Position numbers and translations under genes: made by a program. From positions 868,001 to 932,000 of the forward strand of contig NZ_CAHJXL010000001.1 in NCBI RefSeq assembly GCF_903645315.1: 64,000 nt of DNA, in the 5' to 3' direction. Under the pieces are notes generated by a model. The model was not told the origin of the DNA. It made no database searches and saw only the letters and a program-made list of their open reading frames with translations. Numbering within the stretch: position 1 is the first letter of the stretch; every line of letters begins with the position of its first letter. This document shows positions 1 to 64,000 of the stretch, one piece after another. The stretch comes from Victivallis sp. Marseille-Q1083 (GTDB lineage: Bacteria; Verrucomicrobiota; Lentisphaeria; Victivallales; Victivallaceae).

Positions 1-504
1 AGCCAGCAATTCGGTCGAAGTCAATACCCGCGGATCGCGCGGAAGAAACGACGGCACTGCGGCAGCCGAACCGGCCGCAATCAGGAAATGTCGCGCTTCG
101 ATCCGCTGCGCCTCGCCGTCCGGCGCGACAATTTCCAGCTGTTTTTCACTCAGAAACCTTCCCCGGCCCGCCAGCAACGTCACTCCGGCGTCTTTCAGCA
201 ATGCGGCCACGCCGGAACGCAGCCCGGCAGTCACCGCGTCCTTCCTGGCCTGCATCGCCGGCCAATCCACGGCCGCTTCACCGGCAAGGCGAATGCCGAA
301 ATCCGCGGCGCGGCGCAACTGGCGCCACACCTCCGCGCCGGCAACCAGCGTCTTGGTCGGAATGCATCCGACGTTCAAACAGGTTCCGCCCAGTTGACCG
401 GCTTCCACCAATGCCACCTTCATACCGCGCCGGGCGGCGCGGATCGCCGCCGGATAGCCGCCCGGGCCGGCTCCGATCACCCCCAAATCATAATTGTCCG
501 CCAT
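1..504 (-). CDS. lpdA: Dihydrolipoamide dehydrogenase (E3), N-terminal part, cut by window start
   Basis: Flavoprotein disulfide reductase that reoxidises dihydrolipoyl groups of 2-oxoacid dehydrogenase or glycine cleavage complexes with NAD+. About 168 residues are visible. The N-terminus has the FAD-binding Rossmann motif G-A-G-P-G-G, then the redox-active disulfide motif GGTCLNVGCIPTK, which is the E3 signature and separates it from most other family members. The NAD and dimerisation domains lie outside the window. ATG at 504 is preceded by GGGAGG. It is the last visible gene of a minus-strand run, 43 nt after the sigma-54 activator gene. Mercuric or other related reductases share the fold but usually differ around the disulfide motif, so lipoamide dehydrogenase is the best call. 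Confidence 0.88.
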   Translation of the reverse strand, partial: MADNYDLGVIGAGPGGYPAAIRAARRGMKVALVEAGQLGGTCLNVGCIPTKTLVAGAEVWRQLRRAADFGIRLAGEAAVDWPAMQARKDAVTAGLRSGVAALLKDAGVTLLAGRGRFLSEKQLEIVAPDGEAQRIEARHFLIAAGSAAAVPSFLPRDPRVLTSTELLA

Positions 505-547
505 TCGGCTTTTCCCTCCCATGTAGAATTTTTCCGGCCCGGCCTCG

Positions 548-1975
548 TTATTTTTCACCATTTTTCCGCAGACGGCTGCTCAGCGCCTGCGGCGTAATGC
601 CCAACTGCTTGGCGGCCAGGCTCTGATTGTTGGAACTGCGCCGCAGCGATTCGGCAACCAGCTTCTGAGTCATCTCCTTGATGGTCGGCAAAGCCGGCAG
701 CGCCTGCAGGAAATCTTCCACTTCCGCCACCGGTCCGACCAGACCGCCGGCATTTTCCGACGCGGTATTGCGTTTCATCTGCTCAAGAAAAGGCTGGAGC
801 GGCAACGTCCGGCCGGCGCAGCGGCTGACCGCATCAATGACCATGCCTTCCAGTTCGCGCACGTTGCCGGGAAACGAATAACCGCGCAGCAGCAACAGCA
901 GCTCGTCGGTATAAGCGGGACATTTGCGCCCCAGTTCCGAACAGATGCGCCGGATGAAGCAATCCAGCAGCAGCGGCAAATCGTCCAGCCGTTCGCGCAA
1001 CGGCGGAACGTGAATGGTATGGGCGGCAATCCGGTAGTACAAATCGCGGCGGAACCGTTCGTCGCGCTGCAACTCAGACAGATTGCGCAGGGTCGACAAC
1101 ACGATGCGGGCCGAGGAAATTTTCACCTCGTCGGTACCGAGCGGCGAATACTCATGCTGTTGCAGCAATCGCAACAGTTTGACCTGGGACGGCAGGCTCA
1201 TGTCACCGATTTCGTCGATCAACAAGGTGCTGCCCTGCGCTTTCTCCACCGCCCCGGGACGGCTGGACAACGCGCCGGTGTAAGCGCCCTTGACATGGCC
1301 GAACAAATTGTCGGACATCAGGTTGTCATCCATGCCGGCGATATTGATGGCCACCAGTTCACCGGAACGGCCGGAAAGTTCATGCAATGCCCGGGCAAAC
1401 AGCTCCTTGCCGGTCCCGGTTTCGCCGGTGATCAGCACCGGCTGGTTGTACGAGGCAATCGCCATGCAGTATTCGAACAATTCGAACATGCGCGGATCGC
1501 GGGTGACGATCGGCGCGAACGCTTTCGGCCGCTCGTTGACGCTGCCCTGCAGCAACTGCTGCCGCAGCAATGAATTTTTCCGCCGCAGGTCCCGCAACAC
1601 CAGCGTATCCCGGATGCGCCGCAACCAATTTTCCGTATTCAGGGGTTTCGGCAGATAATCGACGACGCCCAGCCGGATGCAATCGATCACCAGCTCGATA
1701 TCCTGCCGGCTGGAGACGACGATAATCGGCACTTCGGCGTACTCTTTCAGGGTCTGGCGCAAAAATTCGATGCCGCCGGCGCCTTCCATCGCCACTTCCA
1801 GGACCAATAATTCAATCGGATGCGTTTTCAGGGCGGCACGCGCCTCCGCCAGCGTGGAACATTTGATCAACGAACGAATCCCGGCCGCGTTCAACTGCTG
1901 TTCGTAAAAATTCAGGACCGCTGTTTCGGCATCCACCAGCATCACCGGAAATTCCGTCGCCAATTCACTGATCAT
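548..1975 (-). CDS. Sigma-54-dependent response regulator (NtrC family) with Glu at the phospho-acceptor site
   Basis: 475 residues with the full NtrC layout: receiver (about 8-125), AAA+ sigma-54 activation domain (about 155-390) and a Fis-type helix-turn-helix at the C-terminus (about 435-475). The AAA+ domain has Walker A GETGTGKE (184-191), Walker B LLIDEIGD, and the sigma-54 contact loop as GAYTGA (230-235; Tyr for the usual Phe, a known variant). In the receiver the conserved Lys (K110) and one acidic residue (D15) are present. The residue at the phospho-acceptor position is E60, in the string LLVLEVAM where Asp is expected. That suggests a constitutively active or non-phosphorylated receiver (inference). 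No cognate histidine kinase gene is adjacent. ATG at 1975 follows GAGGGAA, 37 nt after hydE. Confidence 0.9.
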   Translation of the reverse strand: MISELATEFPVMLVDAETAVLNFYEQQLNAAGIRSLIKCSTLAEARAALKTHPIELLVLEVAMEGAGGIEFLRQTLKEYAEVPIIVVSSRQDIELVIDCIRLGVVDYLPKPLNTENWLRRIRDTLVLRDLRRKNSLLRQQLLQGSVNERPKAFAPIVTRDPRMFELFEYCMAIASYNQPVLITGETGTGKELFARALHELSGRSGELVAINIAGMDDNLMSDNLFGHVKGAYTGALSSRPGAVEKAQGSTLLIDEIGDMSLPSQVKLLRLLQQHEYSPLGTDEVKISSARIVLSTLRNLSELQRDERFRRDLYYRIAAHTIHVPPLRERLDDLPLLLDCFIRRICSELGRKCPAYTDELLLLLRGYSFPGNVRELEGMVIDAVSRCAGRTLPLQPFLEQMKRNTASENAGGLVGPVAEVEDFLQALPALPTIKEMTQKLVAESLRRSSNNQSLAAKQLGITPQALSSRLRKNGEK

Positions 1976-2012
1976 TCGCGTGTTCCCTCTTCAAAAAATT
2001 AACTTCAGCACC

Positions 2013-3113
2013 CTAATTCCGCCGATTCCGCCGGGCAAAATGCGGCGAGTCGCCCCATTGTCCATAGTCGATGGCTTCGCCGACCGAGGCGACACTTTTT
2101 TCCAATTTCTCCCGGCTTTCCGAGGAATTCTCATCAATTCCCGGTTTGCCGTTGTACAATTGATAGCTGGCCCGGTAACGCGTCGCCGTGACGTTCGGCA
2201 TGATGACATTGCCGCCGGCCAGCAACCCCAGTTCCCGCCCGTTCGGCGCCAGCGCCTGCAGCGCGGTAGTCGAGGCGATATTGACGTCGCGCAGATAGAG
2301 ACGGGTCACCGCGATCATCTTCAAGCCGGCCTGAAGCTGTTTGCCGCAATCATTGCCGACCTCCGGATAAGCCGCCGTCAACGGCGCCTGATCGTGCGGC
2401 AGGTACGGCCCCATGCCGATCATGTCCAAATCCGTCCGGCGGAAAAACTCCAGATCGTCCACCAAATCGTCCGTCGTCTGGGTCGGCAAACCGATCATCA
2501 CGCCGCTGCCGACCTGATAACCGGCCTGCCGCAGCAAACCGAGACAGGCCAGCCGCCGGTCATAAGAGTGGTCCGCCGGAGGCAGCCGCCGGTAAAGTTC
2601 CGGATTGCTCGCCTCCAGCCGCAGCAGATAACGGTGCGCACCGGCGGCAAACCAGCGCCGATACACTTCCAAGCTCTGCTCACCCAGCGACAGCGTGATG
2701 CCGAGCCGCCCCCCGGAAATCCGTTTGATCGCCTCGACCGCCCCGGTGATGAAATCGACAAAAGCCGCATCGCTGCGTTCGCCGCCCTGCAAAACGACCG
2801 AACCGTAACGGAATTCATCCGCCTCCCTGGCCATCTCGACGATCTCCGGCAACGCCAGTTGAAACCGCTTGAGCCGGCGGTTGCCGCGGCGAATGCCGCA
2901 ATAATAACAATTCTTGCTGCAGAGATTGCCGATCTCGATCAATCCGCGCAGATGAACCAGACAACCGACTTCCCGCCGCTTGACTTCATAAGCGGCCTCG
3001 AAAAGCTGCTGCGCGTCCGCCGGATCGGTCAATTCCAACAGCCGGCGCAATTCCGGCCGGGTCAAATCCCGCCCATTGTCCACCGCTTTGCGCAACAACT
3101 CCGGCAACCGCAT
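2013..3113 (-). CDS. hydE: [FeFe]-hydrogenase maturase HydE (radical SAM)
   Basis: 366-residue radical SAM enzyme. The [4Fe-4S] cluster motif is C65-x3-C69-x2-C72 (CSKNCYYC), followed by G-I-R-R-G-N, which is typical of HydE rather than biotin synthase or PylB. A TIM-barrel body follows, including the S-G-V-M-I-G-L-P segment. HydE acts with HydF and HydG to build the diiron subcluster of the [FeFe]-hydrogenase H-cluster. Neither partner nor a hydrogenase gene is in the window, so the maturase is separated from its usual companions here. It starts 3 nt after the coaC stop with AAAGGAG upstream, so it is probably co-transcribed with gmk and coaC. PylB or another HydE-like paralogue is the main alternative. 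Confidence 0.85.
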   Translation of the reverse strand: MRLPELLRKAVDNGRDLTRPELRRLLELTDPADAQQLFEAAYEVKRREVGCLVHLRGLIEIGNLCSKNCYYCGIRRGNRRLKRFQLALPEIVEMAREADEFRYGSVVLQGGERSDAAFVDFITGAVEAIKRISGGRLGITLSLGEQSLEVYRRWFAAGAHRYLLRLEASNPELYRRLPPADHSYDRRLACLGLLRQAGYQVGSGVMIGLPTQTTDDLVDDLEFFRRTDLDMIGMGPYLPHDQAPLTAAYPEVGNDCGKQLQAGLKMIAVTRLYLRDVNIASTTALQALAPNGRELGLLAGGNVIMPNVTATRYRASYQLYNGKPGIDENSSESREKLEKSVASVGEAIDYGQWGDSPHFARRNRRN

Positions 3114-3116
3114 CGG

Positions 3117-3659
3117 TCATTCTCCTTTGAAAAAATCCTGAATCCGGCGCACAATCTCTTCCACCGCCGCCAACCGGCCCACCCCGGCCGCCCCGCAGGC
3201 CACCGCCCCGGCGTCCGGCCCGACCAGCGCAACGCCGCGCGATTCCAGCAACCGGACATTGGCCTGCACGGCGGCGTTGCTCCACATTTTCGGATTCATC
3301 GCCGGCGCCAGCAAAACCGGTCCGGCATGGGTGACCGCATAAGTGCTCAGCGCATCATCGGCAAGCCCGTGCGCGAATTTGCCGATAAAATTGGCCGTGC
3401 ACGGCACCACCGCCAGCAATTCCGCCCGGTCCGCCAGCGCCACATGCCCCGGCTGCCACTGCGGCAATTCCCACAACGAAGTAATCACCGGCCGCCGCGA
3501 CAAGGTTTGAAAGGTCAGCGGCGTCACCAATTTACAGGCGCCGGCGGTCATCAAGACATTGACCTCGTAGCCGGCCTGGGTCAGCCGGCTGGTCAAATCC
3601 GCCGCTTTATAGGCGGCAATGCCGCCGGTCACCCCCAGTGCAATACATCTATTTTTCAT
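3117..3659 (-). CDS. coaC: Phosphopantothenoylcysteine decarboxylase (CoaC flavoprotein domain only)
   Basis: 180-residue HFCD-family flavoprotein: the GVTGGIAAYKA start, the P-A-M-N motif (LAPAMNPKMW) and a G-C/A-rich C-terminal loop correspond to the FMN-dependent decarboxylase that makes 4'-phosphopantetheine in CoA biosynthesis. In most bacteria this domain is fused to the CoaB synthetase (Dfp, about 400 residues). Here the gene ends after the CoaC part with a normal stop, and no CoaB domain follows. The start chosen is the ATG at 3659, which overlaps the end of gmk by 11 nt; longer in-frame upstream extensions lie inside gmk. Another HFCD decarboxylase (UbiX or lantibiotic type) is possible, but the PAMN motif and gmk linkage favour CoaC. 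Confidence 0.85.
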   Translation of the reverse strand: MKNRCIALGVTGGIAAYKAADLTSRLTQAGYEVNVLMTAGACKLVTPLTFQTLSRRPVITSLWELPQWQPGHVALADRAELLAVVPCTANFIGKFAHGLADDALSTYAVTHAGPVLLAPAMNPKMWSNAAVQANVRLLESRGVALVGPDAGAVACGAAGVGRLAAVEEIVRRIQDFFKGE

Positions 3660-4296
3660 CGAAATACCCGTCCGGCAATCTGGACGTCTTCCGCCGGAAC
3701 GCTTCCAGCAGCAATTCCAGCTCGTCGACCGCCCGCTCCAACACTTCATTGATCACCAAATAATCATAACGCGGCCAGAACGCCAACTCTTCCCTGGCTT
3801 TGCCCAGCCGCAACGCAATCTGCCCGGCGGAATCGGTCGCCCGGCTGCGCAGCCGCCGTTCCAGCTCCGCCAGCGACGGCGGCGCCAGGAAGATGAACTC
3901 ACAACAGCGCCGCAGCAGTTCCTCACGCTCCAACGCCTCACGAATCTGCATCGCCCCCTGGACATCGATATCCAGGCAGACATCTTCGCCAGCCAGCACC
4001 GGATCGAGCAACTCCCGCTTCAACGTCCCGTAGTAATGTTCAAAAACCGCCGCATGTTCAACAAATGCCTGTTCGGCCAGGCGGCGTTCAAATTCCTCCG
4101 GTTCCAGAAAATAATAGTGAACGCCATGCGTCTCCCCGCGGCGCGGCGGCCGGGTCGTGCACGAGATTGAAAAACGCAGCGCCGGATGGCGGCGGCGCAA
4201 GGCGGCCAGCAGCGTCGATTTGCCAACGCCGCTCGGCCCGGAAATGACCACCGCAGTTCCCAGGCGCGCGGTCCGCACTTCTCTTCCCTTTACCAT
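3649..4296 (-). CDS. gmk: Guanylate kinase
   Basis: Phosphorylates GMP to GDP with ATP. The P-loop is ISGPSGVGKST, followed by the GMP-binding region with S-C-T-T-R-P-P-R-R-G-E, and later D-I-D-V-Q-G-A, all standard for bacterial Gmk. The ATG at 4296 gives 215 residues, close to the family norm, and puts the P-loop near the N-terminus; an upstream ATG at 4326 or 4359 would add only a non-conserved tail. The GGAAGGAT upstream is a little far (about 13 nt), so the exact start is not certain. It overlaps coaC by 11 nt and heads the gmk-coaC-hydE run. rpoZ, often found between gmk and coaBC, is absent. Confidence 0.93.
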   Translation of the reverse strand: MVKGREVRTARLGTAVVISGPSGVGKSTLLAALRRRHPALRFSISCTTRPPRRGETHGVHYYFLEPEEFERRLAEQAFVEHAAVFEHYYGTLKRELLDPVLAGEDVCLDIDVQGAMQIREALEREELLRRCCEFIFLAPPSLAELERRLRSRATDSAGQIALRLGKAREELAFWPRYDYLVINEVLERAVDELELLLEAFRRKTSRLPDGYFDEK

Positions 4297-4400
4297 ATTC
4301 TTACTCTTATCCTTCCACACCATTGCGTCCGGAGACAAGCATAACACACTTCCCGGCAAATATCAACCTTCAACTGGATGATTTTACAAAATACTTCTTT

Positions 4401-4760
4401 TCAGTCAGCCAACCTTTTCCCATCCCGGAGCGGTTCTTCGTTTTCCTCCTCCAGGGAACCGGCGCAGACTTCACGCCACCCCGGGAAGTTCCAGCGCAAT
4501 GGAAATTCCCGGCATTGCCGGGGCTTCACCGGTTCAATCCGGCAACCGGCCGGATTCTCTTCCAGAAAAATGCAACTGCCATTTTCCCGTTCGATCAGCG
4601 ACAAACCGCCGCGATCGGCCGTCAACCGGCAATATTGTCCGGTAAACTCCAGCACCGTCATCCCCAGAAATGCGGCAATCCGGTCGATTTCCACCTCTTT
4701 CAGCCGGACGTATCCTTCCCAGCGGCAGCAACTGCCGCAACGCGCGCAATGAAAAATCAT
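4401..4760 (-). CDS. YkgJ-family cysteine-cluster protein
   Basis: 119-residue small cytosolic protein with the cysteine pattern C-x2-C-x2-C-C at the N-terminus (HCARCGSCCRW) and further Cys residues at S-C-I-F, G-C-R-I and Q-C-R-E-F-P, the layout of the YkgJ (UPF0153) zinc- or iron-binding family. The family is widespread and its biochemical role is not settled. It lies 104 nt upstream of gmk on the same strand and could be the first gene of that operon. Confidence 0.75.
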   Translation of the reverse strand: MIFHCARCGSCCRWEGYVRLKEVEIDRIAAFLGMTVLEFTGQYCRLTADRGGLSLIERENGSCIFLEENPAGCRIEPVKPRQCREFPLRWNFPGWREVCAGSLEEENEEPLRDGKRLAD

Positions 4761-4771
4761 ACCATCCCCGA

Positions 4772-4816
4772 CCGTAAAAAAAACGGCGGAAGCCGTCAGG
4801 AGAATTGCCGCTTCCG
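4772..4816 (-). terminator. Rho-independent terminator of the 4853-5413 gene
   Basis: On the minus strand a 9-bp stem (GGCGGAAGC at 4816-4808 pairing with GCTTCCGCC at 4791-4783) with a 16-nt loop is followed after one or two bases by a run of T (plus-strand A-run 4773-4781). It lies 36 nt after the stop of the secreted-protein gene. Confidence 0.8.
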
Positions 4817-4852
4817 CCTCAATTTTTCGAATTCGCCGAACAGCGAACCGCT

Positions 4853-5413
4853 TCAGTTCTGAAAATCTTCGAACGTAATATCGTCGCCCTTCAGATCGAT
4901 AAAGAAGACCCCGGCCACGAAATCGGCAATTTCCACCGGATGAATGTAAACTTCCGCCTCGACGCCGAGTCCGAGCGCTCCGCCGATCTGCCAGAAGTCG
5001 CGTTCACCGGTGTAAAGGTCGTAAATGCGCAGATCCGGTGACGGACAGCCTTCGAAATTCTGCTGATAGTTCTTGACGTAGCGGGTGCATTTCGCCCGTT
5101 CCATATTCTCCTGGCCGATGCAGAGGAACGACCAGTACCAGCCGTTGTTGATGCCGATACCGTATTGGCGGTTGTAATCCTTGATCAATTTCGGGGAAAT
5201 GCCGATACCGCCGCCGAACTTGCACACCTGCGTCGCCATCAACTCGATGCGCACCGACGGCCCGAGGCCGACGTCGCAGGTAAAAGTGTCCAGCGCGTCG
5301 ATCAGCCGATTCGGGATGTAAAGCGCCAGTTTCTCCACCACCTCATTGGCCCGCACCGCGGAAACGCCGCAGAACATCAACGCCAACACCACCAATACGA
5401 TCGTCTTCTTCAT
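4853..5413 (-). CDS. Secreted protein of unknown function
   Basis: 186 residues with a clear Sec signal peptide (MKKTIVLVVLALMFCGVSAV, predicted cleavage after V-R-A). The mature part has five Cys residues, is rich in Gly and aromatic residues, and contains I-G-G-A-L-G-L-G-V-E-A-E-V-Y-I near the end, suggesting beta strands as in lipid-binding or outer-membrane-associated proteins. I do not recognise the family. ATG at 5413 is preceded by GAGAGG; a TTG two codons upstream is less likely. The gene is monocistronic and has its own terminator. Confidence 0.7.
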   Translation of the reverse strand: MKKTIVLVVLALMFCGVSAVRANEVVEKLALYIPNRLIDALDTFTCDVGLGPSVRIELMATQVCKFGGGIGISPKLIKDYNRQYGIGINNGWYWSFLCIGQENMERAKCTRYVKNYQQNFEGCPSPDLRIYDLYTGERDFWQIGGALGLGVEAEVYIHPVEIADFVAGVFFIDLKGDDITFEDFQN

Positions 5414-5753
5414 GCTCAATCTACCTCTCAGCTAAATTGATTGACCTTGTTCTTCCAAATCACCTGTATAAACTCAAGTTAAAGCCATACAATGTTACAA
5501 TAAATGCCTCTTTCGGCTTTTCAAGTAGATAATAACGCTTTTTTCCAACCAAAAGCCGGTAAAATGCCCTCTTCCGATATCCCGGACGCCTTTTCCGGTG
5601 CCGCCGGCGGAAATTTTCCATCGGCGGAATCTTTTTGACCCGGCATGATTTTCCCATGTTGACAAAAGAACTCCGACCGATTATATTGTAAAATCATCCG
5701 TCGTCGGTTTAGGGTTTCATCGTGAAAAAAATCAATTCTGGAGTTGTTCACAA
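5414..5753. other. Intergenic region between divergent genes
   Basis: No convincing gene. It holds the leader of the secreted-protein gene on the minus strand and the promoter at 5659-5687 for the lipoprotein pair on the plus strand. Small minus-strand reading frames here lack a ribosome binding site and any family resemblance. Confidence 0.6.
5659..5687 (+). promoter_or_regulatory. Sigma-70-type promoter for the TRL-like lipoprotein genes
   Basis: TTGACA (5659-5664) and TATATT (5682-5687) with a 17-bp spacer, about 65 nt upstream of the ATG at 5754. A near-consensus housekeeping promoter. Confidence 0.75.
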
Positions 5754-6104
5754 ATGAAAAAATTGTTGTTGCTCGTCACCGTCGCTCTGACCGGAATCAT
5801 CCTTTCCGGCTGTGCCTTCACTCCGGTTGCGCCCCCGCGCGGCATCTTCTTCACGGCTCAACGGGCGCCGCTTTTCCCGTCCAACCAGATCGGCCACGCC
5901 GTCGGCACCGCCTCGGCGCACAATGTGATGTTTCTGGTCGGCTGGGGCGACTGTTCGCTCGCCACGGCGGCTTACAACGGCGGCTTGACCAGCATCAAAA
6001 ACACCGAATATGAATTGACCAACTATTTCATCTTCTACCAGTGTTTCACCACCGTCGCCTATGGCGAAAAAGGCAACGTGGCCCCTGACAGCGCCCGGCG
6101 TTAA
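5754..6104 (+). CDS. TRL-like lipoprotein
   Basis: 116 residues with a lipoprotein signal ending L-S-G-C (C20). The mature part starts with P-V-A-P-P-R-G and continues with a Gly/Ala-rich core of the type V-G-W-G-D-C-S-L-A-T-A-A-Y-N-G-G and a K-N-T-E-Y-E-L motif. These features match TRL-like small lipoproteins (PF13146-type), whose function is unknown. It is expected to be lipid-anchored in the envelope. RBS-like GGAG lies upstream. It sits 33 nt before a second, similar lipoprotein. Confidence 0.7.
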   Translation: MKKLLLLVTVALTGIILSGCAFTPVAPPRGIFFTAQRAPLFPSNQIGHAVGTASAHNVMFLVGWGDCSLATAAYNGGLTSIKNTEYELTNYFIFYQCFTTVAYGEKGNVAPDSARR

Positions 6105-6137
6105 CCGTGAATGAACGAATAGTTTAAGGAAATCGCC

Positions 6138-6527
6138 ATGATAAAAACACTCAAACTTTTCGCGGCGGCCGGCACGCTTTTCTGTCTGGCCTGCGGCTGC
6201 CAGACGCAGATGGGAGTGGGATTATCGCCGGCGCAGGGGCTGGATCTGTCCCGGGGCACCTTTTATACCGCCCCGGACATCGCCGAAACATTCAATTACG
6301 AAATGTTGGCGGCGCCGGCCGTTACCCGCGCCTATAAAATCACCGTGCCGTTTACCTTCGGTCTGCTCTCCTGCGGCTGGGGAAACGTCGATATGCACAA
6401 CCTGATGGTGAAAAACCGGATGGAAAAGATCGAATACGCCGATTACGAGCGTTTCTGTTTCCTCGGCGTCGTCGAATATTACAAAATCCTGGCTTACGGT
6501 CCGCGCAAACCGCAACCGCTGTTGTAG
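6138..6527 (+). CDS. TRL-like lipoprotein, divergent paralogue
   Basis: 129 residues; the signal ends L-A-C-G-C-Q, so lipidation at Cys19 or Cys21 is likely. It keeps the same plan as the upstream gene: a Gly-rich segment L-L-S-C-G-W-G-N-V followed by R-M-E-K-I-E-Y-A-D-Y-E and a final Phe/Tyr-rich stretch. AAGGA precedes the ATG. The two genes share the promoter at 5659-5687 and the terminator at 6556-6586, so they form a two-gene operon. Function unknown. Confidence 0.7.
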   Translation: MIKTLKLFAAAGTLFCLACGCQTQMGVGLSPAQGLDLSRGTFYTAPDIAETFNYEMLAAPAVTRAYKITVPFTFGLLSCGWGNVDMHNLMVKNRMEKIEYADYERFCFLGVVEYYKILAYGPRKPQPLL

Positions 6528-6555
6528 CGCGCCACCCGACGCCCGACCATTCCAG

Positions 6556-6586
6556 CGCCCGGCCGCCGCCGGGCGTTCTTTTTTTT
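6556..6586 (+). terminator. Rho-independent terminator after the lipoprotein pair
   Basis: 8-bp GC stem CGCCCGGC / GCCGGGCG (6556-6563 and 6568-6575) with a 4-nt loop, followed by TTCTTTTTTTT. Confidence 0.9.
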
Positions 6587-6651
6587 GGGGGGGATCGCTG
6601 CCGATGATGGCAGCCGGCAATAATTAAGCCAAATATTTTTTGTCCGAAAGA

Positions 6652-6679
6652 TTGCAATCGGCCAATCTAACGCTATACT
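6652..6679 (+). promoter_or_regulatory. Possible promoter of the membrane-protein gene
   Basis: TTGCAA (6652-6657) and TATACT (6674-6679) spaced by 16 bp, 125 nt upstream of the ATG at 6805. Moderate match only. Confidence 0.45.
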
Positions 6680-6804
6680 AAATTTAGTAGAAATTTCATC
6701 CATGACATTTCGTACCCCGGCAAAAGAATCTAATAAAATTGTTCGCCGCGGTCCGGACATTTTTCCAGAAAAAATGATTCGATATCGGGAATCGGACAAG
6801 GAAA

Positions 6805-8139
6805 ATGGCCAAACCAAACGATTGGAAGACATTCCTCGGCGGCTCCGGAGCCGTGCTGGGCTATTTCGTCCTGCTGACGTTCTGGGGCGTCGACTGGACG
6901 GATACCGGCTATAATTTGGTATTGCAGAACGCGCTGCTGGATTCCGGCTGCACGTCATCGCCGATGATGTTTCTTTCCAATCTGGCCGGCGGCTTGTGGT
7001 TGCGCCTGTCCCCTTATCATCCATGGTTCTGGTGATCGACGCTGGCCGGCTTTCTGCCCGGGCTGCTGGGTTTCGGCGCCTTGTATTTCTTCCTGAAATA
7101 CGGGGCGCCTCCGGACGAATTCACGCCGCTCGGCGACAATCTGCGCCTGGCCGCCGGAAATGTCATGATCTTTTCCCGGGCTTTCATCCATCAGCAATTG
7201 TACGGCATGGCCATCATCGGCTTATGGACCATCGCCTGGCAAATCACCGAAGCCAGGCCGCGCAGCTGGGAGCGTTACACTGTCACAGCCGGTTCGATTC
7301 TGCTGGAGTTGCTCCTGCTGTGCCAGGCCTGGCTTCAACAGGAACCGCTGGAAAACTGGCTGCTGGTCGTCATCAGCGGCCCGGTAGCCCTGCTCGCCGG
7401 CTTGCTGACCGACTTTCATCGTTATGCCGATACCGATTGCCGGCCGGCATCCGACCGTTTTCTGCGTCGCTTCAATACGAAAAAACGCAAAGCCTTTCTG
7501 GCCACCTTGTGCCTCACCGTTTTTCTATTCCCGCTCGGCACCAATACCGGCAGCATCAAGATGCACTACCTGACTCCGATCGTCATCGCCGTGATTTTCC
7601 TGCTGCTGAAGGCGATCGCCGGCGCCGGCCGCAAGTTCCGCTGGGTTTACGGCTGGCTGGCGATTCTGCTCGCCGCCGTTCTGTTCGTGCCGGTAGTCGC
7701 CTACCGGGAAGCCCGCCGGGTGGACTGCACAAAATTTTTCCAGGAGCCGGAATTGCGCTGGACGGCCACCTCGCCGGCGCATTACCGGGAACTTCATCAG
7801 GCCTTGCAGGAACTGCGCCGCTATATTTCTCCCGGGGAAAAAATTCTGCTGTGCAGTCCGCATGCCCTGCTGGTTTATCTGTTGGACGCGCGGCCGGCCT
7901 GGGGGACGACCACCGTGTATGAGAGTCCCGACGCCGTCAAGGGCCGCTACAACTATTACTGCCGGAAAAAGAAGGATTGGCCGAAATACGCGCTGGTCAG
8001 CCTGGAGTCGGAACGCCCCGGCACCATGTGGTTGATCGATCACTTTGTCAGGAAAAATTATCGACAGGTCTGGTGCAACGGCCAGGTCAGCCTCTGGCAG
8101 CTCGATACGCAGCACCGCAAATCGTCCCCCCGGCCATAA
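6805..8139 (+). pseudogene. Polytopic membrane protein (glycosyltransferase-like), interrupted by an in-frame TGA
   Basis: One reading frame runs from ATG 6805 (AAGGA four bases upstream) to a stop at 8137-8139, broken only by TGA at 7033-7035 after codon 76. The parts before and after the TGA are in the same frame and make one sensible protein: hydrophobic helices at the N-terminus including A-V-L-G-Y-F-V-L-L-T-F-W-G-V-D-W, several more TM helices, and a soluble C-terminal part of about 120 residues ending in S-L-W-Q-L-D. W-T-D-T-G-Y-N-L near the N-terminus resembles the first acidic loop of PMT/ArnT-like membrane glycosyltransferases, but I cannot assign a family firmly. Simplest reading is a nonsense mutation. 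Downstream in-frame starts (about 7081) lack a ribosome binding site. Confidence 0.65.
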
Positions 8140-8649
8140 AAAAGCCAGGTTCCTTTTCGTGAAATGAACTGCCAAACCAGTTCCCTCTACCGTAAAACCG
8201 GCAGCCGCTGGTATTCCGAACCGCAGCCAGAGAAAATAACAGAACTTTCCTTACGGGCGAATCCGCTGACCGCCAGAAAACTGCGCAGGACTGTAATCAG
8301 TGCGGCAACTTGTGCAACCTTTCCCGGAATCAGCAAACGCAGATTTTGTTGAGTTATTTCAGCGGACATTCGACCAACTTCCAATAAATTTCAACCGCGT
8401 CACAATGGCACCATTTTCCGGTTCCTCAAGAGTTGGTAAAATAGATTCTATAACAAAAAGATTTACCAAACCGTTGACAGGAGAAAATAACTGCAGTTGG
8501 AGATGAAATTTTGCGGACGCCCCGGCCCCCTGACGCCTGAAAATGACGAAACACGATGGCGCACCTCCCCATCTCCGGGCAATAGCGCGGGAAACTTTTT
8601 GAGCCGGGTTCAGGTTTGGCCCGTATTCGGATCGGATTTCTGTTGCCGG
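8140..8649. other. Intergenic region with an inverted repeat
   Basis: About 510 nt without a supported gene. It contains a perfect 8-bp inverted repeat TTGGTAAA (8433-8440) / TTTACCAA (8462-8469) separated by 21 nt, with TATAAC between the arms, which looks like an operator-promoter arrangement without an obvious gene to serve. Short reading frames on both strands have no RBS or recognisable product. A degraded gene is possible. Confidence 0.45.
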
Positions 8650-9546
8650 CTATTGAATATCTGAAAATTTATCCTGAATCTTTTCGCGGAAAGCTTCGGC
8701 GGCTTTGGAAAAAACCTGATATTTTTTCCAGACGACGCAGGAACCGGATTCCAGAGCCGGCTTCAAGGGACGAAAGCAGAGTCGGCCGTGCGCGATATTA
8801 TTGCCGGGTTCCAGCGTCAACGCGCAGCCGAGTCCCCGCTCCACCAGCAGCGAGGCGTTGTAAACCAGGTTGTGCACCGCCACCACATTCAGTTTGTCAA
8901 AGTGCCCGCCGAACCACTCGGCGTAAGGATTCCGGACCGACTTGTTGCGGAGGTCGCGCCGCGAACAGATCAGCGGCAGCTCCCGCAGCTCCTCCGGCGT
9001 GACGGATTCCTTTTCCGCCAAAGGGTTGTCCCGGCGCATCAGCACCCCCCATTGATCCCTGGCCGGCAGAACGATGCTGTCGTATCTGGCGATATCGACC
9101 GGCTGGAGAAGAATGCCGAAGTCAAGCAATCCGTTGTCGAGACGCTCCATCACATCGTCCGCCACTCCGGTATATAAGTGGCAGCGGATGTCGGGATACT
9201 CCCGATGGAGTTCACAGACCGCATCGGCAATCAGGTTCATCGCTTTGCTCTCCCCGCCGCCGATGTAGATATCCCCGGCGATGCTTTCTCCGATGGAGCT
9301 GAATTCGGCCTCGGTTTTCCGCACCATCGCCATGATCTCCTCGGCGCGCTTGCGCAGAAGCATCCCCTCCGGCGTCAGCGTGATATAGTGCGTCTCGCGA
9401 TTCAAAAGCTTCTGTCCGAGTTCCTCTTCCAGATCCATCATCTGCCGCGAAAGCGTCGGCTGGGTGACATGAAGATACTTCGCCGCCCTGGTGAAGCTGT
9501 TCTCCCGCGCCACCGCCAGAAAATAACGTAACAGTCTGAGCTCCAT
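8650..9546 (-). CDS. LysR-family transcriptional regulator, copy 1
   Basis: 298 residues with the LysR winged HTH at the N-terminus (L-R-Y-F-L-A-V-A-R, then T-R-A-A-K-Y-L-H-V-T-Q-P-T-L-S-R-Q) and a periplasmic-binding-like co-inducer domain from about 90 onward. ATG at 9546 follows AAGGAG. It is divergent from the small gene at 9698 and flavodoxin, the usual arrangement for a LysR target, with a palindrome and promoter in between. It is clearly paralogous to the LysR at 11727-12623: long identical blocks such as L-T-P-E-G-M-L-L-R-K-R-A-E-E-I-M and D-D-V-M-E-R-L-D. Confidence 0.93.
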   Translation of the reverse strand: MELRLLRYFLAVARENSFTRAAKYLHVTQPTLSRQMMDLEEELGQKLLNRETHYITLTPEGMLLRKRAEEIMAMVRKTEAEFSSIGESIAGDIYIGGGESKAMNLIADAVCELHREYPDIRCHLYTGVADDVMERLDNGLLDFGILLQPVDIARYDSIVLPARDQWGVLMRRDNPLAEKESVTPEELRELPLICSRRDLRNKSVRNPYAEWFGGHFDKLNVVAVHNLVYNASLLVERGLGCALTLEPGNNIAHGRLCFRPLKPALESGSCVVWKKYQVFSKAAEAFREKIQDKFSDIQ

Positions 9547-9591
9547 GATACAGTCTCCTTCCGGCCCGGGGATACCATATCATTTGTCATT

Positions 9592-9639
9592 ATGCTTTTC
9601 AAGCATTAATTACTATAGGAAGAAAGTATTTGCTATAAT
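9592..9639. promoter_or_regulatory. LysR-type operator and activated promoter
   Basis: Perfect inverted repeat ATGCTT-TTC-AAGCAT (9592-9606) and, downstream, AAGTATTTGCTATAAT with a -10 TATAAT at 9634-9639 but only a weak -35 (TACTAT near 9611). That combination is typical of a LysR-activated divergent promoter. The block AAGTATTTGCTAT recurs in the control region of the second LysR copy. Confidence 0.6.
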
Positions 9640-9697
9640 TGTTCTTCGCATTACATTTACTCACAGCATCGGAAATCAACCCAAGGAGGTGAACCGG

Positions 9698-9949
9698 GTG
9701 GCTGAACCTGACGAAAAGGCCGTTCTGCTCCTCCGCAATCTGAAAGATGCGGGCTGCGATACGGCAATGACGGAACAATTCCTGGCGTATGAACGCGAAG
9801 GAAGGTCCAAAGATCAGCGAAGACTCCTGTTCCGGCAGAGAAATTCGCTGCTGCAAACCGTCCACAAGAATCAGGAGCGGATCGACTGTCTCGATTTCCT
9901 GCTGCATTCCGTGGAACAAAAAATCAAATCATCAAGAGGAGAAAACTGA
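9698..9949 (+). CDS. Small charged protein linked to LysR/flavodoxin
   Basis: 83 residues from a GTG start preceded by a very strong Shine-Dalgarno AAGGAGGTGA at 9683-9692; longer upstream in-frame starts have none. The product is cytosolic, highly charged and predicted helical, with N-L-K-D-A-G-C-D near the start and R-I-D-C-L-D-F-L-L near the end. I have no named function. The product resembles small proteins found beside MerR- or LysR-type regulators in redox-enzyme clusters (recollection, not verified). The stop is one base before the flavodoxin start, so they are co-transcribed. A decayed second copy follows the other LysR gene (12769-12887). Confidence 0.72.
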   Translation: MAEPDEKAVLLLRNLKDAGCDTAMTEQFLAYEREGRSKDQRRLLFRQRNSLLQTVHKNQERIDCLDFLLHSVEQKIKSSRGEN

Positions 9950-9950
9950 A

Positions 9951-10538
9951 ATGATCAGAAAGGCAATGGTGTACATGATGGCAGGTGCGATGTTTTCGAT
10001 GTTCGGCTGTTCGGCGGCGGAACCGGCCCCGGCGGCCAAAGTGACGGCGGAACCGGGCAAGATTCTGGTCGCGTATTACTCGTACAGCGGCAATACCCGG
10101 TTCGCGGCGGAACGGATTCAGCAGGCGACCGGCGGCAAACTCTTCGAGATCAAACCGGTCACGCCGTATCCGGCCGATTATGACGCCTGCGTCGATCAGG
10201 TGAAAAAAGAGATCAGCGACGGATTCAGGCCGGAACTGGCGGAGAAGGTGAAGGAGTTCGACCAATACGAGGTGATCTTCGTCGGCACGCCGAACTGGTG
10301 GAGCACGATGGCGCCGCCGGTGCTGACCTTTCTCGCCAGCTATGACTTCAGCGATAAGACCGTCATCCCGTTCGTGACGCACGGCGGCGGCGGCATGGCG
10401 CGCTGCGAAAGCGATATGCGCCAGGCAATCCCCAAGGCGAACTTCGGCAAAGGCGGCGCATTCTCCGGCCGGAACATCAAAGATTCCGAAGCGGCGCTGG
10501 CCGAGTGGCTCGATGAAGTCATCACCGTCAAAAAGTGA
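9951..10538 (+). CDS. Flavodoxin-family lipoprotein
   Basis: 195 residues. A lipoprotein signal (F-G-C at about residue 20) precedes a flavodoxin domain with the FMN phosphate loop S-Y-S-G-N-T-R, the G-T-P-N-W-W-S-T loop and T-H-G-G-G-G. It probably carries electrons or reduces quinones or other electrophiles with FMN. Its lipid anchor is unusual compared with cytosolic flavodoxins. The start at 9951 lies within the GAGGAGAAAACTGAA context, directly after the small gene. The CMD-cupin gene follows 8 nt after its stop, so the three genes form an operon. Confidence 0.85.
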   Translation: MIRKAMVYMMAGAMFSMFGCSAAEPAPAAKVTAEPGKILVAYYSYSGNTRFAAERIQQATGGKLFEIKPVTPYPADYDACVDQVKKEISDGFRPELAEKVKEFDQYEVIFVGTPNWWSTMAPPVLTFLASYDFSDKTVIPFVTHGGGGMARCESDMRQAIPKANFGKGGAFSGRNIKDSEAALAEWLDEVITVKK

Positions 10539-10546
10539 GGGATGGC

Positions 10547-11716
10547 ATGAAAAAAATCACATTGTTTGGAATCATACTCTCATTCTTCTGCATCGTCAAC
10601 GATTCGGAGGCAAGCGATAACATGGACGCTTTGAATCAGAAGGAACAAAAACTCGTCGCTATCTGCATGCACACCGCGCGCGGCGACCTGCCGGAATTGA
10701 AAAACGCCCTGAACGCCGGACTCGACGCCGGACTTGCGGTCAATGAAATCAAGGAAATTCTGACCCAGCTCTACGCCTATTGCGGCTTTCCGCGCAGCCT
10801 GAACGCGCTCGGCTACTTCATGGCGGTGGCGAATGAGCGCGAAGCCAGGGGAATCAAAGACGCCGCAGGCGAACTTCCCGGACCGCTGCCGGCCGGAAAA
10901 CGCCTTGACTTCGGCACTGCCAACCAGACGAAGCTCTGCGGCGCGCCGGTTGCCGGGGCGCTGTTCGACTTCGCCCCGGCAATCGACGAATACCTGAAAG
11001 CGCACCTGTTCGGAGACATTTTCGGACGCGACAATCTCGACTGGAAAACCCGTGAAATCGCCACCATTGCCGCACTCGCCGCGCTGCCCGGCGTCGAAAG
11101 CCAGCTGAATTCCCACATTGCGATCGGCAGGCATAACGGCGTGACCGATGCGCAGATTGAAGCGATTCTGGCAACGGTGCGGGGAAATTCCCTCGGCGTA
11201 CCGTACATCAGCGCGTTTCCGGTCGGAGCCGAAAACAGCGCCTACGCCGAATACTTCAGCGGCAAATCCTACCTCGCGCCGCTGGCCCAGGACAAACGGC
11301 TGAATGTTCCGGTCGCCAACGTGACCTTCGAACCGGGCTGCCGCAACAACTGGCACAGCCACACCGGCGGGCAACTGCTGATCGCGGTCGGCGGAGTCGG
11401 CTACTATCAGGAGCGCGGCCAGACGGCGCGGCGGCTGGTTCCCGGCGATGTGGTGGAAATCGCTCCGGACGTCGAACACTGGCACGGCGCGGCGCCCGAC
11501 AGCTGGTTTTCGCATCTGGCGATCGAATGCAATCCCGGAACCAACCAAAACACCTGGCTCGAACCGGTGAACGACGCCGCCTACCAGGCCGCAACGGCAG
11601 CGGAGAGATCCGGAGGGCGGATACGAAAAAGTGTCGAGGCCGTCATGGGCGCATTGTTTATGCGTTATGACGGCCAAGAGCGGCGCGGGATCACACCAGA
11701 ATCGGCTCGGAGGTAG
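10547..11716 (+). CDS. Secreted carboxymuconolactone decarboxylase-like protein fused to a cupin
   Basis: 389 residues: signal peptide (about 1-24), two CMD/AhpD-type helical domains (about 28-105 and 125-225; second contains N-S-H-I), then a cupin barrel (about 250-330) with metal ligands in N-N-W-H-S-H-T-G-G-Q and H-W-H-G-A. The same fusion is common in gut bacteria beside flavodoxins and aldo-keto or alcohol dehydrogenases. The true substrate is unknown. The last 35 residues after N-D-A-A-Y-Q-A-A-T are Arg-rich, without family resemblance, and probably come from loss of the original stop. The stop is 10 nt from the convergent LysR gene. ATG 10547 preferred over GTG 10535. Confidence 0.85.
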   Translation: MKKITLFGIILSFFCIVNDSEASDNMDALNQKEQKLVAICMHTARGDLPELKNALNAGLDAGLAVNEIKEILTQLYAYCGFPRSLNALGYFMAVANEREARGIKDAAGELPGPLPAGKRLDFGTANQTKLCGAPVAGALFDFAPAIDEYLKAHLFGDIFGRDNLDWKTREIATIAALAALPGVESQLNSHIAIGRHNGVTDAQIEAILATVRGNSLGVPYISAFPVGAENSAYAEYFSGKSYLAPLAQDKRLNVPVANVTFEPGCRNNWHSHTGGQLLIAVGGVGYYQERGQTARRLVPGDVVEIAPDVEHWHGAAPDSWFSHLAIECNPGTNQNTWLEPVNDAAYQAATAAERSGGRIRKSVEAVMGALFMRYDGQERRGITPESARR

Positions 11717-11726
11717 ACGTTTCGGA

Positions 11727-12623
11727 TCAGCATGAGGGAAACTTCTCCTGAAGCTTTTCGAGGAAAATCCCGGCGGCTTCCGGGAATACCTGATACTTTT
11801 TCCAGACGATGTCGAGGCCGGATTCCAGACGCGGCGCGAACGGACGGAAACAGAGATGGCTCAGGTTCGTCGCGTTCACCAGCTTATCCAGGCCGATGGC
11901 GCTGCCGACTCCGGCCTCCACCATCAGCGCCGCGTTGTAGATCAGATTGTAGGTGGCGACGATATTCAGTTTTTCCACCTTGCCGCCCAGCCACTCCACG
12001 CAGGGATTCCATACTCCGCCGGGGCGCAGGATTTGTCTTGAACAGAGCAGCGGAATGTCCGCGAGGTCTTTTCGCTCGATTGCCTCCTGCGCCGCAAGCG
12101 GATTATCCCGGCGCATGACCAGACCCCAGACATCCTTGACCGGCAAAGCCAGATGATCGTATTTCGAAATGTCAACCGGTTGAATCAGCACGCCGAAATC
12201 CAGGATTCCTTTGTCGAGACGCTCCATCACATCGTCCGCATTGCCGCTGAACAGATGAAATTTGATCTCCGGATACTCTTCGCGCAAAGCTCTGATGATT
12301 TCCACGATCTGCCGCATCGCCTCGCTTTCGCCGCAGCCGATGTGGACGTCGCCGGAAACATTCTCGCCCATGGAACCGAATTCGGACTCGGTCTTGTGGA
12401 CCATTTCCATGATTTCCTCCGCCCGCTTGCGCAGCAGCATCCCTTCCGGCGTCAGCGAAACATGGTGACTGCCGCGCCTGAAAAGTTTCTGTCCCAATTC
12501 GTCTTCCAGATCCTTCAACTGCCGGGACAGGGTCGGCTGGGTGACGTTCAGCGTCTGCGCCGCGCCGGTGATGCTGCCTTCTCTCGCCACCCCCAGAAAA
12601 TAGCGCAACACTCTCAATTCCAT
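11727..12623 (-). CDS. LysR-family transcriptional regulator, copy 2
   Basis: 298 residues with the same architecture as copy 1 at 8650-9546 and very similar along its full length: HTH (G-A-A-Q-T-L-N-V-T-Q-P-T-L-S-R-Q) and effector domain. GGGAGG precedes the ATG. It is divergent from a decayed small gene and the IS110-type element, and convergent with the CMD-cupin gene. The duplicated pair, each with a divergent small gene, indicates a duplication of a whole regulatory module. Whether this copy still has a target here is unclear, since its divergent gene is broken. Confidence 0.93.
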   Translation of the reverse strand: MELRVLRYFLGVAREGSITGAAQTLNVTQPTLSRQLKDLEDELGQKLFRRGSHHVSLTPEGMLLRKRAEEIMEMVHKTESEFGSMGENVSGDVHIGCGESEAMRQIVEIIRALREEYPEIKFHLFSGNADDVMERLDKGILDFGVLIQPVDISKYDHLALPVKDVWGLVMRRDNPLAAQEAIERKDLADIPLLCSRQILRPGGVWNPCVEWLGGKVEKLNIVATYNLIYNAALMVEAGVGSAIGLDKLVNATNLSHLCFRPFAPRLESGLDIVWKKYQVFPEAAGIFLEKLQEKFPSC

Positions 12624-12665
12624 AAGTCGGCCTCCCTGGTTGGTGGAATTACCATAGCATTATGT

Positions 12666-12686
12666 GATATGCATTTCAAGCATATC
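12666..12686. promoter_or_regulatory. LysR-type operator, copy 2
   Basis: Perfect 7-bp inverted repeat GATATGC (12666-12672) / GCATATC (12680-12686) with 7-nt spacer, followed by AAAGTATTTGCTAT like the operator region of copy 1. No good -10 remains: TATTTG stands where copy 1 has TATAAT. Confidence 0.55.
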
Positions 12687-12768
12687 ATGACATAGAAATA
12701 AAGTATTTGCTATTTGACAAGCAAGCGATACATTGAATTACAGAACCGAACCACAGGAGGTGACCCGC

Positions 12769-12887
12769 TTGAATAATACCACAGCATCGCCGGAAACTGC
12801 TTCAAACCTTGCACGGAAGTCAATCCGGAATCGACCTGTCTGGATTACCTGATTCACCCAATCAAACAAAAACAGTTGCTATGGTAA
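12769..12887 (+). pseudogene. Remnant of the LysR-linked small gene (copy 2)
   Basis: A strong Shine-Dalgarno AGGAGGTGACCC precedes a TTG at 12769, as for the intact gene at 9698, but the frame stops after 26 codons. Shifting frame near 12830 gives S-T-C-L-D-Y-L-I-H, which aligns with D-C-L-D-F-L-L-H of the intact protein and ends at TAA 12885-12887. Most of the middle of the gene has been deleted. Confidence 0.6.
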
Positions 12888-12936
12888 AAAGGAATGAGGT
12901 AGCGGTTATGAAATGAAAGAGGCTGATTCTCAAAGA

Positions 12937-13002
12937 TGTGATACTGTAAAATAAGACATCGGCTCTGACGGACAGAGTCATGCAGACAGTTAAAACATCA
13001 CA
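12937..13002 (+). ncRNA. Structured leader upstream of the IS110 transposase (bridge-RNA candidate)
   Basis: Nested complementary segments: TGTGAT (12937-12942) with ATCACA (12997-13002), ACTGT (12943-12947) with ACAGT (12986-12990) leaving a TAAAAC bulge, and an inner hairpin CTCTG-ACGGA-CAGAG (12963-12977). IS110-group elements are known to encode a bridge RNA in the non-coding end before the transposase gene. The structure here is consistent with that, but it ends directly before the AAAAGGAGA Shine-Dalgarno and could instead be a translation-control leader. Confidence 0.45.
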
Positions 13003-13018
13003 AAAGGAGACATCAGCC

Positions 13019-14068
13019 ATGAGAAAATGTAGCACGGTATCGTTCGAAGGTCAAGTGATATTTGTCGGAATTGATGTGCACAAGGAAAGTTGGGTGGTGA
13101 ATTTGCGGCATTGCCACCGTGAACTGGACAAGTTCAGCATGAATCCGAGCCCTGAGATGTTGGCGAAGTATCTGAAGATGAACTATCCGGGCGCCGAGTA
13201 CCGGAGCGTTTACGAGGCAGGATTCAGCGGATTCTGGGCGCACCGGCGATTGTGTGAGCTCGGGATTGAGAATATCGTAATCAACCCGGCGGACGTGCCG
13301 ACCAGCGGCAAGGAGCGCGACCGCAAGAACGATGCGGTGGACAGCCGAAAATTGGCGCGGGAACTGGAGAACCGGACATTGGAAGGGATCTATATTCCGC
13401 CTGAAGATAATTTGGAATTGAGAAACCTGGTCAGACGTGAAACGAAACTGACCGGCAATATAACCAGGGTCAAAAACCGGATCAAAGGACACCTGAATTT
13501 TATGGGGTTGAAGTTTGGAAGTTGGTCTGGAAGTTCTTTGAAAATGATGTATGCGGACGCGGCAAAGCGTTACGATTATGCCTTGCAGAGCATGTTGCGG
13601 GAACTGCGTTTTCTCAGAGAAGAGAAACTGCATGTGATCCGCGATGAACGGCGGTGTCTGAAGCGTTTGAAGCGCGACAAAGTACAGAAGCATCTACAGA
13701 GTATACCTGGCGTCGGGTTTCATACGGCGGTGATGCTGCAGGCCGAATTGTGGGACTTGCTGCGCTTTGAAGACAAGGATTCGCTGAGCTCGTATGTGGG
13801 ATTCGCACCGAGGTTGGTCGGCAGCGGCGAACACGAGGCCGTCAAATCCGCCGGGAATCGCAAGAAAAAGCAACTGCATGCCATCCTGATCCAGTCGGCG
13901 TGGAGGTCGGTGTCGTACAATCTGGAGATTCGGGCCAGATATGGAGCCTTGCTTCATAAGGGGGCCAGTCCACAACGGGCTATTTCGATCATCGGCAAGA
14001 AATTGCTCTATGCGCTTCGGGCCGTGTGGCTCCAGGAACGTGATTACATGGTATCCGCAAGTGAATAA
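13019..14068 (+). CDS. IS110-family transposase (DEDD recombinase)
   Basis: 349 residues. N-terminal RuvC-like domain with DEDD residues D19 (VGIDVHKE), E66 (VYEAGFSG), D105 and D108 (DRKNDAVDS). A coiled helical linker follows, then the C-terminal IS116/IS110/IS902 domain with S-I-P-G-V-G-F-H-T-A and Y-V-G-F-A-P-R-L-V-G-S-G; S269 in that last motif is the likely serine nucleophile. The ATG at 13019 is preceded by AAAGGAGA. The length is normal and the gene looks intact. It sits among broken genes and probably contributed to their loss. Confidence 0.93.
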   Translation: MRKCSTVSFEGQVIFVGIDVHKESWVVNLRHCHRELDKFSMNPSPEMLAKYLKMNYPGAEYRSVYEAGFSGFWAHRRLCELGIENIVINPADVPTSGKERDRKNDAVDSRKLARELENRTLEGIYIPPEDNLELRNLVRRETKLTGNITRVKNRIKGHLNFMGLKFGSWSGSSLKMMYADAAKRYDYALQSMLRELRFLREEKLHVIRDERRCLKRLKRDKVQKHLQSIPGVGFHTAVMLQAELWDLLRFEDKDSLSSYVGFAPRLVGSGEHEAVKSAGNRKKKQLHAILIQSAWRSVSYNLEIRARYGALLHKGASPQRAISIIGKKLLYALRAVWLQERDYMVSASE

Positions 14069-14431
14069 GATTTAAGTAGTTTCGGAGATTCTGTTTGCTG
14101 TGACTGTGAAATTCGGTTCTTTTTAGCACGTCGTTCGTTTGCTCCTTGATCCGAGGGGATCATGTAAAACAGTTTGCGAGTGCTATTTCAGAGTGGAACA
14201 GCAAAATGCGAAACCTTGAATTCATTCAAGAGTTGTCGTCAATAATAGTGTCCGATTTTTGCCCGAACCGCAACCAGAAGATAATCTTTAATTGGAAGAC
14301 TGTAAAAATATTTACAGATGGAAGTCCTCTGCCCTTTGAGGCGGAGTTTCGCAAATAACAACAAATAACAGGAAAAATACAAACAAAGAAAGAGTCAGTC
14401 TCTTGACTTTTTCATAATAGGAGAAAAAATA

Positions 14432-14565
14432 ATGAGTTTCAACATGTACGTGCCGACCCGCTTCCTTTTCGGAGCCGGGAAACGATGGGCAGACTCTTTC
14501 ACGCCAATCCCAGTGAACTCGACCATGCCGGTTGTGTGGAAATTCTCAGAAAATCTTATCGCTGA
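14432..14565 (+). pseudogene. Iron-containing alcohol dehydrogenase, reduced to its two ends
   Basis: GGAG and an ATG at 14432 start M-S-F-N-M-Y-V-P-T-R-F-L-F-G-A-G-K, the usual N-terminus of group III iron-dependent alcohol dehydrogenases. At about 14483 the sequence jumps, in another frame, to a piece reading R-L-F-H-A-N-P-S-E-L-D and ending L-R-K-S-Y-R-stop at 14565, which fits the C-terminal end of the same enzyme type. Roughly 340 middle codons are missing. The C-terminal match is from memory of the family and is less certain than the N-terminal match. Confidence 0.6.
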
Positions 14566-14579
14566 AAGGAAATAATATC

Positions 14580-15611
14580 ATGAAAAAAATCATCACGACA
14601 GCACTCGGAATCGCCGGAATCGCCGGCGCCGCGTTGGCGGCAGGCATCCCCGCCGACGCCGACAACTTTTACCAGAGCGACAAAGTGACGGCGAAGGAAG
14701 TCGCGTTCAACAACCAATACGGGATGAAGATGGCCGGAAACCTCATCGTGCCGAAAAGTTTGAAAGACGGCGAAAAACTTCCGGCGATCATCGTCGGGCA
14801 TCCGATGGGGGCGGTCAAGGAGCAGAGCGCCAACCTCTATGCGATGAAGATGGCGGAATACGGTTTCGTCACACTGGCGGTCGACCTCGCCTTCTGGGGC
14901 GGCAGCGAAGGCAATCCGCGCAATGCCGTTTCCGTGGAACTGTATGCGGAGACCTTCAGCGCGGCGGCGGATTATCTGCGGACGCTGCCGTTGGTGGAAA
15001 AGGATAAAATCGGCGTGATCGGCATCTGCGGCAGCGGCAGCTTCGCAATCAGCGCCGCCAAGATCGACCCGAGATTGAAAGCGATTGCCACCGTCAGCAT
15101 GTACAACATGGGCGACGCGGCCCGGTATGCGCTGAAAAAGTCGCAGACGCTGGAACAGCGGAAGCAGTTCATCGCGGAAGCCGCATTACAGCGCGATGCG
15201 GAGTTCGCCGGGGGAGAAAAGAAATATACCAGCGGCACAATTCACGAGCTCACCGAAAAATCCAATCCGGTCGAGATTGAATTTTTCGAGTTCTACCGCA
15301 CGCCGCGCGGCGAAGTCACCCCGGAAGGCTCCTCACCGCTGCTGACCACCCATCCGACGCTGACCGGTATGGTCAAGTTCATGAACTTCTACCCGTTCAA
15401 CGACCTCGACCTGATCTCGCCACGCCCGCTGCTTTTTATTACCGGGGCAAACGCCCACTCCCGCGAATTCAGCGAGGACGCTTATCAACGCGCCTTCGAG
15501 CCGAAGGAGCTTTACATCGTCCCGAACGCCGGACATGTCGATCTCTACGACCGCACCGGGCTGATTCCGTTCGACAAGTTGAATGAGTTTTTTTCCGAAT
15601 ATTTGAAATAA
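14580..15611 (+). CDS. Secreted alpha/beta hydrolase (dienelactone hydrolase / YcjY type)
   Basis: 343 residues with a Sec signal peptide (ending L-A-A-G-I). The alpha/beta-hydrolase core shows the oxyanion segment V-G-H-P-M-G, the nucleophile elbow G-I-C-G-S-G-S, and the C-terminal His in N-A-G-H-V-D-L-Y. Cys is at the elbow's central position, as in dienelactone hydrolases, and the final Gly is replaced by Ser. AAAGGAAA precedes the ATG at 14580. It is codirectional with the alcohol dehydrogenase remnant 14 nt upstream and a truncated flavodoxin-family gene downstream. Substrate unknown. Confidence 0.85.
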   Translation: MKKIITTALGIAGIAGAALAAGIPADADNFYQSDKVTAKEVAFNNQYGMKMAGNLIVPKSLKDGEKLPAIIVGHPMGAVKEQSANLYAMKMAEYGFVTLAVDLAFWGGSEGNPRNAVSVELYAETFSAAADYLRTLPLVEKDKIGVIGICGSGSFAISAAKIDPRLKAIATVSMYNMGDAARYALKKSQTLEQRKQFIAEAALQRDAEFAGGEKKYTSGTIHELTEKSNPVEIEFFEFYRTPRGEVTPEGSSPLLTTHPTLTGMVKFMNFYPFNDLDLISPRPLLFITGANAHSREFSEDAYQRAFEPKELYIVPNAGHVDLYDRTGLIPFDKLNEFFSEYLK

Positions 15612-15623
15612 AGAGTGAATCCC

Positions 15624-15842
15624 ATGAAAGGCCTGAATAGGAAGAATGTATTGATCATCTCCTCCACGCCGCGCAGCGGCGGCAACTCCGACGTGCTCTG
15701 CGATGAATTCGCCCGAGGAGCGCGCGACTCCGGCAATGCCGTGGAAAAAATCCGGCCCAAAGACCTGAAGCTGCATTTCTGCACCGGCTGCGGCGTGTGC
15801 AATCACACCCACAAATGCGTCCAGAACGAATATGATATCTAG
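15624..15842 (+). pseudogene. Truncated flavodoxin-family / NADPH-dependent FMN reductase gene
   Basis: About 72 codons encode the N-terminal third of an FMN reductase-like protein: V-L-I-I-S-S-T-P-R-S-G-G-N-S-D (FMN phosphate loop) and F-C-T-G-C-G-V-C-N-H-T-H-K-C, a cysteine motif typical of iron-sulfur flavoproteins. It then stops at TAG 15840. Full-length relatives have about 180-200 residues, and nothing downstream continues the fold. It follows the hydrolase gene by 12 nt and was probably the last gene of the same operon. A product would lack most of the FMN site. Confidence 0.65.
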
Positions 15843-15988
15843 CCTGATCTTTTACGGCGTCTTACCGCAACAAAGATCGGACCGGGAAAGACGTTGTCGT
15901 CAACAAACTCTTCCCGGCCCGATTTACTGCTGATTCGTTCCGTACCTGCTCAGCCCGTTTCGTTACCACTCGGATTCGGCTTGCAATT

Positions 15989-16019
15989 CCGGCCGCTCCG
16001 GTTTTATCGGAGCGGCCGG
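15989..16019. repeat. Strong hairpin between convergent genes
   Basis: Perfect 12-bp inverted repeat CCGGCCGCTCCG / CGGAGCGGCCGG with a 7-nt loop. It lies between the truncated flavodoxin gene and the convergent alpha-galactosidase gene, so a transcription-end role is likely, although neither side has a long T-run. A weaker pair CCGGGAA / TTCCCGG lies at 15882-15917. Confidence 0.55.
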
Positions 16020-16112
16020 CGTTTCTCCGCCGGCGCAGGAGTGAACTGGCCTGCGCTGCGGCTCAAACGACCTTGAGCTATTTTAGGAATTTATGAAAAA
16101 AACGAAACAACC

Positions 16113-18695
16113 TTATTCCGCCAGCAATTTCACCACCGCACTGGACGGTTTTTCCGGGAAACGGAAGGCGATGCCTTTTTCCATCAGTTCCCGGCCGGAA
16201 AATACGCCGGGCGTGAAACGCGGTTCGTCGTCCGGATTGACCTCCGTCAAACGATACGTCCCGTTCGGATCCAACCCCTTCATCACCAGCGTTTCCGTCC
16301 TGGCTCCGCTGTCACGCTTGAACGCGAAAAAGACCGCTTCCTTTTTATCCGGCCCGACGAAGGTCAGCTCAGTGGTCTGCGAATCGAACGGCGAACGACC
16401 GCGATACAAGTCCGCACTGTGCAGAAAACCGCGCAATTCCTTATAGGCGGCGATGCCGCGCTTGACCACTTCATGATCGGCCTCCGAGAGCACCTCCGGA
16501 TCCAGTTCGATTCCCAACCGGCCGGTCATCGACACATCGGCCCGCAATTTGAAGTCCCCTTCCCCGTAACGGCCAATGTGCGAAGCCATGGCATTGGACG
16601 GAAAGAAATGACTGACACCCCACTGAATCGGAATCCGTTTGATGGCGTTGGTTTCGTCGCTGGTCCAAAATTCATCGCTGTATTTCATCGCGCCGTAATC
16701 GATGCGGCCGCCGCCGGAAGAACACAACTGGAACATGACATCCGGGAAATCCCGCCGCAACCGTTCCATGATCCGGTAATAAGCCTGATTGTGCTTGTCG
16801 GACAACGCGCCCTGGTTGTCGCCGAGATGAGCGGCGCCGCCGTTGAGACCGGGCATGTTGTGATCCCATTTGATGTATTTGATGCCCGGATGCGCCTTCA
16901 GAATATCGCTGACAGCCCGATAGATGAACTCCTCGACTTCCGGCTTGCTCATATCCAGCAGATATTGGTTGCGTCCGCTATAGGTCTCCCGGTTCGGAAT
17001 CCGCATCACCCAGTCCGGGTGCGCCTCATAAAGATTGCTGGCCGGATTGACCATTTCCGGCTCCACCCACAGCCCGAACTGCAGACCGCGCTGGTGCGCC
17101 TCCTCGATCAACTTTTCCAGCCCGCCCGGCAATTTGGATTTGTTGACCTGCCAATCGCCCAGGCCGGCTTTGTCATTGTTGCGCGGATGTTCGTTGCCGA
17201 ACCAGCCGTCATCCAGCACGAACATTTCGGCGCCGAGCGCCGCCGCGCCATCCATCATATCGATCAGCTTCTTCTCGTCGAAAGTGAAATAGACGCCTTC
17301 CCAACTGTTCAGCACCACCGGGCGTTCCTTTTCGCCATTCATGATGCCGTAACGGCGGGCAAAACGGTGCAGATTGCGCGACGCCTGGCCTTTTCCGGCA
17401 GTGGAATAAGTCATGATCACCCGCGGCGTCCGGCAACTTTCACCAGGGGCCAGTTTGATCGGGTCGGCCACCGCCCCGCCGCTGAAGAAAATACGGTCGT
17501 CCGGCAGACGGGTCACCTTGTACTGCCAATTGCCGCTCCAGGCGATCGCGGCGGCAAAAACATCGCCACTGTCCTCTTCGGCCGGCTGCCCGAAACTCAG
17601 GAACATCCCCGGATAATCCGGCCAGGCAGTCTGATCCAGGCCGAAATGATGGTGCTCGACGATGCCGCGCGGCACCTTGTCCTCGCTCCAGCCGGTCAAT
17701 TCCGCGCCCCAGGTGCCGTTGAAATTGGTCAGATAAGCCTCCCGAGCCGGAAAGGCGACAAAAACCGAGTCGCGGTCCATCACTTCGATCGGCCGGTCGC
17801 CGCGGTTGGTGATCGCCACCACCGATTCCAGCACATCTTCCCGCTGATAGGCGGTGACGATCAAATCGACCGCCACCGGATATTTCGGATCGACCAGGTG
17901 ATAGGTCTGCCGCACGACGTCGTCGGATACATTCTCGATTTCCTGCGACTGAAACTGCAGCGACAGATTGTAGGAACCGTCCGCCTGGGCAACCTTCAGA
18001 TTCGACGGCAGTATGAAGCCCTCGCTGTAGCGCGGCGGAAAAGTGACCAGCGCGTCGATCATTTTGATGCCGTTGTCCTGCATCTGCCCTTCCAGGCCCC
18101 ACTGCAGCAACCCGCCGCCGGGAGTTCCTTTCAACATCCACTGCAGATGGTCCGTCGTCACCACCGTCTGGTCCGCCAGGGCCACCGGCGCCGCGCCGTC
18201 GTAATCAATCTTGACCTCCAGCCAATCGGCATGGTCGTAACCGTTGCCGTCGCCACCGTCGGCGGTCACCAGTTCCAGCTTGTTCACCCCGGCCAGCGTT
18301 ACGTCGAAAGGCTCCGCCGCCATGCCGCTTTTCAGCAACCGGGATTGCCACAGCACCCGGCCATCATCGCCATTGACAATCCGGAAAATAACCGAACCGG
18401 AACCGGAACCGACCTCATCATCGACGCCGACCAGGCCGGAAATGCGGTTCGCCCGGCCATCCAGCTGCAAACCGATGAAACCGGCCGCATGGGTACCGAT
18501 CCCATTCTCGTAGGTCACTCCGCCGACTTTCAACGGGTTGCCTTCCACCGACCGGTTGCTCCACGCTATGCCCCACTCCTGCATAATATGCTTTCTCGGC
18601 ACCTCCGACAACAACCAACTGTCCGCATAGGCTCCGGAAGCCATTCCGGCCAGCAATCCACCAAACAGCGCCGACACGACAAAACGATTCTGCAT
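16113..18695 (-). CDS. Secreted alpha-galactosidase, GH36, with N-terminal NPCBM domain
   Basis: 860 residues. A Sec signal (1-24, ends A-Y-A-D) is followed by an NPCBM carbohydrate-binding domain (about 25-170; G-I-G-T-H-A motif), the GH36 beta-sandwich (about 180-450) and the TIM barrel with catalytic residues in K-W-D611-H-N (nucleophile) and W-T-S-D680-E-T-N (acid/base), plus C-S-S-G-G-G-R between them. The spacing of about 70 residues matches characterised GH36 enzymes. Predicted to release terminal alpha-galactose from oligosaccharides or galactomannan outside the cytoplasm. The LacI gene 51 nt upstream is on the same strand and is its likely regulator. AGAAGAGAAGG precedes the ATG. Confidence 0.93.
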   Translation of the reverse strand: MQNRFVVSALFGGLLAGMASGAYADSWLLSEVPRKHIMQEWGIAWSNRSVEGNPLKVGGVTYENGIGTHAAGFIGLQLDGRANRISGLVGVDDEVGSGSGSVIFRIVNGDDGRVLWQSRLLKSGMAAEPFDVTLAGVNKLELVTADGGDGNGYDHADWLEVKIDYDGAAPVALADQTVVTTDHLQWMLKGTPGGGLLQWGLEGQMQDNGIKMIDALVTFPPRYSEGFILPSNLKVAQADGSYNLSLQFQSQEIENVSDDVVRQTYHLVDPKYPVAVDLIVTAYQREDVLESVVAITNRGDRPIEVMDRDSVFVAFPAREAYLTNFNGTWGAELTGWSEDKVPRGIVEHHHFGLDQTAWPDYPGMFLSFGQPAEEDSGDVFAAAIAWSGNWQYKVTRLPDDRIFFSGGAVADPIKLAPGESCRTPRVIMTYSTAGKGQASRNLHRFARRYGIMNGEKERPVVLNSWEGVYFTFDEKKLIDMMDGAAALGAEMFVLDDGWFGNEHPRNNDKAGLGDWQVNKSKLPGGLEKLIEEAHQRGLQFGLWVEPEMVNPASNLYEAHPDWVMRIPNRETYSGRNQYLLDMSKPEVEEFIYRAVSDILKAHPGIKYIKWDHNMPGLNGGAAHLGDNQGALSDKHNQAYYRIMERLRRDFPDVMFQLCSSGGGRIDYGAMKYSDEFWTSDETNAIKRIPIQWGVSHFFPSNAMASHIGRYGEGDFKLRADVSMTGRLGIELDPEVLSEADHEVVKRGIAAYKELRGFLHSADLYRGRSPFDSQTTELTFVGPDKKEAVFFAFKRDSGARTETLVMKGLDPNGTYRLTEVNPDDEPRFTPGVFSGRELMEKGIAFRFPEKPSSAVVKLLAE

Positions 18696-18746
18696 CCTTC
18701 TCTTCTCCTACGTTTAACGATTGAAATATAAAAACAGGTCGTCCCT

Positions 18747-19763
18747 TCACTTCTCCAGCCGCAGCCGGCCCGGCAATTTCATCTGCACGTTTTCGCTTCG
18801 CCCCTCCACCAGCGCCAGCAACTGCCCCACCGCCAGTTCACCGATCTGCTCGTCATCCGGAACCACACAGCAAATGCCGTATTCGGCCGCATCCGCGTCG
18901 AGGCCGTCCAGCGCCGACACCGGCAGCTGCCGATTGCGTTCCCGCAGGCAACGCAACGCCCCGACCGCAATGTTGGTATCGGCCGCGATGACGGCATCCA
19001 GCGCCATCCCGGTTTCCAACAACCGGCTCATATTCGCGTAGCCGGCCGCCGGCTGATAATCGCCGTAAAACTTCGGCACCGCGGCAAAGTCAATACCGGC
19101 CGCCGCCAGGGTCCGGGCCATGCCCTCCTCCTGCCAGCGGGTCGGCGAAATTTCCGGCTTGCCGCCCAACCAGCCGAACCGGCGACAGCCCTGCGCCAGC
19201 CAAACCGCCAGCAGGCGGCCGGCATCTCCGGCAAAATCGCTGCCGATATAATTCCACTGCTTCCGGTCCCCCGGCAGATTGGTGAGGAACAGATAGGGAA
19301 ATTGCGCCGCCGCCAACTCCGTCCATTCCTGCTCGTCCCCGTAAACGCCCCAGATCAGCAGGCCGTCGATATTGTGTTCTTGAAACAGGCTGATAAACCG
19401 CCTCCGGCGGCGAAAATTCTCATCGTTGAACAGCAGCAGCAAATCACAATCGCCCCGCGTCAGTCCGACTTCCATCCCGGCGAGAATACCGACCAGATGA
19501 CGATCGTCGAACAGCCGGCTTCCCAGCCGGCGGTAGGAAGGCACCACCAGGCCGATCACCCCGCTATGCTGGCGAAACAGCCGACGGGCATGGACATTGG
19601 GCACGTAATTCAATTCCCGCGCCGCCGCCAGAATCCGATCCCGGGTTTGCGACGCGATGCGGGCATTGCCCAACCGGCAGCTCAATACTTTTGAAGCCGT
19701 ACTCGGCGAAACTCCGGCCAAAGCCGCCACGTCACGCAGCCGCCCATTGCCGAATTTCGTCAT
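18747..19763 (-). CDS. LacI-family regulator of the alpha-galactosidase gene
   Basis: 338 residues: LacI HTH (about 8-58; L-R-D-V-A-A-L-A-G-V-S-P-S-T-A-S-K-V-L-S), hinge, and a periplasmic-binding-protein-like sensor (D-G-L-L-I-W-G-V and I-A-A-D-T-N motifs). It lies immediately upstream of and codirectional with the GH36 gene, so it probably autoregulates and represses both in the absence of an alpha-galactoside signal (inference). A 12-bp AT palindrome TTATTTAAATAA (19804-19815) lies about 40 nt upstream of the start and could be a control site, though it lacks the central CG usual for LacI operators. Confidence 0.9.
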   Translation of the reverse strand: MTKFGNGRLRDVAALAGVSPSTASKVLSCRLGNARIASQTRDRILAAARELNYVPNVHARRLFRQHSGVIGLVVPSYRRLGSRLFDDRHLVGILAGMEVGLTRGDCDLLLLFNDENFRRRRRFISLFQEHNIDGLLIWGVYGDEQEWTELAAAQFPYLFLTNLPGDRKQWNYIGSDFAGDAGRLLAVWLAQGCRRFGWLGGKPEISPTRWQEEGMARTLAAAGIDFAAVPKFYGDYQPAAGYANMSRLLETGMALDAVIAADTNIAVGALRCLRERNRQLPVSALDGLDADAAEYGICCVVPDDEQIGELAVGQLLALVEGRSENVQMKLPGRLRLEK

Positions 19764-19887
19764 TTTCCCGCCTCTTCGTTACCGATATCGTGCTTTTGTC
19801 ATTTTATTTAAATAATGCAAGTCGCCGAATTATCCAATTATAAAATTGTTTTTTTTCAATAAAAAAACCGCCGACCGGCGTAGTTGT

Positions 19888-21633
19888 TTACGCCTTCGGG
19901 TCAAAAATTTTCCGCATGCCTTCCCCGGTGAAGTTGAAGGCGGAAACGGCAATGAACAACGCCAGCCCCGGCCACAGGGTCAAATGCCAGTAGGCGAACG
20001 GATCGTTGAACGCCTGGCGCAACAAACCGCCCCAGCTCGCGGTCGGCGGCTGAACGCCGAAGCCGAGGAAACTCAAACTGCTCTCCGACAGGATCGCCCC
20101 GGCCACCGCAAAAGAAAAGGAGATCAGAATCGGGCCGGAAACATTCGGCAGCAGATGGAACAGCATCGTCCGCCAGACCGGCAGCCCGATCGCCTCGCAA
20201 CTGCGGATATAGGGCAAAGTCCGGTGCTTGAGCACCTCGCCGCGCACCAGCTGGCACAGTCCGATCCAGCCGGTCAACCCGAGGACGCCGATGATGATCA
20301 GAATCGATTGTTCGAACTTCCAGTCGCGAAAGATCGCCATCAGGATCAGCAGCAGCAGAAAAGTCGGAAAGCAGATGATGATTTCCACCATCCGCATCGT
20401 CACCAGGTCGAATTTGCCGCCGAAATAACCGGTACACAACCCCAGCGCCGTACCGATCACCAGCGCCACCACCGTCGCCAGAATGCCGACCGCCAGCGAC
20501 ACCCGGCCGCCGTACAGCATCCGGGCGGTGACGTCGCGGCCGATATCGTCGGTTCCCATCCAGTGTTTGGCCGAAGGCTTTTCATAGGGCGACGCCACCA
20601 GTTCATAAGGGCTGTACGGCACTGGCGCGAACAACGCCCAATTCGCCGGGTCCGCCGCCAGCACGGCCCGAAAATCGGTCTTGTCCATCACCGGTTTCGT
20701 CCAGACAAACGGCGCCAGGCACAACAGCGCCACCGCCGCCGACAGCCACCACCGCCGTTTCGGCCGCCGCCGGCTCAGCCGGCGGACCGCCAGCAGCAGA
20801 GGAATCAGCAGCAAGGCATAGTTGAACAACTGCTCGATCAACACTTCAGTCGTATCCGGCGCAAAAAAATAACGCAGGAAAGGCATACTCCAGCCCTCCG
20901 ACGTCCGCAACAGCAACGGCCGGCCGTTGACCAGAAACGGCGCCAGCAGCGACGGCACGAAAAGGAGCAAAATTCCGGCGACCCCGATCCGGGCGACCGG
21001 ATCGCTCCAGAAACGCCGCCAGGCCGTCCGCCGGAACGAAAACGCCTCTTCCGGCGGCGCGCTCCCCTCCTCCGGCGGCAATTCGCCATCGGCATCCGCC
21101 GGAACGGGCGGCCAGTTCGCCCATTCGAACAACAATTTCAATTCCTCAAGCAGATTCGGCGTCATCCGCTGCCGGTTGGCCGGATCAAGCAGCTCTTCCC
21201 GCGTCCAGAACCTCAGTTCGTCGATCTCCTCCGCCTGCGCTTCGAACGGCCCGGCATAAACCAAACCGAACACGCCGACCTCCTCGGTCTCCACCGGATT
21301 GGCGATGGTCAGCTCGAACAAGCGGAACAACGGCAGATCGGCGGCGATTCCCAGCTCTTCGTGCATTTCGCGGCGGGCGCCGGCCTCATAATCTTCGCCG
21401 GGCCGCAAATGCCCTCCGACTGCGGTATCCCATTTGCCCGGCTGAATGTCCTTCGTCCCCGCCCGTTTCTGCAGCAGCAGCCGGCCGTCCGGATGAAATA
21501 CCGCGACATGGCTGGTGCGATGCCGCAATTCCGGATGGCCGTGACAATCGCGCCGCAACGCCCGGCCGACGACGTTGCCGGCCGGGTCATACACCTCGAA
21601 ATATTCGTCGTTCTCCGCCACGGTCCGTCTCAT
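19888..21633 (-). CDS. Nudix hydrolase fused to a YejE-like ABC transporter permease
   Basis: 581 residues in one uninterrupted frame. Residues 1-170 are a Nudix domain of the YfcD / isopentenyl-diphosphate isomerase-like group, with H-R-T-S-H-V-A-V-F and a complete Nudix box at 74-96 (G-x5-E-x7-R-E-M-H-E-E-L-G-I). After an acidic linker (about 172-200) comes a binding-protein-dependent permease (about 205-581): N-G-R-P-L-L-L-R after the first helix as in YejE, then H-W-M-G-T-D-D-I-G-R-D-V, and an EAA loop near 475-500 (Y-I-R-S-C-E-A-I-G-L). The start ATG overlaps the clpC stop by 4 nt. No partner permease, ATPase or binding protein is present in the window, so the transport role is uncertain. 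Confidence 0.88.
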   Translation of the reverse strand: MRRTVAENDEYFEVYDPAGNVVGRALRRDCHGHPELRHRTSHVAVFHPDGRLLLQKRAGTKDIQPGKWDTAVGGHLRPGEDYEAGARREMHEELGIAADLPLFRLFELTIANPVETEEVGVFGLVYAGPFEAQAEEIDELRFWTREELLDPANRQRMTPNLLEELKLLFEWANWPPVPADADGELPPEEGSAPPEEAFSFRRTAWRRFWSDPVARIGVAGILLLFVPSLLAPFLVNGRPLLLRTSEGWSMPFLRYFFAPDTTEVLIEQLFNYALLLIPLLLAVRRLSRRRPKRRWWLSAAVALLCLAPFVWTKPVMDKTDFRAVLAADPANWALFAPVPYSPYELVASPYEKPSAKHWMGTDDIGRDVTARMLYGGRVSLAVGILATVVALVIGTALGLCTGYFGGKFDLVTMRMVEIIICFPTFLLLLILMAIFRDWKFEQSILIIIGVLGLTGWIGLCQLVRGEVLKHRTLPYIRSCEAIGLPVWRTMLFHLLPNVSGPILISFSFAVAGAILSESSLSFLGFGVQPPTASWGGLLRQAFNDPFAYWHLTLWPGLALFIAVSAFNFTGEGMRKIFDPKA

Positions 21634-24227
21634 TCCTTCGCGTCACCGCCGGCCGGTTTCCGCCGGGTCCCGCTGCGCCTGGCCCGCGGCTTTTTCTCCC
21701 CGGCCGGCGACGCCGGTTCACTCCCCTCCCGGAACAGCGGCTCATCCGCCGCCAGCGGGAAGAACAGCAATTTCTGATTGTCCAACGTCACCTGGATGCC
21801 GTTCGATTCGGTGAAACGCCCCTTGAGAATCTCCTCGGCCAGCGGATCTTCCAGATAACGCTCCACCGAACGGCGCAGCGGACGGGCGCCATATTCCGGC
21901 TCATAGCCTTTCTGGATCAGGAACTCCTTGACGTCGTCGTCCAGTTTCAGTTTCAAATTGCGGCCGGACAGCCGTTCCTTGACCTTTTCCAATTCGATGT
22001 CGACGATCGAAATCAAATCCTTCTTTTCCAGCTTGCGGAAAATGATCACGTCGTCCACCCGGTTCAGAAATTCCGGCTTGAAGAATTTGCGGGCCAGCTC
22101 CATCAGCCGTTCCCGGGCCTTGTCCTCGCCGCCGGAAACATCGCCGCCGAAGCCGAGCGACTTATTGCCCTTCACCAACAGTTCGGCTCCGACATTGCTG
22201 GTCATGATGATAATCGTATTGCGGAAATCGATCCGCCGGCCCAGCGTGTCGGTAATTTTACCCTCCTCAAGAATCTGCAACAGCATGTGCATGACATCCG
22301 GATGGGCTTTCTCGATTTCGTCGAACAGCACCACCGAATAGGGCCGACGCCGCACCCGCTCGGTCAATTCGCCGCCCTCGCCGTGGCCGACATAACCAGG
22401 CGGCGAACCGATCAGCCGGCTGACATTGAATTTTTCCATATATTCGGACATATCCACCTGGATCAACGCTTCGGAATCGCCGAACATGAACTCCGCCAGC
22501 GCCTTGGCCAGCAAAGTCTTGCCGACGCCGGTCGGACCGAGGAAGATGAACGACCCGATCGGCCGGGCCGGATTTTTCAAATCGGCCCGCGAACGGCGCA
22601 GCGCCCGGGAGATGACCGCCACCGCTTCATCCTGGCCGACCACCACTTTGCGCAATTCATCCTCCATGCGCAACAGTTTCTGCGATTCCCCCTCCTCCAT
22701 CTGCTGCACCGGCACGCCGGTCAGCTTGGCCAGCACCTCGGCAATCTCCCGGCGGGTGATCAACGGCACCTTCTGATCGCAGGCTTCGCGGTGCGCTTCC
22801 AGCAATGCTTCCAGCTCCTGCTTCAACCGCCGCTCGCGATCGCGGCACTCCGCCGCATCTTCGAAATGCTGGTCGGCAATCGCCTCCTCCTTCGCCTTGC
22901 GGGCCGCCTCGATGGCGGTTTCCAGCTCAGTGGTATCCGGCGGCGGCGTCACATTGGCAATCCGCGCCCGCGCCCCGGCCTCATCCATGACGTCGATCGC
23001 CTTGTCCGGCAGGAAACGGCCGGAAATGTAGCGGTCGGCCAGTTTCACCGCCGTGATGATGGCGTCGTCGGTATATTTGACATGATGGTGCGCCTCATAA
23101 GTCGGCCGCAATCCCATCAGAATCTTGATCGCATCCTCAACCGACGGCGGATTGACGATAATCGGCTGGAAACGCCGCTCCAGCGCCGCATCTTTTTCAA
23201 TGCCTTTGCGGTATTCATCCATCGTCGTGGCGCCGACGCACTGCAGTTCGCCGCGCGACAGCGCCGGTTTGATGATATTGGCGGCATCCATCGCCCCTTC
23301 GGCGCCGCCGGCGCCGACGATGGTATGCAGTTCGTCGATGAAGAGAATCACTTTCCTGGAGTTGCGCACCTCGTCGATGACCGCTTTGATCCGCTCCTCG
23401 AACTGGCCGCGGTATTTGGTGCCGGCCACCATCAGCGGCAGATCCAGCGCATAAATTTTCTTGTCGGCCAGAATTTCCGGCACATGATGCGCCGCGATCG
23501 CCTCGGCCAACCCTTCGAGAATCGCCGTCTTGCCGACACCGGCTTCACCGATCAATACCGGATTGTTTTTCGTTCGCCGGCACAGCACCTGGATCACCCG
23601 CTCGATCTCGTCCTGCCGGCCGATGACCGGGTCCAGTTCGCCGCGCGCCGCCATGTCGGTCAGATTCCGGCCGAACGAATTCAGGGCCGGCAATTCCTGA
23701 TTGTCGCCGCCCGACTCGCCGGCGCCGGCATTCGCCTCCGGCTGCTCGTCGGATTCCGGGACGTAGTCGGCATCCAGCGCCCGGATCACTTCCTGGCGCA
23801 CCTTGTCGACATCCAGCTTCAAATTGGCCAGAATCCGCGCCGCCGAACTTTCGCCGTCCCGCAGCAGAGCCAGCAGCAGATGCTCCGTCCCGATGAAATT
23901 GTAATTCATCGCCCGCGCTTCGGTCGCCGCCAGGATCAAAATCCGCTTCAGCTGCGGGGTGAAAGGAATCAGGCCGGCAGTTTTCGTCGGTCCGCCGACT
24001 CCGCAAACCTTTTCCACTTCGATGCGCAGCTTGTCGAGGTTGAGTCCCATCGCCTTCAGCACCGAGACCGCCACGCCCTCGCCGAGCACCAGCAATCCCA
24101 ACAGCAGATGCTCCGAGCCCACTGCGTCATGATTAAATCGTTCCGCCTCCTTCTGGGCCAACACCAGAACGTGCCGCGCCCGCGGCGTGAAATTCTTCAT
24201 GCCGCCAAATTCTTCCGATCCAGCCAT
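21630..24227 (-). CDS. clpC: ClpC-type AAA+ chaperone/unfoldase
   Basis: 865 residues: two Clp-N repeats (about 10-150), first AAA+ domain (G-E-A-G-V-G-K-T), a short middle domain with an UVR-like [10 protein letters not shown] segment as in ClpC, a second AAA+ domain (G-P-T-G-V-G-K-T) and the C-terminal D2-small domain. A Lys/Arg-rich tail ([11 protein letters not shown]) extends beyond the usual end. Expected to unfold substrates for ClpP. The short middle domain favours ClpC over ClpB. GAGGAAAATACC precedes the ATG. Its stop overlaps the start of the Nudix-YejE gene, so both are co-transcribed. Confidence 0.95.
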
Positions 24228-24560
24228 GGTATTTTCCTCCTCGCAATGAACTGAATTGTCAATTTTTTATCCCATTGAAAAGTAATATATCTTGACACGC
24301 CGAAAAAGCAAAAGGCCGGCGATAAGTTTGAAAAATCATTCCCGGCCGGGACCTTTCAATTCGGGCAACTGCACTCCAAATTTCCGCATCCTGCTTGTTT
24401 TGCGCCGTTCCGTCGCCGGTCATGGAAACATAAGGGCCGATCCTCCGCCAGTCAAGCGCCGGATGAAAAATTCCCAGCCGAATCCACCGCGGAAGGTTTG
24501 ATTTCGACGGCGGCAACGTTATATTATTCGATTTCGATAAACAGCCAAGCCAGGGTAGTT
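24228..24560. other. Intergenic region between clpC and the MATE gene
   Basis: No supported gene. On the minus strand TATATT (plus 24284-24289) with TTGCTT 16 nt further upstream is a possible clpC promoter. The plus-strand side carries the leader of the MATE gene with a weak AGGG ribosome site. Confidence 0.5.
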
Positions 24561-26018
24561 ATGACGACAGCAGCAATCCAGACCACCGAAGAACTCGGTC
24601 ACGATTCCATTTTCAAATTATTGTTGAAATTCAGCATTCCGGCCGCCATCAGCAATTTCATGTTCACCACCTACAACGTGGTCGACCGCATTTTCATCAG
24701 CACCGCGCTCGGCACCGAAGCGTTCGCCGGCGTCGGCATCACCTTCTATCTGTTCATGATCTGCATCGCCGTCGGACTGATGTTCGGCATCGGCGGCGGC
24801 ACGCTGGTTTCGCTGCGGCTCGGGGAAAACGATCAACCGGCCGCCGAACGCATTCTCGGCAATGTAATCATGATTTTCCTGATCGGCGGGGTGCTGACCA
24901 CCGCGCTCGGTTTTCTTTTTCTGAAGCCGTTGCTGTACTGGTTCGGCGCCGACGAAGCGACCTATCCCTACGCGGCCGCCTACATGAACGTGCTGTTGTG
25001 GTTCATGGCGCCCGATTTCCTGTCGCTGGGCGTCAGCAACCTGATCCGGGCCGAAGGCAGTCCGAAATTCTCGATGTGGAACATCGCCGCCGGTTGCCTT
25101 GCCAATATCGTGCTCGACTATCTTTTCATTTTCGTTCTGGACTGGGGCATCGCCGGCGCGGCCTGGGCGACCGGGATTTCCAAGCTGCTGTCCACCCTGC
25201 TGATGTTCTGGCATTTCACGCTCAGCCCGTTCCGGCTGCTGACGCTGCGGCTGCGCAACCTGCGCATCGACTGGCCGCTGGTCAAGGCGATGGCGGCCAT
25301 CGGCCTGTCGCCGCTGATCCTGCAGAGCATCATCTCGGTCATCAACGCCCTGATCAACCAGTCGCTGCGCGCCCACGGCGGCACCCAGGCGGTTGCCGCG
25401 ATGACCATCGTCTCAACCGTCATCATGCTGATGATGATCCCGACTTTCGGCGTCATCATGGGCTACCAGCCGATTGTCGGCTTCAACTACGGCGCCCGGC
25501 AGTTCCGCCGGGTAGCCGACACGCTGAAAGGCGCCTTTCTATTGAGCATCGCCTCCACGTCGGTACTCTATCTGCCGGTGATGATCTTCACCGCTCCGCT
25601 CGTCGCGTTGTTCAGCAAAGACGATCCGGCGGTGGTACAACTGGCGACGCACGGACTGCGGCTGTTCGTGCTGCTGCTGCCGCTGTGGCCGATCTTCGGC
25701 ATCGGGTCCAACTTTTTCCAGGCGACCGGCCGGCCGCGCAATACCATCTGGCTGACATTGTTCCGCAATGTCTTCTGCTTTATCTCGCTGGTGCTGATTC
25801 TGCCGCACTTCCTCGGGCTGAACGGCATCTGGCTGACGGCGCCGATCGCCGATGCCAGCGCCGGCGCCGTCACCCTCTGGCTGCTGTACCGTGAATTCGG
25901 CAAATTACGGCAACTGGAAATCCGGGAACGCCGGGAAACCCGTTCGCTTCGCCGCCGGGAACCGCCGCCGTCCGCCGATTACGAACCGGAACTCGGCTTG
26001 CCGGACCTGCAACTTTAA
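24561..26018 (+). CDS. MATE-family efflux transporter (MepA-like)
   Basis: 485 residues with about 12 TM helices in two homologous halves, starting L-L-L-K-F-S-I-P-A-A-I-S-N-F-M and N-V-V-D-R-I-F-I-S, the standard MATE first half; the second half contains G-Y-Q-P-I-V-G-F-N-Y-G-A-R. Exchanges Na+ or H+ for cationic drugs or metabolites across the inner membrane. ATG 24561 is chosen because it places the conserved helix near the N-terminus. The C-terminal 40 residues are charged and non-conserved. The glycerate kinase gene follows 24 nt after the stop, so the two may be co-transcribed. Confidence 0.9.
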   Translation: MTTAAIQTTEELGHDSIFKLLLKFSIPAAISNFMFTTYNVVDRIFISTALGTEAFAGVGITFYLFMICIAVGLMFGIGGGTLVSLRLGENDQPAAERILGNVIMIFLIGGVLTTALGFLFLKPLLYWFGADEATYPYAAAYMNVLLWFMAPDFLSLGVSNLIRAEGSPKFSMWNIAAGCLANIVLDYLFIFVLDWGIAGAAWATGISKLLSTLLMFWHFTLSPFRLLTLRLRNLRIDWPLVKAMAAIGLSPLILQSIISVINALINQSLRAHGGTQAVAAMTIVSTVIMLMMIPTFGVIMGYQPIVGFNYGARQFRRVADTLKGAFLLSIASTSVLYLPVMIFTAPLVALFSKDDPAVVQLATHGLRLFVLLLPLWPIFGIGSNFFQATGRPRNTIWLTLFRNVFCFISLVLILPHFLGLNGIWLTAPIADASAGAVTLWLLYREFGKLRQLEIRERRETRSLRRREPPPSADYEPELGLPDLQL

Positions 26019-26042
26019 CTTCGATTTTTCAGGAATGATTTC

Positions 26043-27212
26043 ATGAAACTGCTCATCGCGCCGGACTCCTACAAAAACGCCCTGTCCGCCCGCCAGGTCG
26101 CCGCGGCGCTCGCCGCCGGCTGGCGGCAAACCAGCCCGACCGCCGAAATCATCGAATTGCCGCTGGCGGACGGCGGCGAAGGGACGCTTGACGCCGCCGG
26201 CCGGATTCCCGGCGCGACCCGGCTGGAATTGCCGGCAACCGGGCCGGACGGCCAGAAGCGCGATGCCGCGGTACTGCTGCTGCCGGACGGCGTCACCGCA
26301 CTGGTCGAACTGGCCAGTTGCGCCGGCCTGGAACTGTTGACGGCGGAACGGCGCAATCCGCTGCACACCACCACCTTCGGCGTCGGCGAACAAATTGCCA
26401 GTCTGCTCGATCGCGGTTACCGGAAAATCATGATCGGCCTCGGCGGCAGCGCCACCGTCGACGGCGGCGTCGGCCTGGCCCAGGCGCTCGGTTTCCGCTT
26501 TTACGACCGGCAGAACTGGCTGCTGCCGCAGCCGGCCACCGGCAGCATGCTGGGAGCCATTCACCGGGTCGATCCTTCCCGCCGCCATCCGGCTTTGGAA
26601 AATGCCGAACTGCTGATCGCCGGCGATGTCACCGCGCCGTTGTGCGGGCCGGAGGGAGCCGCCCGGTTGTACGGCCCCCAGAAAGGCGCCGACAATGCCG
26701 CGGTAGAACAATTGGAAAAGGCGCTGCACAGCTACGCCGCTCTGCTGGTCCGGCAGGGACTGGCCGACCGGGCGGACGCTCCCGGCGACGGTGCGGCCGG
26801 CGGAGTCGGCTTCACTCTGCGGACGCTTTGCCGAGCCCGGTCGGCTTCGGGAGCCGAACTGATGCTGCAATTGACCGATTTCGACCGGTATGCCGCTGCC
26901 ACGGACCTGGTCATCACCGGCGAAGGCTGTTCCGACCGGCAGACCGGACATGGCAAACTGCCGAGCGTCGTCGCCGCCCACGCGGCCAAATTCGGCAAAC
27001 CGACGTTGTTGATTTCCGGTGCGTTGAAAGAGCCGTTCAACCACACTCCGGCGCCGTTCGCCGGCGCGTTCAGCATCTCGACCGGCGCGGAACCGTTGGA
27101 AAATGCGCTCTCCAATACCGCCGTAAACCTGACCCGCCTGGCCGCCAGCCTGGCGGCGCTGACGCTCATTCCGGCGAACCGGAACCTGCCGCCGGACGCT
27201 TCGGCAGACTGA
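26043..27212 (+). CDS. Glycerate kinase (GarK/GlxK family)
   Basis: 389 residues matching the bacterial glycerate 2-kinase type: L-I-A-P-D-S-Y-K-N-A-L-S-A at the N-terminus, P-L-A-D-G-G-E-G-T, G-L-G-G-S-A-T-V-D-G-G and T-G-E-G-C-S-D-R-Q-T-G-H-G-K. Phosphorylates D-glycerate, probably to 2-phosphoglycerate, feeding glycolysis. AGGAATG precedes the ATG. It overlaps tail to tail with a decayed MFS gene on the other strand. Confidence 0.93.
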   Translation: MKLLIAPDSYKNALSARQVAAALAAGWRQTSPTAEIIELPLADGGEGTLDAAGRIPGATRLELPATGPDGQKRDAAVLLLPDGVTALVELASCAGLELLTAERRNPLHTTTFGVGEQIASLLDRGYRKIMIGLGGSATVDGGVGLAQALGFRFYDRQNWLLPQPATGSMLGAIHRVDPSRRHPALENAELLIAGDVTAPLCGPEGAARLYGPQKGADNAAVEQLEKALHSYAALLVRQGLADRADAPGDGAAGGVGFTLRTLCRARSASGAELMLQLTDFDRYAAATDLVITGEGCSDRQTGHGKLPSVVAAHAAKFGKPTLLISGALKEPFNHTPAPFAGAFSISTGAEPLENALSNTAVNLTRLAASLAALTLIPANRNLPPDASAD

Positions 27213-27640
27213 CGTAGCAACCGGGCCGCCGTCGGCGCCACCCCAGCAGAGCAAACCCGGCGGCGGCGCAGACGCCCGGCAAAGTGACCAGGCCCCAGAA
27301 CAACATGCCGTTCCGGCCGAATTGATGAACAAAACCGCCGCAAACAGCCAGAACGGCGCGTCCTGCCACGCCATCAGGGCCAGGACGACGAAAATGCCGC
27401 CGCGCCAGGAAGTGCCGCCGATCAGCACCCTGCGGCGGCCGAGACGGTCGACCAGCATGCCGGCGAACGGCGGCCGATCATCGCCCCGACCGCCATGCAG
27501 GGAAAGCTCAGGCCGACCAGTTTCATGTCGATGCCGTGGTACTGGTGCAGATACAACGGCAGAAACGGGTAGATGATCGAATAGGCCAGCGAATTCAGCA
27601 GCCAGCCGATCGACAGGTGAAAGATTCGATTGATCAACAT
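27166..27640 (-). pseudogene. MFS transporter remnant
   Basis: Reading from 27640: an MFS N-terminus (R-I-F-H-L-S-I-G-W-L-L-N-S-L-A-Y-S-I-I-Y-P-F), then after a frame change near 27475 the MFS motif A as G-M-L-V-D-R-L-G-R-R-R-V-L-I-G-G and one more helix, then after a second change near 27330 a last helix L-F-W-G-L-V-T-L-P-G-V-C-A-A-A and a short tail ending inside the glycerate kinase 3' end. Three frames plus loss of most of the transporter (about 400 residues in relatives) show it is dead. Confidence 0.75.
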
Positions 27641-27893
27641 TTTTTCAAGACAGGGAACTCCGTAATTTCGCGGCTGACTTTCGCCGGCCTCCGGGAAATC
27701 GTCATTATAGCCGCCACCGCCGAATATTCAGGAACGGATCGCCAAAAAACTGCCGCCGCCGGTCCAGAATCCATTTTTTTTCGATAAATCTAAATGATAT
27801 CGGCCGGTCATAACTTGAAAAAGCCCCAACATGTGTATAACTTAGACATATTAAATGTGTAAAATACAGTTGACTCTGGAGCTGGGCAAATAA

Positions 27894-29267
27894 ATGGAAA
27901 AGAAAACACTGCGCGATGTTCATGTCAGCATTCGCGATTTGTACACCCGGGCTATCGACGGCAGCAGTCACGGTAATTTCGATTATGCCGTCAAATTGAT
28001 GAAGGAAGTGGTCAAGAAGGTTCCGGCTCTGGAAGAAGCGCGGACCAAGTTGCGGGAATTCGAAAAGGAAAAGACCAAAAAGCTCGGCCTTTTCGCCAAA
28101 CTCTCCGCCAGCATGGGGGCCGGTGCCGCCAAGAAGAAGATCGCCGAAGCCCTGGAGAGCAATCCGCTGCAGGCGTTGAGCATGTGCGAGGAAGAGCTGG
28201 CCAAGAACCTCAACAATCCGGACGTGCTGAAACTGCTGGCCGATGCGGCGGAAAAGATCGATGCGCCTTTCATCGCCATCGAAGCGTTGAATACGCTGCT
28301 GGAATATTCGCCGAACAACGAGAATACCTTGCGCCGCCTGCTCGAGCTCTACCGGCAGGAAGACAATATCGTCAAGGTCGAGGAGATTCTGCAGACGCTG
28401 TCCAACCGCCATCCGGACGATCTGGCATTGCAGGCGGAATGGCGCACCAGCACCCTGCAGCTCAAGGCATTCAGGAGCGAACAGGAACGCCGGGAAATCA
28501 AAAAGCGGGTGAAAGAAAACAAAGACGCCGTCACCTTGCAATTGGAAGACGCCACCATTCACGACGAACGCCAGGCCAAAGCGCTGATTACCAAATACAC
28601 CCGGGAATTGCAGAAAGGCGACTCGCTCGATGTCCGCCGGAAACTGGCCGAAGCCTATCTGGTGGCCCAGAATTATGATGCCGCGATCCGGGAATTGGAA
28701 TATGTGGCGGAAAAACTCGGCGCTCTGGACCCGGTGCTGGACAAGAATATCGAACGGGGTTATCTGGCCAAATTCGACGCGGTGATCGCCGATCTGGAAA
28801 AACGGCCGGAGGCGTATGAAAACGCCGAGGCGCAGGTCGCTCAGTTCAAACAGCAGCGGGAAGAATACCGCATGGACCGCGCCTTGCAGCGGCGGCAGAC
28901 GTATCCGAACGACACGATGCTGCGTTTCGACCTCGGCGTGCTCTATTTCGAACGCGGCCAATACCGCGAGGCCATTGCGGAATTTGCCGAAGCCGAACGC
29001 AGTCCGCAACGCAAGGGGCCGAGTCTGGTCTACATCGGGCGCTGCCATATGGCGCTGGAGGAATATCCGCAGGCGGTGGAGGCTTTCGAGCAGGGCGTCC
29101 AGGAGCTGTTCCGGATGGACAAGCGGAAACTGGAAGCGATGTATTTCCTGGCGGATGCGCTGGAGCACTGCAACGAGAAGGAACGCGCCATCGGTTACTT
29201 CTCCGAAATCCAGGAAATCAATCCGAATTTTCAGGATGTCGGGGAGCGTTTGATTCGGCTGAAATGA
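27894..29267 (+). CDS. TPR-repeat protein
   Basis: 457 residues, no signal peptide, strongly helical. The first 75 residues are basic and include K-L-M-K-E-V-V-K-K-V-P-A-L-E-E-A. TPR-like pairs occur around 100-180, and the clearest repeats lie in 340-457 (L-G-V-L-Y-F-E-R-G-Q-Y-R-E-A-I and Y-P-Q-A-V-E-A-F-E-Q-G). A central charged stretch (about 190-330) is likely coiled coil. Probably a cytosolic scaffold. It lies 110 nt upstream of the Thr-repeat membrane protein on the same strand, but that gene has its own promoter. Function not known. Confidence 0.8.
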   Translation: MEKKTLRDVHVSIRDLYTRAIDGSSHGNFDYAVKLMKEVVKKVPALEEARTKLREFEKEKTKKLGLFAKLSASMGAGAAKKKIAEALESNPLQALSMCEEELAKNLNNPDVLKLLADAAEKIDAPFIAIEALNTLLEYSPNNENTLRRLLELYRQEDNIVKVEEILQTLSNRHPDDLALQAEWRTSTLQLKAFRSEQERREIKKRVKENKDAVTLQLEDATIHDERQAKALITKYTRELQKGDSLDVRRKLAEAYLVAQNYDAAIRELEYVAEKLGALDPVLDKNIERGYLAKFDAVIADLEKRPEAYENAEAQVAQFKQQREEYRMDRALQRRQTYPNDTMLRFDLGVLYFERGQYREAIAEFAEAERSPQRKGPSLVYIGRCHMALEEYPQAVEAFEQGVQELFRMDKRKLEAMYFLADALEHCNEKERAIGYFSEIQEINPNFQDVGERLIRLK

Positions 29268-29280
29268 TCGCGCGGCGGGC

Positions 29281-29309
29281 TTGACTTTTTAAAAAGTCGA
29301 TGTTATATT
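29281..29309 (+). promoter_or_regulatory. Promoter with an overlapping palindrome
   Basis: TTGACT (29281-29286) and TATATT (29304-29309), 17-bp spacer, 68 nt before the ATG at 29377. The perfect 16-bp palindrome GACTTTTTAAAAAGTC (29283-29298) overlaps the -35 box and spacer and could be an operator. Confidence 0.7.
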
Positions 29310-29376
29310 CCGTGTTATGAATAGGTAAAATCGGTCTGGCAATTGGAAGGCATAGTCTTAAAATAGGGAAAAAAAT

Positions 29377-30498
29377 ATGGCTGATCAGGAAAATAAAGCG
29401 CCGGTCAACGAGGCCGGCAATGGCGGGTCTTCAACGGAAACCGGCAGCGTGCCGAAGGTCGAAGATACTCGTACGCGCAAAACAGTGAGACTTTCGGCCA
29501 ACGGCATGATTCCATCGGTCAAACCGGGCGCGCCGATTCCGCCGCCGGTTTCCCGTCCGGGCGGGATGGTGCCGCCGCCGATTCCGGGCCGCCAGCCGGC
29601 TGTTTCCAGCGATACCGGCAACATTCCCAAAGTGACCGAAGACACTAAGACCCGCAAGACCATCAAACTCAAACCGATGGCTCCCGCCGATCATAAACCG
29701 ATTTCCCTGGACAGCCTGACGGCGAAACCGGCCGCTTCGGCCCGGTCGACCGATACCGGCAGCGTTCCCAAAGCCGTCGAGGAAGATACCAGAACCCGGC
29801 GCACCGTTAAATTGACCAATGCGCCGGCGGTGGACGGCGTCCGTTCCAGCATCGGCACTCCGGTGGCGCCTCCGGTCGCCAAACCGGCCGCCTCGGCCCA
29901 GTCGACCGATACCGGCAACGTTCCCAAGGCGGCGGAAGACACCAGAACCCGGCGTACCGTCAAGCTGACGCCGGCCGCTCCGGCCGGTGGTTCCGGCAGC
30001 AATGACAGCACGGTGCGCCTGACCAAGCCGAGCGCCGCGCCTTCCGCCCAGCCGGCCGCCACGGAAGCGGAGCCGGCTACCATCAATTTGAAGATGCGGC
30101 CCTCGCAGCAGCAGCCCGCCAAACCGGCGGCGGCTCCGGCCGCCCAGGCCGCCAAGCCGGCAGCAACTCCGGCGACGCCGGCTGCCGCGCCCGCTCCGGC
30201 CGCCGCCAAGCCGGCAGCCGGAAAAACGGCTGGCGACAAAAAAGCCGTCGCGGTCAATACCAAAGCGATGGAAGGCGGTCCGAAAGGTCCGCCGTCGGCG
30301 GAAGCGATGAAAGACATGACCGCCAGCAAGCTGGCGGCGAAACCGGCCTCACAGGCCTCGCCGATTTATCTGGCCCTGGCGGTCGTCACGCTGCTGCTGC
30401 TGGCGGGCACGACGGTTTTCACCTTCTTCTCCTATACCAATACCTGGGAAACCGGCTGGACCGGAGGCAAGAAAGTGGAATTGATTTCCACCAAATAA
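29377..30498 (+). CDS. Thr-motif repeat protein with C-terminal membrane anchor
   Basis: 373 residues, no N-terminal signal. The long N-terminal part is disordered and Pro/Ala-rich. It carries four copies of a unit of the form D-T-G-[SN]-[VI]-P-K-x-x-E-D-T-[RK]-T-R-[KR]-T-[VI]-[KR]-L at about 20-39, 78-98, 125-146 and 177-197, plus two partial T-[VI]-[RN]-L copies near 211 and 235. A P-A-K/A-P linker (about 245-285) is followed by one hydrophobic helix (about 329-352) and a short tail. It would be tail-anchored with the repeats on the cytoplasmic side. The repeated Thr in a basic-acidic context looks like a phospho-Thr or docking site (inference). I do not recognise the family. Confidence 0.8.
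   Translation: MADQENKAPVNEAGNGGSSTETGSVPKVEDTRTRKTVRLSANGMIPSVKPGAPIPPPVSRPGGMVPPPIPGRQPAVSSDTGNIPKVTEDTKTRKTIKLKPMAPADHKPISLDSLTAKPAASARSTDTGSVPKAVEEDTRTRRTVKLTNAPAVDGVRSSIGTPVAPPVAKPAASAQSTDTGNVPKAAEDTRTRRTVKLTPAAPAGGSGSNDSTVRLTKPSAAPSAQPAATEAEPATINLKMRPSQQQPAKPAAAPAAQAAKPAATPATPAAAPAPAAAKPAAGKTAGDKKAVAVNTKAMEGGPKGPPSAEAMKDMTASKLAAKPASQASPIYLALAVVTLLLLAGTTVFTFFSYTNTWETGWTGGKKVELISTK
29434..29967 (+). repeat. Four coding repeats of about 20 codons
   Basis: Copies at 29434-29493, 29608-29670, 29749-29814 and 29905-29967 encode the D-T-G-x-[VI]-P-K ... T-R-[KR]-T-[VI]-[KR]-L unit described in the gene. The third and fourth copies, with their upstream K-P-A-A-S-A-x-S-T-D-T-G part, are closest to each other at DNA level, suggesting a recent tandem duplication. 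Confidence 0.75.
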
Positions 30499-30524
30499 AA
30501 TGTGGAACGCAATGGAATCAACCG

Positions 30525-30552
30525 GAGGAATCGAGCCATCGATTCCTCTTTT
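30525..30552 (+). terminator. Rho-independent terminator after the repeat protein
   Basis: Perfect 10-bp stem GAGGAATCGA / TCGATTCCTC with GCCA loop followed by TTTT. It ends only 17 nt before the ATG of the HAD gene. Confidence 0.85.
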
Positions 30553-30569
30553 CGTATTTTCGGCATGAC

Positions 30570-31166
30570 ATGCAGATTCAGGGCATCATCTTCGACATGG
30601 ACGGTACGCTGACGATGCCGTTGCTGGATTTCAGGCCGCTCCGCCGGGAGTTCGCCGTTCCAACCGGCGCCGACCTGATCGAAGCGTTGAACCGGCTGCC
30701 GGAGCCGGAACGCTCCCGCGGTTGGGCCAAAGTCGATGAACTGGAGCGTTATGCGCTGGAGCACAACCAATTGCAGCCCGGCGTCGCCGAAGCACTTGAA
30801 CAATTCAGCGCCGCCGGCCTCAAACTGGCGCTGTTGACCCGCAACAAACCGGCCAGCCTCGCCTGGCTGCACAGCCAGTTGCCGATTCATTTCGATCCCA
30901 TCCTGACCCGGGATTTCCCGGCGGTCAAGCCTTCCCCGCTTCCGGCGCTGCATATCCTGCAGCAGTGGGACCTGCCGCCGGAGGCCTGTTTGCTGGTCGG
31001 CGACAACATCGATGATTTGACCTGTGCCCGCAATGCGGCGATCCCCGGAGTATTTTTCCGCAATCACCTCAACTGGCGCTGTGAGGAAATTGCCGACTAC
31101 ATTGTCGGCAGTTATGCCGAATTGGCCGAATTGGTATTCAAGGCCAACCGCGCGGCGGCGGATTAA
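30570..31166 (+). CDS. HAD-superfamily phosphatase (phosphoglycolate phosphatase-like)
   Basis: 198 residues with all HAD motifs: I, F-D-M-D-G-T-L-T; II, L-L-T-R-N; III, the Lys in F-P-A-V-K-P; and IV, G-D-N-I-D-D. The cap is a helical C1 insertion after motif I. Probably removes phosphate from a small cytosolic metabolite; the substrate cannot be told. The start at 30570 has no good ribosome binding site and follows a terminator hairpin by 17 nt, so its expression may depend on read-through or on an unusual start. D-F/L-P spacing near motif III is normal. Confidence 0.88.
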   Translation: MQIQGIIFDMDGTLTMPLLDFRPLRREFAVPTGADLIEALNRLPEPERSRGWAKVDELERYALEHNQLQPGVAEALEQFSAAGLKLALLTRNKPASLAWLHSQLPIHFDPILTRDFPAVKPSPLPALHILQQWDLPPEACLLVGDNIDDLTCARNAAIPGVFFRNHLNWRCEEIADYIVGSYAELAELVFKANRAAAD

Positions 31167-31304
31167 GGCCGCCTCTCCCCTTCCCGGCTCCCGCCGGCGG
31201 CGGAATGCCGAATTTTCCTCTTTTCTTTTTTTGCTTTTTTCCATTTTACCAGTATCGTAACTTGTGAGGAATCAATATCCACTAAACTATGGAGGAAATA
31301 GAAA

Positions 31305-31796
31305 ATGTTGAGCGAAAAATTAACCCAGGAACTCTGTGATCAAGTCCGTTTCGAGTATTACTCGGCCTATCTCTATCTCGGCTTGTCGGCGCAGTTGGAC
31401 CGGATGAGCTATTACGGGATGTCGTCCTGGCTGCGGCTGCAGGCAACGGAGGAAGTGACGCACGGGTCGAAAATTTTCGATTACCTGCTGCGGCGCGACA
31501 AACCGGTGGAGCTCGGGCCGATCGACCAGCCGCCGATGAATTTTGCCTCCCCGCTGAAAGCGTTCGAAGCGGCGCTGGCCCACGAGCAGAAGGTCAGCGT
31601 CCGGATCGACAAACTGGCGCAGCAGGCCGAAGCGGACCACGATTACATGACCGGCAGTTTTCTGGAATGGTTCTTGGACGAACAAGTGGAAGAGGAGCGT
31701 ACCGTCCGCCAGATCGTTGATCGTTTGAAGCTGGCCGGCGATTCGGTGCAAAGCCTGTTCATGATCGATGCCGACCTCGCCAAACGAAACGCCTGA
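31305..31796 (+). CDS. ftnA: Ferritin
   Basis: 163 residues, a four-helix-bundle non-haem ferritin (FtnA type). The N-terminal helix carries E-Y-Y-S-A-Y-L-Y-L, helix B has A-T-E-E-V-T-H-G-S-K with the ferroxidase Glu and His, and the third helix region has the E-W-F-L-D-E-Q-V-E-E-E motif. Stores iron as a ferrihydrite core in a 24-mer. GGAGG precedes the ATG. It is followed by its own terminator (31825-31858), so it is monocistronic. The spacing of the metal ligands is normal. Confidence 0.95.
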   Translation: MLSEKLTQELCDQVRFEYYSAYLYLGLSAQLDRMSYYGMSSWLRLQATEEVTHGSKIFDYLLRRDKPVELGPIDQPPMNFASPLKAFEAALAHEQKVSVRIDKLAQQAEADHDYMTGSFLEWFLDEQVEEERTVRQIVDRLKLAGDSVQSLFMIDADLAKRNA

Positions 31797-31824
31797 TTCT
31801 CCTGTCACCGCCCCGGTTTCCAAG

Positions 31825-31858
31825 CGCGGCAAAGCAAGCATTTTGCCGCGTTTTTTTT
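31825..31858 (+). terminator. Rho-independent terminator of ferritin
   Basis: 9-bp stem CGCGGCAAA / TTTGCCGCG (31825-31833 and 31842-31850) followed by eight T. Confidence 0.92.
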
Positions 31859-32003
31859 AATTGCAGCCGACAGGAAAATTTGGCTTCTGCGGTATGCACC
31901 CGCCAGCGCCAGCGGGATTTTGAAGGCGGCTTACAGGCAAAAAAAGAGGATGTCTTGCCGGAGCAGGCCTTGGCATCATCAATTGGTGAAAAGTGATTTT
32001 CCG

Positions 32004-32033
32004 CTAAAAAAATATCCCGGCAATTCCGGGATA
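32004..32033 (-). terminator. Rho-independent terminator of the GntR-headed cassette
   Basis: On the minus strand an 8-bp stem TATCCCGG / CCGGGATA (32033-32026 and 32020-32013, 5-nt loop) runs into a T-run (plus-strand A 32006-32012). It lies about 50 nt after the Gfo/Idh/MocA stop and marks the end of that operon. Confidence 0.8.
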
Positions 32034-32086
32034 AGCGAAGCCGGGACAAATCCGGCCGGATCATCGAGGTTTGACCGTTCAATTCT

Positions 32087-33130
32087 TCATTGCGCCGGTT
32101 CACCGGGAATCTCGATGATTTCGACCGCTTCCGCCCGGCCGCTGCGGGCCGACCGGATTGCCGCTTCGGCGAAAGCGACGGTCCGGGCTCCTTCCGCCGC
32201 ATCGGTCGGGCAGGGCCGCCGGTGACTTAACGCGTCGACGAAGTCGGCCAATTCCGCCTGAATATTGTGGGAAGATACGGAAATCGGCACGGTGGCAAAC
32301 TGCAGTTTTTCCGGCGTTTCACAAAGCGCCTCCTCGCAGAGCAGCAGGTGATCGCTGGTGTTGTCGCAGATGATGGTGCCGCGGGTGCCGTAAATGACCG
32401 TGCGCATCGAATAGGGACGTTTGGCGCCGGATGAGACCAGAACGCGTCCGATGACGCCGTTCGGAAATCTGGCGACGGCGATACCGGTGTCCGGCAGCGG
32501 CCAGTCCGGCTGCAGTTTGTGGTTGAAGTAGGCGAACACTTCGACCGGATCGCCGGCCAGATAACGGGTCAGGTCCAGGGCATGGCAGCCGCCGCCGAGA
32601 AAGCTGTAGCGTTGGCTGGCCGGATCGCGCCGCCAGTTGCGGTAACCCGGCGCCAGCCGGTAATCATGGGCGTATTCACTCTCCAGACAGGCAATTTCGC
32701 CGATATGACCGGCCAGAATCAGTTGGTGCGCCAACTTGAAGCCGGGAGCGTAACGGCAGACCTGGCCGGTCATGAAGGTACGGCCGGCCTGCCGGACGGC
32801 GGCAACGATTTGCCGGCATTCGGCCAGGGTGGGAGCCAGCGGTTTCTCGCAGATGACGTGCTTGCCGGCGTCTAAGGCTTTGAGGACCTGTTCGGTATGA
32901 AAATGGTCCGGCGAGGCGACGACGACGAAATCGGCAGCGGAACGGTAAATGTCCTCCTCGGCGGCGGCGACCGGAATCCGGTGGGCGGCGAACAACGCTT
33001 TGTTGATCGTTTCGTTTTCTTCATAATATTTGTCGTAAACCATGACCAGTTCGACCTCCGGGAGCGCCAACGCCGCCCTGGCCCAGGCTTCGCCGATTTT
33101 CAAGCCGATGACGGCTGCTTTGAATTTCAT
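32087..33130 (-). CDS. Gfo/Idh/MocA-family oxidoreductase
   Basis: 347 residues: N-terminal NAD(P)-binding Rossmann domain, with G-L-K-I-G replacing the usual G-x-G-x-x-G, and the family's E-K-P-L-A motif (Lys is the catalytic-site residue), then a C-terminal alpha/beta domain with a G-G-G-C-H-A-L-D segment bearing the conserved His. The family acts on sugars or inositols. It is the last gene of the GntR-headed cassette, 17 nt after the metallophosphoesterase, and is followed by a terminator. It probably processes the sugar released by the upstream hydrolase (inference). No signal peptide. Confidence 0.88.
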   Translation of the reverse strand: MKFKAAVIGLKIGEAWARAALALPEVELVMVYDKYYEENETINKALFAAHRIPVAAAEEDIYRSAADFVVVASPDHFHTEQVLKALDAGKHVICEKPLAPTLAECRQIVAAVRQAGRTFMTGQVCRYAPGFKLAHQLILAGHIGEIACLESEYAHDYRLAPGYRNWRRDPASQRYSFLGGGCHALDLTRYLAGDPVEVFAYFNHKLQPDWPLPDTGIAVARFPNGVIGRVLVSSGAKRPYSMRTVIYGTRGTIICDNTSDHLLLCEEALCETPEKLQFATVPISVSSHNIQAELADFVDALSHRRPCPTDAAEGARTVAFAEAAIRSARSGRAEAVEIIEIPGEPAQ

Positions 33131-33147
33131 TTCCAGCCTCCTTCTTC

Positions 33148-34098
33148 TTAACGCAGTTTGCAGTCGGTGATTACTTCTCCGGCATCTTCCGTCCGGTAGA
33201 TTCTGGCAGTGATATCATCGCCTTCGATGATGAACTTCACAAACATCTCGTGTTCGATCAATGCTTCGCCAATGCCCAATTGATACAGTCGGCCAGCCGG
33301 CAGGACGCCGAAGCTGTGGGTGTGACCGCAGACATAAGCGACCACCCGGTCGTCCGCTTTCAAACATTCCCAGAGGGCATTGCTTTCGCCGGCGGCGCAA
33401 TTGATTTCACCGCATGACCGGGCTCCTTCCTGCCAGCGCTTGATGCCGTCGAACTGTTTGAGCGGTTCATGGGCGAAAACGAAGATATATTTCTGACCGG
33501 TTCGCCGCAGGTCCTCCCTGACCCATTCCAGCAGCGCCTGATCCACCTGCCCCTGCCAGCTCTGCTCCGGGGTCTGGGCGCTGTAGAGGTCCAGAATGAT
33601 GAAGTGGCATTGTTCATAATCAAATGAAAAGGTGGTGCAGCCCGCCCGGTCCGGCTGGTATTCGGCAAGTCCGGAGCGGGATTGGGGACCGCGATTAACG
33701 ATGCCGGGAACGGCGGAGTTGCGGGCGATAATCCGCCGGATGTTGCGTCCGGATCCATCGCAATTGCGTTGTTTTTCATTGGCGTTGCCTTCCGGTTCAT
33801 GATTGCCGACGACGACATACCAGGCATACGTTCTGCCCTGCCGGGCCAGCGGTTCAAGCAAATAATGGCTGACAGCCGCTTCCGCTTCCGGAAAATTGTC
33901 ATAATCGCCGCCGGTGATCAGAAAGTCGCCGGCTCCGATTCCCAGGATTCTCGCCGCCAGTTTCCGGAACCCTGCCTCCGGTACCTTATCCTGATAAAAG
34001 TGCAGGTCGGTCATGTAAAGGAACTCCAAACAGAAACCGGCCGGAGCAACCGCCAGCAGCAGGACTGCCAATAGAAATTTCAAGTGCTTTTTCATCAT
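33148..34098 (-). CDS. Secreted calcineurin-like metallophosphoesterase
   Basis: 316 residues with a signal peptide (about 1-23). Metal-binding motifs are present in order: D-L-H (T-D-L-H), G-D (T-G-G-D-Y), G-N-H-E, F-A-H-E and G-H-T-H. Probably cleaves a phosphomono- or diester outside the cytoplasm. The start (ATG ATG) overlaps the stop of the upstream hydrolase gene by 4 nt, and the oxidoreductase follows after 17 nt. It may remove a phosphate decoration from the glycan handled by the cassette (inference). Confidence 0.87.
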   Translation of the reverse strand: MMKKHLKFLLAVLLLAVAPAGFCLEFLYMTDLHFYQDKVPEAGFRKLAARILGIGAGDFLITGGDYDNFPEAEAAVSHYLLEPLARQGRTYAWYVVVGNHEPEGNANEKQRNCDGSGRNIRRIIARNSAVPGIVNRGPQSRSGLAEYQPDRAGCTTFSFDYEQCHFIILDLYSAQTPEQSWQGQVDQALLEWVREDLRRTGQKYIFVFAHEPLKQFDGIKRWQEGARSCGEINCAAGESNALWECLKADDRVVAYVCGHTHSFGVLPAGRLYQLGIGEALIEHEMFVKFIIEGDDITARIYRTEDAGEVITDCKLR

Positions 34099-36401
34099 TT
34101 TTTCCTCTCCTGTTTTTCTTTGACTCGAAAAGCGACGCCATTTCGGGGCAAGTCCCCGGCCGGCGGGATTGCCGCGGCAACACTCGGCATTTGCTTGACC
34201 GGCAGATCGGAATACCAGGCCAACTGCTCGATGCTGAATTTTCGTTCGCAGCTCTGGCGCTGCAGCCAGAATTCCAGTTGTTCATAGTGGCCGGGCGTTA
34301 TTTCGATGTATGCGGATTCCGTGCCGGCCGGCGGCAAAGCGATTTTATAAAGTTCAAAACTTTTGTCCCGGTCGTGCAGTTTGAGAAATATTTCGGTGAG
34401 CCGGGCGGTGTGATTGCGCAGGACGACATGGAGATAACGGCAGTTGGGACCGAGTGGAATGCGCAGATTCGGAAAGTCGCAATCGGCCGGAACGATCAGC
34501 TGCGGCGCTTCCCGGAGCGGACCAACCAACTCCAGATGATTCAGGCTCAGCAATCCGATGGTTTCCGGCGCATTCCAATCCAGGATATTTTCCGCAACCG
34601 GTTCAACCGAGGGAACGCTGAAACGCCGGAGCAATGCGGTGGAACCGGCCTGAATGCGTAACTCGGTCGGGCCGGGCGGCAAGGTCAGCTCAAACGTATA
34701 TTTCCCATCGCCGCCGGACAGCGGCAACGATTGCCCGTTGACCGTTGCGGCCGGCCGGATTGCCGGCCGGGTATGGAGCTCGCCGGAAACGACGGTGCCG
34801 GCCGGCCGGGTTCCTTCCGGTTCCGAAAGGGTCAGCAATGCCGGTTCACCGTTCGTCAAGGCGGTCAATTCCCGCAACAATTCCTGCCGCAATTCCGTAA
34901 TACCGGCGGCGGAACGGTCGAAGACGGTGAGCGAGGGAGCGATCCGGTTCACCGCCTGTTCGATGCGGCGGTCGGCGTCGTAATTGCAATGCAGCCGGTC
35001 CGCCGCGGCCTGCATGGCTTTCTTCAGCAGCATCAGCAGTTCAAAATCCTCATTGCCCTGCCGGATCATTTCCAGCCGCAGGCTGGGAACCGGCCGGGCC
35101 GCGGGAGAAGTTCCCGGATAGATCAGGAAGCCGTCGCCGTTGCCGCCCGGATAAGCGAGCGGATCGTTCCAGATATCGCGCGGCACGTAACGGTTCGATT
35201 GCCAGTCAAACTTCTGCCAGATGTTGACCGCCCAATAGAGGCTGCCTTCCACCCGGTACCGCGCCTGCAGCCAGCCAAGCAGCCGCGGCGCCGTCGCCGT
35301 GTCGTTGACAAGATAGGTCGGATAGGGCGGCGGCGGCCAGACACAGGTGTACCACCAGACTCTTTCGCCCAGTTGCTGGCGGGCCTGGAAATAGGCCGGA
35401 GAATAGTGGTTGAGATTGGGGCACCAGATGTCGAGCTGTTTTTCCAGCAGCGGAGCAACCGGGTGGTTGGTCGGAATGACGACCCGGGCATCCGGCGCCA
35501 GACGATGGATGGCTTCAATGGTCCGGACGCACATCTCGTAAGCGGACGGCTCGGGTTCGTCGACGGGATAGACGAATCCCCTGGACAACCATCCCCGTTC
35601 TCGAAGGTAATCACAGCAGGCGACGAATTGCTCCGGCCGCTGCAGGTCACAGGGTATCGAGAAGGTATTCACCCGGGGATCAGCCAGATAGGCTTCCGCT
35701 TCCGGCGATTCGAGCGGCACCGGCAAACCGCCGGCATTCAACCGGTAATCGAGTAAAAATTCATAGATATTTTCTTTCAACCGCTGATATTCCGGCGATT
35801 CTTCCGTCAACTCCGGGTAAGGGACGAGCAGCTGGTTATCCCAAATGGCAAAGGCGGATTGATAACTTGGCGTTTGCGGCAGAACGGGCGGATAGACGGT
35901 CAGCGTCAGCGGTATCTGCCATCGTTCCGCATCGATTTGCACCGTCACGCAGCCGGAATAAATTCCCGGCGGCGTTTCCGGCGCGATGAACCAGTCGAAG
36001 TAGAACGACTGGTTCTGGCCGGCGGCCACGGCAAACGGCGAGCCATCGTACGGCATCAGTGCGTCCGGCAATTCCACCGGCTCCGGTACCTGTTCGGTCA
36101 GTTTCAGATAACGGGCCTGCCGGACAGTGACGGCGGCGGCCGGAAATTCAGCGCCGTTCGCCTGCGTCAGCGCCTGAACCGTGATCGAAGCAGCCTCAAT
36201 ACCGGCGGAGCCGCCGGTGAAGACCAGTTGCGTCAGTTCATGTTCATTGCGCAACGCCGCCAATTGCCAGACTGCCGGCTCCCGTTTTTCAACCGGTGCC
36301 GAGCGGGCGATTTTTTCCATCGCCTCGACGACGGCGACTCCGCCGCCGAAGAGCGCCGGCCGGCAGCCGGCCAACAGTAATATTGCCAGAAATTTCATCA
36401 T
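34095..36401 (-). CDS. DUF4091 / GH123-like hydrolase, lipoprotein (cassette A)
   Basis: 768 residues. The N-terminus [13 protein letters not shown] gives a lipobox with C13, so it is probably anchored to the outer or inner membrane. After an N-terminal beta domain (about 35-175), a barrel carries the adjacent acidic pair D281-E282 in V-Y-P-V-D-E-P-E, the position of the catalytic pair in GH123 N-acetylgalactosaminidases. The DUF4091 region ends with [11 protein letters not shown] and [15 protein letters not shown]. About 240 extra C-terminal residues (about 530-768) look like beta-sandwich modules, possibly carbohydrate-binding. GH123 activity is not established for this branch. Overlaps by 4 nt with both neighbours. 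Confidence 0.82.
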
Positions 36402-37144
36402 TCCAGAACCCAGACTTTGCCGCCGTCGTCATAATAGGGGCGGAAGTATTTGATATAGTCCAGCTTGCCCTCGGTCCGGGTGATCGACCGGGCGCTGCCG
36501 TCGATCAGACAGGCGTTGAACGCCATACTGTGGATCAGGTTGACCGGATACCAGGAATCCGGCTCCATCGTCCCGTTCATCCGGTAACCGCGGTCGGTGT
36601 AATTTTTGTTGAAGGCGCTGCTGTCGATGATGATGCCCCAGGTATGACCGCCATACGATTGAGGAACCGAATCGGCAGCCAATACTGTAGTGCTGCCGCT
36701 GGCGGCCGCCTGTTGGGAAATGGCACTCCAGCTCTTCGGCGGATTGGAGTGGCCGGCTTTGTTGGAAGAACCGGCAATTCGATAGTTGAGTCCGACGGAA
36801 ACATCGGCATTCATGCCCCATTCCGAGGCGGTCCAGTCGCGGATGGATTCGCTCGGGCAATAAAAATTCTCCTTGGCCAGAGAGTAATCCCGATGCAGTT
36901 GCCAGGTCCAATCCCACCAGCCGCCGGTGGCGCCGTCCAGCGCGTAAGGAATACAGAAATCATCGTTATCCATGCCGTACATGACGATGCCGAGGTGGAT
37001 CTGTTTCAGATTCGACAAGCAGGAAATCGCTTGCGCTTTGGCTTTGGCTTTACTCAACGCCGGCAATAGCATGCTGGCTAAAATAGAAATAATTGCAATC
37101 ACGACCAGCAATTCAATCAATGTAAAATGTTTTCTGGCGCTCAT
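36398..37144 (-). CDS. Pseudopilin with H-X9-DG motif (cassette A)
   Basis: 248 residues. Prepilin signature [16 protein letters not shown] at the N-terminus, cleavable before F, with Glu at +5. The hydrophobic helix is followed by [11 protein letters not shown] and a globular domain. The C-terminal [12 protein letters not shown] fits the prepilin-type processing-associated H-X9-DG motif (His, nine residues, Asp-Gly). Such proteins are abundant in Lentisphaerota and Planctomycetota; their role is not established. ATG 37144 follows AGGAG. Its stop overlaps the start of the hydrolase by 4 nt. Processing would need a prepilin peptidase encoded elsewhere. Confidence 0.88.
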
Positions 37145-37274
37145 GATCAATCTCCTGATGGTTGAAAGTAACGGTGAAAGAGGAAAGAAAAATGTTGCCG
37201 TTCCCAAAAAAAACGGCGCTGGAGAAGGAAAATTTCAGGTGGCGGAGAGTTCCTTTCTGGTTGGGTTGACGGGA

Positions 37275-38312
37275 TCAAGGATATGGTTTTTCCGCGCGGA
37301 TCGGTACGCTTATTTGAACCGGGCTCAGCGCCGGATTGCGAATTTTCGCCAGCAGCAGCCCGACGATCGAAGCGGCCACTTCCTCAATGTCGAGCTCGTA
37401 AAAAAAGACGTTGTCAACCGGCAGCAATAGCGGGATCTGGCGGTTGCGGAGCGCAAAGATGACCGGATGCCAATCGGCGTGGCACCGGACCAGTTGGCAG
37501 CAGAAATCGGCGGTAGTGGTGTCATCATAGAAAATCAGCGCATCCGGCCGCACCGCCTGCCGCAGATAGTGATTGACCAGTTGTTCGCCGGCCAGCGGCC
37601 GGTATTCCATCCCGACCGCCCGCAGGAAAGCCGAGGCGAAAGGATCGCGTTGCCGGGCCTGCTCGAAATAGCGCATTTCCGGGAAAATGGCTTCGGGCCG
37701 GCTCAAGCCGAGCCGGCGTATATCCCGAAGCGCAGCCAGAGTGTAGTCGGTGACGGCGGTAGTGACGGTCAACGGAAATCCTCCACTGTGGCCGCAATAG
37801 CAAACCTGCACGCCGGTCGTTTCCAACTGCTGCCAATCGTTCAAAGCAAGCCGTTCGGTAGTGATGAAGCCGCTGAGCTGACCATGCTTCAATGCATAAT
37901 CCAAACCGGGAAACGAATGAATGGTGGCGTCTTCACTGCCGTAGTTGCAGAACAGCATCGCCCGGCAGCTCTGTTTCTGCAATTCGCTCTGCAGGTAATA
38001 GATCAGCATGCTGTTGTATGGACTGCCCTGGACCATGCTCAAACCGATGCCGATCAGCCGGGCGACCAGTTCGCCGGGTTCGTGGCGCCGGACGAAAATG
38101 CCGACTTTGTTGCGGACTTCCAGGATGCCTTCCTCCGCCAGAGCATGAATGGCGTTGGCAATGGTTTCGGTACCCAGCAGCAATTTGAGCCGCAGTTGAT
38201 CCTGGGTCGGCAGGCGGTCGCCGGCTTTCAATTGGGAATCCAGGATATAACAGAGCAACTTCTGCCTGGCCTGGTCGGCTTTGCGGCCGAGTCCGTTGGT
38301 CAACTTGAGCAT
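37275..38312 (-). CDS. GntR-HTH / LacI-sensor hybrid regulator (cassette A)
   Basis: 345 residues. An N-terminal GntR-type winged HTH (about 10-75; I-L-D-S-Q-L-K-A-G-D-R-L-P-T-Q-D-Q-L and L-A-E-E-G-I-L-E-V-R-N-K-V-G-I) is joined to a periplasmic-binding-like sensor (about 85-330) as in AraR-type regulators. It heads the cassette, 130 nt before the pseudopilin, and probably represses it until a sugar signal appears. A candidate operator lies at 38340-38357 in its promoter region. Confidence 0.85.
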   Translation of the reverse strand: MLKLTNGLGRKADQARQKLLCYILDSQLKAGDRLPTQDQLRLKLLLGTETIANAIHALAEEGILEVRNKVGIFVRRHEPGELVARLIGIGLSMVQGSPYNSMLIYYLQSELQKQSCRAMLFCNYGSEDATIHSFPGLDYALKHGQLSGFITTERLALNDWQQLETTGVQVCYCGHSGGFPLTVTTAVTDYTLAALRDIRRLGLSRPEAIFPEMRYFEQARQRDPFASAFLRAVGMEYRPLAGEQLVNHYLRQAVRPDALIFYDDTTTADFCCQLVRCHADWHPVIFALRNRQIPLLLPVDNVFFYELDIEEVAASIVGLLLAKIRNPALSPVQISVPIRAEKPYP

Positions 38313-38339
38313 TGTCTGGCATCTCCGATATTTTTTATG

Positions 38340-38357
38340 TAAACGGAAAACTGTTTA
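38340..38357. promoter_or_regulatory. Candidate operator of cassette A
   Basis: Inverted repeat TAAAC (38340-38344) / GTTTA (38353-38357) with 8-nt spacer, about 30 nt upstream of the GntR-type regulator start, in an AT-rich promoter-like segment. Short arms, so only a suggestion. Confidence 0.35.
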
Positions 38358-38553
38358 TATTGTAAGTATAGCAAAATTTTACATAAAAGTCAACCCTCCC
38401 GATGAAGAATTCATGTGCATTCTGCGAAATACATTAAATTATTTATTTTTAACTATTTACAATGCATTGAAATTTGAAAAATCCTCCAACTGAAATTATA
38501 TTGTAATCTTCTAGCAATCAAAATCATAACTCCAGAAGGAGGAATAAAAACCA

Positions 38554-39834
38554 ATGCAACTATCTTTATTCTGCGATTATCGCGGGTACGCCAACTCCAA
38601 ATACGAGAGCCTGTTTCTTGCGCTGGAAGAATCTCATACTAGTGTCGCTAAGAAGAAAGGTCCTGGTCGTATCGGCTATGGAGATTTGGCTTACCTCAAA
38701 GCATACGTTTACAAGCACGCGGAGGAAATCAAAAGCATTCCGGAGCTCTTGCGCAATCTGCAACGGAATCCGGTGATCTGCGAAATGATCGGTTTCCAGT
38801 ATGATTCGCTGCCGGACTCGTCCCGTTTTTATACATTCCTGAGCAAGACAAAAAACTCCGAAATCCAGGCGATTCATCATGCGGCGGTTCAGTCGCTGAT
38901 CGGCGGCGGCGTGGTTTCGCTTGACGTCCTGATCGTCGATTCCAAACCGGTCATGGCCAATACCAAGCACAACAATCCCAAAAATCCGAGTCGCTCATTG
39001 GATAAAGAGGATAAAATCCCCCGCAATCCCAAAGCGACTCTCGGCTATTATTCTTACTTGAAACAGCCATTCGGCACGGGCAAGCAATTCAGCTTTTTCT
39101 GGGGCTTCCGGACGCACGTATTGGTCTCCGAAGAAGGCGTTCCGCTGGTCGAAATCACCAAGCCGAACAACATCTCCGACGAACAGATTGCGCACTCGCT
39201 CTTACGCAAACTCAAACGGGTCTACGGACAGAAGAAAGGCCGAGTTTTTATCGCCGATTCCGCCTATGACCACCGCCAATTCTACGACTTTATCAAGGAC
39301 GAAATCAAAGGCCAAGCATGCATCCCAATCAATCCGCGCAACCAGCAAGCGGCCAAACTTCTCGGCGAAAAAGGCTGTCCCATCTGTCCCGGCGGACTCG
39401 AAATGAAATATTCATGCATCACCAAGAGCGAAGGCCGCACCCGCAAGAAATTCCGCTGTCCGATCATCGCCGGAACGCGCCCGGAAAAAGCCGAATTACC
39501 TGGCCAATGCCCTTGCAATCATCAACGATTCTGTACCGGCAGCCGCTATGGCTGTACCGCTTACATCGACGTTACCGATGATGCACGCGCCCAGGTCCCG
39601 CGCCAAAGCGCATGGTACAAAGAGACTTATACCAAACGTACCGGCGTCGAACGCTATTTCTCGCGCCTCGGCTCGCGCGAGGTCGAACAGACCACGCATT
39701 TCAATTACCGAGCCATCCGCAACCAGATGAGCATTGCACATCTGACGCTCGCGCTCACCGCCGTCGCCGCCGCATTCATTCTCGAACAGCCGGACAAAAT
39801 CCGCTGTTACAAATCGTTTGCTGACGCCGCATAG
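38554..39834 (+). CDS. DDE transposase (IS4/IS5/IS1182-like)
   Basis: 426 residues. N-terminal helical DNA-binding part, then a DDE catalytic core with D129 (L-I-V-D-S-K-P-V), D235 (I-A-D-S-A-Y-D) and E366 (R-T-G-V-E-R-Y-F-S-R-L-G). Between the second D and the E there is a cysteine-rich insertion (C275, C278, C302, C319, C321, C327, C334) that looks like a zinc-binding module. GGAGG lies upstream of the ATG. Length is normal and the frame intact. I could not identify terminal inverted repeats by eye in the flanks, so the family within the superfamily and the element ends are open. Confidence 0.88.
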   Translation: MQLSLFCDYRGYANSKYESLFLALEESHTSVAKKKGPGRIGYGDLAYLKAYVYKHAEEIKSIPELLRNLQRNPVICEMIGFQYDSLPDSSRFYTFLSKTKNSEIQAIHHAAVQSLIGGGVVSLDVLIVDSKPVMANTKHNNPKNPSRSLDKEDKIPRNPKATLGYYSYLKQPFGTGKQFSFFWGFRTHVLVSEEGVPLVEITKPNNISDEQIAHSLLRKLKRVYGQKKGRVFIADSAYDHRQFYDFIKDEIKGQACIPINPRNQQAAKLLGEKGCPICPGGLEMKYSCITKSEGRTRKKFRCPIIAGTRPEKAELPGQCPCNHQRFCTGSRYGCTAYIDVTDDARAQVPRQSAWYKETYTKRTGVERYFSRLGSREVEQTTHFNYRAIRNQMSIAHLTLALTAVAAAFILEQPDKIRCYKSFADAA

Positions 39835-40134
39835 CTTCGCGATAATCTCAAATTTTTCAATCAACCCCGGCGAATTCACATCCGCCTTAATTCTTCACGC
39901 CTTTTTTCAGCGATTTTTTACCCAATTCTGCACCAACTCGTACTGTTTGCTTGTTTTCAAAGCTTTTGCCGGTGGCTCAAACTGCTTCCTGTTCACTTTT
40001 CCTCTATTTCGCAGAACTCATAGAATTCATGGAATTCAAATCAAAGAAAAAAACTTTTTTTAATACGCAGCAGTAGCATAACGGCAGCGGCAAGCTCCGC
40101 GATGGGACAAATCCGCCGCTCAAAGCGGCATGAT
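39835..40134. other. Region after the transposase
   Basis: About 300 nt with no supported gene. It is rather AT-rich and must hold the right end of the DDE element, but no terminal repeat was recognised. A short stretch near 40070-40110 has a D-arm-like look but does not fold into a tRNA. Confidence 0.5.
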
Positions 40135-40165
40135 AAAAAAAATGTCCCGGCGATCGGCCGGGACA
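40135..40165 (-). terminator. Rho-independent terminator of serA
   Basis: On the minus strand a perfect 9-bp stem TGTCCCGGC / GCCGGGACA (40165-40157 and 40151-40143) with a 5-nt loop is followed by a T-run (plus-strand A 40135-40142). Confidence 0.9.
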
Positions 40166-40192
40166 AAATTCGGCGAAGAAACCACTCCGGCT

Positions 40193-41767
40193 TCAGTCGT
40201 TGAAGCTGAACTGGAATGCGTGACGGGCTTTGATCACTTCCTTGATCTTGTCGACGATCAGCTCCGGCACTTCGACGCCAGTCTTGATGACCGCCAGCGA
40301 CATGCCGCGCTTGACATCCTGCGGGGCCCGGATGTCGACGATATTGATGTTCTTTTCGCCGAGGATGCTGGCAATTTTACCGATAACGCCCGGTTCGTCG
40401 GCATATTCGACAAACAAATTGTTGCCGGTCGGCTCCAGGTAGAGGCTGTCGAAATTGTTGATCCGGGAAATCATCAGGTGGTTTTCGGTCAAGGTGCCGC
40501 GGACGCTGGCCTTGGAAACCGATTCGTTGCCGGCAAAGAGGTCGACGGTCATCGATTCACCGTAATGCTTGCTGTCATCGACGTCGCGGTTGATCAGTTC
40601 CACGCCGCGGGTCTGCAGAAAACCGGCCGCGTCGTTGATCGCATGGAACGCGTTGTAATCATCGATGATGCCGGCGGCGATCGGCGTGGTCAGCCATTTG
40701 GCGTATTTGTTGAGTTCGCCGTAAAAGCTGGTTTCGATCCGGGTCGGCTGGCTTTCCTTGCCGAGATAGCCGTGGGCGATGCTGGTCAGCACATAGGCCA
40801 GTTTCTGGTAATGCGGGTCCAGGCCGTCCGGCAGCTCCTTGTTGACGACATAGGTGGTAACGCCCTGCTCGAAATAAGCGATCGTCTGCTCGGCGGAACG
40901 CCTGGCGGCGACGAAATTGGCTTCCCTGGTGTTGGCGCCGATGTGCGGCAGCATGATGTCGGCGACATCGGCAACCGATTTCGGACCGGCCTCGTCCTTC
41001 GGGTAAACGTCGTTGCAGTAGATGATCTGCTTTTCCGCCTTGATGGTTCGCAGGTCGTTCTCGTTGAGGATGCCGGCACGGGCGCAGTTGACCAGCACGG
41101 CGCCGTCCTTCAGCAGCGACAGCAGCCGGTAATTGATCATGCCGCGGGTTTCGTCATTTTCCGGAATATGCAGGGTAATGAAATCGGCATTCTTGAAGAT
41201 CTCTTCAACGCTGTTCAATTCGACACCGAGCTTGTCGGCCAGCGCCGGCGACATCATCGGATCGTAACCGAGCACTTTGACCTCAAAGCCGGCCAGCCGT
41301 CTGACCACCAGCTGCCCGATGTTACCGAGTCCGAGAATCCCGACCGTCTTGCCGGTCAGTTCACGGCCCATGAATTTCTTCTTTTCCCAGTTGCCGGCGC
41401 GCGTCGAGATGTCGCCCGGAATCAGGAAACGGACGGCGGCGAGCATCATTGCGATGACCTCTTCGGCGACGGCGTTGGAATTGGCCCCCGGCGTGTTCAT
41501 CACATCGATGTCCCTGCTGCGGGCATATTTGGTGTCGATGGTGTTGAACCCGGCGCCGGCGCGGACGATCAATTTCAGGTTCGGCAGCGCGTCGATGACG
41601 GCCGGCGTGATTTTTTCACTGCGGACGATCATGCCTTCGGCGTCGGCGTTGGCGGCGACCAGTTCGGCCAGCGGGGTGTCGGCGTCCTGAACGACGGTAT
41701 AACCGTTGTCGACCAGCAGGCCGGCGGCGAATTTATCCAACTTGGTGGGGATCAATATCTTTTTCAT
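40193..41767 (-). CDS. serA: D-3-phosphoglycerate dehydrogenase
   Basis: 524 residues, first step of serine biosynthesis (3-phosphoglycerate to 3-phosphohydroxypyruvate with NAD+). N-terminal part with R-A-G-A-G-F-N-T-I, NAD-binding G-L-G-N-I-G, catalytic Arg in N-C-A-R-A-G and catalytic His in P-H-I-G-A-N-T. The C-terminal extension holds an intervening domain (about 325-440) and an ACT regulatory domain (about 450-524; N-N-L-F-V-E-Y-A-D-E-P-G-V-I-G). This is the long SerA form, usually feedback-regulated by serine. GGAG lies upstream; the gene is monocistronic and followed by a terminator. Confidence 0.96.
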   Translation of the reverse strand: MKKILIPTKLDKFAAGLLVDNGYTVVQDADTPLAELVAANADAEGMIVRSEKITPAVIDALPNLKLIVRAGAGFNTIDTKYARSRDIDVMNTPGANSNAVAEEVIAMMLAAVRFLIPGDISTRAGNWEKKKFMGRELTGKTVGILGLGNIGQLVVRRLAGFEVKVLGYDPMMSPALADKLGVELNSVEEIFKNADFITLHIPENDETRGMINYRLLSLLKDGAVLVNCARAGILNENDLRTIKAEKQIIYCNDVYPKDEAGPKSVADVADIMLPHIGANTREANFVAARRSAEQTIAYFEQGVTTYVVNKELPDGLDPHYQKLAYVLTSIAHGYLGKESQPTRIETSFYGELNKYAKWLTTPIAAGIIDDYNAFHAINDAAGFLQTRGVELINRDVDDSKHYGESMTVDLFAGNESVSKASVRGTLTENHLMISRINNFDSLYLEPTGNNLFVEYADEPGVIGKIASILGEKNINIVDIRAPQDVKRGMSLAVIKTGVEVPELIVDKIKEVIKARHAFQFSFND

Positions 41768-42064
41768 ACTAGTTTCTCCTGATTCCAGGGTTCCGCAAAA
41801 TAATGTTATTGAACTATTAAGATACTCCGGAAAAGCTCTTTTTCAATGGCCCGGCGGTAAAATAGTTCGTTTTTCGGACCGCCGGCGGAAGCTGCCCGGC
41901 AGGAACCGGGCGCGGCTCGAAGCGGAAAGCCGCCGGTTCAGCAGGTAGTTTTTTTATTCACTTCGATTGTAATTTTTTGAAAAAGCAATTTGCTTTCACG
42001 GCCGTTTTCTTCTATTTTAATTAAAATTCAGGAATAAAAAATTGGTAACCTTCGGGAGGATGAA

Positions 42065-43087
42065 ATGAAACGGTTCCTGGTATGGATGTTGATGCTGGCA
42101 GTGTCGGCCGGCTCCCTGGCCGACGAGGCGGTGACGGCAGTGAAGGTGATGCAGTTGAACATCTGGCAGAGTGCCGCGAATGTGCCGGATGCCCAGAAGG
42201 GAATCATCGCCGAGATCAAACGTCTGAAACCGGAGATCGTTGTATTGTGCGAAGCGGGAAAGGACGGTACGATTGCCGAACTGACTGAAGCATTGGCCAG
42301 GGAGGGGCTGCATTATCAGGCGTCGAAAACTCAGAACGATTGCCAGGTGTTGTCGGTTTATCCTTTCATCGAGGAACAGAATATCTCCAATCACCAGAAA
42401 GTGGTGCTCGACGGCGGGGCGCTGGGGCGGCTCGTCGTCTACTCGGTTCATTTGAATTACCTGGATTACGCCTGTTATCTGCCGCGGGGTTATGACGGCA
42501 ACACCTGGCAGAAATTGCCGGATGGCCCGGTTCATACGGTCGAACCGGTTTCCCGGATGAATCTGGCCAGCGGCCGGCCGGAGGCGATGGCGCAGTTGAT
42601 AAAGGACGCCCAACCCTATCTGAAAGCCGGCGATATCGTTATTCTCGGCGGGGATTTCAACGAACCGTCCCATCTGGACTGGACCGAGGCGACCGCCGAT
42701 TTATTCGGTCACAACGGCATCGTGATGCCGTGGCAGACGACCAAATGCCTGGAAGAGGCCGGCTGGATCGATACCTACCGCCAACGCTATCCCGATCCGG
42801 TAAAATATCCGGCCGCGACTTTCCCGTGCAACAATCCGCATGTCGAAGTGAGTGCGTTGACCTGGGCGCCCGAAGCCGATGAACGGGACCGGATCGACTT
42901 TATTTTTGTCGGCCCCTCCAGGCGGCTGACGGTGGAAAAGGCCGGTTTGATCGGCCCGGAGACGATGATCGTCAAAGGCCAGCGCAGTGATGAAACCACC
43001 GATGATCCCATTCTGCCGCCGGTGTCGATCTGGCCGACCGATCATCGCGGGACCTACGCCGTGCTGGCCGTTACCCCCCGCCGCTAG
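42065..43087 (+). CDS. Secreted endonuclease/exonuclease/phosphatase (EEP) family protein
   Basis: 340 residues. Signal peptide (about 1-19, ends S-L-A-D). The EEP core shows M-Q-L-N-I-W-Q, V-V-L-C-E-A (metal-binding Glu), H-L-N-Y-L, G-G-D-F-N-E-P and the C-terminal W-P-T-D-H-R-G (catalytic Asp-His). The family cleaves phosphodiester or phosphomonoester bonds (nucleases, sphingomyelinases, inositol phosphatases). The export signal points to an environmental phosphate ester, but the substrate is unknown. GGGAGG precedes the ATG. Convergent with the DUF4091 gene at 43233. Confidence 0.85.
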   Translation: MKRFLVWMLMLAVSAGSLADEAVTAVKVMQLNIWQSAANVPDAQKGIIAEIKRLKPEIVVLCEAGKDGTIAELTEALAREGLHYQASKTQNDCQVLSVYPFIEEQNISNHQKVVLDGGALGRLVVYSVHLNYLDYACYLPRGYDGNTWQKLPDGPVHTVEPVSRMNLASGRPEAMAQLIKDAQPYLKAGDIVILGGDFNEPSHLDWTEATADLFGHNGIVMPWQTTKCLEEAGWIDTYRQRYPDPVKYPAATFPCNNPHVEVSALTWAPEADERDRIDFIFVGPSRRLTVEKAGLIGPETMIVKGQRSDETTDDPILPPVSIWPTDHRGTYAVLAVTPRR

Positions 43088-43232
43088 CGGATCCGGCTGC
43101 CGGACGGCCGGCAGCTGGCCCAATGCGGAAATGCGGAACTTCTTCGGGAATCGTTGAACAGGTTGGTGAGCCTCACCGTTCCGGCCGGAGCCATCCCTCT
43201 TTGGCTCCAGGCCGAAAAACCTGTCCCTGGCA

Positions 43233-44786
43233 TCAATGAAGCGTCGCAAACAATTTGCGGCGCAGCGTATCGACCGCCGCCGGGTCATCCGGATATTGAT
43301 ACGGCGCCGGATAAACCTCGCGGACCGCCGCCAGCACCGTTTCGCGGCCGTCCTGTTCGGCACAGGCCTCGAACAACGCCCAGTCTTCCAGGCTGTCCCG
43401 CAACCGGGCCAGCCGGACCGACGCCAGCGGGGGCTGAAAGCCGCTGGCCGGAGGTGCGGCGATGAAATCTTCCGCCGGATAGAGCAGCACGCCGTCGCCG
43501 GCGGCAAAGGCCGGATTGAATGCCGGCAGGCCGCCGGGAACGGCCGCCCGGCCGGAGAAGGCATTCACCGCCCAGTAAAGAAAGCCGCTGGCATTCTCCT
43601 TCCAGGCGCGCCAGAGGACGAAACGGTGCTGTAAACCGGACATGCCCAGGAAATAATTCGGCGCCGGCTCGCCGGGACCGCAGCAGACGTAAGGCCAGAC
43701 CTCCGGCCGGCGCGGTTGTCGGCGCAGCCGGTCGATGAAGCCTTCATCCTCGCCGATCGCCCAGTAACTCATGGAGTGAATGTCGCAATCCTCGCCGAAG
43801 GCGTCGTAGACCTCCCCGAGCGACTCCCGTTCCCTGTCCGGGCCGCAGAAGTAGGAAACCAGCACCGGAATGGCCGGGTCGATGGCCCGCAACCGGGCGG
43901 CGCGTTCATGGACGGCCGGATAATATTCATCGGTCGGCTCGTCGAATACGTAGCAGAAACTGCGGTCATGCCAGTTGCGGGCGGCCAGCAAATCGGCAAA
44001 CCGGCGCAGTTCTTCGGCGTCCGGGTCATCCGGATTGCAGAACGGCACCGCGAAAGCGACCTGGCGCGGATCGGCCAGCAACGCAGCGGTGCGCGGGTCA
44101 TCGGCCGGCCACGGCGACGGATAACAATAGTTCAACGGCGTTTGGCCTTCTTCATAGACCGGCCGCCAGAAATAGGGAGAAAGGCCGTATTCCAGACATT
44201 TTTCATGCCATTGCAGCAGAATATTGCAACCGGCCTCGCTGTCGAGCTCCCGGTGGTAGATGTCGGCAACCTGCCGGTCCATAATTCCGGCCGCCACCGC
44301 GATCGGCGGCGCCGCCGGCATCGTAAAACCGGTCACCTCGATTTGCAGCGGAACATGCAATGCCGTTTCCGGCGCCGTCACGGTCAAAGAGACCGGATAG
44401 CCGCCGGGCTCCGCATGGACGGCCGTTTTGACCGTCAGCCAGAAATAGGCCGGTTGACCGGCGGCCACTTCCACGCTGCCGCCCTCCGGCAGCGGCACCA
44501 GTACATCCGGCACCCCGCCGGCTTCGGCGATTCGAAACAATGAGAAAGTCAGCCCCGGCACTGCCGGCAGCGAAAAAGCCAACACGACCGGTTCCGAAGC
44601 GGCAACCGCCAGTTGCACGCTTTCATATTCATTGCGCGCCATCGTCAGCGCCAGCGTGCCGCCGGGAACCGCCTCGGCCGGGTCGCGCACGTCGGCCAGC
44701 GAATGGAACACCTTGATTTCAACGCCGGCCAGCGCCGAAGCGGTCAGCATGCCGGAGAGAAGGGTAGTCAGAACCGTCTTTTTCAT
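43233..44786 (-). CDS. Secreted DUF4091 / GH123-like hydrolase (cassette B, second)
   Basis: 517 residues from ATG 44786, with a Sec signal (about 1-20, T-A-S-A-L-A-G). An N-terminal beta domain is followed by a barrel with the acidic pair D282-E283 (Y-V-F-D-E-P-T-D). The DUF4091 end carries G-D-G-V-L-L-Y-P and S-V-R-L-A-R-L-R-D-S-L-E-D-W. It is 56 nt after a paralogous gene and is the last gene of the LacI-headed cassette. In-frame starts further upstream would place extra residues before the signal and are unlikely. Substrate unknown; GalNAc-type glycans are possible from the GH123 link. Confidence 0.82.
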   Translation of the reverse strand: MKKTVLTTLLSGMLTASALAGVEIKVFHSLADVRDPAEAVPGGTLALTMARNEYESVQLAVAASEPVVLAFSLPAVPGLTFSLFRIAEAGGVPDVLVPLPEGGSVEVAAGQPAYFWLTVKTAVHAEPGGYPVSLTVTAPETALHVPLQIEVTGFTMPAAPPIAVAAGIMDRQVADIYHRELDSEAGCNILLQWHEKCLEYGLSPYFWRPVYEEGQTPLNYCYPSPWPADDPRTAALLADPRQVAFAVPFCNPDDPDAEELRRFADLLAARNWHDRSFCYVFDEPTDEYYPAVHERAARLRAIDPAIPVLVSYFCGPDRERESLGEVYDAFGEDCDIHSMSYWAIGEDEGFIDRLRRQPRRPEVWPYVCCGPGEPAPNYFLGMSGLQHRFVLWRAWKENASGFLYWAVNAFSGRAAVPGGLPAFNPAFAAGDGVLLYPAEDFIAAPPASGFQPPLASVRLARLRDSLEDWALFEACAEQDGRETVLAAVREVYPAPYQYPDDPAAVDTLRRKLFATLH

Positions 44787-44842
44787 GTCAGCAGAACTTT
44801 CTCTTTTGCTATGGAAGATTGATGGCAATCGCCGATGCACGG

Positions 44843-46447
44843 CTATTTCAACAATTCGGCGGCCCGGCGTTTGAATTGACGCAACGCCTCGGAACCGGGA
44901 AAGAACGAATTGGTTTCCGCCGGCGACCGGTAAAATTCATCCAGCAGCGCCCTGGCGGTTTCCCGGCCGTGCCTGCGCTCAACCTGGATCAGCAATTCGA
45001 CATCTTCCGCTCCGTCCCGCCAGCGTTCCAGCCGGGTCGAGGCCAGAAGGCCGGGCACGCCGAAATACGGTCCCGGATAAACCAGGAACCCGTCGCCGTC
45101 CGGCAAGCCGGAATTGGAATGAATGCCGCCGTCCCGCAGCGTCTGGTAGTTGGCACTCCAATAGAGGAACCCGGTCGCCTCCTCCTGCCAGGCCCGCCAC
45201 CAGACCGCCCGGTTCTGCACGCCGGTCATGCCGAACAGCAAATTGGGTTCGTCGCCGCCCGGCCCCATGCAGACATAGCTCCAATGCTGTTCCTTTTCCG
45301 GCCGCAGCAGCGCATGGAATTCCCGGGCGAAATCGCTCTGTCCCAGCCAGGCGTATTCGCCCCAGCAGAAAATCTGTCTTTCGCCGGTAAACGCTTCATG
45401 AACCTTGCGGAATCCTTCCGGCGTATGTTGTTCGCCGGCACCGATGAAAAAGGTGTTCAGCGTGTAACAATCCGGCGCTTCCCGGTCGATGACCGCCATC
45501 ACCGCCTTGATCCGGCGATACATCTCCTCGGTGGTGGATTCATCGGCGATATAAAAAATACCGGTTTTGCCGGCCGCCCGGATCGCCGCCAGATTGCGCC
45601 GCAGCTCCTCCGGATCGTAATTGGCCGGGTCCAGCAACCGCGCCGAATCCCGGTAGAACGGCACCATCACATGGGTATAACGCTCGTCGGCGAGCAGTTC
45701 CCGGCTCCGTTCGTCGTACCACGGCCACGGCGAACCGGTCATCATCATCGGCCCGCCGCCTTCCGCATAGGGGCAGAACCGGTAATCCAGCAGAAAACGA
45801 ATGTACTCCGCCACCTTGTCCGCCACTTCCGGCGAACCCGGCTCCAGCCACCAGAGCGGCGCCAGCGGAATCGAAGTGACGGTCACCACCGACGGATAGG
45901 TCGGCACCCGCGGCACCGCGGCATCAAGGACCTCCAGTTCGATCGGAATTTCTTCGGCGAAATCGTCGCCAGTCAAAGTCAGCGCGGTGCGATATAATCC
46001 CGGAACGGCGGATTCCGGCACTTTGACGGTAAAGTAATTGTCGGTCGGACGGTCATCGCGCAGCAGCACCCGGTCGACCGGAATCAACACGTCGCCGCCG
46101 ACCGTCCCGTTCAATCCCACCGTCCGGAAGCTGCCGGCTTCCCGGGGCAGCATCACGCCGTCCGGACCGGTGAATTCTCCCCAGTCGACCTTGACGAACG
46201 GCATCGTCAGCAACGTGGTTCCCCGCGCCAGCCGTTCCGGCGTGATCGTCAGACGAATCTGCAGGTGCTCGGCCTCGCCGCGCGCCGCCACCAACACCGG
46301 CGGCGCCGCTTCGGCATGGGCCGCGATCTCCCGGTCCGACCAGACGCTGTCGGCAAAAACCGTGGTCCACTCCGGTTCCCCGCCGGGGAGCGCCCAGGCG
46401 CCGCCCAATAGCAGCATGCTCAAATTGAAAATTTTCATTCCATTCAT
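44843..46447 (-). CDS. Secreted DUF4091 / GH123-like hydrolase (cassette B, first)
   Basis: 534 residues with a signal peptide (I-F-N-L-S-M-L-L-L-G-G-A-W-A). Acidic pair D302-E303 in F-Y-I-A-D-E-S-T, and DUF4091 features G-D-G-F-L-V-Y-P-G and R-L-E-R-W-R-D-G-A-E-D-V. ATG 46438 (third codon on) is an alternative start. It lies 28 nt after the pseudopilin and 56 nt before its paralogue. The two hydrolases differ enough to suggest different linkages or substrates. Confidence 0.82.
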   Translation of the reverse strand: MNGMKIFNLSMLLLGGAWALPGGEPEWTTVFADSVWSDREIAAHAEAAPPVLVAARGEAEHLQIRLTITPERLARGTTLLTMPFVKVDWGEFTGPDGVMLPREAGSFRTVGLNGTVGGDVLIPVDRVLLRDDRPTDNYFTVKVPESAVPGLYRTALTLTGDDFAEEIPIELEVLDAAVPRVPTYPSVVTVTSIPLAPLWWLEPGSPEVADKVAEYIRFLLDYRFCPYAEGGGPMMMTGSPWPWYDERSRELLADERYTHVMVPFYRDSARLLDPANYDPEELRRNLAAIRAAGKTGIFYIADESTTEEMYRRIKAVMAVIDREAPDCYTLNTFFIGAGEQHTPEGFRKVHEAFTGERQIFCWGEYAWLGQSDFAREFHALLRPEKEQHWSYVCMGPGGDEPNLLFGMTGVQNRAVWWRAWQEEATGFLYWSANYQTLRDGGIHSNSGLPDGDGFLVYPGPYFGVPGLLASTRLERWRDGAEDVELLIQVERRHGRETARALLDEFYRSPAETNSFFPGSEALRQFKRRAAELLK

Positions 46448-46475
46448 TTTGTCATCACCAGCCGGTTCAGTTCTC

Positions 46476-47168
46476 TCAATAATATAGCACGCTCATCGGC
46501 CACTTGTAATCCTCATAGAATTTACCGTCCGGATCGTGGAACCACCCCTCCTCGTGGGCCCGGGCCGAACCGTCGAGATGGCCGCAATTCGCCCGCCGGC
46601 TGTGCCGCAGGCCGATAAAGCCGATCCACCAGTCCACCGTGTAATACTGCTTCCCTTCGTAAACGTCGCCGGAACCCGGCGCGCCGGTGGTGTCCAGATA
46701 GATCACGCAATCGGACGGATTGGTTTCGCTGCCGGTTTTGATGGTGCCGTTCCAGGCATCGAAACCATCGCGATTGGTCCGCAGCGGCATGCCGTAGCAC
46801 TGCCGGCGGTATTCCCATTTCCAGTCGGACGGCATCTGGTCATTGGTGGTTTTCCAGGTGAATCCGGCGCCGGGCGGATTGTTCGCCGGACACATCAGGG
46901 TTCTCGGCGGATTGTCGACATAACCGAGGTCGACCAGGTAACTGCTCCATTCGCCGCCCCATTGATCCATCACCACCGGCGGACAGTTGTCGTCATAATC
47001 GTTGGCATACATCTGGGTGGACAGCATCAACTGTTTGAGGTTGCTGATGCAATTGACCGCGATCGCCTTGGCTTTGGCCTTCGACAACGCCGGCAGCAAC
47101 ATGCTGGCAAGAATGGCAATAATAGCAATAACTACCAGCAATTCAATCAATGTAAATTTCTTTTTCAT
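46476..47168 (-). CDS. Pseudopilin with H-X9-DG motif (cassette B)
   Basis: 230 residues. [21 protein letters not shown]-type prepilin N-terminus, S-K-A-K-A-K-A after the helix, and a C-terminal [12 protein letters not shown] (H-X9-DG). AAAGGTGG precedes ATG 47168. It lies 30 nt after the LacI regulator and 28 nt before the first hydrolase. Very similar to the cassette A and C proteins in the first 45 residues, but different in the globular part. Confidence 0.9.
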
Positions 47169-47198
47169 CGGTTCCACCTTTCTTGGTTGGTTGAAATT

Positions 47199-48302
47199 TC
47201 AATAACTTTCCGCGATGATTTCAATCCGGTTGTCCTCGTCCCGCACCTTCGTTCCGGCCGGAACGCCGGCGGATTCGCGCCAGACCAGCGACGGCACCAC
47301 CCGGCGGCAGCGCTGCTCCGGCGGCAACTCCTTTTTTTCGATCAAAGCCAGCAGAAGTTCAATCAGATATTTACTCTGGATTGCCAAATTTTCATCGATG
47401 GTCGCCAGCGCCGGAATCAGCAACCCGGAGAAGGGTTCATTGTCCTGGCCGATGACGGCGATGTCCTCCGGCACCCGAATCCGCCGCCGGTGAAGCTCCT
47501 GCAGCAGAAAGGCGGCGAAGAGATCGTTCTGCATACAGATCGCGTCGATCCGGTTCGGCAGCAGCAGCTCTTCTATCGCCCGCCGGACGATGCGGCGCGT
47601 CTCGTCCAGATCGTTGGAATAATCAATCCGGAAGACGAAAGCCTCCCGCCCTTCCCGGCAACCGGTGGCCGCCAGCGCTTCCCGGAAGCCGTCGACCCGG
47701 GTTTCGATCGAGTAATAGGGCAGTTTGTCGACCACCAGTGCGACCCGGCGCCGGCCGCATTTGATCAGATATTCCGCCGCCCGCCGGGTTCCGGCCCCCC
47801 AGTCGACATCGACATAGACCGCGTCCCCGACGATCGGTTTGCCGAGAAACACCACATTTTTCATTTCCGCAAACTGCCCCCGCAACTCCTCATTCTGGAG
47901 CGGAAAATCATGCTTCAGATAGACGACGCCAGTGACGCCGTATTCGCAAAAGGTCCGGTAGGACTGCAGCAGTTCATCCGAGCGGTCGGAATTCTCGTTG
48001 ATCATCAGCCGGTAACCGTATTTTTTCGCCTCCCGTTCCATCATCGACAGCCGGCGGAAATAGGCCGGCCCGGAATGACTGTCGATGCTGACGCCGATGA
48101 TCTGGCTGCTCTTGCCGACCAGCATTTTCGCCGCCCGGTTGGGCTGATACCCCAGCAGCTCGGCCGCCTGCCGCACCTTGTCCCGCGCCTCTTCGGAGCC
48201 GGTCCGCACCGCCGAATCGCTTAAAATATAACCGACCAGACTCTTCGACATGCCGCAATATTCAGCGATATCTTTGATGGTCACCCGCTTATCCGATGGC
48301 AT
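47199..48302 (-). CDS. LacI-family regulator of cassette B
   Basis: 367 residues: LacI HTH (V-T-I-K-D-I-A-E-Y-C-G-M-S-K-S-L-V-G-Y-I-L-S), then a sugar-binding-type sensor (about 65-330) with D-A-I-C-M-Q-N-D and D-I-A-V-I-G-Q-D-N. A perfect palindrome of LacI operator type lies 34 nt upstream of the start, so autoregulation with the downstream pseudopilin and hydrolases is likely. Confidence 0.92.
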   Translation of the reverse strand: MPSDKRVTIKDIAEYCGMSKSLVGYILSDSAVRTGSEEARDKVRQAAELLGYQPNRAAKMLVGKSSQIIGVSIDSHSGPAYFRRLSMMEREAKKYGYRLMINENSDRSDELLQSYRTFCEYGVTGVVYLKHDFPLQNEELRGQFAEMKNVVFLGKPIVGDAVYVDVDWGAGTRRAAEYLIKCGRRRVALVVDKLPYYSIETRVDGFREALAATGCREGREAFVFRIDYSNDLDETRRIVRRAIEELLLPNRIDAICMQNDLFAAFLLQELHRRRIRVPEDIAVIGQDNEPFSGLLIPALATIDENLAIQSKYLIELLLALIEKKELPPEQRCRRVVPSLVWRESAGVPAGTKVRDEDNRIEIIAESY

Positions 48303-48335
48303 ACCGACTCCTGTTCCGTTTGATCCATTTTTCCC

Positions 48336-48349
48336 GTGGAACGTTCCAC
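48336..48349. promoter_or_regulatory. LacI-type operator
   Basis: Perfect 14-bp palindrome GTGGAACGTTCCAC with central CG, the usual form of LacI/GalR-family operators, located 34 nt upstream of the cassette B regulator start. Confidence 0.8.
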
Positions 48350-48447
48350 ATAGATAATTATAGCGAAATTTTTATCAAAAGTCAATAGCCGGCCATAAAA
48401 AAAATAAAATTTTCCGGCGGATGAATTCGGCGGCAATTTCCGTCCGG

Positions 48448-51400
48448 TCAGAAAACCCGGCACTGCGGCGACTCATCGTCCGGGCGGCGGAAGAGTTCCC
48501 GGTTCCTCCACGCGTCCAACAGTTGGCGCAGCTTGGCCAGCGAGACCGGCTTCCGCAGGACGCCGTCGAAACAGACCATCGAAAAAGAGCCGTCCGTCTC
48601 GGTATCGGCGGTCACTGCAACGAGAACGAGCTGCCGCCCCTGCGGCAGCCGGCGGATTTCGGCAGCCAGTTGCGCGCCGTTCATCCCCGGCATCCAGAGG
48701 TCCGTCAACACCAATTCAGGCGAGAAATCGTCCAGCCGGCGCAACGCCTCCTCGCCCGACGACGCCATCAGGCATTCGGCGCCCAGTTGGCGCAACATGG
48801 CATTGAGCACCTTCAAATTCATCGCCACATCGTCGACCAGCAGGATTTTCGGCGGCTGCTCCACCGCGGCGGCGACCTCGACCGCCGGCCGGTCGATCCC
48901 GGCGGCCTCCTGGCGCTTTTCATAACGCACCCCGGTCAAGCGCATTGAAAAACAACTGCCCTTGCCCAGTTCGCTCTCGACGGCAAGCTCGCCGCCCATC
49001 GTCCGGATCAGGCGCTGGCAGATCGACAGCCCCAGGCCGGTCCCTTCATAGGCCCGGTTCCGGGCGTTGTCATCCTGAACGAACGGCTGAAAAATCTTCT
49101 GCCGATACTCCGGAGAAATGCCGATGCCGGTGTCGCGGACGTCGACAGTCAACTTTCCTTCGGTATCATTGCCCGGTTGGAAGTGCACTTCCAGCGCCAC
49201 AGTGCCGCGCTCGGTGAATTTGATCGCATTGCCGATCAAATTGAGCAGGATCTGCCGCACCCGCTGGCCGTCCAGGCAGAGCAGCGGCAAATCATCCGGA
49301 CAGAGCAACTGCAGCGTCAACCGTTTCTCGGTCGCTTTCCGGCTGAAGATCGCATTGATTTCGCGGCACAAGACGACGAAGTCCATCTTTTCCTCGACAA
49401 TCTTCATCTGTCCGGCCTCAATCTTGGACAGATCCAGAATGTCGTTGATCAGCCGCAGCAGCGCCATCCCGGCAAAATTGATCGACTGCAGATATTCCAA
49501 TTGTTCTTCCGGCGCCAACCTCTGATTCTGCAGCAACTCGCTGAAGCCGATCACCGCATTCAGCGGCGTCCGGATTTCATGGCTCATCGTCGCCAGGAAG
49601 AAACTCTTGGCCCGGTCGGCCGCCTGGGCATCCTCCATCGCCTGCTGCAACTGCTCCTGCTGCTGCCGCACTTCAGTGATATCGACGAAGCTCTGCAGCA
49701 CGTTGACAATCTTGCCGTCAGCCAAAAACGGCAACGTCGCAATCCGGTAAATCCGCCCCCTGATCTTCCGCTCCAGCAACTGCGCCTGGCCGGTCTGCAG
49801 CGTCAGACGGACCGAACACTCTTTGGCGGGGCCGCCCTGCTGGCAGAAACTGCGGTAACAGGGCTCGGACATGATCTCCGCCTCGCTGCGTCCCACCATC
49901 CGGGCGGCGGCCGGATTGATCCGGACGATATTGTTCCGGCAGTCGAACAGCACCAGCGGGATTTCCAGCATATTGAAAATCAACTTCTTCTCCGCTTCGC
50001 TGCGGGCCAGTTCCTGCCCGACCCGCTCCCGTTCGATCAACACTTCAATGATGCGCGCCGCCGCATGCATCATCCGGGTTTCAGGCGCCCCGAACGCCTT
50101 TTCCGGCGCGATGAATTCCGCGCCGATATGTCCCCAGTAGCGCCCCTGATGGTAGATGCCGATCGCCAGCAGAGCGCCGGAACGGCGGCCGAGCAGATAA
50201 TTCTGCAATTCCCGTTCCAGCGGCGTGGCCTCCGCCTCCCGGAACCGGTCGGTCCGCCAGGAAATGATGCCTTTCTGGTACAATTCGTTCCAGGACAGCG
50301 GCAGTGGAGCGATATCCAGCTCCATAAATTTCCGTTCCTCCCTCAACGCTTCGGTCCGGGCCCAGCCGGCCAGGGCAACCAGGCGGTGCCGCTCCGCATC
50401 CATCCGGAAAACGGTGGTGGTGTCCGTCCCGAGCTGTTGACCGATCTTGTCCACCACCTGCTGCAGAGCATCGGCGAAATCGCTGTTGAACACCAAAGTT
50501 TCCATACAGGCATTGACCGTTTCATCCTGTTCGATGTAAGTTTTCAGCAAATCGTTGCTCAACTGCAGTTGATTGCGGCTCTGCTCCAGCGCCTCCTGCT
50601 GCCGATAGGGGTCCGTCATATCCACCGCCGCCTCGAAAACGAACTGCACTTCGCCCCGACGGTCGAAGATCGGCTGGCTGGTCAGGCGGAAACTGTGGCC
50701 GCGCGATACGAAGTCCGCCGTTTTCGCCTGGCCGGTTTTCCACACCTGGACATGCGGGCACCACGGCGGCGGCTCCGACTGGCCGCAAAGCGTCTCATAA
50801 CAGCGGGAACCGATCAACTCCTCCAGCGGCATCGGCACCGTCTCCGCCGCCGCCGCATTGGCGGTGACTACCCGGAAATCATGGTCGAAAATGGCGATCG
50901 GAATGCTGATGTTGTCGACCAACTGCTTGCGCAGCGAAACGCTGTCGGCGACCAATTCCACCTGCCGTTTGCGCTTCTCCGCCAGCAACACCAGGTTGCA
51001 GACATTGCGGAGCACTTCCCGGTCCATGCCGGAAATCGGATGCAGCGACCGCACGAAATCCATGCCGATAATCCCCCAGAGCCGGTCGCCGTCCCAGATG
51101 CCGCACAACAACAACGACTGGACATCCGGCGCTTCGTCCAGCTTCGCCTTCAGCAACTGCCGCCACTCCGCATTCCGGGCGACGTCGTCGATGGCGATCT
51201 CCTGCCGGGAGCAGATGATCTGCTGCAGTTTCCAATATTTATCGATTTCAAAATTCCGGAAAAACATCTTCTGCGACGCGATGCCGTCGCGCGTCCATTC
51301 ATAACAATTGTCCAACCGCCGGTAATCGTCGGAATAACGGAAAACAAAACAGCGGTCGGCGCCGCGGTTGTCACAGACATTGGCCAGAATCGCTTCGATC

Positions 51401-54198
51401 GCCCGGTCGAAGTCGTTTTCAATGGTGATGATCTGCAGACAGCGGTTGAACATCTTCTCCTGCTGGATATGCGCATTCAACTGGGCGATCACCTCCCGCT
51501 GGTCACGCTCCAGCAGCCACTCTTTGGAAATATTGACGCACAGCCCGAGCAGATATCTCCGGCCGTCCTCGAATTCAAGCGGAATTTTATGGGTATGATA
51601 AACCACCTGGGAACCCAGGCAGGTCGGCAGCTCCTCGACGAACGTCAGCGCCGTCCCGTCCCGCAGCGCCGTCATATCCTCTTCGCGGAATTTCTGCGCG
51701 CATCCCCGGAAAGGATAAATGTCCGCTTCGAAATCGGTCTTGCCGATCACCTTCTCGGCCGGCACGCCGGAAATCCGGGCCAGCGCTTTGTTCCAGATGA
51801 CATAACGGAACTCGCTGGCGGGATCTTTCAGCAGGATACCGACCGGCACATTGTCCAGAATCGCCTGCAGCAGCCGGCGGAATTCTTCCTCCCGCCGTTT
51901 GGCCTCCTCCATCTCGGTGATTTCGGCAGCTATGCCGCACAGCAGCAGCCGGCCATCCGGTTGGCGGACCACTTCTTTGACGCCATGCAGATAACGCACC
52001 CTGCCGTGGGAGTCGATGACGCGCTCAAGCGAATCGATCGGCCCGGAAGCGGCCATCGCCGCCGAATCATCCCGCCGGAAACGTTCCACCAGTTCCGGGT
52101 CGTTGAAAATTTCGCCATCGGTCTTGCCGACCATCTCCTCCGGCGTGCGCTGCAGGAATTCGGCGAAATAACGGTTGGCCACCAGATAGCGGCCCCGGTT
52201 GGACAAATCTTTGATGAACACCAGACACGGCAGCGCTTCGACCATTGTTTTCAACAGGGCGTCGGTATCCCGGCATTGCCGTTCCCGTTCGGCAGTGGCG
52301 GTGACATCCTGCAGGATGCCGAAAATCCGCGGCTTTTCGCCGGAGGGTTCCAACAGTTCGGCCGCGAGGCGGAAATAACGCAGCCCGCCATGAAAAGCGG
52401 AACGGTATTCAACCTGGACCTCCCGCCGACGGCCCGCCAGCAACGCTTCCTGCGCCTCCCGGAACCGCGGCAAATCCTCCGGCACAATCCAGCGTTCGGC
52501 GGCGATCGGCCGGCCATTTTCCCATTCCCAATTGCCCATCGCCGGACAACTGCCGTAAAACTCCGTCGCCTGCCGGTTGCAGCAGAAATAACTCAAGTTG
52601 GCCATCCTCGCCGCCGCCTGCAGCATTTTCAAGGCACCTTCGCAACGGTCGCGCCGCTCATATTCGCCGGAAACATCCCGGAAGACCACCACCACGCCGG
52701 ACAACGCGCCGTCCGCTTCGTGAATCGGCGCCGCGCTGCCGGCAATCCGGCAACGGCCGCCGTCTCCGGAAGTCAGCTCGGTATGGCCGGCCAATTCGAC
52801 GACCGTTCCGGTTTCCAGCACCCGTTCCACCGGAGAAACAACCAATTCATCGTCCGGTTCACTGACGATATGCCAAACCTCGGCGAATTTCCGGCCGAGT
52901 GCCGCCTCCACAGCGCAACCGGTCAGGCCTGCCGCCACCGGATTGATCAAAGTGATATTCATCTTCGCATCGGTGACAATCACCGCCTCGCCGATCGAAT
53001 GCAGCGTCATCCGCAACTGCGCGGCAACCGTCTGCAGCTCGGCCAGTTGCTGCCGCTCTTCCTGCCGCCGCCGACGGGACAGCGCCCGGAGACGGACGGC
53101 GTAGACCGCCGCCGCCGCCAGCAATCCGATCAGCGCCGCCAGGCCCGCCGCCGCCGCAATCAAAGGCCGACGGTATTGTTCCCAGATCGTCGGCGGCCGG
53201 TTCACCACTACGACGTCATCCGGCAAACGGTCATCGGTCAACTGCTCCTGCCGCAGTTGCGGCCAATCGACGACCGCCTCCACGCCGCCGACGGCAAACG
53301 GCAACTCCGCCGCCGACGAACCGGCCAGAAGCCGGCCGACCAAGTCGGCCGCTTCGCGTCCATGCCGTTCCCCCCGGCACATGACGCCGCCCACCATCCC
53401 CCGGCCCAGCCAATTGTCCATCGTGGCGAACATCGCCCCGCGGTCCAGCGCCGCCAGTTGACTGCCCAGCCCGCGACAGGAGGCATAATCGCTCAATCCA
53501 GCCCGATACCAGCCGGTATAGACCGCCAGTGAATCCGCCGGCAATTGCTCCAGCGCGGTAAAAAGCTCCGCCGAACTGTAATCTTCGCCGCGCCAGAAGT
53601 CGACCGGCGGCAACGTCCGGCCCTTCAACCATTCGACCGTGTCACAGTAAATCCGTTCTCCGGCCGGTCCGCGATCGACGATCACGACGATGCGCGACGG
53701 CGGCGTATCGCAGCACTGCAAAGCCAGCTCGATCGTCCGGGCCACCGGCACCGGCTGGATCAGCCCGGTCGAATTGGGAAATTCCCGGCGGATTTCCGGA
53801 TCGTACCCGACCCAGCCGAGAAACACCACCGGCACCTCAGCCGGAAGCCGGCGGGCATTCTGCCGGAACAGTTCAATGCCGTCGTCATCACAGACCGCGA
53901 CGACATCGTAATCGCCGGCCTCAACCCGCCTGGCGATATTTTCAAACGTCGTCCGGGGGTCGGCGCCCGGACGGAAAAAATCCAGATAGGCGACCTCCAC
54001 GCCGGCTTCGGGAACAAGCTCGGCCAGCCGGGCAAGAAACCCGCCGGTGACCTGATCGGTCCAGCGAAAACTGCTGGAATAAGAGTGCATCAGCAGGACC
54101 CGGCTTTCCGGCTCCCGGGCTTCCGAAGCCCGCCAGCCGCCGAAAACGATCACAACCGCCAACAGCCAGCTCTTTAACATCCATGCATTGAAGTTCAT
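48448..54198 (-). CDS. Giant hybrid sensor histidine kinase with periplasmic binding-type sensor
   Basis: 1916 residues from ATG 54198 (GAGGAG upstream). Order: signal/TM (about 7-25), periplasmic ABC-substrate-binding-like domain (about 30-330), TM (about 345-370), PAS (about 395-510), PAS with PAC (about 530-635), PAS (about 645-760), PAS (about 775-895), GAF (about 920-1075), PAS (about 1095-1195), GAF (about 1230-1390), PAS (about 1405-1510), HisKA with H1540 (M-S-H-E-I-R-T-P), HATPase with N1657, D-T-G-I-G-I and G-T-G-L-G-L-S, and a receiver with D1833 (L-T-D-L-W-M-P) and K1883. All catalytic residues are present. No Hpt or separate regulator gene is adjacent. Ligand unknown. Positions of the weaker PAS and GAF domains are approximate. 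Confidence 0.9.
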   Translation of the reverse strand: MNFNAWMLKSWLLAVVIVFGGWRASEAREPESRVLLMHSYSSSFRWTDQVTGGFLARLAELVPEAGVEVAYLDFFRPGADPRTTFENIARRVEAGDYDVVAVCDDDGIELFRQNARRLPAEVPVVFLGWVGYDPEIRREFPNSTGLIQPVPVARTIELALQCCDTPPSRIVVIVDRGPAGERIYCDTVEWLKGRTLPPVDFWRGEDYSSAELFTALEQLPADSLAVYTGWYRAGLSDYASCRGLGSQLAALDRGAMFATMDNWLGRGMVGGVMCRGERHGREAADLVGRLLAGSSAAELPFAVGGVEAVVDWPQLRQEQLTDDRLPDDVVVVNRPPTIWEQYRRPLIAAAAGLAALIGLLAAAAVYAVRLRALSRRRRQEERQQLAELQTVAAQLRMTLHSIGEAVIVTDAKMNITLINPVAAGLTGCAVEAALGRKFAEVWHIVSEPDDELVVSPVERVLETGTVVELAGHTELTSGDGGRCRIAGSAAPIHEADGALSGVVVVFRDVSGEYERRDRCEGALKMLQAAARMANLSYFCCNRQATEFYGSCPAMGNWEWENGRPIAAERWIVPEDLPRFREAQEALLAGRRREVQVEYRSAFHGGLRYFRLAAELLEPSGEKPRIFGILQDVTATAERERQCRDTDALLKTMVEALPCLVFIKDLSNRGRYLVANRYFAEFLQRTPEEMVGKTDGEIFNDPELVERFRRDDSAAMAASGPIDSLERVIDSHGRVRYLHGVKEVVRQPDGRLLLCGIAAEITEMEEAKRREEEFRRLLQAILDNVPVGILLKDPASEFRYVIWNKALARISGVPAEKVIGKTDFEADIYPFRGCAQKFREEDMTALRDGTALTFVEELPTCLGSQVVYHTHKIPLEFEDGRRYLLGLCVNISKEWLLERDQREVIAQLNAHIQQEKMFNRCLQIITIENDFDRAIEAILANVCDNRGADRCFVFRYSDDYRRLDNCYEWTRDGIASQKMFFRNFEIDKYWKLQQIICSRQEIAIDDVARNAEWRQLLKAKLDEAPDVQSLLLCGIWDGDRLWGIIGMDFVRSLHPISGMDREVLRNVCNLVLLAEKRKRQVELVADSVSLRKQLVDNISIPIAIFDHDFRVVTANAAAAETVPMPLEELIGSRCYETLCGQSEPPPWCPHVQVWKTGQAKTADFVSRGHSFRLTSQPIFDRRGEVQFVFEAAVDMTDPYRQQEALEQSRNQLQLSNDLLKTYIEQDETVNACMETLVFNSDFADALQQVVDKIGQQLGTDTTTVFRMDAERHRLVALAGWARTEALREERKFMELDIAPLPLSWNELYQKGIISWRTDRFREAEATPLERELQNYLLGRRSGALLAIGIYHQGRYWGHIGAEFIAPEKAFGAPETRMMHAAARIIEVLIERERVGQELARSEAEKKLIFNMLEIPLVLFDCRNNIVRINPAAARMVGRSEAEIMSEPCYRSFCQQGGPAKECSVRLTLQTGQAQLLERKIRGRIYRIATLPFLADGKIVNVLQSFVDITEVRQQQEQLQQAMEDAQAADRAKSFFLATMSHEIRTPLNAVIGFSELLQNQRLAPEEQLEYLQSINFAGMALLRLINDILDLSKIEAGQMKIVEEKMDFVVLCREINAIFSRKATEKRLTLQLLCPDDLPLLCLDGQRVRQILLNLIGNAIKFTERGTVALEVHFQPGNDTEGKLTVDVRDTGIGISPEYRQKIFQPFVQDDNARNRAYEGTGLGLSICQRLIRTMGGELAVESELGKGSCFSMRLTGVRYEKRQEAAGIDRPAVEVAAAVEQPPKILLVDDVAMNLKVLNAMLRQLGAECLMASSGEEALRRLDDFSPELVLTDLWMPGMNGAQLAAEIRRLPQGRQLVLVAVTADTETDGSFSMVCFDGVLRKPVSLAKLRQLLDAWRNRELFRRPDDESPQCRVF

Positions 54199-54541
54199 GC
54201 GTCTCCTCTTCCCAACCGTCGTCACGCTGTCACTTTCCCGTCCCGGAAGAGTCCCGCCGCGAATCGGCAATCGAAAAAGAAATGGCAACCGTCCATCCAT
54301 CAACTTTATTGTTTATTGTCTTCGCCAAGCCCCCCACTGAAATCATCTCAGTCGCCGGGTTTTCAATAGTTTGGCAAAAAGCATTTTCGACATCGATAAT
54401 TTATCCCGCCGAACCACCAATTGCAACCATCTGGTTTCCGGTTTGCTGAAAATATCTTTTCCCATCAATGCGCCGAATTTCTCCGGAGAACGCCGGGAGA
54501 GAAGATTTTAAATAATTTTTAACATTTTGTTATAAATACTA
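54199..54541. other. Intergenic region between divergent kinase and ROK genes
   Basis: About 340 nt with no supported gene. It becomes AT-rich toward the ROK promoter at 54542-54570. The kinase leader lies at the left end. No other motif recognised. Confidence 0.55.
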
Positions 54542-54570
54542 TTGACTTTTGAAATTTTTTTTGATATAAT
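54542..54570 (+). promoter_or_regulatory. Sigma-70-type promoter immediately before the ROK start codon
   Basis: TTGACT (54542-54547) and TATAAT (54565-54570) with 17-bp spacer. The -10 box ends 7 nt before the ATG at 54578, so transcription would start at or next to the start codon. Confidence 0.8.
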
Positions 54571-54577
54571 AGTAACT

Positions 54578-55780
54578 ATGATGAAAACGACGACCATTTT
54601 CAACAATTTCAAACCGGTCCTGCCGGCGACGGATCTGAGTCCGGCCCGCCAGAGAGAAATCCTGCGGCTGTTCTGGCGGCAGCCCGGCCTGTCCCGGAAG
54701 GAATTGGCCAAACAGTTGCACTGTTCGCTGGTCAGCGCCGGCCGCTATACCGACAGTCTGCTCGCCGCCGGCTGCCTGGAGGAACACAACCAGACGGTCA
54801 CCGGCCCCGGCTGTCCGCCCGGTGCGCTTTATCTGCATTCCAGGCTGTTTTTGCTGGCCGGACTGCATTTTCACGACGGCGACAACATCACTGCGGTGCT
54901 GTTGAACACCAATGGCGCCACGCTGTTCCGCCGCACGCTGACCGTGCCGGCGTCGACCCCGGCCGAAGCCAAAGTCGACAGCGCCATCCGCCTGTTGGAA
55001 GAGCTGCTCGCCGCCGCCCGGGTTCCGCCGGAACGGCTGCCGGGCATCGGCGTCGCGCTCACCGGCATTTCCAATCCGGCCACCGGCGAAGTGGTCAACT
55101 CCTTCCAGTTCCGCGACCTGCGAGCGCCGCTGCCGCTGCGGGAACGGCTCAGCCGTCATTTTCACAAGCCCTGTGTTTTATGCAATATTTCCCATCTGCT
55201 CGCCTGGCTGGAAAAACGCCGCGGCGGCGCCGCCGGACTCGACGACTTCATCTATGTCCACGAAGGACTGGGCATCGGCCTTTACCTCAACGGCCGTCTT
55301 TATCAGGGGCATCAGGAGGGCGCCGGAGAATTCGGTTTAATCCAGATCGCCCGGGAAAGCGCACCACACCCTTATGACGGACGGCACGGCACGCTGGAAA
55401 TTCTCGGCGGCATCAACCGGCTGCAGAAAATCTACCGGGCCATCCGCGGTCCCGGCTGGCAATTTACCGATTTTCTCCGGGAAGTCCGCCAGGGCGACCG
55501 GCAGGCAATCGAGCTGTTGCGCGACTGTTACGGCTATATTGCCCGGGGGGTGGTCAATCTGGCTTACCTGCTCAACCCGGAAGCTATTTTCCTGCCGCCG
55601 TGGACCGCTGAATTCCCGGAATACACGCTGCAGGTCGTGCAGGAGGCCATGGAACATTACGGCAATGCCGGCTGGGGATTGCGCTGTGCGGTCCAGCCGG
55701 CGCATTGCGGCGACGACCAGTTGCCGTTGGGCGCCGCAATGCTGCCGATGGAATACTTTTTCGAAAATGAATTGAATTGA
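54578..55780 (+). CDS. ROK-family transcriptional regulator (cassette C)
   Basis: 400 residues. N-terminal winged HTH (about 20-75; [13 protein letters not shown] and S-R-K-E-L-A-K-Q-L) then an ROK domain with A-G-E-F-G. The kinase features of ROK sugar kinases are absent: no D-x-G-x-T phosphate loop, and the zinc motif C-x-C-G-x-x-G-C is replaced by H-P-Y-D-G-R-H-G. It is therefore a NagC/XylR-type repressor with a changed metal site. It has no Shine-Dalgarno; the start follows the promoter directly (ATG ATG). It heads the third cassette, 58 nt before the pseudopilin. Confidence 0.9.
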
Positions 55781-55838
55781 GCCGGAGTTACCAAGCAATG
55801 GAACACGCATCCGTCAAGCAACAGGAAAGGATCACCTC

Positions 55839-56576
55839 ATGCAACGAAAATTTTTCACACTGATCGAACTGCTGGTCGTCATCGCGATAATCGCCATTCT
55901 CGCCAGCATGCTGCTGCCGGCGCTCGCCAAAGCGAAAGCGGCAGCGCAGAACATCAAATGCGTCAGCAATCTCAAACAGATCGGCCTCGGCCAGGCGCTT
56001 TATCAGAACGACTATGACGACTGGGTGCTGTCGCCGACAACGCTGAAGGAAAATGACGTCTGGGTATTCTGGTGGGAAACGATGCTCGACTACGGGTTCG
56101 GTCCGGCCTCGATGTGCTGTCCGGCCGCGCCGGAAAACATCGGCGACCGCGACGGGCTGCTGGTCGACCAGCACGGCAGCTACGGGGTGAATATGACCAG
56201 CTTCGGCAATCTGGCCCAATTCGCCCCGGCGTTGACCGACGGCTGGACGAAAGTGCACAAGGCCGCCGAGTTCGACAAATTCGGCAAGACCTCCGACTTG
56301 ATTTATGCCGGCGATTCGGTGCCGCAGGACCAGGCGCTCGCCGATGCCGTCCGTCTGCAATGGCATTCGCCGATTTACATCAAATGCGACGCGCCGGTCT
56401 ATCCGCAGATCGACGGCATGCGCAGTTATCCGATCACCGCCCGCCACAACAACCGCGCCAATGCGGTACTCCTCGACGGCCATGTCGAAGGAATCCATTA
56501 CCTCGACCTTGCGCCGTGGTACCTGCACTGGGCGCCGCTGAACAATGCCTCCGGCCTCTACATGCCGACCTGGTAA
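55839..56576 (+). CDS. Pseudopilin with H-X9-DG motif (cassette C)
   Basis: 245 residues. Prepilin N-terminus [17 protein letters not shown], helix, then L-A-K-A-K-A-A-A. The C-terminal [12 protein letters not shown] fits H-X9-DG. GAAAGGA precedes ATG 55839. Located 58 nt after the ROK gene and 19 nt before a large hydrolase, repeating the order seen in cassettes A and B. Confidence 0.9.
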
Positions 56577-56595
56577 ACCAACCGGAACAACTCCC

Positions 56596-59500
56596 ATGAC
56601 CGAATTCATCCTGTCTTTGAGCATCCTGCTGGCCGCCGCCGGAAGCGCGGCGGCGGTCGAACCGGAAACCGAAAATGCACGCCACGGGCAGACCCGGGAA
56701 CCGCCTCTGGCCGTCCGCTGGGAATTCCAGGCGCCGGACAATGCCGGATTGCAGGCGGAGCAACAGCCGGACGGCACCTTGACCATCGACGGCGACATCG
56801 GCGACGCCCCCGCCTTCTGGCAGAGCGAGCCGCTGCCGCTGTCAGCCGGCCGCACCTACGGCCTGCGCTTCGAAGCGCGCGGCAACACCGGCGCCGGCTG
56901 TCTGATCGGCGGCACCGCGCTGGTTAACCGCGACCGGCGGCAATTGGGCGGGGAATGGCAGGAGTACGTTAACCGCTTCATCGTCCCGACGCCGGCGCCG
57001 GAAGCGGCGCGGCGGTTGCAGTTCGGCGGCTGGCGCACCGGCGACCGGCTGGCGTTCCGGAATCCGGTACTGTTCGAAAGCATCCCGGTTTTCGTATCCG
57101 CCGGCCAGCCCCTAGCGGAAGAGGAATTTTACGAAAACGGCGTTTATCATTTCGAGCCAAGCTGGAATCAGGAGAGTTCCGCCTGCAGATTGTCCGGCAT
57201 CGCCGGCCGGGTTGCGTTCAATACAACCGTCTGGCGCTTCGAACCGAATGGCTCGCTCGAATATCGCTTCGACAACGGGCCGTTCACCGCGGCAGCCGTC
57301 AGCGTCGAATCCTCCTATGCCGCCGACGGCGGCGTCCTGCTCCTCGAAGCCGCCCGGAATGACGAAGCATTCCGACCGGTCGGCGAATTGAGCGGGACCG
57401 GCGCATTCTCCGCTCCGCTGCCCGCCTCGCTGCTGCCGGCCAAACAGCTCCGGCTGCGGCTGCGGGGCAAACAGGGCGTCATTCAACTCAGCCGGCTGGC
57501 GTTCACCGCCAGGCCGGCCGAACCGCCGGCCGACGACGCCGGGCGACAATGCGGCGAACTGGAATTCTCGGCCGTCGATCCGGCCATCCGGCTGCCGTCC
57601 CCCCTCTTCCTCAACCCCGAAACCCGGCAATTGCCGTTGCAGTTGCCGGACGGCCGAACCGGACCGTTCCGCTTTGAAATCGTTGTGTTGCAGGAAGAGG
57701 AATTGCAGCGGACGGAACTGCGGCTTGAAGCGGACGGCCCCCGGCTGGAACTGCCGTTGCCGGCACCGCTCAGTGAACTGGACGGCGTACTGATCCGTTC
57801 TGCGGAACTGGAACTGCAATTGGTTTACCGCAGCAAAACCTCTCCCGGCCTGCGGCGCGGCAACGCCACCGGCGGCGCGCTGCTGCTGGCCCGCCCCGAC
57901 GAACTGGCGGTCTGGACGGCACCGTCAACCCAGAAAGTCGCCGTCGATTCGCCGCTGCCGTCACCGCGCACCGAATGCCTCCAACTGACCGCGGCAGCCA
58001 ATGAAACCGAAGCGGTTCAATTGCTGATCACTCCGATCCGGCCGCTGGCCCGAGTCAAAATCACCGCCGATCCATTGCGGAATACGGCTGGAAGGCAACT
58101 GCCGGCGGAAGCGCTTTCGATCGACCGGGTCGAATACGTCAAAATCACGATGCCGACCGATTCCTCCGGCATGATCGGCGAATGGCCCGATCCGCTGCCG
58201 CCGCAACCGGCCGGCGGCAGCGACCTGCCCGCCGGACGGAACGCCGCCTTCTGGGTCAGGGCCAAAATTCCGGCCGGGACGCCGGCCGGCTTCTACCACA
58301 GCCGGTTGCACATCACCGGCGCGTCCCTGGAACCGATCGTCATTCCGCTGCAACTGGAAGTCTATGACTTCGCGCTGCCGGACCGGGCCAGTTGCCGGAC
58401 CGCCTTCGGACTGGGCATCGACCGGCTGCTGCGCTATTACCGGCCGGTAACCGACGACGAACGGCGCGGCATCGCCCGCCAATATCTGCAACTGCTGGCC
58501 GACAACCGGATTTCCAGTTACGGCGGCAGTTTCAACCGGCTCGATTACCGGCTCGAGCTGTCAGACGACCCGCCGCAGTGTCCCCGCGTTCAGTTCGACT
58601 GGACGGAATTCGATGCCAATATGACCATGTTGTTCGATGAATTTCATGCCAACAGCGCCGTCGTGCCGGTCGAGGGCCTGGGCAGCGGCACCTTTCACGC
58701 CCGCCACCCCGGTTCGATCGGCGGCATCACCGCCGACGATCCGCGTTACGAGCCGGTCATCGCTTCCTATCTGGGCCAGCTCGACGCGCATCTGGTCGAA
58801 AAAGGCTGGGACCGATACTGCTACACCTATACGTTCGATGAACCGGAGGAAAAAGATTATCCGTTCGTCATGGAGCAGATGGCGCTGCTGAAAAAATACG
58901 CCCCCCACCTGCGGCGGTTGCTGACCGAGCAGCCGGAAGCGCCATTGTACGGCGGCCCGAACATCTGGTGCCTGCCGACTTATTATCTCGACGCCGAACG
59001 CGTCGCTGCCCGGCGTAATGCCGGCGACGAGCTATGGTGGTACATTTGCACCCAACCGCGGGCGCCGTTCGCCGGCGAATTCATCGACCACCCCGGCACC
59101 GCGCTGCGGGTCTGGCTGTGGCAGACCTGGCAGTACCGCCTCACCGGCATCCTGATCTGGGAAACCGTCTACTGGACCAGCGAAACCGCCTATCCGGACT
59201 CCCGGCAGAACCCCTACCGCGATCCGGTCGCCTGGATGACCGGTTACGGCACGACGCCGGGCACCCGCACCAGTTGGGGCAACGGCGACGGCCGACTCAT
59301 CTATCCGCCGGAACCGGCCAGAAACGGCGAACTTTGCGAGCCGGGCGACCGGCCGGTGTCGAGCTTCCGGCTGGAAGCGCTGCGCGACGGGCTGGAGGAT
59401 TTCGAATATCTGACGATGCTGCAGAAGTTGCTGGCGGAAAAGCAGGCGGTCCTGACACCGGACGAATACCGCGACTACCGGCAATTGCTGGCGGTTCCCG

Positions 59501-59604
59501 AATCGATCAGCCGGTCGCTGACGGAATACACCTTCCGCGCCGCGCCGATCGCCAGCCGGCGGGACGCCATCGCCCGCGCCATCGTCGAACTGCGCCGGCG
59601 TTAA
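56596..59604 (+). CDS. Large secreted DUF4091 / GH123-like hydrolase (cassette C)
   Basis: 1002 residues from ATG 56596, with a signal peptide (L-S-L-S-I-L-L-A-A-A-G-S-A-A-A). About 450 N-terminal residues form several predicted beta-rich modules, the first resembling a carbohydrate-binding jelly roll (L-R-F-E-A-R-G-N). A catalytic barrel has D748-E749 in Y-T-F-D-E-P-E-E, and the DUF4091 end has G-N-G-D-G-R-L-I-Y-P-P and S-F-R-L-E-A-L-R-D-G-L-E-D-F. It is about twice as long as the cassette B enzymes because of the N-terminal modules. A terminator follows. Confidence 0.85.
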   Translation: MTEFILSLSILLAAAGSAAAVEPETENARHGQTREPPLAVRWEFQAPDNAGLQAEQQPDGTLTIDGDIGDAPAFWQSEPLPLSAGRTYGLRFEARGNTGAGCLIGGTALVNRDRRQLGGEWQEYVNRFIVPTPAPEAARRLQFGGWRTGDRLAFRNPVLFESIPVFVSAGQPLAEEEFYENGVYHFEPSWNQESSACRLSGIAGRVAFNTTVWRFEPNGSLEYRFDNGPFTAAAVSVESSYAADGGVLLLEAARNDEAFRPVGELSGTGAFSAPLPASLLPAKQLRLRLRGKQGVIQLSRLAFTARPAEPPADDAGRQCGELEFSAVDPAIRLPSPLFLNPETRQLPLQLPDGRTGPFRFEIVVLQEEELQRTELRLEADGPRLELPLPAPLSELDGVLIRSAELELQLVYRSKTSPGLRRGNATGGALLLARPDELAVWTAPSTQKVAVDSPLPSPRTECLQLTAAANETEAVQLLITPIRPLARVKITADPLRNTAGRQLPAEALSIDRVEYVKITMPTDSSGMIGEWPDPLPPQPAGGSDLPAGRNAAFWVRAKIPAGTPAGFYHSRLHITGASLEPIVIPLQLEVYDFALPDRASCRTAFGLGIDRLLRYYRPVTDDERRGIARQYLQLLADNRISSYGGSFNRLDYRLELSDDPPQCPRVQFDWTEFDANMTMLFDEFHANSAVVPVEGLGSGTFHARHPGSIGGITADDPRYEPVIASYLGQLDAHLVEKGWDRYCYTYTFDEPEEKDYPFVMEQMALLKKYAPHLRRLLTEQPEAPLYGGPNIWCLPTYYLDAERVAARRNAGDELWWYICTQPRAPFAGEFIDHPGTALRVWLWQTWQYRLTGILIWETVYWTSETAYPDSRQNPYRDPVAWMTGYGTTPGTRTSWGNGDGRLIYPPEPARNGELCEPGDRPVSSFRLEALRDGLEDFEYLTMLQKLLAEKQAVLTPDEYRDYRQLLAVPESISRSLTEYTFRAAPIASRRDAIARAIVELRRR

Positions 59605-59650
59605 AAAAAAACAGACGGTGCCGCCGCAACGACCGTCAAAGCATAAAAAG

Positions 59651-59676
59651 GCGACCGGATTGCCGGCCGCTTTTTT
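59651..59676 (+). terminator. Rho-independent terminator of cassette C
   Basis: Stem GCGACCGG / CCGGCCGC (one A-C mismatch) with a 4-nt loop, followed by TTTTTT. Confidence 0.75.
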
Positions 59677-59705
59677 ATTTTATCGCGAAACACCCGGCCG
59701 CTCAC

Positions 59706-59734
59706 TTGTTTTTGTCGCGGAATGAAATTATATT
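59706..59734 (+). promoter_or_regulatory. Probable promoter of the LysM-phoH-pgpH-ybeY run
   Basis: TTGTTT (59706-59711) and TATATT (59729-59734), 17-bp spacer, 65 nt upstream of ATG 59799. Confidence 0.6.
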
Positions 59735-59798
59735 CTAGAGGTAAATTATTTTAAGGCAATGGATCAGAAATCAAAAAAAGTTTCTAACGGAGGCTGAA

Positions 59799-60383
59799 AT
59801 GATGAAGAATATTTGCATGGCAACTGGAGCGGCATTGCTCATCGGCATCGGCGTGGTCGGCTGCAGTCCGCAATTGGCACAGACCCCCTTGAGCCCACAG
59901 GAACAGCAGTGGGAAACGATTATCAAAGAGAATTATCCGAGCTGGCAGGCGCCGCCGACGGTGCCGCCGAGCCTGTACGACGTCGAACAGCAGCGTTACA
60001 AATCGACCGTCGTGCCGGTCGTGCCGGAAACTCCGCCGCCGGCGACGACCGGAGCGCAGGCGGCTCCGGCCGAGTTCGAAGAGGTGCCGGCCGGGTATAT
60101 GATGGAAGCGGTTGAAATTGTCGAAGCGGATGTCGAGCCGCTCGACGAACCGGCAGTCAGCACCGCCGCGCCGGCGACCGAACCGGCGGCGGCCGCCGCG
60201 GTTCCGGCGACCGACACCAAATTCGAAATTTACACCGTCCAGCAGAGCGACAGCCTGAGCAAGATCGCCCAGAAATTCTACGGCCGGCAGTTGTGGCAGA
60301 AAATCGCCGACGCCAACCAGGACGTCTTGAAAGGTTCGACGGTCATCAAGCCGGGCATGAAGCTGAAAATCCCGATGCCGTAA
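59799..60383 (+). CDS. LysM-domain lipoprotein
   Basis: 194 residues. Lipoprotein signal ending V-V-G-C (C22), a Pro/Ala/Glu-rich linker (about 45-140), and one LysM domain at the C-terminus (about 141-190; Y-T-V-Q-Q-S-D-S-L-S-K-I-A-Q-K and N-Q-D-V-L-K). LysM binds peptidoglycan GlcNAc, so the protein probably links an envelope membrane to the cell wall. GGAGG precedes ATG 59799. phoH follows 18 nt after the stop, so it may be co-transcribed with the phoH run. Confidence 0.87.
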   Translation: MMKNICMATGAALLIGIGVVGCSPQLAQTPLSPQEQQWETIIKENYPSWQAPPTVPPSLYDVEQQRYKSTVVPVVPETPPPATTGAQAAPAEFEEVPAGYMMEAVEIVEADVEPLDEPAVSTAAPATEPAAAAAVPATDTKFEIYTVQQSDSLSKIAQKFYGRQLWQKIADANQDVLKGSTVIKPGMKLKIPMP

Positions 60384-60401
60384 GGAAATTGTCGTCACAG
60401 C

Positions 60402-61361
60402 ATGAGTGTAAAAATTTACCTGGATTACGGTTTGACGCCGCATACGGTCTTTGCCGGTGATCCCAACCGTAATCTGCCGCTGGCCGAGACGGCATTGTCG
60501 GTCCGGCTGGTGGCGCGGGACAGTTGGGTGCAGCTCGACGGCAGCGAGGTTGATATCGAGCGGGCGCAACGCTTTTTCAGCGAATTGTCGACGCTGCACC
60601 AATTGCGCGGCGGCAATCTGGAACAGGCCGATTTCGAGCAGGTGCTGAAAGCCTACCGGGACCGGCGGGACGGCGAATTGCGCGCCCTGTTCGCGGAGCG
60701 GGTGCGGGTCAGTCCGAAAAAGCGGGAAATCCTGCCCCGGACCAGAATGCAGTTGGAATATCTGAACGCGATGCGCACCAGGGATGTCGTATTCGGCATC
60801 GGTCCGGCCGGCACCGGCAAGACTTACCTGGCGATGGCGATGGCCGTTTCGGAATTTCTGAAGGGCAATTATTCGCGGATCGTCCTGACCCGGCCGGCCA
60901 AGGAGGCCGGTGAAAATCTCGGTTTCCTGCCCGGCAATCTGGAAGAAAAGATCATGCCGTATCTGCGGCCGCTCTATGACGCGCTGTACGACATGCTCGA
61001 CTTCGATGAAGCGGCCGGTTTGATTTCCCGCAATGTCATCGAAGTGGCGCCGCTGGCCTTCATGCGCGGCCGGACGTTGAATCACGCCTTCATCATCCTG
61101 GACGAAGCGCAGAATACGACCTGCGACCAGATGCTGATGTTTTTGACCCGCCTCGGTTTTCATTCGCGCTGCGTAATCACCGGCGACCCGTCCCAGGCGG
61201 ACCTCGGCCGCAACGAGGCGTCCGGACTGCTGCATGCTGAAACGACCCTGCGGCAGATACCGGAAATCGGCTTCTGCCGGTTCGGTACCGCCGACGTCGT
61301 CCGGCACGCCCTGCTGGAGAAAATCATCAACGCCTACGCCGGCCAGCCCAATTCCCGGTGA
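60402..61361 (+). CDS. ybeZ: PhoH-family ATPase (YbeZ)
   Basis: 319 residues. N-terminal KH-like part (about 1-105), then the PhoH P-loop ATPase with Walker A G-P-A-G-T-G-K-T (134-141), Walker B I-I-L-D-E-A-Q-N-T and T-G-D-P-S-Q-A-D. It is a predicted RNA-linked ATPase that is usually found with YbeY in 16S rRNA processing. AAGGA precedes the ATG. It lies in the conserved phoH-pgpH-ybeY order. Confidence 0.93.
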   Translation: MSVKIYLDYGLTPHTVFAGDPNRNLPLAETALSVRLVARDSWVQLDGSEVDIERAQRFFSELSTLHQLRGGNLEQADFEQVLKAYRDRRDGELRALFAERVRVSPKKREILPRTRMQLEYLNAMRTRDVVFGIGPAGTGKTYLAMAMAVSEFLKGNYSRIVLTRPAKEAGENLGFLPGNLEEKIMPYLRPLYDALYDMLDFDEAAGLISRNVIEVAPLAFMRGRTLNHAFIILDEAQNTTCDQMLMFLTRLGFHSRCVITGDPSQADLGRNEASGLLHAETTLRQIPEIGFCRFGTADVVRHALLEKIINAYAGQPNSR

Positions 61362-61411
61362 CGGTTCGCCGCCGGAGGAATGATCTTGAACTTTAGAATG
61401 CGGAGTTTGTC

Positions 61412-63829
61412 ATGTTCACTTTTCTGATCAACTGGATCAAGCGTCAGGTGCATCTGCACCGGATGGAGCAGAAAGGCCAGATCGGCACCCGCAAACGCAA
61501 GACCGACAATGCGCTCATCACGGCGGCGGACAGTTCCAAAGTGCTGGGCATCTTCATGCTGGTGCTACTGTGGGCGGTCAGTGCGCTGCTGCTGACGCTG
61601 CCGTCGCTGCGGCCGGTCAAATTTCCGCTGATCGTCAACCAGCAGGCGCCGCGCACCATCTTCGCCGATTTCGATTTCGCTTATGAGGACACCCCCAAAA
61701 CGACCGAACTGCGCAAACAGGCGGCCGAGGGCGAACCGGTCTATTTCAAAATGTCGGACAAAGCGAACAGCCTGATCCGGCAGAACGCCGACAATCTGTT
61801 TTCGGAAGTGACCAAACGGATCGGCCAGTTGAAGCTCCAGCAGCCCTATCAGTCGGACGGCAGCGCCGCCGGCAACCTGGTCGCCGGTCTGAACGACAAC
61901 ACGCTGAACGCGCTGTATGCGATGCTGCAGGACCAGCATTTGCTGCAGCTTTTTTACGAAGAACTCGATTCCCTGCTCGGCCAGGGTATCGTCGCGCCGC
62001 CGGAACAGGCGAAATACAAAGTCGGCCAGCGGGTCCGGGTCATCGACGCCCAGGGACGCGACCGCCTGCCCAAACCGATCGAAGACCTGCTGCTGCCGGA
62101 CAAGGCGGCCGACCTGTTGACTGAAAGCGTTCTGAACAACTATTCCCCCGGCGGCGACCGCAACCTTTTCCGGCAAAACCTGCTGCAGTTGTCGCAATGG
62201 ATCGTCGGCACCGGCAACCTGGAGCCGGACCAGGAGTTGACTGCCGCCCGCCGGAAGGCGGCTTCGCAGGCGATCGAACCGGTGATGGTCGGCATCAAGC
62301 AGAACCAGCCGCTGGTCATCAAAGACCAGACCGTCACCCCGGAAATCCTCGCCTGCATCAAAGCCTACGAATACGACTACCAGGCCCGGCTGAAAGAGAC
62401 CAATACCGTTCAGAAGTTCTTCCAGAACACCATCTGGGGCCTGGTGCTGGTGCTGTTCGTCGGCCTCTACATGTATCACATCCATCCGGACGTGGTCAAG
62501 AGCAACCGGAAACTCAGCCTGGTCGGCATCGTCATCATCCTGTCGCTGTTCATCGATTATCTGAGCATGGAGCTGTTTTTCTTCGTCAGCGCCTCGATCG
62601 GCATCTCGCCCGGTTTGTTGATCGAAGCGCTGCCGATCGCCCTGCCGGCGGTACTGCTGGCGGTCATGCTCGGCTACCGGGTGGCGCTTTACGTCGGCTT
62701 TTACGTCTCCAGCATCGTCGCGCTGATGCTCGGCTATTCTTTCGACGTCGCGCTGGAAGGCATGGTGGTTTGTTCGGTTTCGGCCATCCTGGTCCGCAGC
62801 GCCACCAATTACCGTTCCTTCTTCGTCCGGACCCTGCTGGCCGCGGCGCTCTCGTTCTGGCTGCTGGATTTCAATCTGCTGCAGCACATCTTCCTGCAGG
62901 CCGAACTGCTGCCGTGGGCGGCGGTCCTGGCGATTTACAACGGCGTCATCACCGCAGTGCTGGCGCTGGTGCTGATTTTCGTCTTCGAACTGCTGTTCAA
63001 CGTCAGCACCAACATGTCGCTGATGGTGCTCTGCGATTTCAATCATCCGCTGCTCAAGGAGCTGCAGCTCAAAGCGCCGGGAACTTCCCATCACAGCCAG
63101 AATGTGGCGATGCTGGCCGAAGCGGCCGCCAAGGAGGTGGGCGCCAATCCGATCCGGGCGCGGGCGGCGGCACTCTACCACGACATCGGCAAACTGAACA
63201 AGCCGGAATATTTCACGGAAAACAACATCCAGACGACCAATCAGCACGTCGGCCTGCACCCGCAGATGAGCAGCATGATCATCCGCGGCCATGTCAAGGA
63301 CGGCCTGGACCTGGCGCACCGTTACAAGCTCTGCCGGCTGATCCGCGACACCATCGAACAGCACCACGGCACCGACCTGATGCAATTTTTCTACCAGCGG
63401 GCGCTGCAGGAGCAGACCAACGACGCGCCGGTGCTGGAAAGTCAATACCGTTATCCGGGACCGCTAGCCCACGAAAAAGAAGTGGTGATCGTCAGCCTGG
63501 CCGACGCCTGTGAAGCGGCCTGCCGTTCCCTGGAGAAACCGACCGCCTCCAAGATCGAAGCGATGGTCGATGAAATCTTCCGCAAGCGCATCCGCGACGG
63601 CCAGTTGAACAATGCCGACATCACGGTCGGCGACCTGGCCAAATTGCGCGAAAGTTTCATCCGCACCCTGACGACGATGTATCACGGGCGAATTGCCTAC
63701 CCGAAAGGACCGGAAAAAGAAGATGAAGACGACCTGTTCCTGGCGCCTGCCAAACCGGCCGCGCCCGAACCGGAAGCTGTTGCGAGCGGCAACTCGGCTG
63801 GCGGCCCGGCTGGCCCGGCTGCCGATTGA
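61412..63829 (+). CDS. pgpH: 7TM-HD cyclic-di-AMP phosphodiesterase PgpH
   Basis: 805 residues. One TM helix (about 44-64), an extracellular 7TMR-HDED-type domain (about 75-335), seven TM helices (about 345-540) and a cytoplasmic HD domain with H590-D591 (L-Y-H-D-I-G-K) and S-H-H-S-Q-N upstream, Q-H-H-G-T-D downstream. It matches PgpH, which hydrolyses cyclic-di-AMP. An N-terminal basic patch precedes the first TM. An Ala/Pro/Glu tail (about 765-805) overlaps the start of ybeY by 107 nt in another frame. Confidence 0.9.
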   Translation: MFTFLINWIKRQVHLHRMEQKGQIGTRKRKTDNALITAADSSKVLGIFMLVLLWAVSALLLTLPSLRPVKFPLIVNQQAPRTIFADFDFAYEDTPKTTELRKQAAEGEPVYFKMSDKANSLIRQNADNLFSEVTKRIGQLKLQQPYQSDGSAAGNLVAGLNDNTLNALYAMLQDQHLLQLFYEELDSLLGQGIVAPPEQAKYKVGQRVRVIDAQGRDRLPKPIEDLLLPDKAADLLTESVLNNYSPGGDRNLFRQNLLQLSQWIVGTGNLEPDQELTAARRKAASQAIEPVMVGIKQNQPLVIKDQTVTPEILACIKAYEYDYQARLKETNTVQKFFQNTIWGLVLVLFVGLYMYHIHPDVVKSNRKLSLVGIVIILSLFIDYLSMELFFFVSASIGISPGLLIEALPIALPAVLLAVMLGYRVALYVGFYVSSIVALMLGYSFDVALEGMVVCSVSAILVRSATNYRSFFVRTLLAAALSFWLLDFNLLQHIFLQAELLPWAAVLAIYNGVITAVLALVLIFVFELLFNVSTNMSLMVLCDFNHPLLKELQLKAPGTSHHSQNVAMLAEAAAKEVGANPIRARAAALYHDIGKLNKPEYFTENNIQTTNQHVGLHPQMSSMIIRGHVKDGLDLAHRYKLCRLIRDTIEQHHGTDLMQFFYQRALQEQTNDAPVLESQYRYPGPLAHEKEVVIVSLADACEAACRSLEKPTASKIEAMVDEIFRKRIRDGQLNNADITVGDLAKLRESFIRTLTTMYHGRIAYPKGPEKEDEDDLFLAPAKPAAPEPEAVASGNSAGGPAGPAAD

Positions 63830-64000
63830 CCCCGGCCGGGAGTGGACGTTGAATCTGATCTTCGTCGACGACCGCGAAATGTGCCGCGCCAACAGCGATT
63901 ACGTCGGGCACGAGGGTACCACCGACGTCATCACCTTCTGTTACCTGGCTGAGCCGGAATCGCTGTTTCCGGGCGACATCGGCATTGAACTGATCCTCTG
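63723..64000 (+). CDS. ybeY: rRNA maturation endonuclease YbeY, 5' part, cut by window end
   Basis: About 92 codons visible. L-N-L-I-F-V-D-D-R-E-M, Y-V-G-H-E-G-T-T-D-V-I-T-F and P-G-D-I-G-I-E are YbeY core motifs; the zinc-binding H-x3-H-x5-H motif lies beyond the window. YbeY is a metal-dependent RNase for 16S rRNA 3' end processing. The frame is open back to ATG 63723, which has an AAAGAAG upstream; this start overlaps pgpH by 107 nt. A TTG at 63780 would be a shorter alternative. Confidence 0.85.
   Translation, partial: MKTTCSWRLPNRPRPNRKLLRAATRLAARLARLPIDPGREWTLNLIFVDDREMCRANSDYVGHEGTTDVITFCYLAEPESLFPGDIGIELIL

What the first reader, a model, noticed from the sequence alone, without database searches (positions are those of the whole stretch)
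32087..59604. Three cassettes with the same order: sugar-type regulator, H-X9-DG pseudopilin, DUF4091 hydrolase
Cassette A (GntR-hybrid, 37275-38312; pseudopilin 36398-37144; hydrolase 34095-36401; then metallophosphoesterase and Gfo/Idh/MocA), cassette B (LacI, 47199-48302; pseudopilin 46476-47168; two hydrolases) and cassette C (ROK, 54578-55780; pseudopilin 55839-56576; 1002-residue hydrolase) share gene order although the regulators belong to three different families. The pseudopilins share the cleavable N-terminus and all keep H-X9-DG; the hydrolases all keep an adjacent Asp-Glu pair and the G-D-G-x-L-x-Y-P end. Linkage is tight (4-nt overlaps or gaps of 19-30 nt in the pilin-hydrolase step). 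One reading is that a dedicated pseudopilin helps export, display or assemble each secreted enzyme, giving a modular glycan-use system different from SusCD-type loci. The individual families are known; the function of the pairing is, as far as I can tell, not.
Basis: partly seen in the sequence, partly recalled or inferred. Interest (0 to 1): 0.82.

Follow-up and report, generated by a model that had tools for sequence, protein, structure and literature searches.

The report
Pilin-linked sugar-use gene cassettes
A Victivallis-like bacterium carries many of its genes for breaking down complex sugars as small cassettes - a sugar-type switch, a pilus-type protein with a near-identical stalk and a very variable head, and a secreted enzyme - which hints at a pilus-based way of using complex sugars unlike the well-known Bacteroides one.

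Summary
All three cassettes are at the stated places, in the order regulator, H-X9-DG pilin, secreted GH123/DUF4091 enzyme. They are three of many: the genome (4.82 Mb, Victivallis-like) has at least 155 such pilins (150 of 198 candidates scored, plus 5). 28 of 38 GH123 genes have a same-strand pilin within 5 kb upstream (random mean 2.9, maximum 10 of 2000). 42 of 67 GntR genes have a pilin starting 0.6-2.0 kb downstream (random 1.7); 15 of 23 DUF4838 genes have one upstream (random 1.3). The GH123 pairing recurs in other genera of the order (14 of 22 assessable), not outside it (0 of 7).

139 of 153 stalks share a letter-identical 24-residue core over 139 different DNA sequences; heads average 22% identity. 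Heads are only weakly tied to enzyme family (21 of 133 best-hit pairs; chance 6.4).

The modular glycan-use reading is supported; a pilin dedicated to each enzyme's export is not shown. I favour exchangeable subunits of one shared type IV filament, probably for glycan capture (about 0.4); a type II export accessory is the main rival. DUF1559 pilins flanked by secreted genes are noted in Planctomycetes; the regulated cassette was not found in the papers searched.

The parts
37275..38312 (-). Cassette A regulator: GntR HTH; its C-terminal region is shared nearly full-length with other pilin-linked GntR regulators of the genome
   Evidence: phmmer: L034_2350 E 1.2e-42 over residues 5-326
36398..37144 (-). 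Cassette A H-X9-DG pilin (248 aa); motif H at 36532 descending to 36497
34095..36401 (-). Cassette A secreted GH123-like (DUF4091) enzyme, 768 aa, Asp-Glu at 281, GDGFLIYP at 422; lipobox-like LAGC near the N-terminus (by eye)
33148..34098 (-). Cassette A metallophosphoesterase (PF00149) with a signal-like N-terminus (by eye)
32087..33130 (-). Cassette A Gfo/Idh/MocA oxidoreductase
47199..48302 (-). Cassette B LacI-family regulator with Peripla_BP_3 sensor
46476..47168 (-). Cassette B H-X9-DG pilin (230 aa); motif H at 46604 descending to 46569
44843..46447 (-). Cassette B first GH123-like enzyme, 534 aa
43233..44786 (-). Cassette B second GH123-like enzyme; the ORF opens at 44840 but the signal peptide begins at about 44786 (by eye)
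54578..55780 (+). Cassette C ROK-family regulator
55839..56576 (+). Cassette C H-X9-DG pilin (245 aa); motif 56445-56480; weak DUF1559 (20.9 bits, below cut-off) and TIGR04294 (19.8 bits, above cut-off) matches
56596..59604 (+). Cassette C GH123-like enzyme, 1002 aa; nearest solved structure by sequence 8k2j, a beta-N-acetylgalactosaminidase (E 6e-22, residues 722-944)

Best explanation
Shown: this is a genome-wide set of cassettes, at least 155 pilin genes strong. A typical cassette has a sugar-type regulator (most often GntR or LacI type, many with a periplasmic-binding-protein-like sensor), then a type IV pilin-like protein, then one or more genes whose products mostly carry Sec-like signals; the commonest recognised families are GH123-like, DUF4838 and GH42. 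Inferred: the pilins are interchangeable subunits of one shared type IV filament. Their stalks are nearly identical and would pack the same way, while each head is different and suited to the glycan that its cassette handles. When the regulator senses the sugar, the matching head-bearing pilin and secreted enzyme are made together. The head is displayed on the filament and captures or positions the glycan for the enzyme, perhaps by retraction through the cell's PilB-PilC-PilT motor and a pilus secretin. It would thus play the part of a SusD-like binder without SusC/SusD. Substrates of the window's enzymes are most likely beta-GalNAc-containing glycans (inference from family).
For: Linkage: GH123 28 of 38, GntR 42 of 67, DUF4838 15 of 23, against random means of 2.8, 1.7 and 1.3; in the reverse order only 4 of 67 GntR and 3 of 23 DUF4838. 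The gene after a pilin is on the same strand in 138 of 152, versus 87 of 127 random neighbours. It carries a Sec-like signal in 71 of 129 (strict rule) or 111 of 129 (lenient), versus 27 or 52 of 110 random genes and 12 or 34 of 107 upstream genes. Upstream genes: Peripla_BP_3 in 54 of 107 versus 2 of 110 random genes; GntR 38, LacI 24. One shared filament: identical 24-aa core in 139 of 153, with 139 of 139 distinct DNA sequences and codon homozygosity 0.52 versus 0.46 expected; identity 77% in the stalk part, 22% in the rest; F1 in 149 and E5 in 150 of 150. A fixed head core (two Cys, His, Asp in 152-153 of 155) suggests one fold with a variable surface. The motor locus (two PilB/GspE-like ATPases, PilT above cut-off, PilC) has no pilin gene immediately beside it, and its tandem ATPases are listed in 20 of 20 genomes of the order. 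The heads' weak tie to enzyme family fits glycan recognition better than enzyme recognition. Canonical GH123 genes of the order, signal-less where their start could be read, show no pilin.
Against: No binding, localisation or expression data. Cleavage and polymerisation are not shown; the usual Gly/Ala before the cleavage site is missing in 147 of 150. The pilin sample is biased towards this stalk: 150 of 198 candidates were scored, with a profile built from it. The motor locus does have a DUF1559-type pilin of another stalk type 4.6 kb upstream, behind unrelated genes. Genomes rich in these pilins tend to have an additional type II ATPase (13 of 14 versus 2 of 6, p 0.014), which fits the export rival, although genome size is a confounder. 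No carbohydrate-binding fold could be shown for the heads; solved structures matched only the stalk.
Confidence: 0.4

Rival explanations
1. Type II export accessory: each cassette pilin joins the pseudopilus of one of the four type II systems and helps export, or surface delivery, of the co-expressed enzyme.
For: Enzymes mostly carry Sec-like signals and directly follow the pilin. Four GspD-GspE-GspG operons are present. An additional GspE-type ATPase accompanies pilin expansion in 13 of 14 pilin-rich versus 2 of 6 pilin-poor genomes of the order. Canonical GH123 genes of the order, signal-less where readable, show no pilin.
Against: Each of the four operons has its own GspG and further pilin-like genes. 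Similar pilin heads mostly sit next to enzymes of another family. G058 has 74 pilin matches but no GspE-type match beyond the tandem pair, though it is a 98% complete draft of about 90 contigs. Characterised type II systems export many substrates with one pseudopilin set; the abstract of PMC6617341 as shown in a search listing gives at least 25 proteins for Legionella.
Confidence: 0.3
2. Surface display: the pilin and enzyme form a cell-surface or filament-borne complex, so that the pilin is a scaffold rather than a binder or exporter.
For: Tight operon linkage and signal peptides; some coupling of pilin head and enzyme family above chance.
Against: No dockerin-like or other shared docking module was seen among the families shown for downstream genes (only 25 of 45 and 25 of 46 families shown). 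The coupling is weak.
Confidence: 0.12
3. Not cleaved: the pilins stay as inner-membrane-anchored periplasmic proteins (sensors or chaperones) and never polymerise.
For: Gly/Ala at -1 in only 3 of 150 pilins. PMC8179133 (outline with abstract and introduction) states that leaders end in Gly or Ala. In Tuwongella, proteins with N_methyl and SBP_bac_10 domains were mostly in fractions S2 and S3, the detergent-soluble ones (passage of PMC8567305).
Against: The genome's own type II pseudopilins also mostly lack Gly/Ala at -1 (2 of 12 readable have it, by eye), so its single prepilin peptidase probably accepts other residues. E5, needed for assembly in known pilins (recalled), is kept in 150 of 150.
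Confidence: 0.1
4. No specific function of the pairing: a large paralogous pilin family that spread together with regulator-hydrolase operons by duplication and recombination.
For: Some cassettes clearly co-duplicated: 18 of 59 very similar pilin pairs (E below 1e-20) share the enzyme family.
Against: Synonymous sites are diverse while the stalk protein is nearly invariant. The fixed order with many different enzyme and regulator families, the recurrence in other genera and the lack of pilins at canonical GH123 genes of the order suggest selection on the arrangement.
Confidence: 0.08

Closest known systems
DUF1559 / SBP_bac_10 (PF07596) + N_methyl paralogues of Planctomycetes, and NCBIfam TIGR04294 H-X9-DG
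   Same: Prepilin-type N-terminus, very many paralogues per genome (74 DUF1559 genes in Rhodopirellula baltica, PMC2754498; 68 paralogues in Planctopirus, PMC10632474; 91 with both domains in Tuwongella, PMC8567305); [quoted passage not shown] That planctomycete members share H-X9-DG is recalled.
   Different: Two of the three window pilins do not match PF07596 and the third is below cut-off. Here the partner genes are sugar-type regulators plus secreted glycosidases in a fixed order. The planctomycete papers were read only in passages; those passages do not describe such cassettes.
Type II secretion major pseudopilin GspG
   Same: N-terminal helix; TIGR01710 matches weakly (27.5-33.9 bits)
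   Different: Far below the cut-off of 88.85. The genome's four real GspG proteins score 138-157, are 137-146 aa long and have other stalks.
Modular or ligand-binding minor pilins (Streptococcus sanguinis PilB, PMC8179133, abstract and introduction seen in the outline)
   Same: Common stalk, ligand-binding head presented by a shared filament
   Different: About 155 heads in one genome, many in their own regulated operon; ligand unknown; no grafted extra module recognised
SusCD-type polysaccharide utilisation loci of Bacteroidota
   Same: Modular regulator + binder candidate + enzymes; many copies per genome (recalled)
   Different: No SusC/SusD-type match among the 15 window proteins scanned; a pilin takes the binder position (inference)
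GH123 and DUF4091 beta-N-acetylgalactosaminidases (PMC11087588, passages read)
   Same: PF13320 domain and Asp-Glu pair; nearest solved structure 8k2j
   Different: Only part of the profile matches; long extra N-terminal region in hydC; secreted and pilin-linked
Akkermansia type IV-like pili needed for mucin uptake (recalled; the paper is not held)
   Same: Same GTDB phylum (recalled); two secretins of this genome hit the Amuc_1098 family model, though far below its cut-off
   Different: Cassette-wise pilin-enzyme pairing was not compared there

Membership tests
Type IV prepilin (class III signal peptide) | hydrophobic tract with F1 and E5 (E5 as a hallmark is recalled) | tested here: met
   F1 149/150, E5 150/150, read without requiring E5 (the earlier count required E5 in its pattern); TIGR02532 above cut-off for the three window pilins
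Type IV prepilin (class III signal peptide) | leader ends in Gly or Ala before the cleavage site (as stated in PMC8179133) | tested here: not met
   1 Gly and 2 Ala of 150 own pilins; 1 Gly and 1 Ala of 79 rows of A9, the three window pilins included; the genome's own type II pseudopilins mostly lack it too
Type IV prepilin (class III signal peptide) | cleavage and polymerisation | not testable with these tools
   one prepilin peptidase gene is found
DUF1559 (PF07596) | profile match above cut-off 23.3 | tested here: not met
   pilA, pilB no match; pilC 20.9 bits; in the genome 30 matches at E<=1e-3, 27 of them marked over the cut-off
H-X9-DG pilin (TIGR04294) | H-X9-DG near the C-terminus | tested here: met
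   all three window pilins; 114 of 155 strict in the genome, 5.35 expected; model cut-off met only by pilC of the three
GspG (TIGR01710) | score above 88.85 | tested here: not met
   27.5-33.9 bits
GH123 (PF13320) | profile match above cut-off 23.1 | tested here: met
   47.9-78.6 bits for the four window enzymes, partial coverage
GH123 (PF13320) | adjacent catalytic Asp-Glu | tested here: met
   present in all four
GH123 (PF13320) | beta-N-acetylgalactosaminidase activity | not testable with these tools
   inferred from family and from 8k2j
SusCD-type locus | SusC and SusD genes | tested here: not met
   not among the Pfam matches of the 15 window proteins scanned; not tested for the rest of the window or genome

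The most novel reading that the evidence does not exclude
Victivallales carry a third architecture for complex-glycan use beside SusCD and Gram-positive loci: one constitutive type IV filament machine with some 150-300 swappable, sugar-induced heads, each encoded in a cassette with its own regulator and secreted enzyme, so that the cell re-tips the same pilus to match whichever glycan is present.
Probability: 0.3. Interest if true: 0.9.

Novelty: new variant of a known kind. Interest (0 to 1): 0.72.

Why it matters
DUF1559-type pilins form the biggest paralogue group of Planctopirus limnophila and are large families in other planctomycetes, yet the passages seen call them of unknown function (PMC10632474) or solute-binding (PMC2754498, PMC4807772). 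In this order, relatives of such pilins often sit between a sugar-type regulator and a secreted glycosidase. That turns an unexplained family into a directly testable hypothesis: induce one cassette with its glycan and ask where the pilin and the enzyme go. If the shared-filament reading is right, it is a new way for gut bacteria to capture complex sugars.

Tried and rejected
A profile search of solved structures matched only the pilin stalk. A genome-wide count of the Asp-Glu and GDGxLxYP motifs by regular expression (19 and 27 of 37) was discarded because the expression missed even the canonical GH123. The orientation of minus-strand genome-search loci was handled wrongly for canonical GH123 rows; these were redone, and three loci (L238-L240) still could not be read in frame. 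My own gene caller misplaces starts (50 of 152 pilins were called without the N-terminal motif, one of them being a LacI gene), so strict signal-peptide counts are low; the lenient rule has a high false-positive rate (52 of 110 random genes). The F1/E5 count was circular for E5 and was replaced. Fisher values for GntR, LacI and GH123 assumed 1 random gene; one search shows only 25 of 213 families, so the number is at most 2, and I do not rely on them. 'Uncleaved' was considered seriously because of the missing Gly/Ala, and lowered because the genome's real type II pseudopilins share it. Recent gene conversion as the cause of the identical stalks was tested and disfavoured. Pilin number correlates with GH123 number (rho 0.77, 20 genomes) but also with genome size (0.87), so I give this no weight. 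A test whether the stalk is uniform within each genome was mixed: uniform in several relatives, not in G009, G046 or ADurb.Bin242 (1-9 pilins each). Ten paper searches showed no description of the pairing in their listings; three listings were capped (30 of 51, 20 of 21 and 25 of 418 papers). Mahajan 2020b and the Akkermansia paper are not held.


Full report
What is in the window. Three cassettes have the order regulator, pilin, hydrolase(s): A on the minus strand (GntR 37275-38312, pilin 36398-37144, enzyme 34095-36401, then a metallophosphoesterase and a Gfo/Idh/MocA gene), B on the minus strand (LacI 47199-48302, pilin 46476-47168, two enzymes) and C on the plus strand (ROK 54578-55780, pilin 55839-56576, enzyme 56596-59604). 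All three pilins carry a true H-X9-DG. All four enzymes match Pfam GH123_cat (PF13320, formerly DUF4091) over part of the profile and keep Asp-Glu and GDGxLxYP. The nearest solved relative of the cassette C enzyme is 8k2j, a beta-N-acetylgalactosaminidase. PMC11087588 (passages) reports that DUF4091 proteins with a conserved DE pair fall into several groups of such enzymes.

How common it is. The window lies in a 4.82 Mb genome of a Victivallis-like bacterium. The organism's name is not given; the named relatives found with the pilins are mostly Victivallales and other Lentisphaerota. A profile of the three pilin N-termini gave 150 matches among 150 scored of 198 candidates, the weakest at E 2.5e-26; five more came from DUF1559, so at least 155 genes. 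There are 38 GH123_cat matches. 28 of 38 have a same-strand pilin within 5 kb upstream; 4 have one downstream, and 2 and 0 on the opposite strand; random placement gives a mean of 2.9 and a maximum of 10 in 2000 trials. The same holds from the other sides: 42 of 67 GntR matches have a same-strand pilin starting 0.6-2.0 kb downstream (random mean 1.7, maximum 6 of 1000) and 4 of 67 have one upstream; 15 of 23 DUF4838 matches have a pilin 0.5-4 kb upstream (random mean 1.3, maximum 6) and 3 of 23 downstream. Of 4 sulfatases 1 has one, too few to judge. What share of all carbohydrate enzymes of the genome sits in cassettes was not measured.

Neighbours of the pilins. I took stretches around the 155 pilins, called genes and could assign 152. 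The next gene is on the same strand in 138 of 152, versus 87 of 127 neighbouring pairs in 20 random stretches. Left out of the scans below: 35 upstream genes on the opposite strand, neighbours that are themselves pilins, and genes under 100 aa. Of 129 distinct downstream genes, Pfam finds GH123 in 20, DUF4838 in 14, GH42 in 8, DUF6259 in 5, GH20 domain 2 in 5, and Peripla_BP_3 (regulators) in 7. Of 107 same-strand upstream genes it finds Peripla_BP_3 in 54, GntR in 38, LacI in 24, AraC in 3 and ROK in 2. Of 110 random genes: Peripla_BP_3 2, DUF4838 2; GntR, LacI and GH123 are not among the 25 families shown, hence at most 2 each. Sec-like signals by a crude rule: downstream 71 of 129, random 27 of 110, upstream 12 of 107; by a lenient rule 111 of 129, 52 of 110, 34 of 107. 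Of the 18 downstream genes without a signal, five look like regulators and one like an ABC transporter by their N-termini (by eye).

A natural control. The genome has one canonical full-length GH123 (E 6e-112); its start shows no signal peptide and there is no pilin in the 3.7 kb upstream. Of 12 canonical GH123 loci held from other genomes of the order, none shows a pilin N-terminus. Nine of the 12 could be read at the start and show no signal peptide (by eye); three (L238-L240) could not be read. Only about 1 kb upstream of the start is held, so gaps over about 200 nt could be missed, and nine further canonical matches of the order were not fetched. Outside the order, canonical GH123 proteins can have signal peptides (L230-L234, L247). 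Divergent, mostly secreted GH123 genes: 23 of 36 examined in this genome have a pilin ending within 600 nt; in other genomes of the order 14 of 22 assessable (23 examined); outside the order 0 of 7 assessable (8 examined). Dropped: one own and one relative row without locus or frame. Never examined: 14 divergent rows (12 of G015, one each of G040 and G053).

Spread. Pilins matching the profile occur in 52 of 59 genomes drawn from the (GTDB) phylum. In families f1 and f2 of the order, 13 of 17 have 34 or more; among the other 42 genomes 1 reaches 34 (counts stop at 112). In 80 named loci from other genomes, of which 10 had no usable pilin reading frame, the gene after the pilin is on the same strand in 61 of 65. 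Upstream genes include GntR in 10 and Peripla_BP_3 in 9 of 56; downstream genes include CBM_4_9 in 7, DUF4838 in 6 and GH42 in 5 of 61; GH123 is not among the 25 of 46 families shown there, so at most 1 of 61. The regulator share is lower in these loci than in the window's genome. No random-gene control was run for them.

The pilins themselves. 139 of 153 stalks found with a loose pattern have the identical core [24 protein letters not shown] (139 of 148 with a tighter pattern), encoded by 139 different DNA sequences; mean codon homozygosity is 0.52 against 0.46 expected from the genome's codon use. This is strong selection on the protein rather than recent copying. The sample is biased towards that core, since it was found with a profile of it. 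Mean pairwise identity is 77% in the first 48 aligned columns and 22% beyond. Two cysteines (153 of 155 each, the second followed by Pro in 144), a His (152) and an Asp (153; Gly after it in 146) are nearly invariant. E5 is kept in 150 and F1 in 149 of 150; the residue before the cleavage site is Gly in 1 and Ala in 2 of 150, against the usual rule (PMC8179133). The pseudopilins of the genome's own type II operons also mostly lack Gly/Ala there (2 of 12 readable have it), and one prepilin peptidase gene is found, so I think cleavage is still likely.

Which machine. The genome has four type II operons: GspD-GspE pairs and a GspG (138-157 bits, cut-off 88.85) in all four, with further pilin-like genes; GspF, J and K were confirmed by Pfam in one (L299). 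It also has a type IV motor locus with two PilB/GspE-like ATPases, PilT (above cut-off) and PilC and no pilin immediately beside them; a DUF1559-type pilin with another stalk lies 4.6 kb upstream behind unrelated genes. Two large secretins resemble the Amuc_1098 family, far below its cut-off. The tandem ATPases are listed in 20 of 20 genomes of the order; an additional GspE-type match accompanies high pilin number (18 or more) in 13 of 14 versus 2 of 6 genomes. The exception, G058, has 74 pilins and only the tandem pair. This evidence points both ways.

Dedicated or interchangeable? If each pilin recognised its enzyme, similar pilin heads should sit by similar enzymes. Best-hit pairs of heads (more than 20 kb apart) share the enzyme family in 21 of 133 cases; chance gives 6.4, maximum 19 of 5000 shuffles. 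So there is some co-duplication, but 112 of 133 pairs differ. With the near-invariant stalk, this favours exchangeable subunits of one filament over enzyme-specific adaptors.

Mechanism. I favour glycan capture by a shared filament with cassette-specific heads (0.4), followed by a type II export accessory (0.3), surface scaffold (0.12), uncleaved membrane proteins (0.1) and no specific function (0.08). Regulation by sugar is inferred from regulator families, not tested.

Prior art. In Tuwongella, 91 proteins carry N_methyl and SBP_bac_10; [quoted passage not shown] R. baltica has 74 DUF1559 genes (PMC2754498, passages) and P. limnophila 68 paralogues of unknown function (PMC10632474, passage). 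Ten searches of the held open-access library (three listings capped) showed no account of the regulator-pilin-glycosidase cassette. Most subscription papers are not in that library.

Noticed in passing
Whole genome, pilin N-termini: Position-specific codon preference inside the identical stalk: Thr2 is ACA in 106 of 139 although ACA is 5% of Thr codons in the fetched genes; Ile15 is ATT in 101 and Glu5 GAA in 132. In relatives ACA at this Thr is 22 of 73. Unexplained; could be selection on mRNA near the start.
   Followed up: partly
L296-L299 (G000 C2:760-776k, 500-516k, 876-894k, C1:3832-3850k): Four type II secretion operons in one 4.8 Mb genome, with pseudopilin leaders that mostly lack Gly/Ala at -1.
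   Followed up: partly
L302 (G000 C1:1284-1290k): Two adjacent large secretins (893 and 1030 aa) resembling the Amuc_1098 type IV pilus family, far below cut-off.
   Followed up: partly
L300 1701-2567 (G000 C1:1321.7-1322.6k): A DUF1559-type pilin with a different stalk (FTLLELLIVIAVIGILSGLLLPAV), 4.6 kb upstream of the type IV motor genes.
   Followed up: partly
L003, L004 (two), L005, L084, L097: A family of six about 1550-residue proteins, each placed after a pilin; not identified.
   Followed up: no
L033 926-4471 (G000 C1:1049.4-1053.0k): Four further pilin-like genes within 3.6 kb with FTLVE-type stalks different from the cassette pilins; machine unknown.
   Followed up: no
window 48448-54303 (-): A 1951-residue ORF: histidine kinase with several PAS domains, a GAF domain and a receiver, between cassettes B and C.
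   Followed up: no
Upstream genes of pilins: 4 of 107 upstream genes are IS110-type transposases, a possible way for cassettes to move.
   Followed up: no
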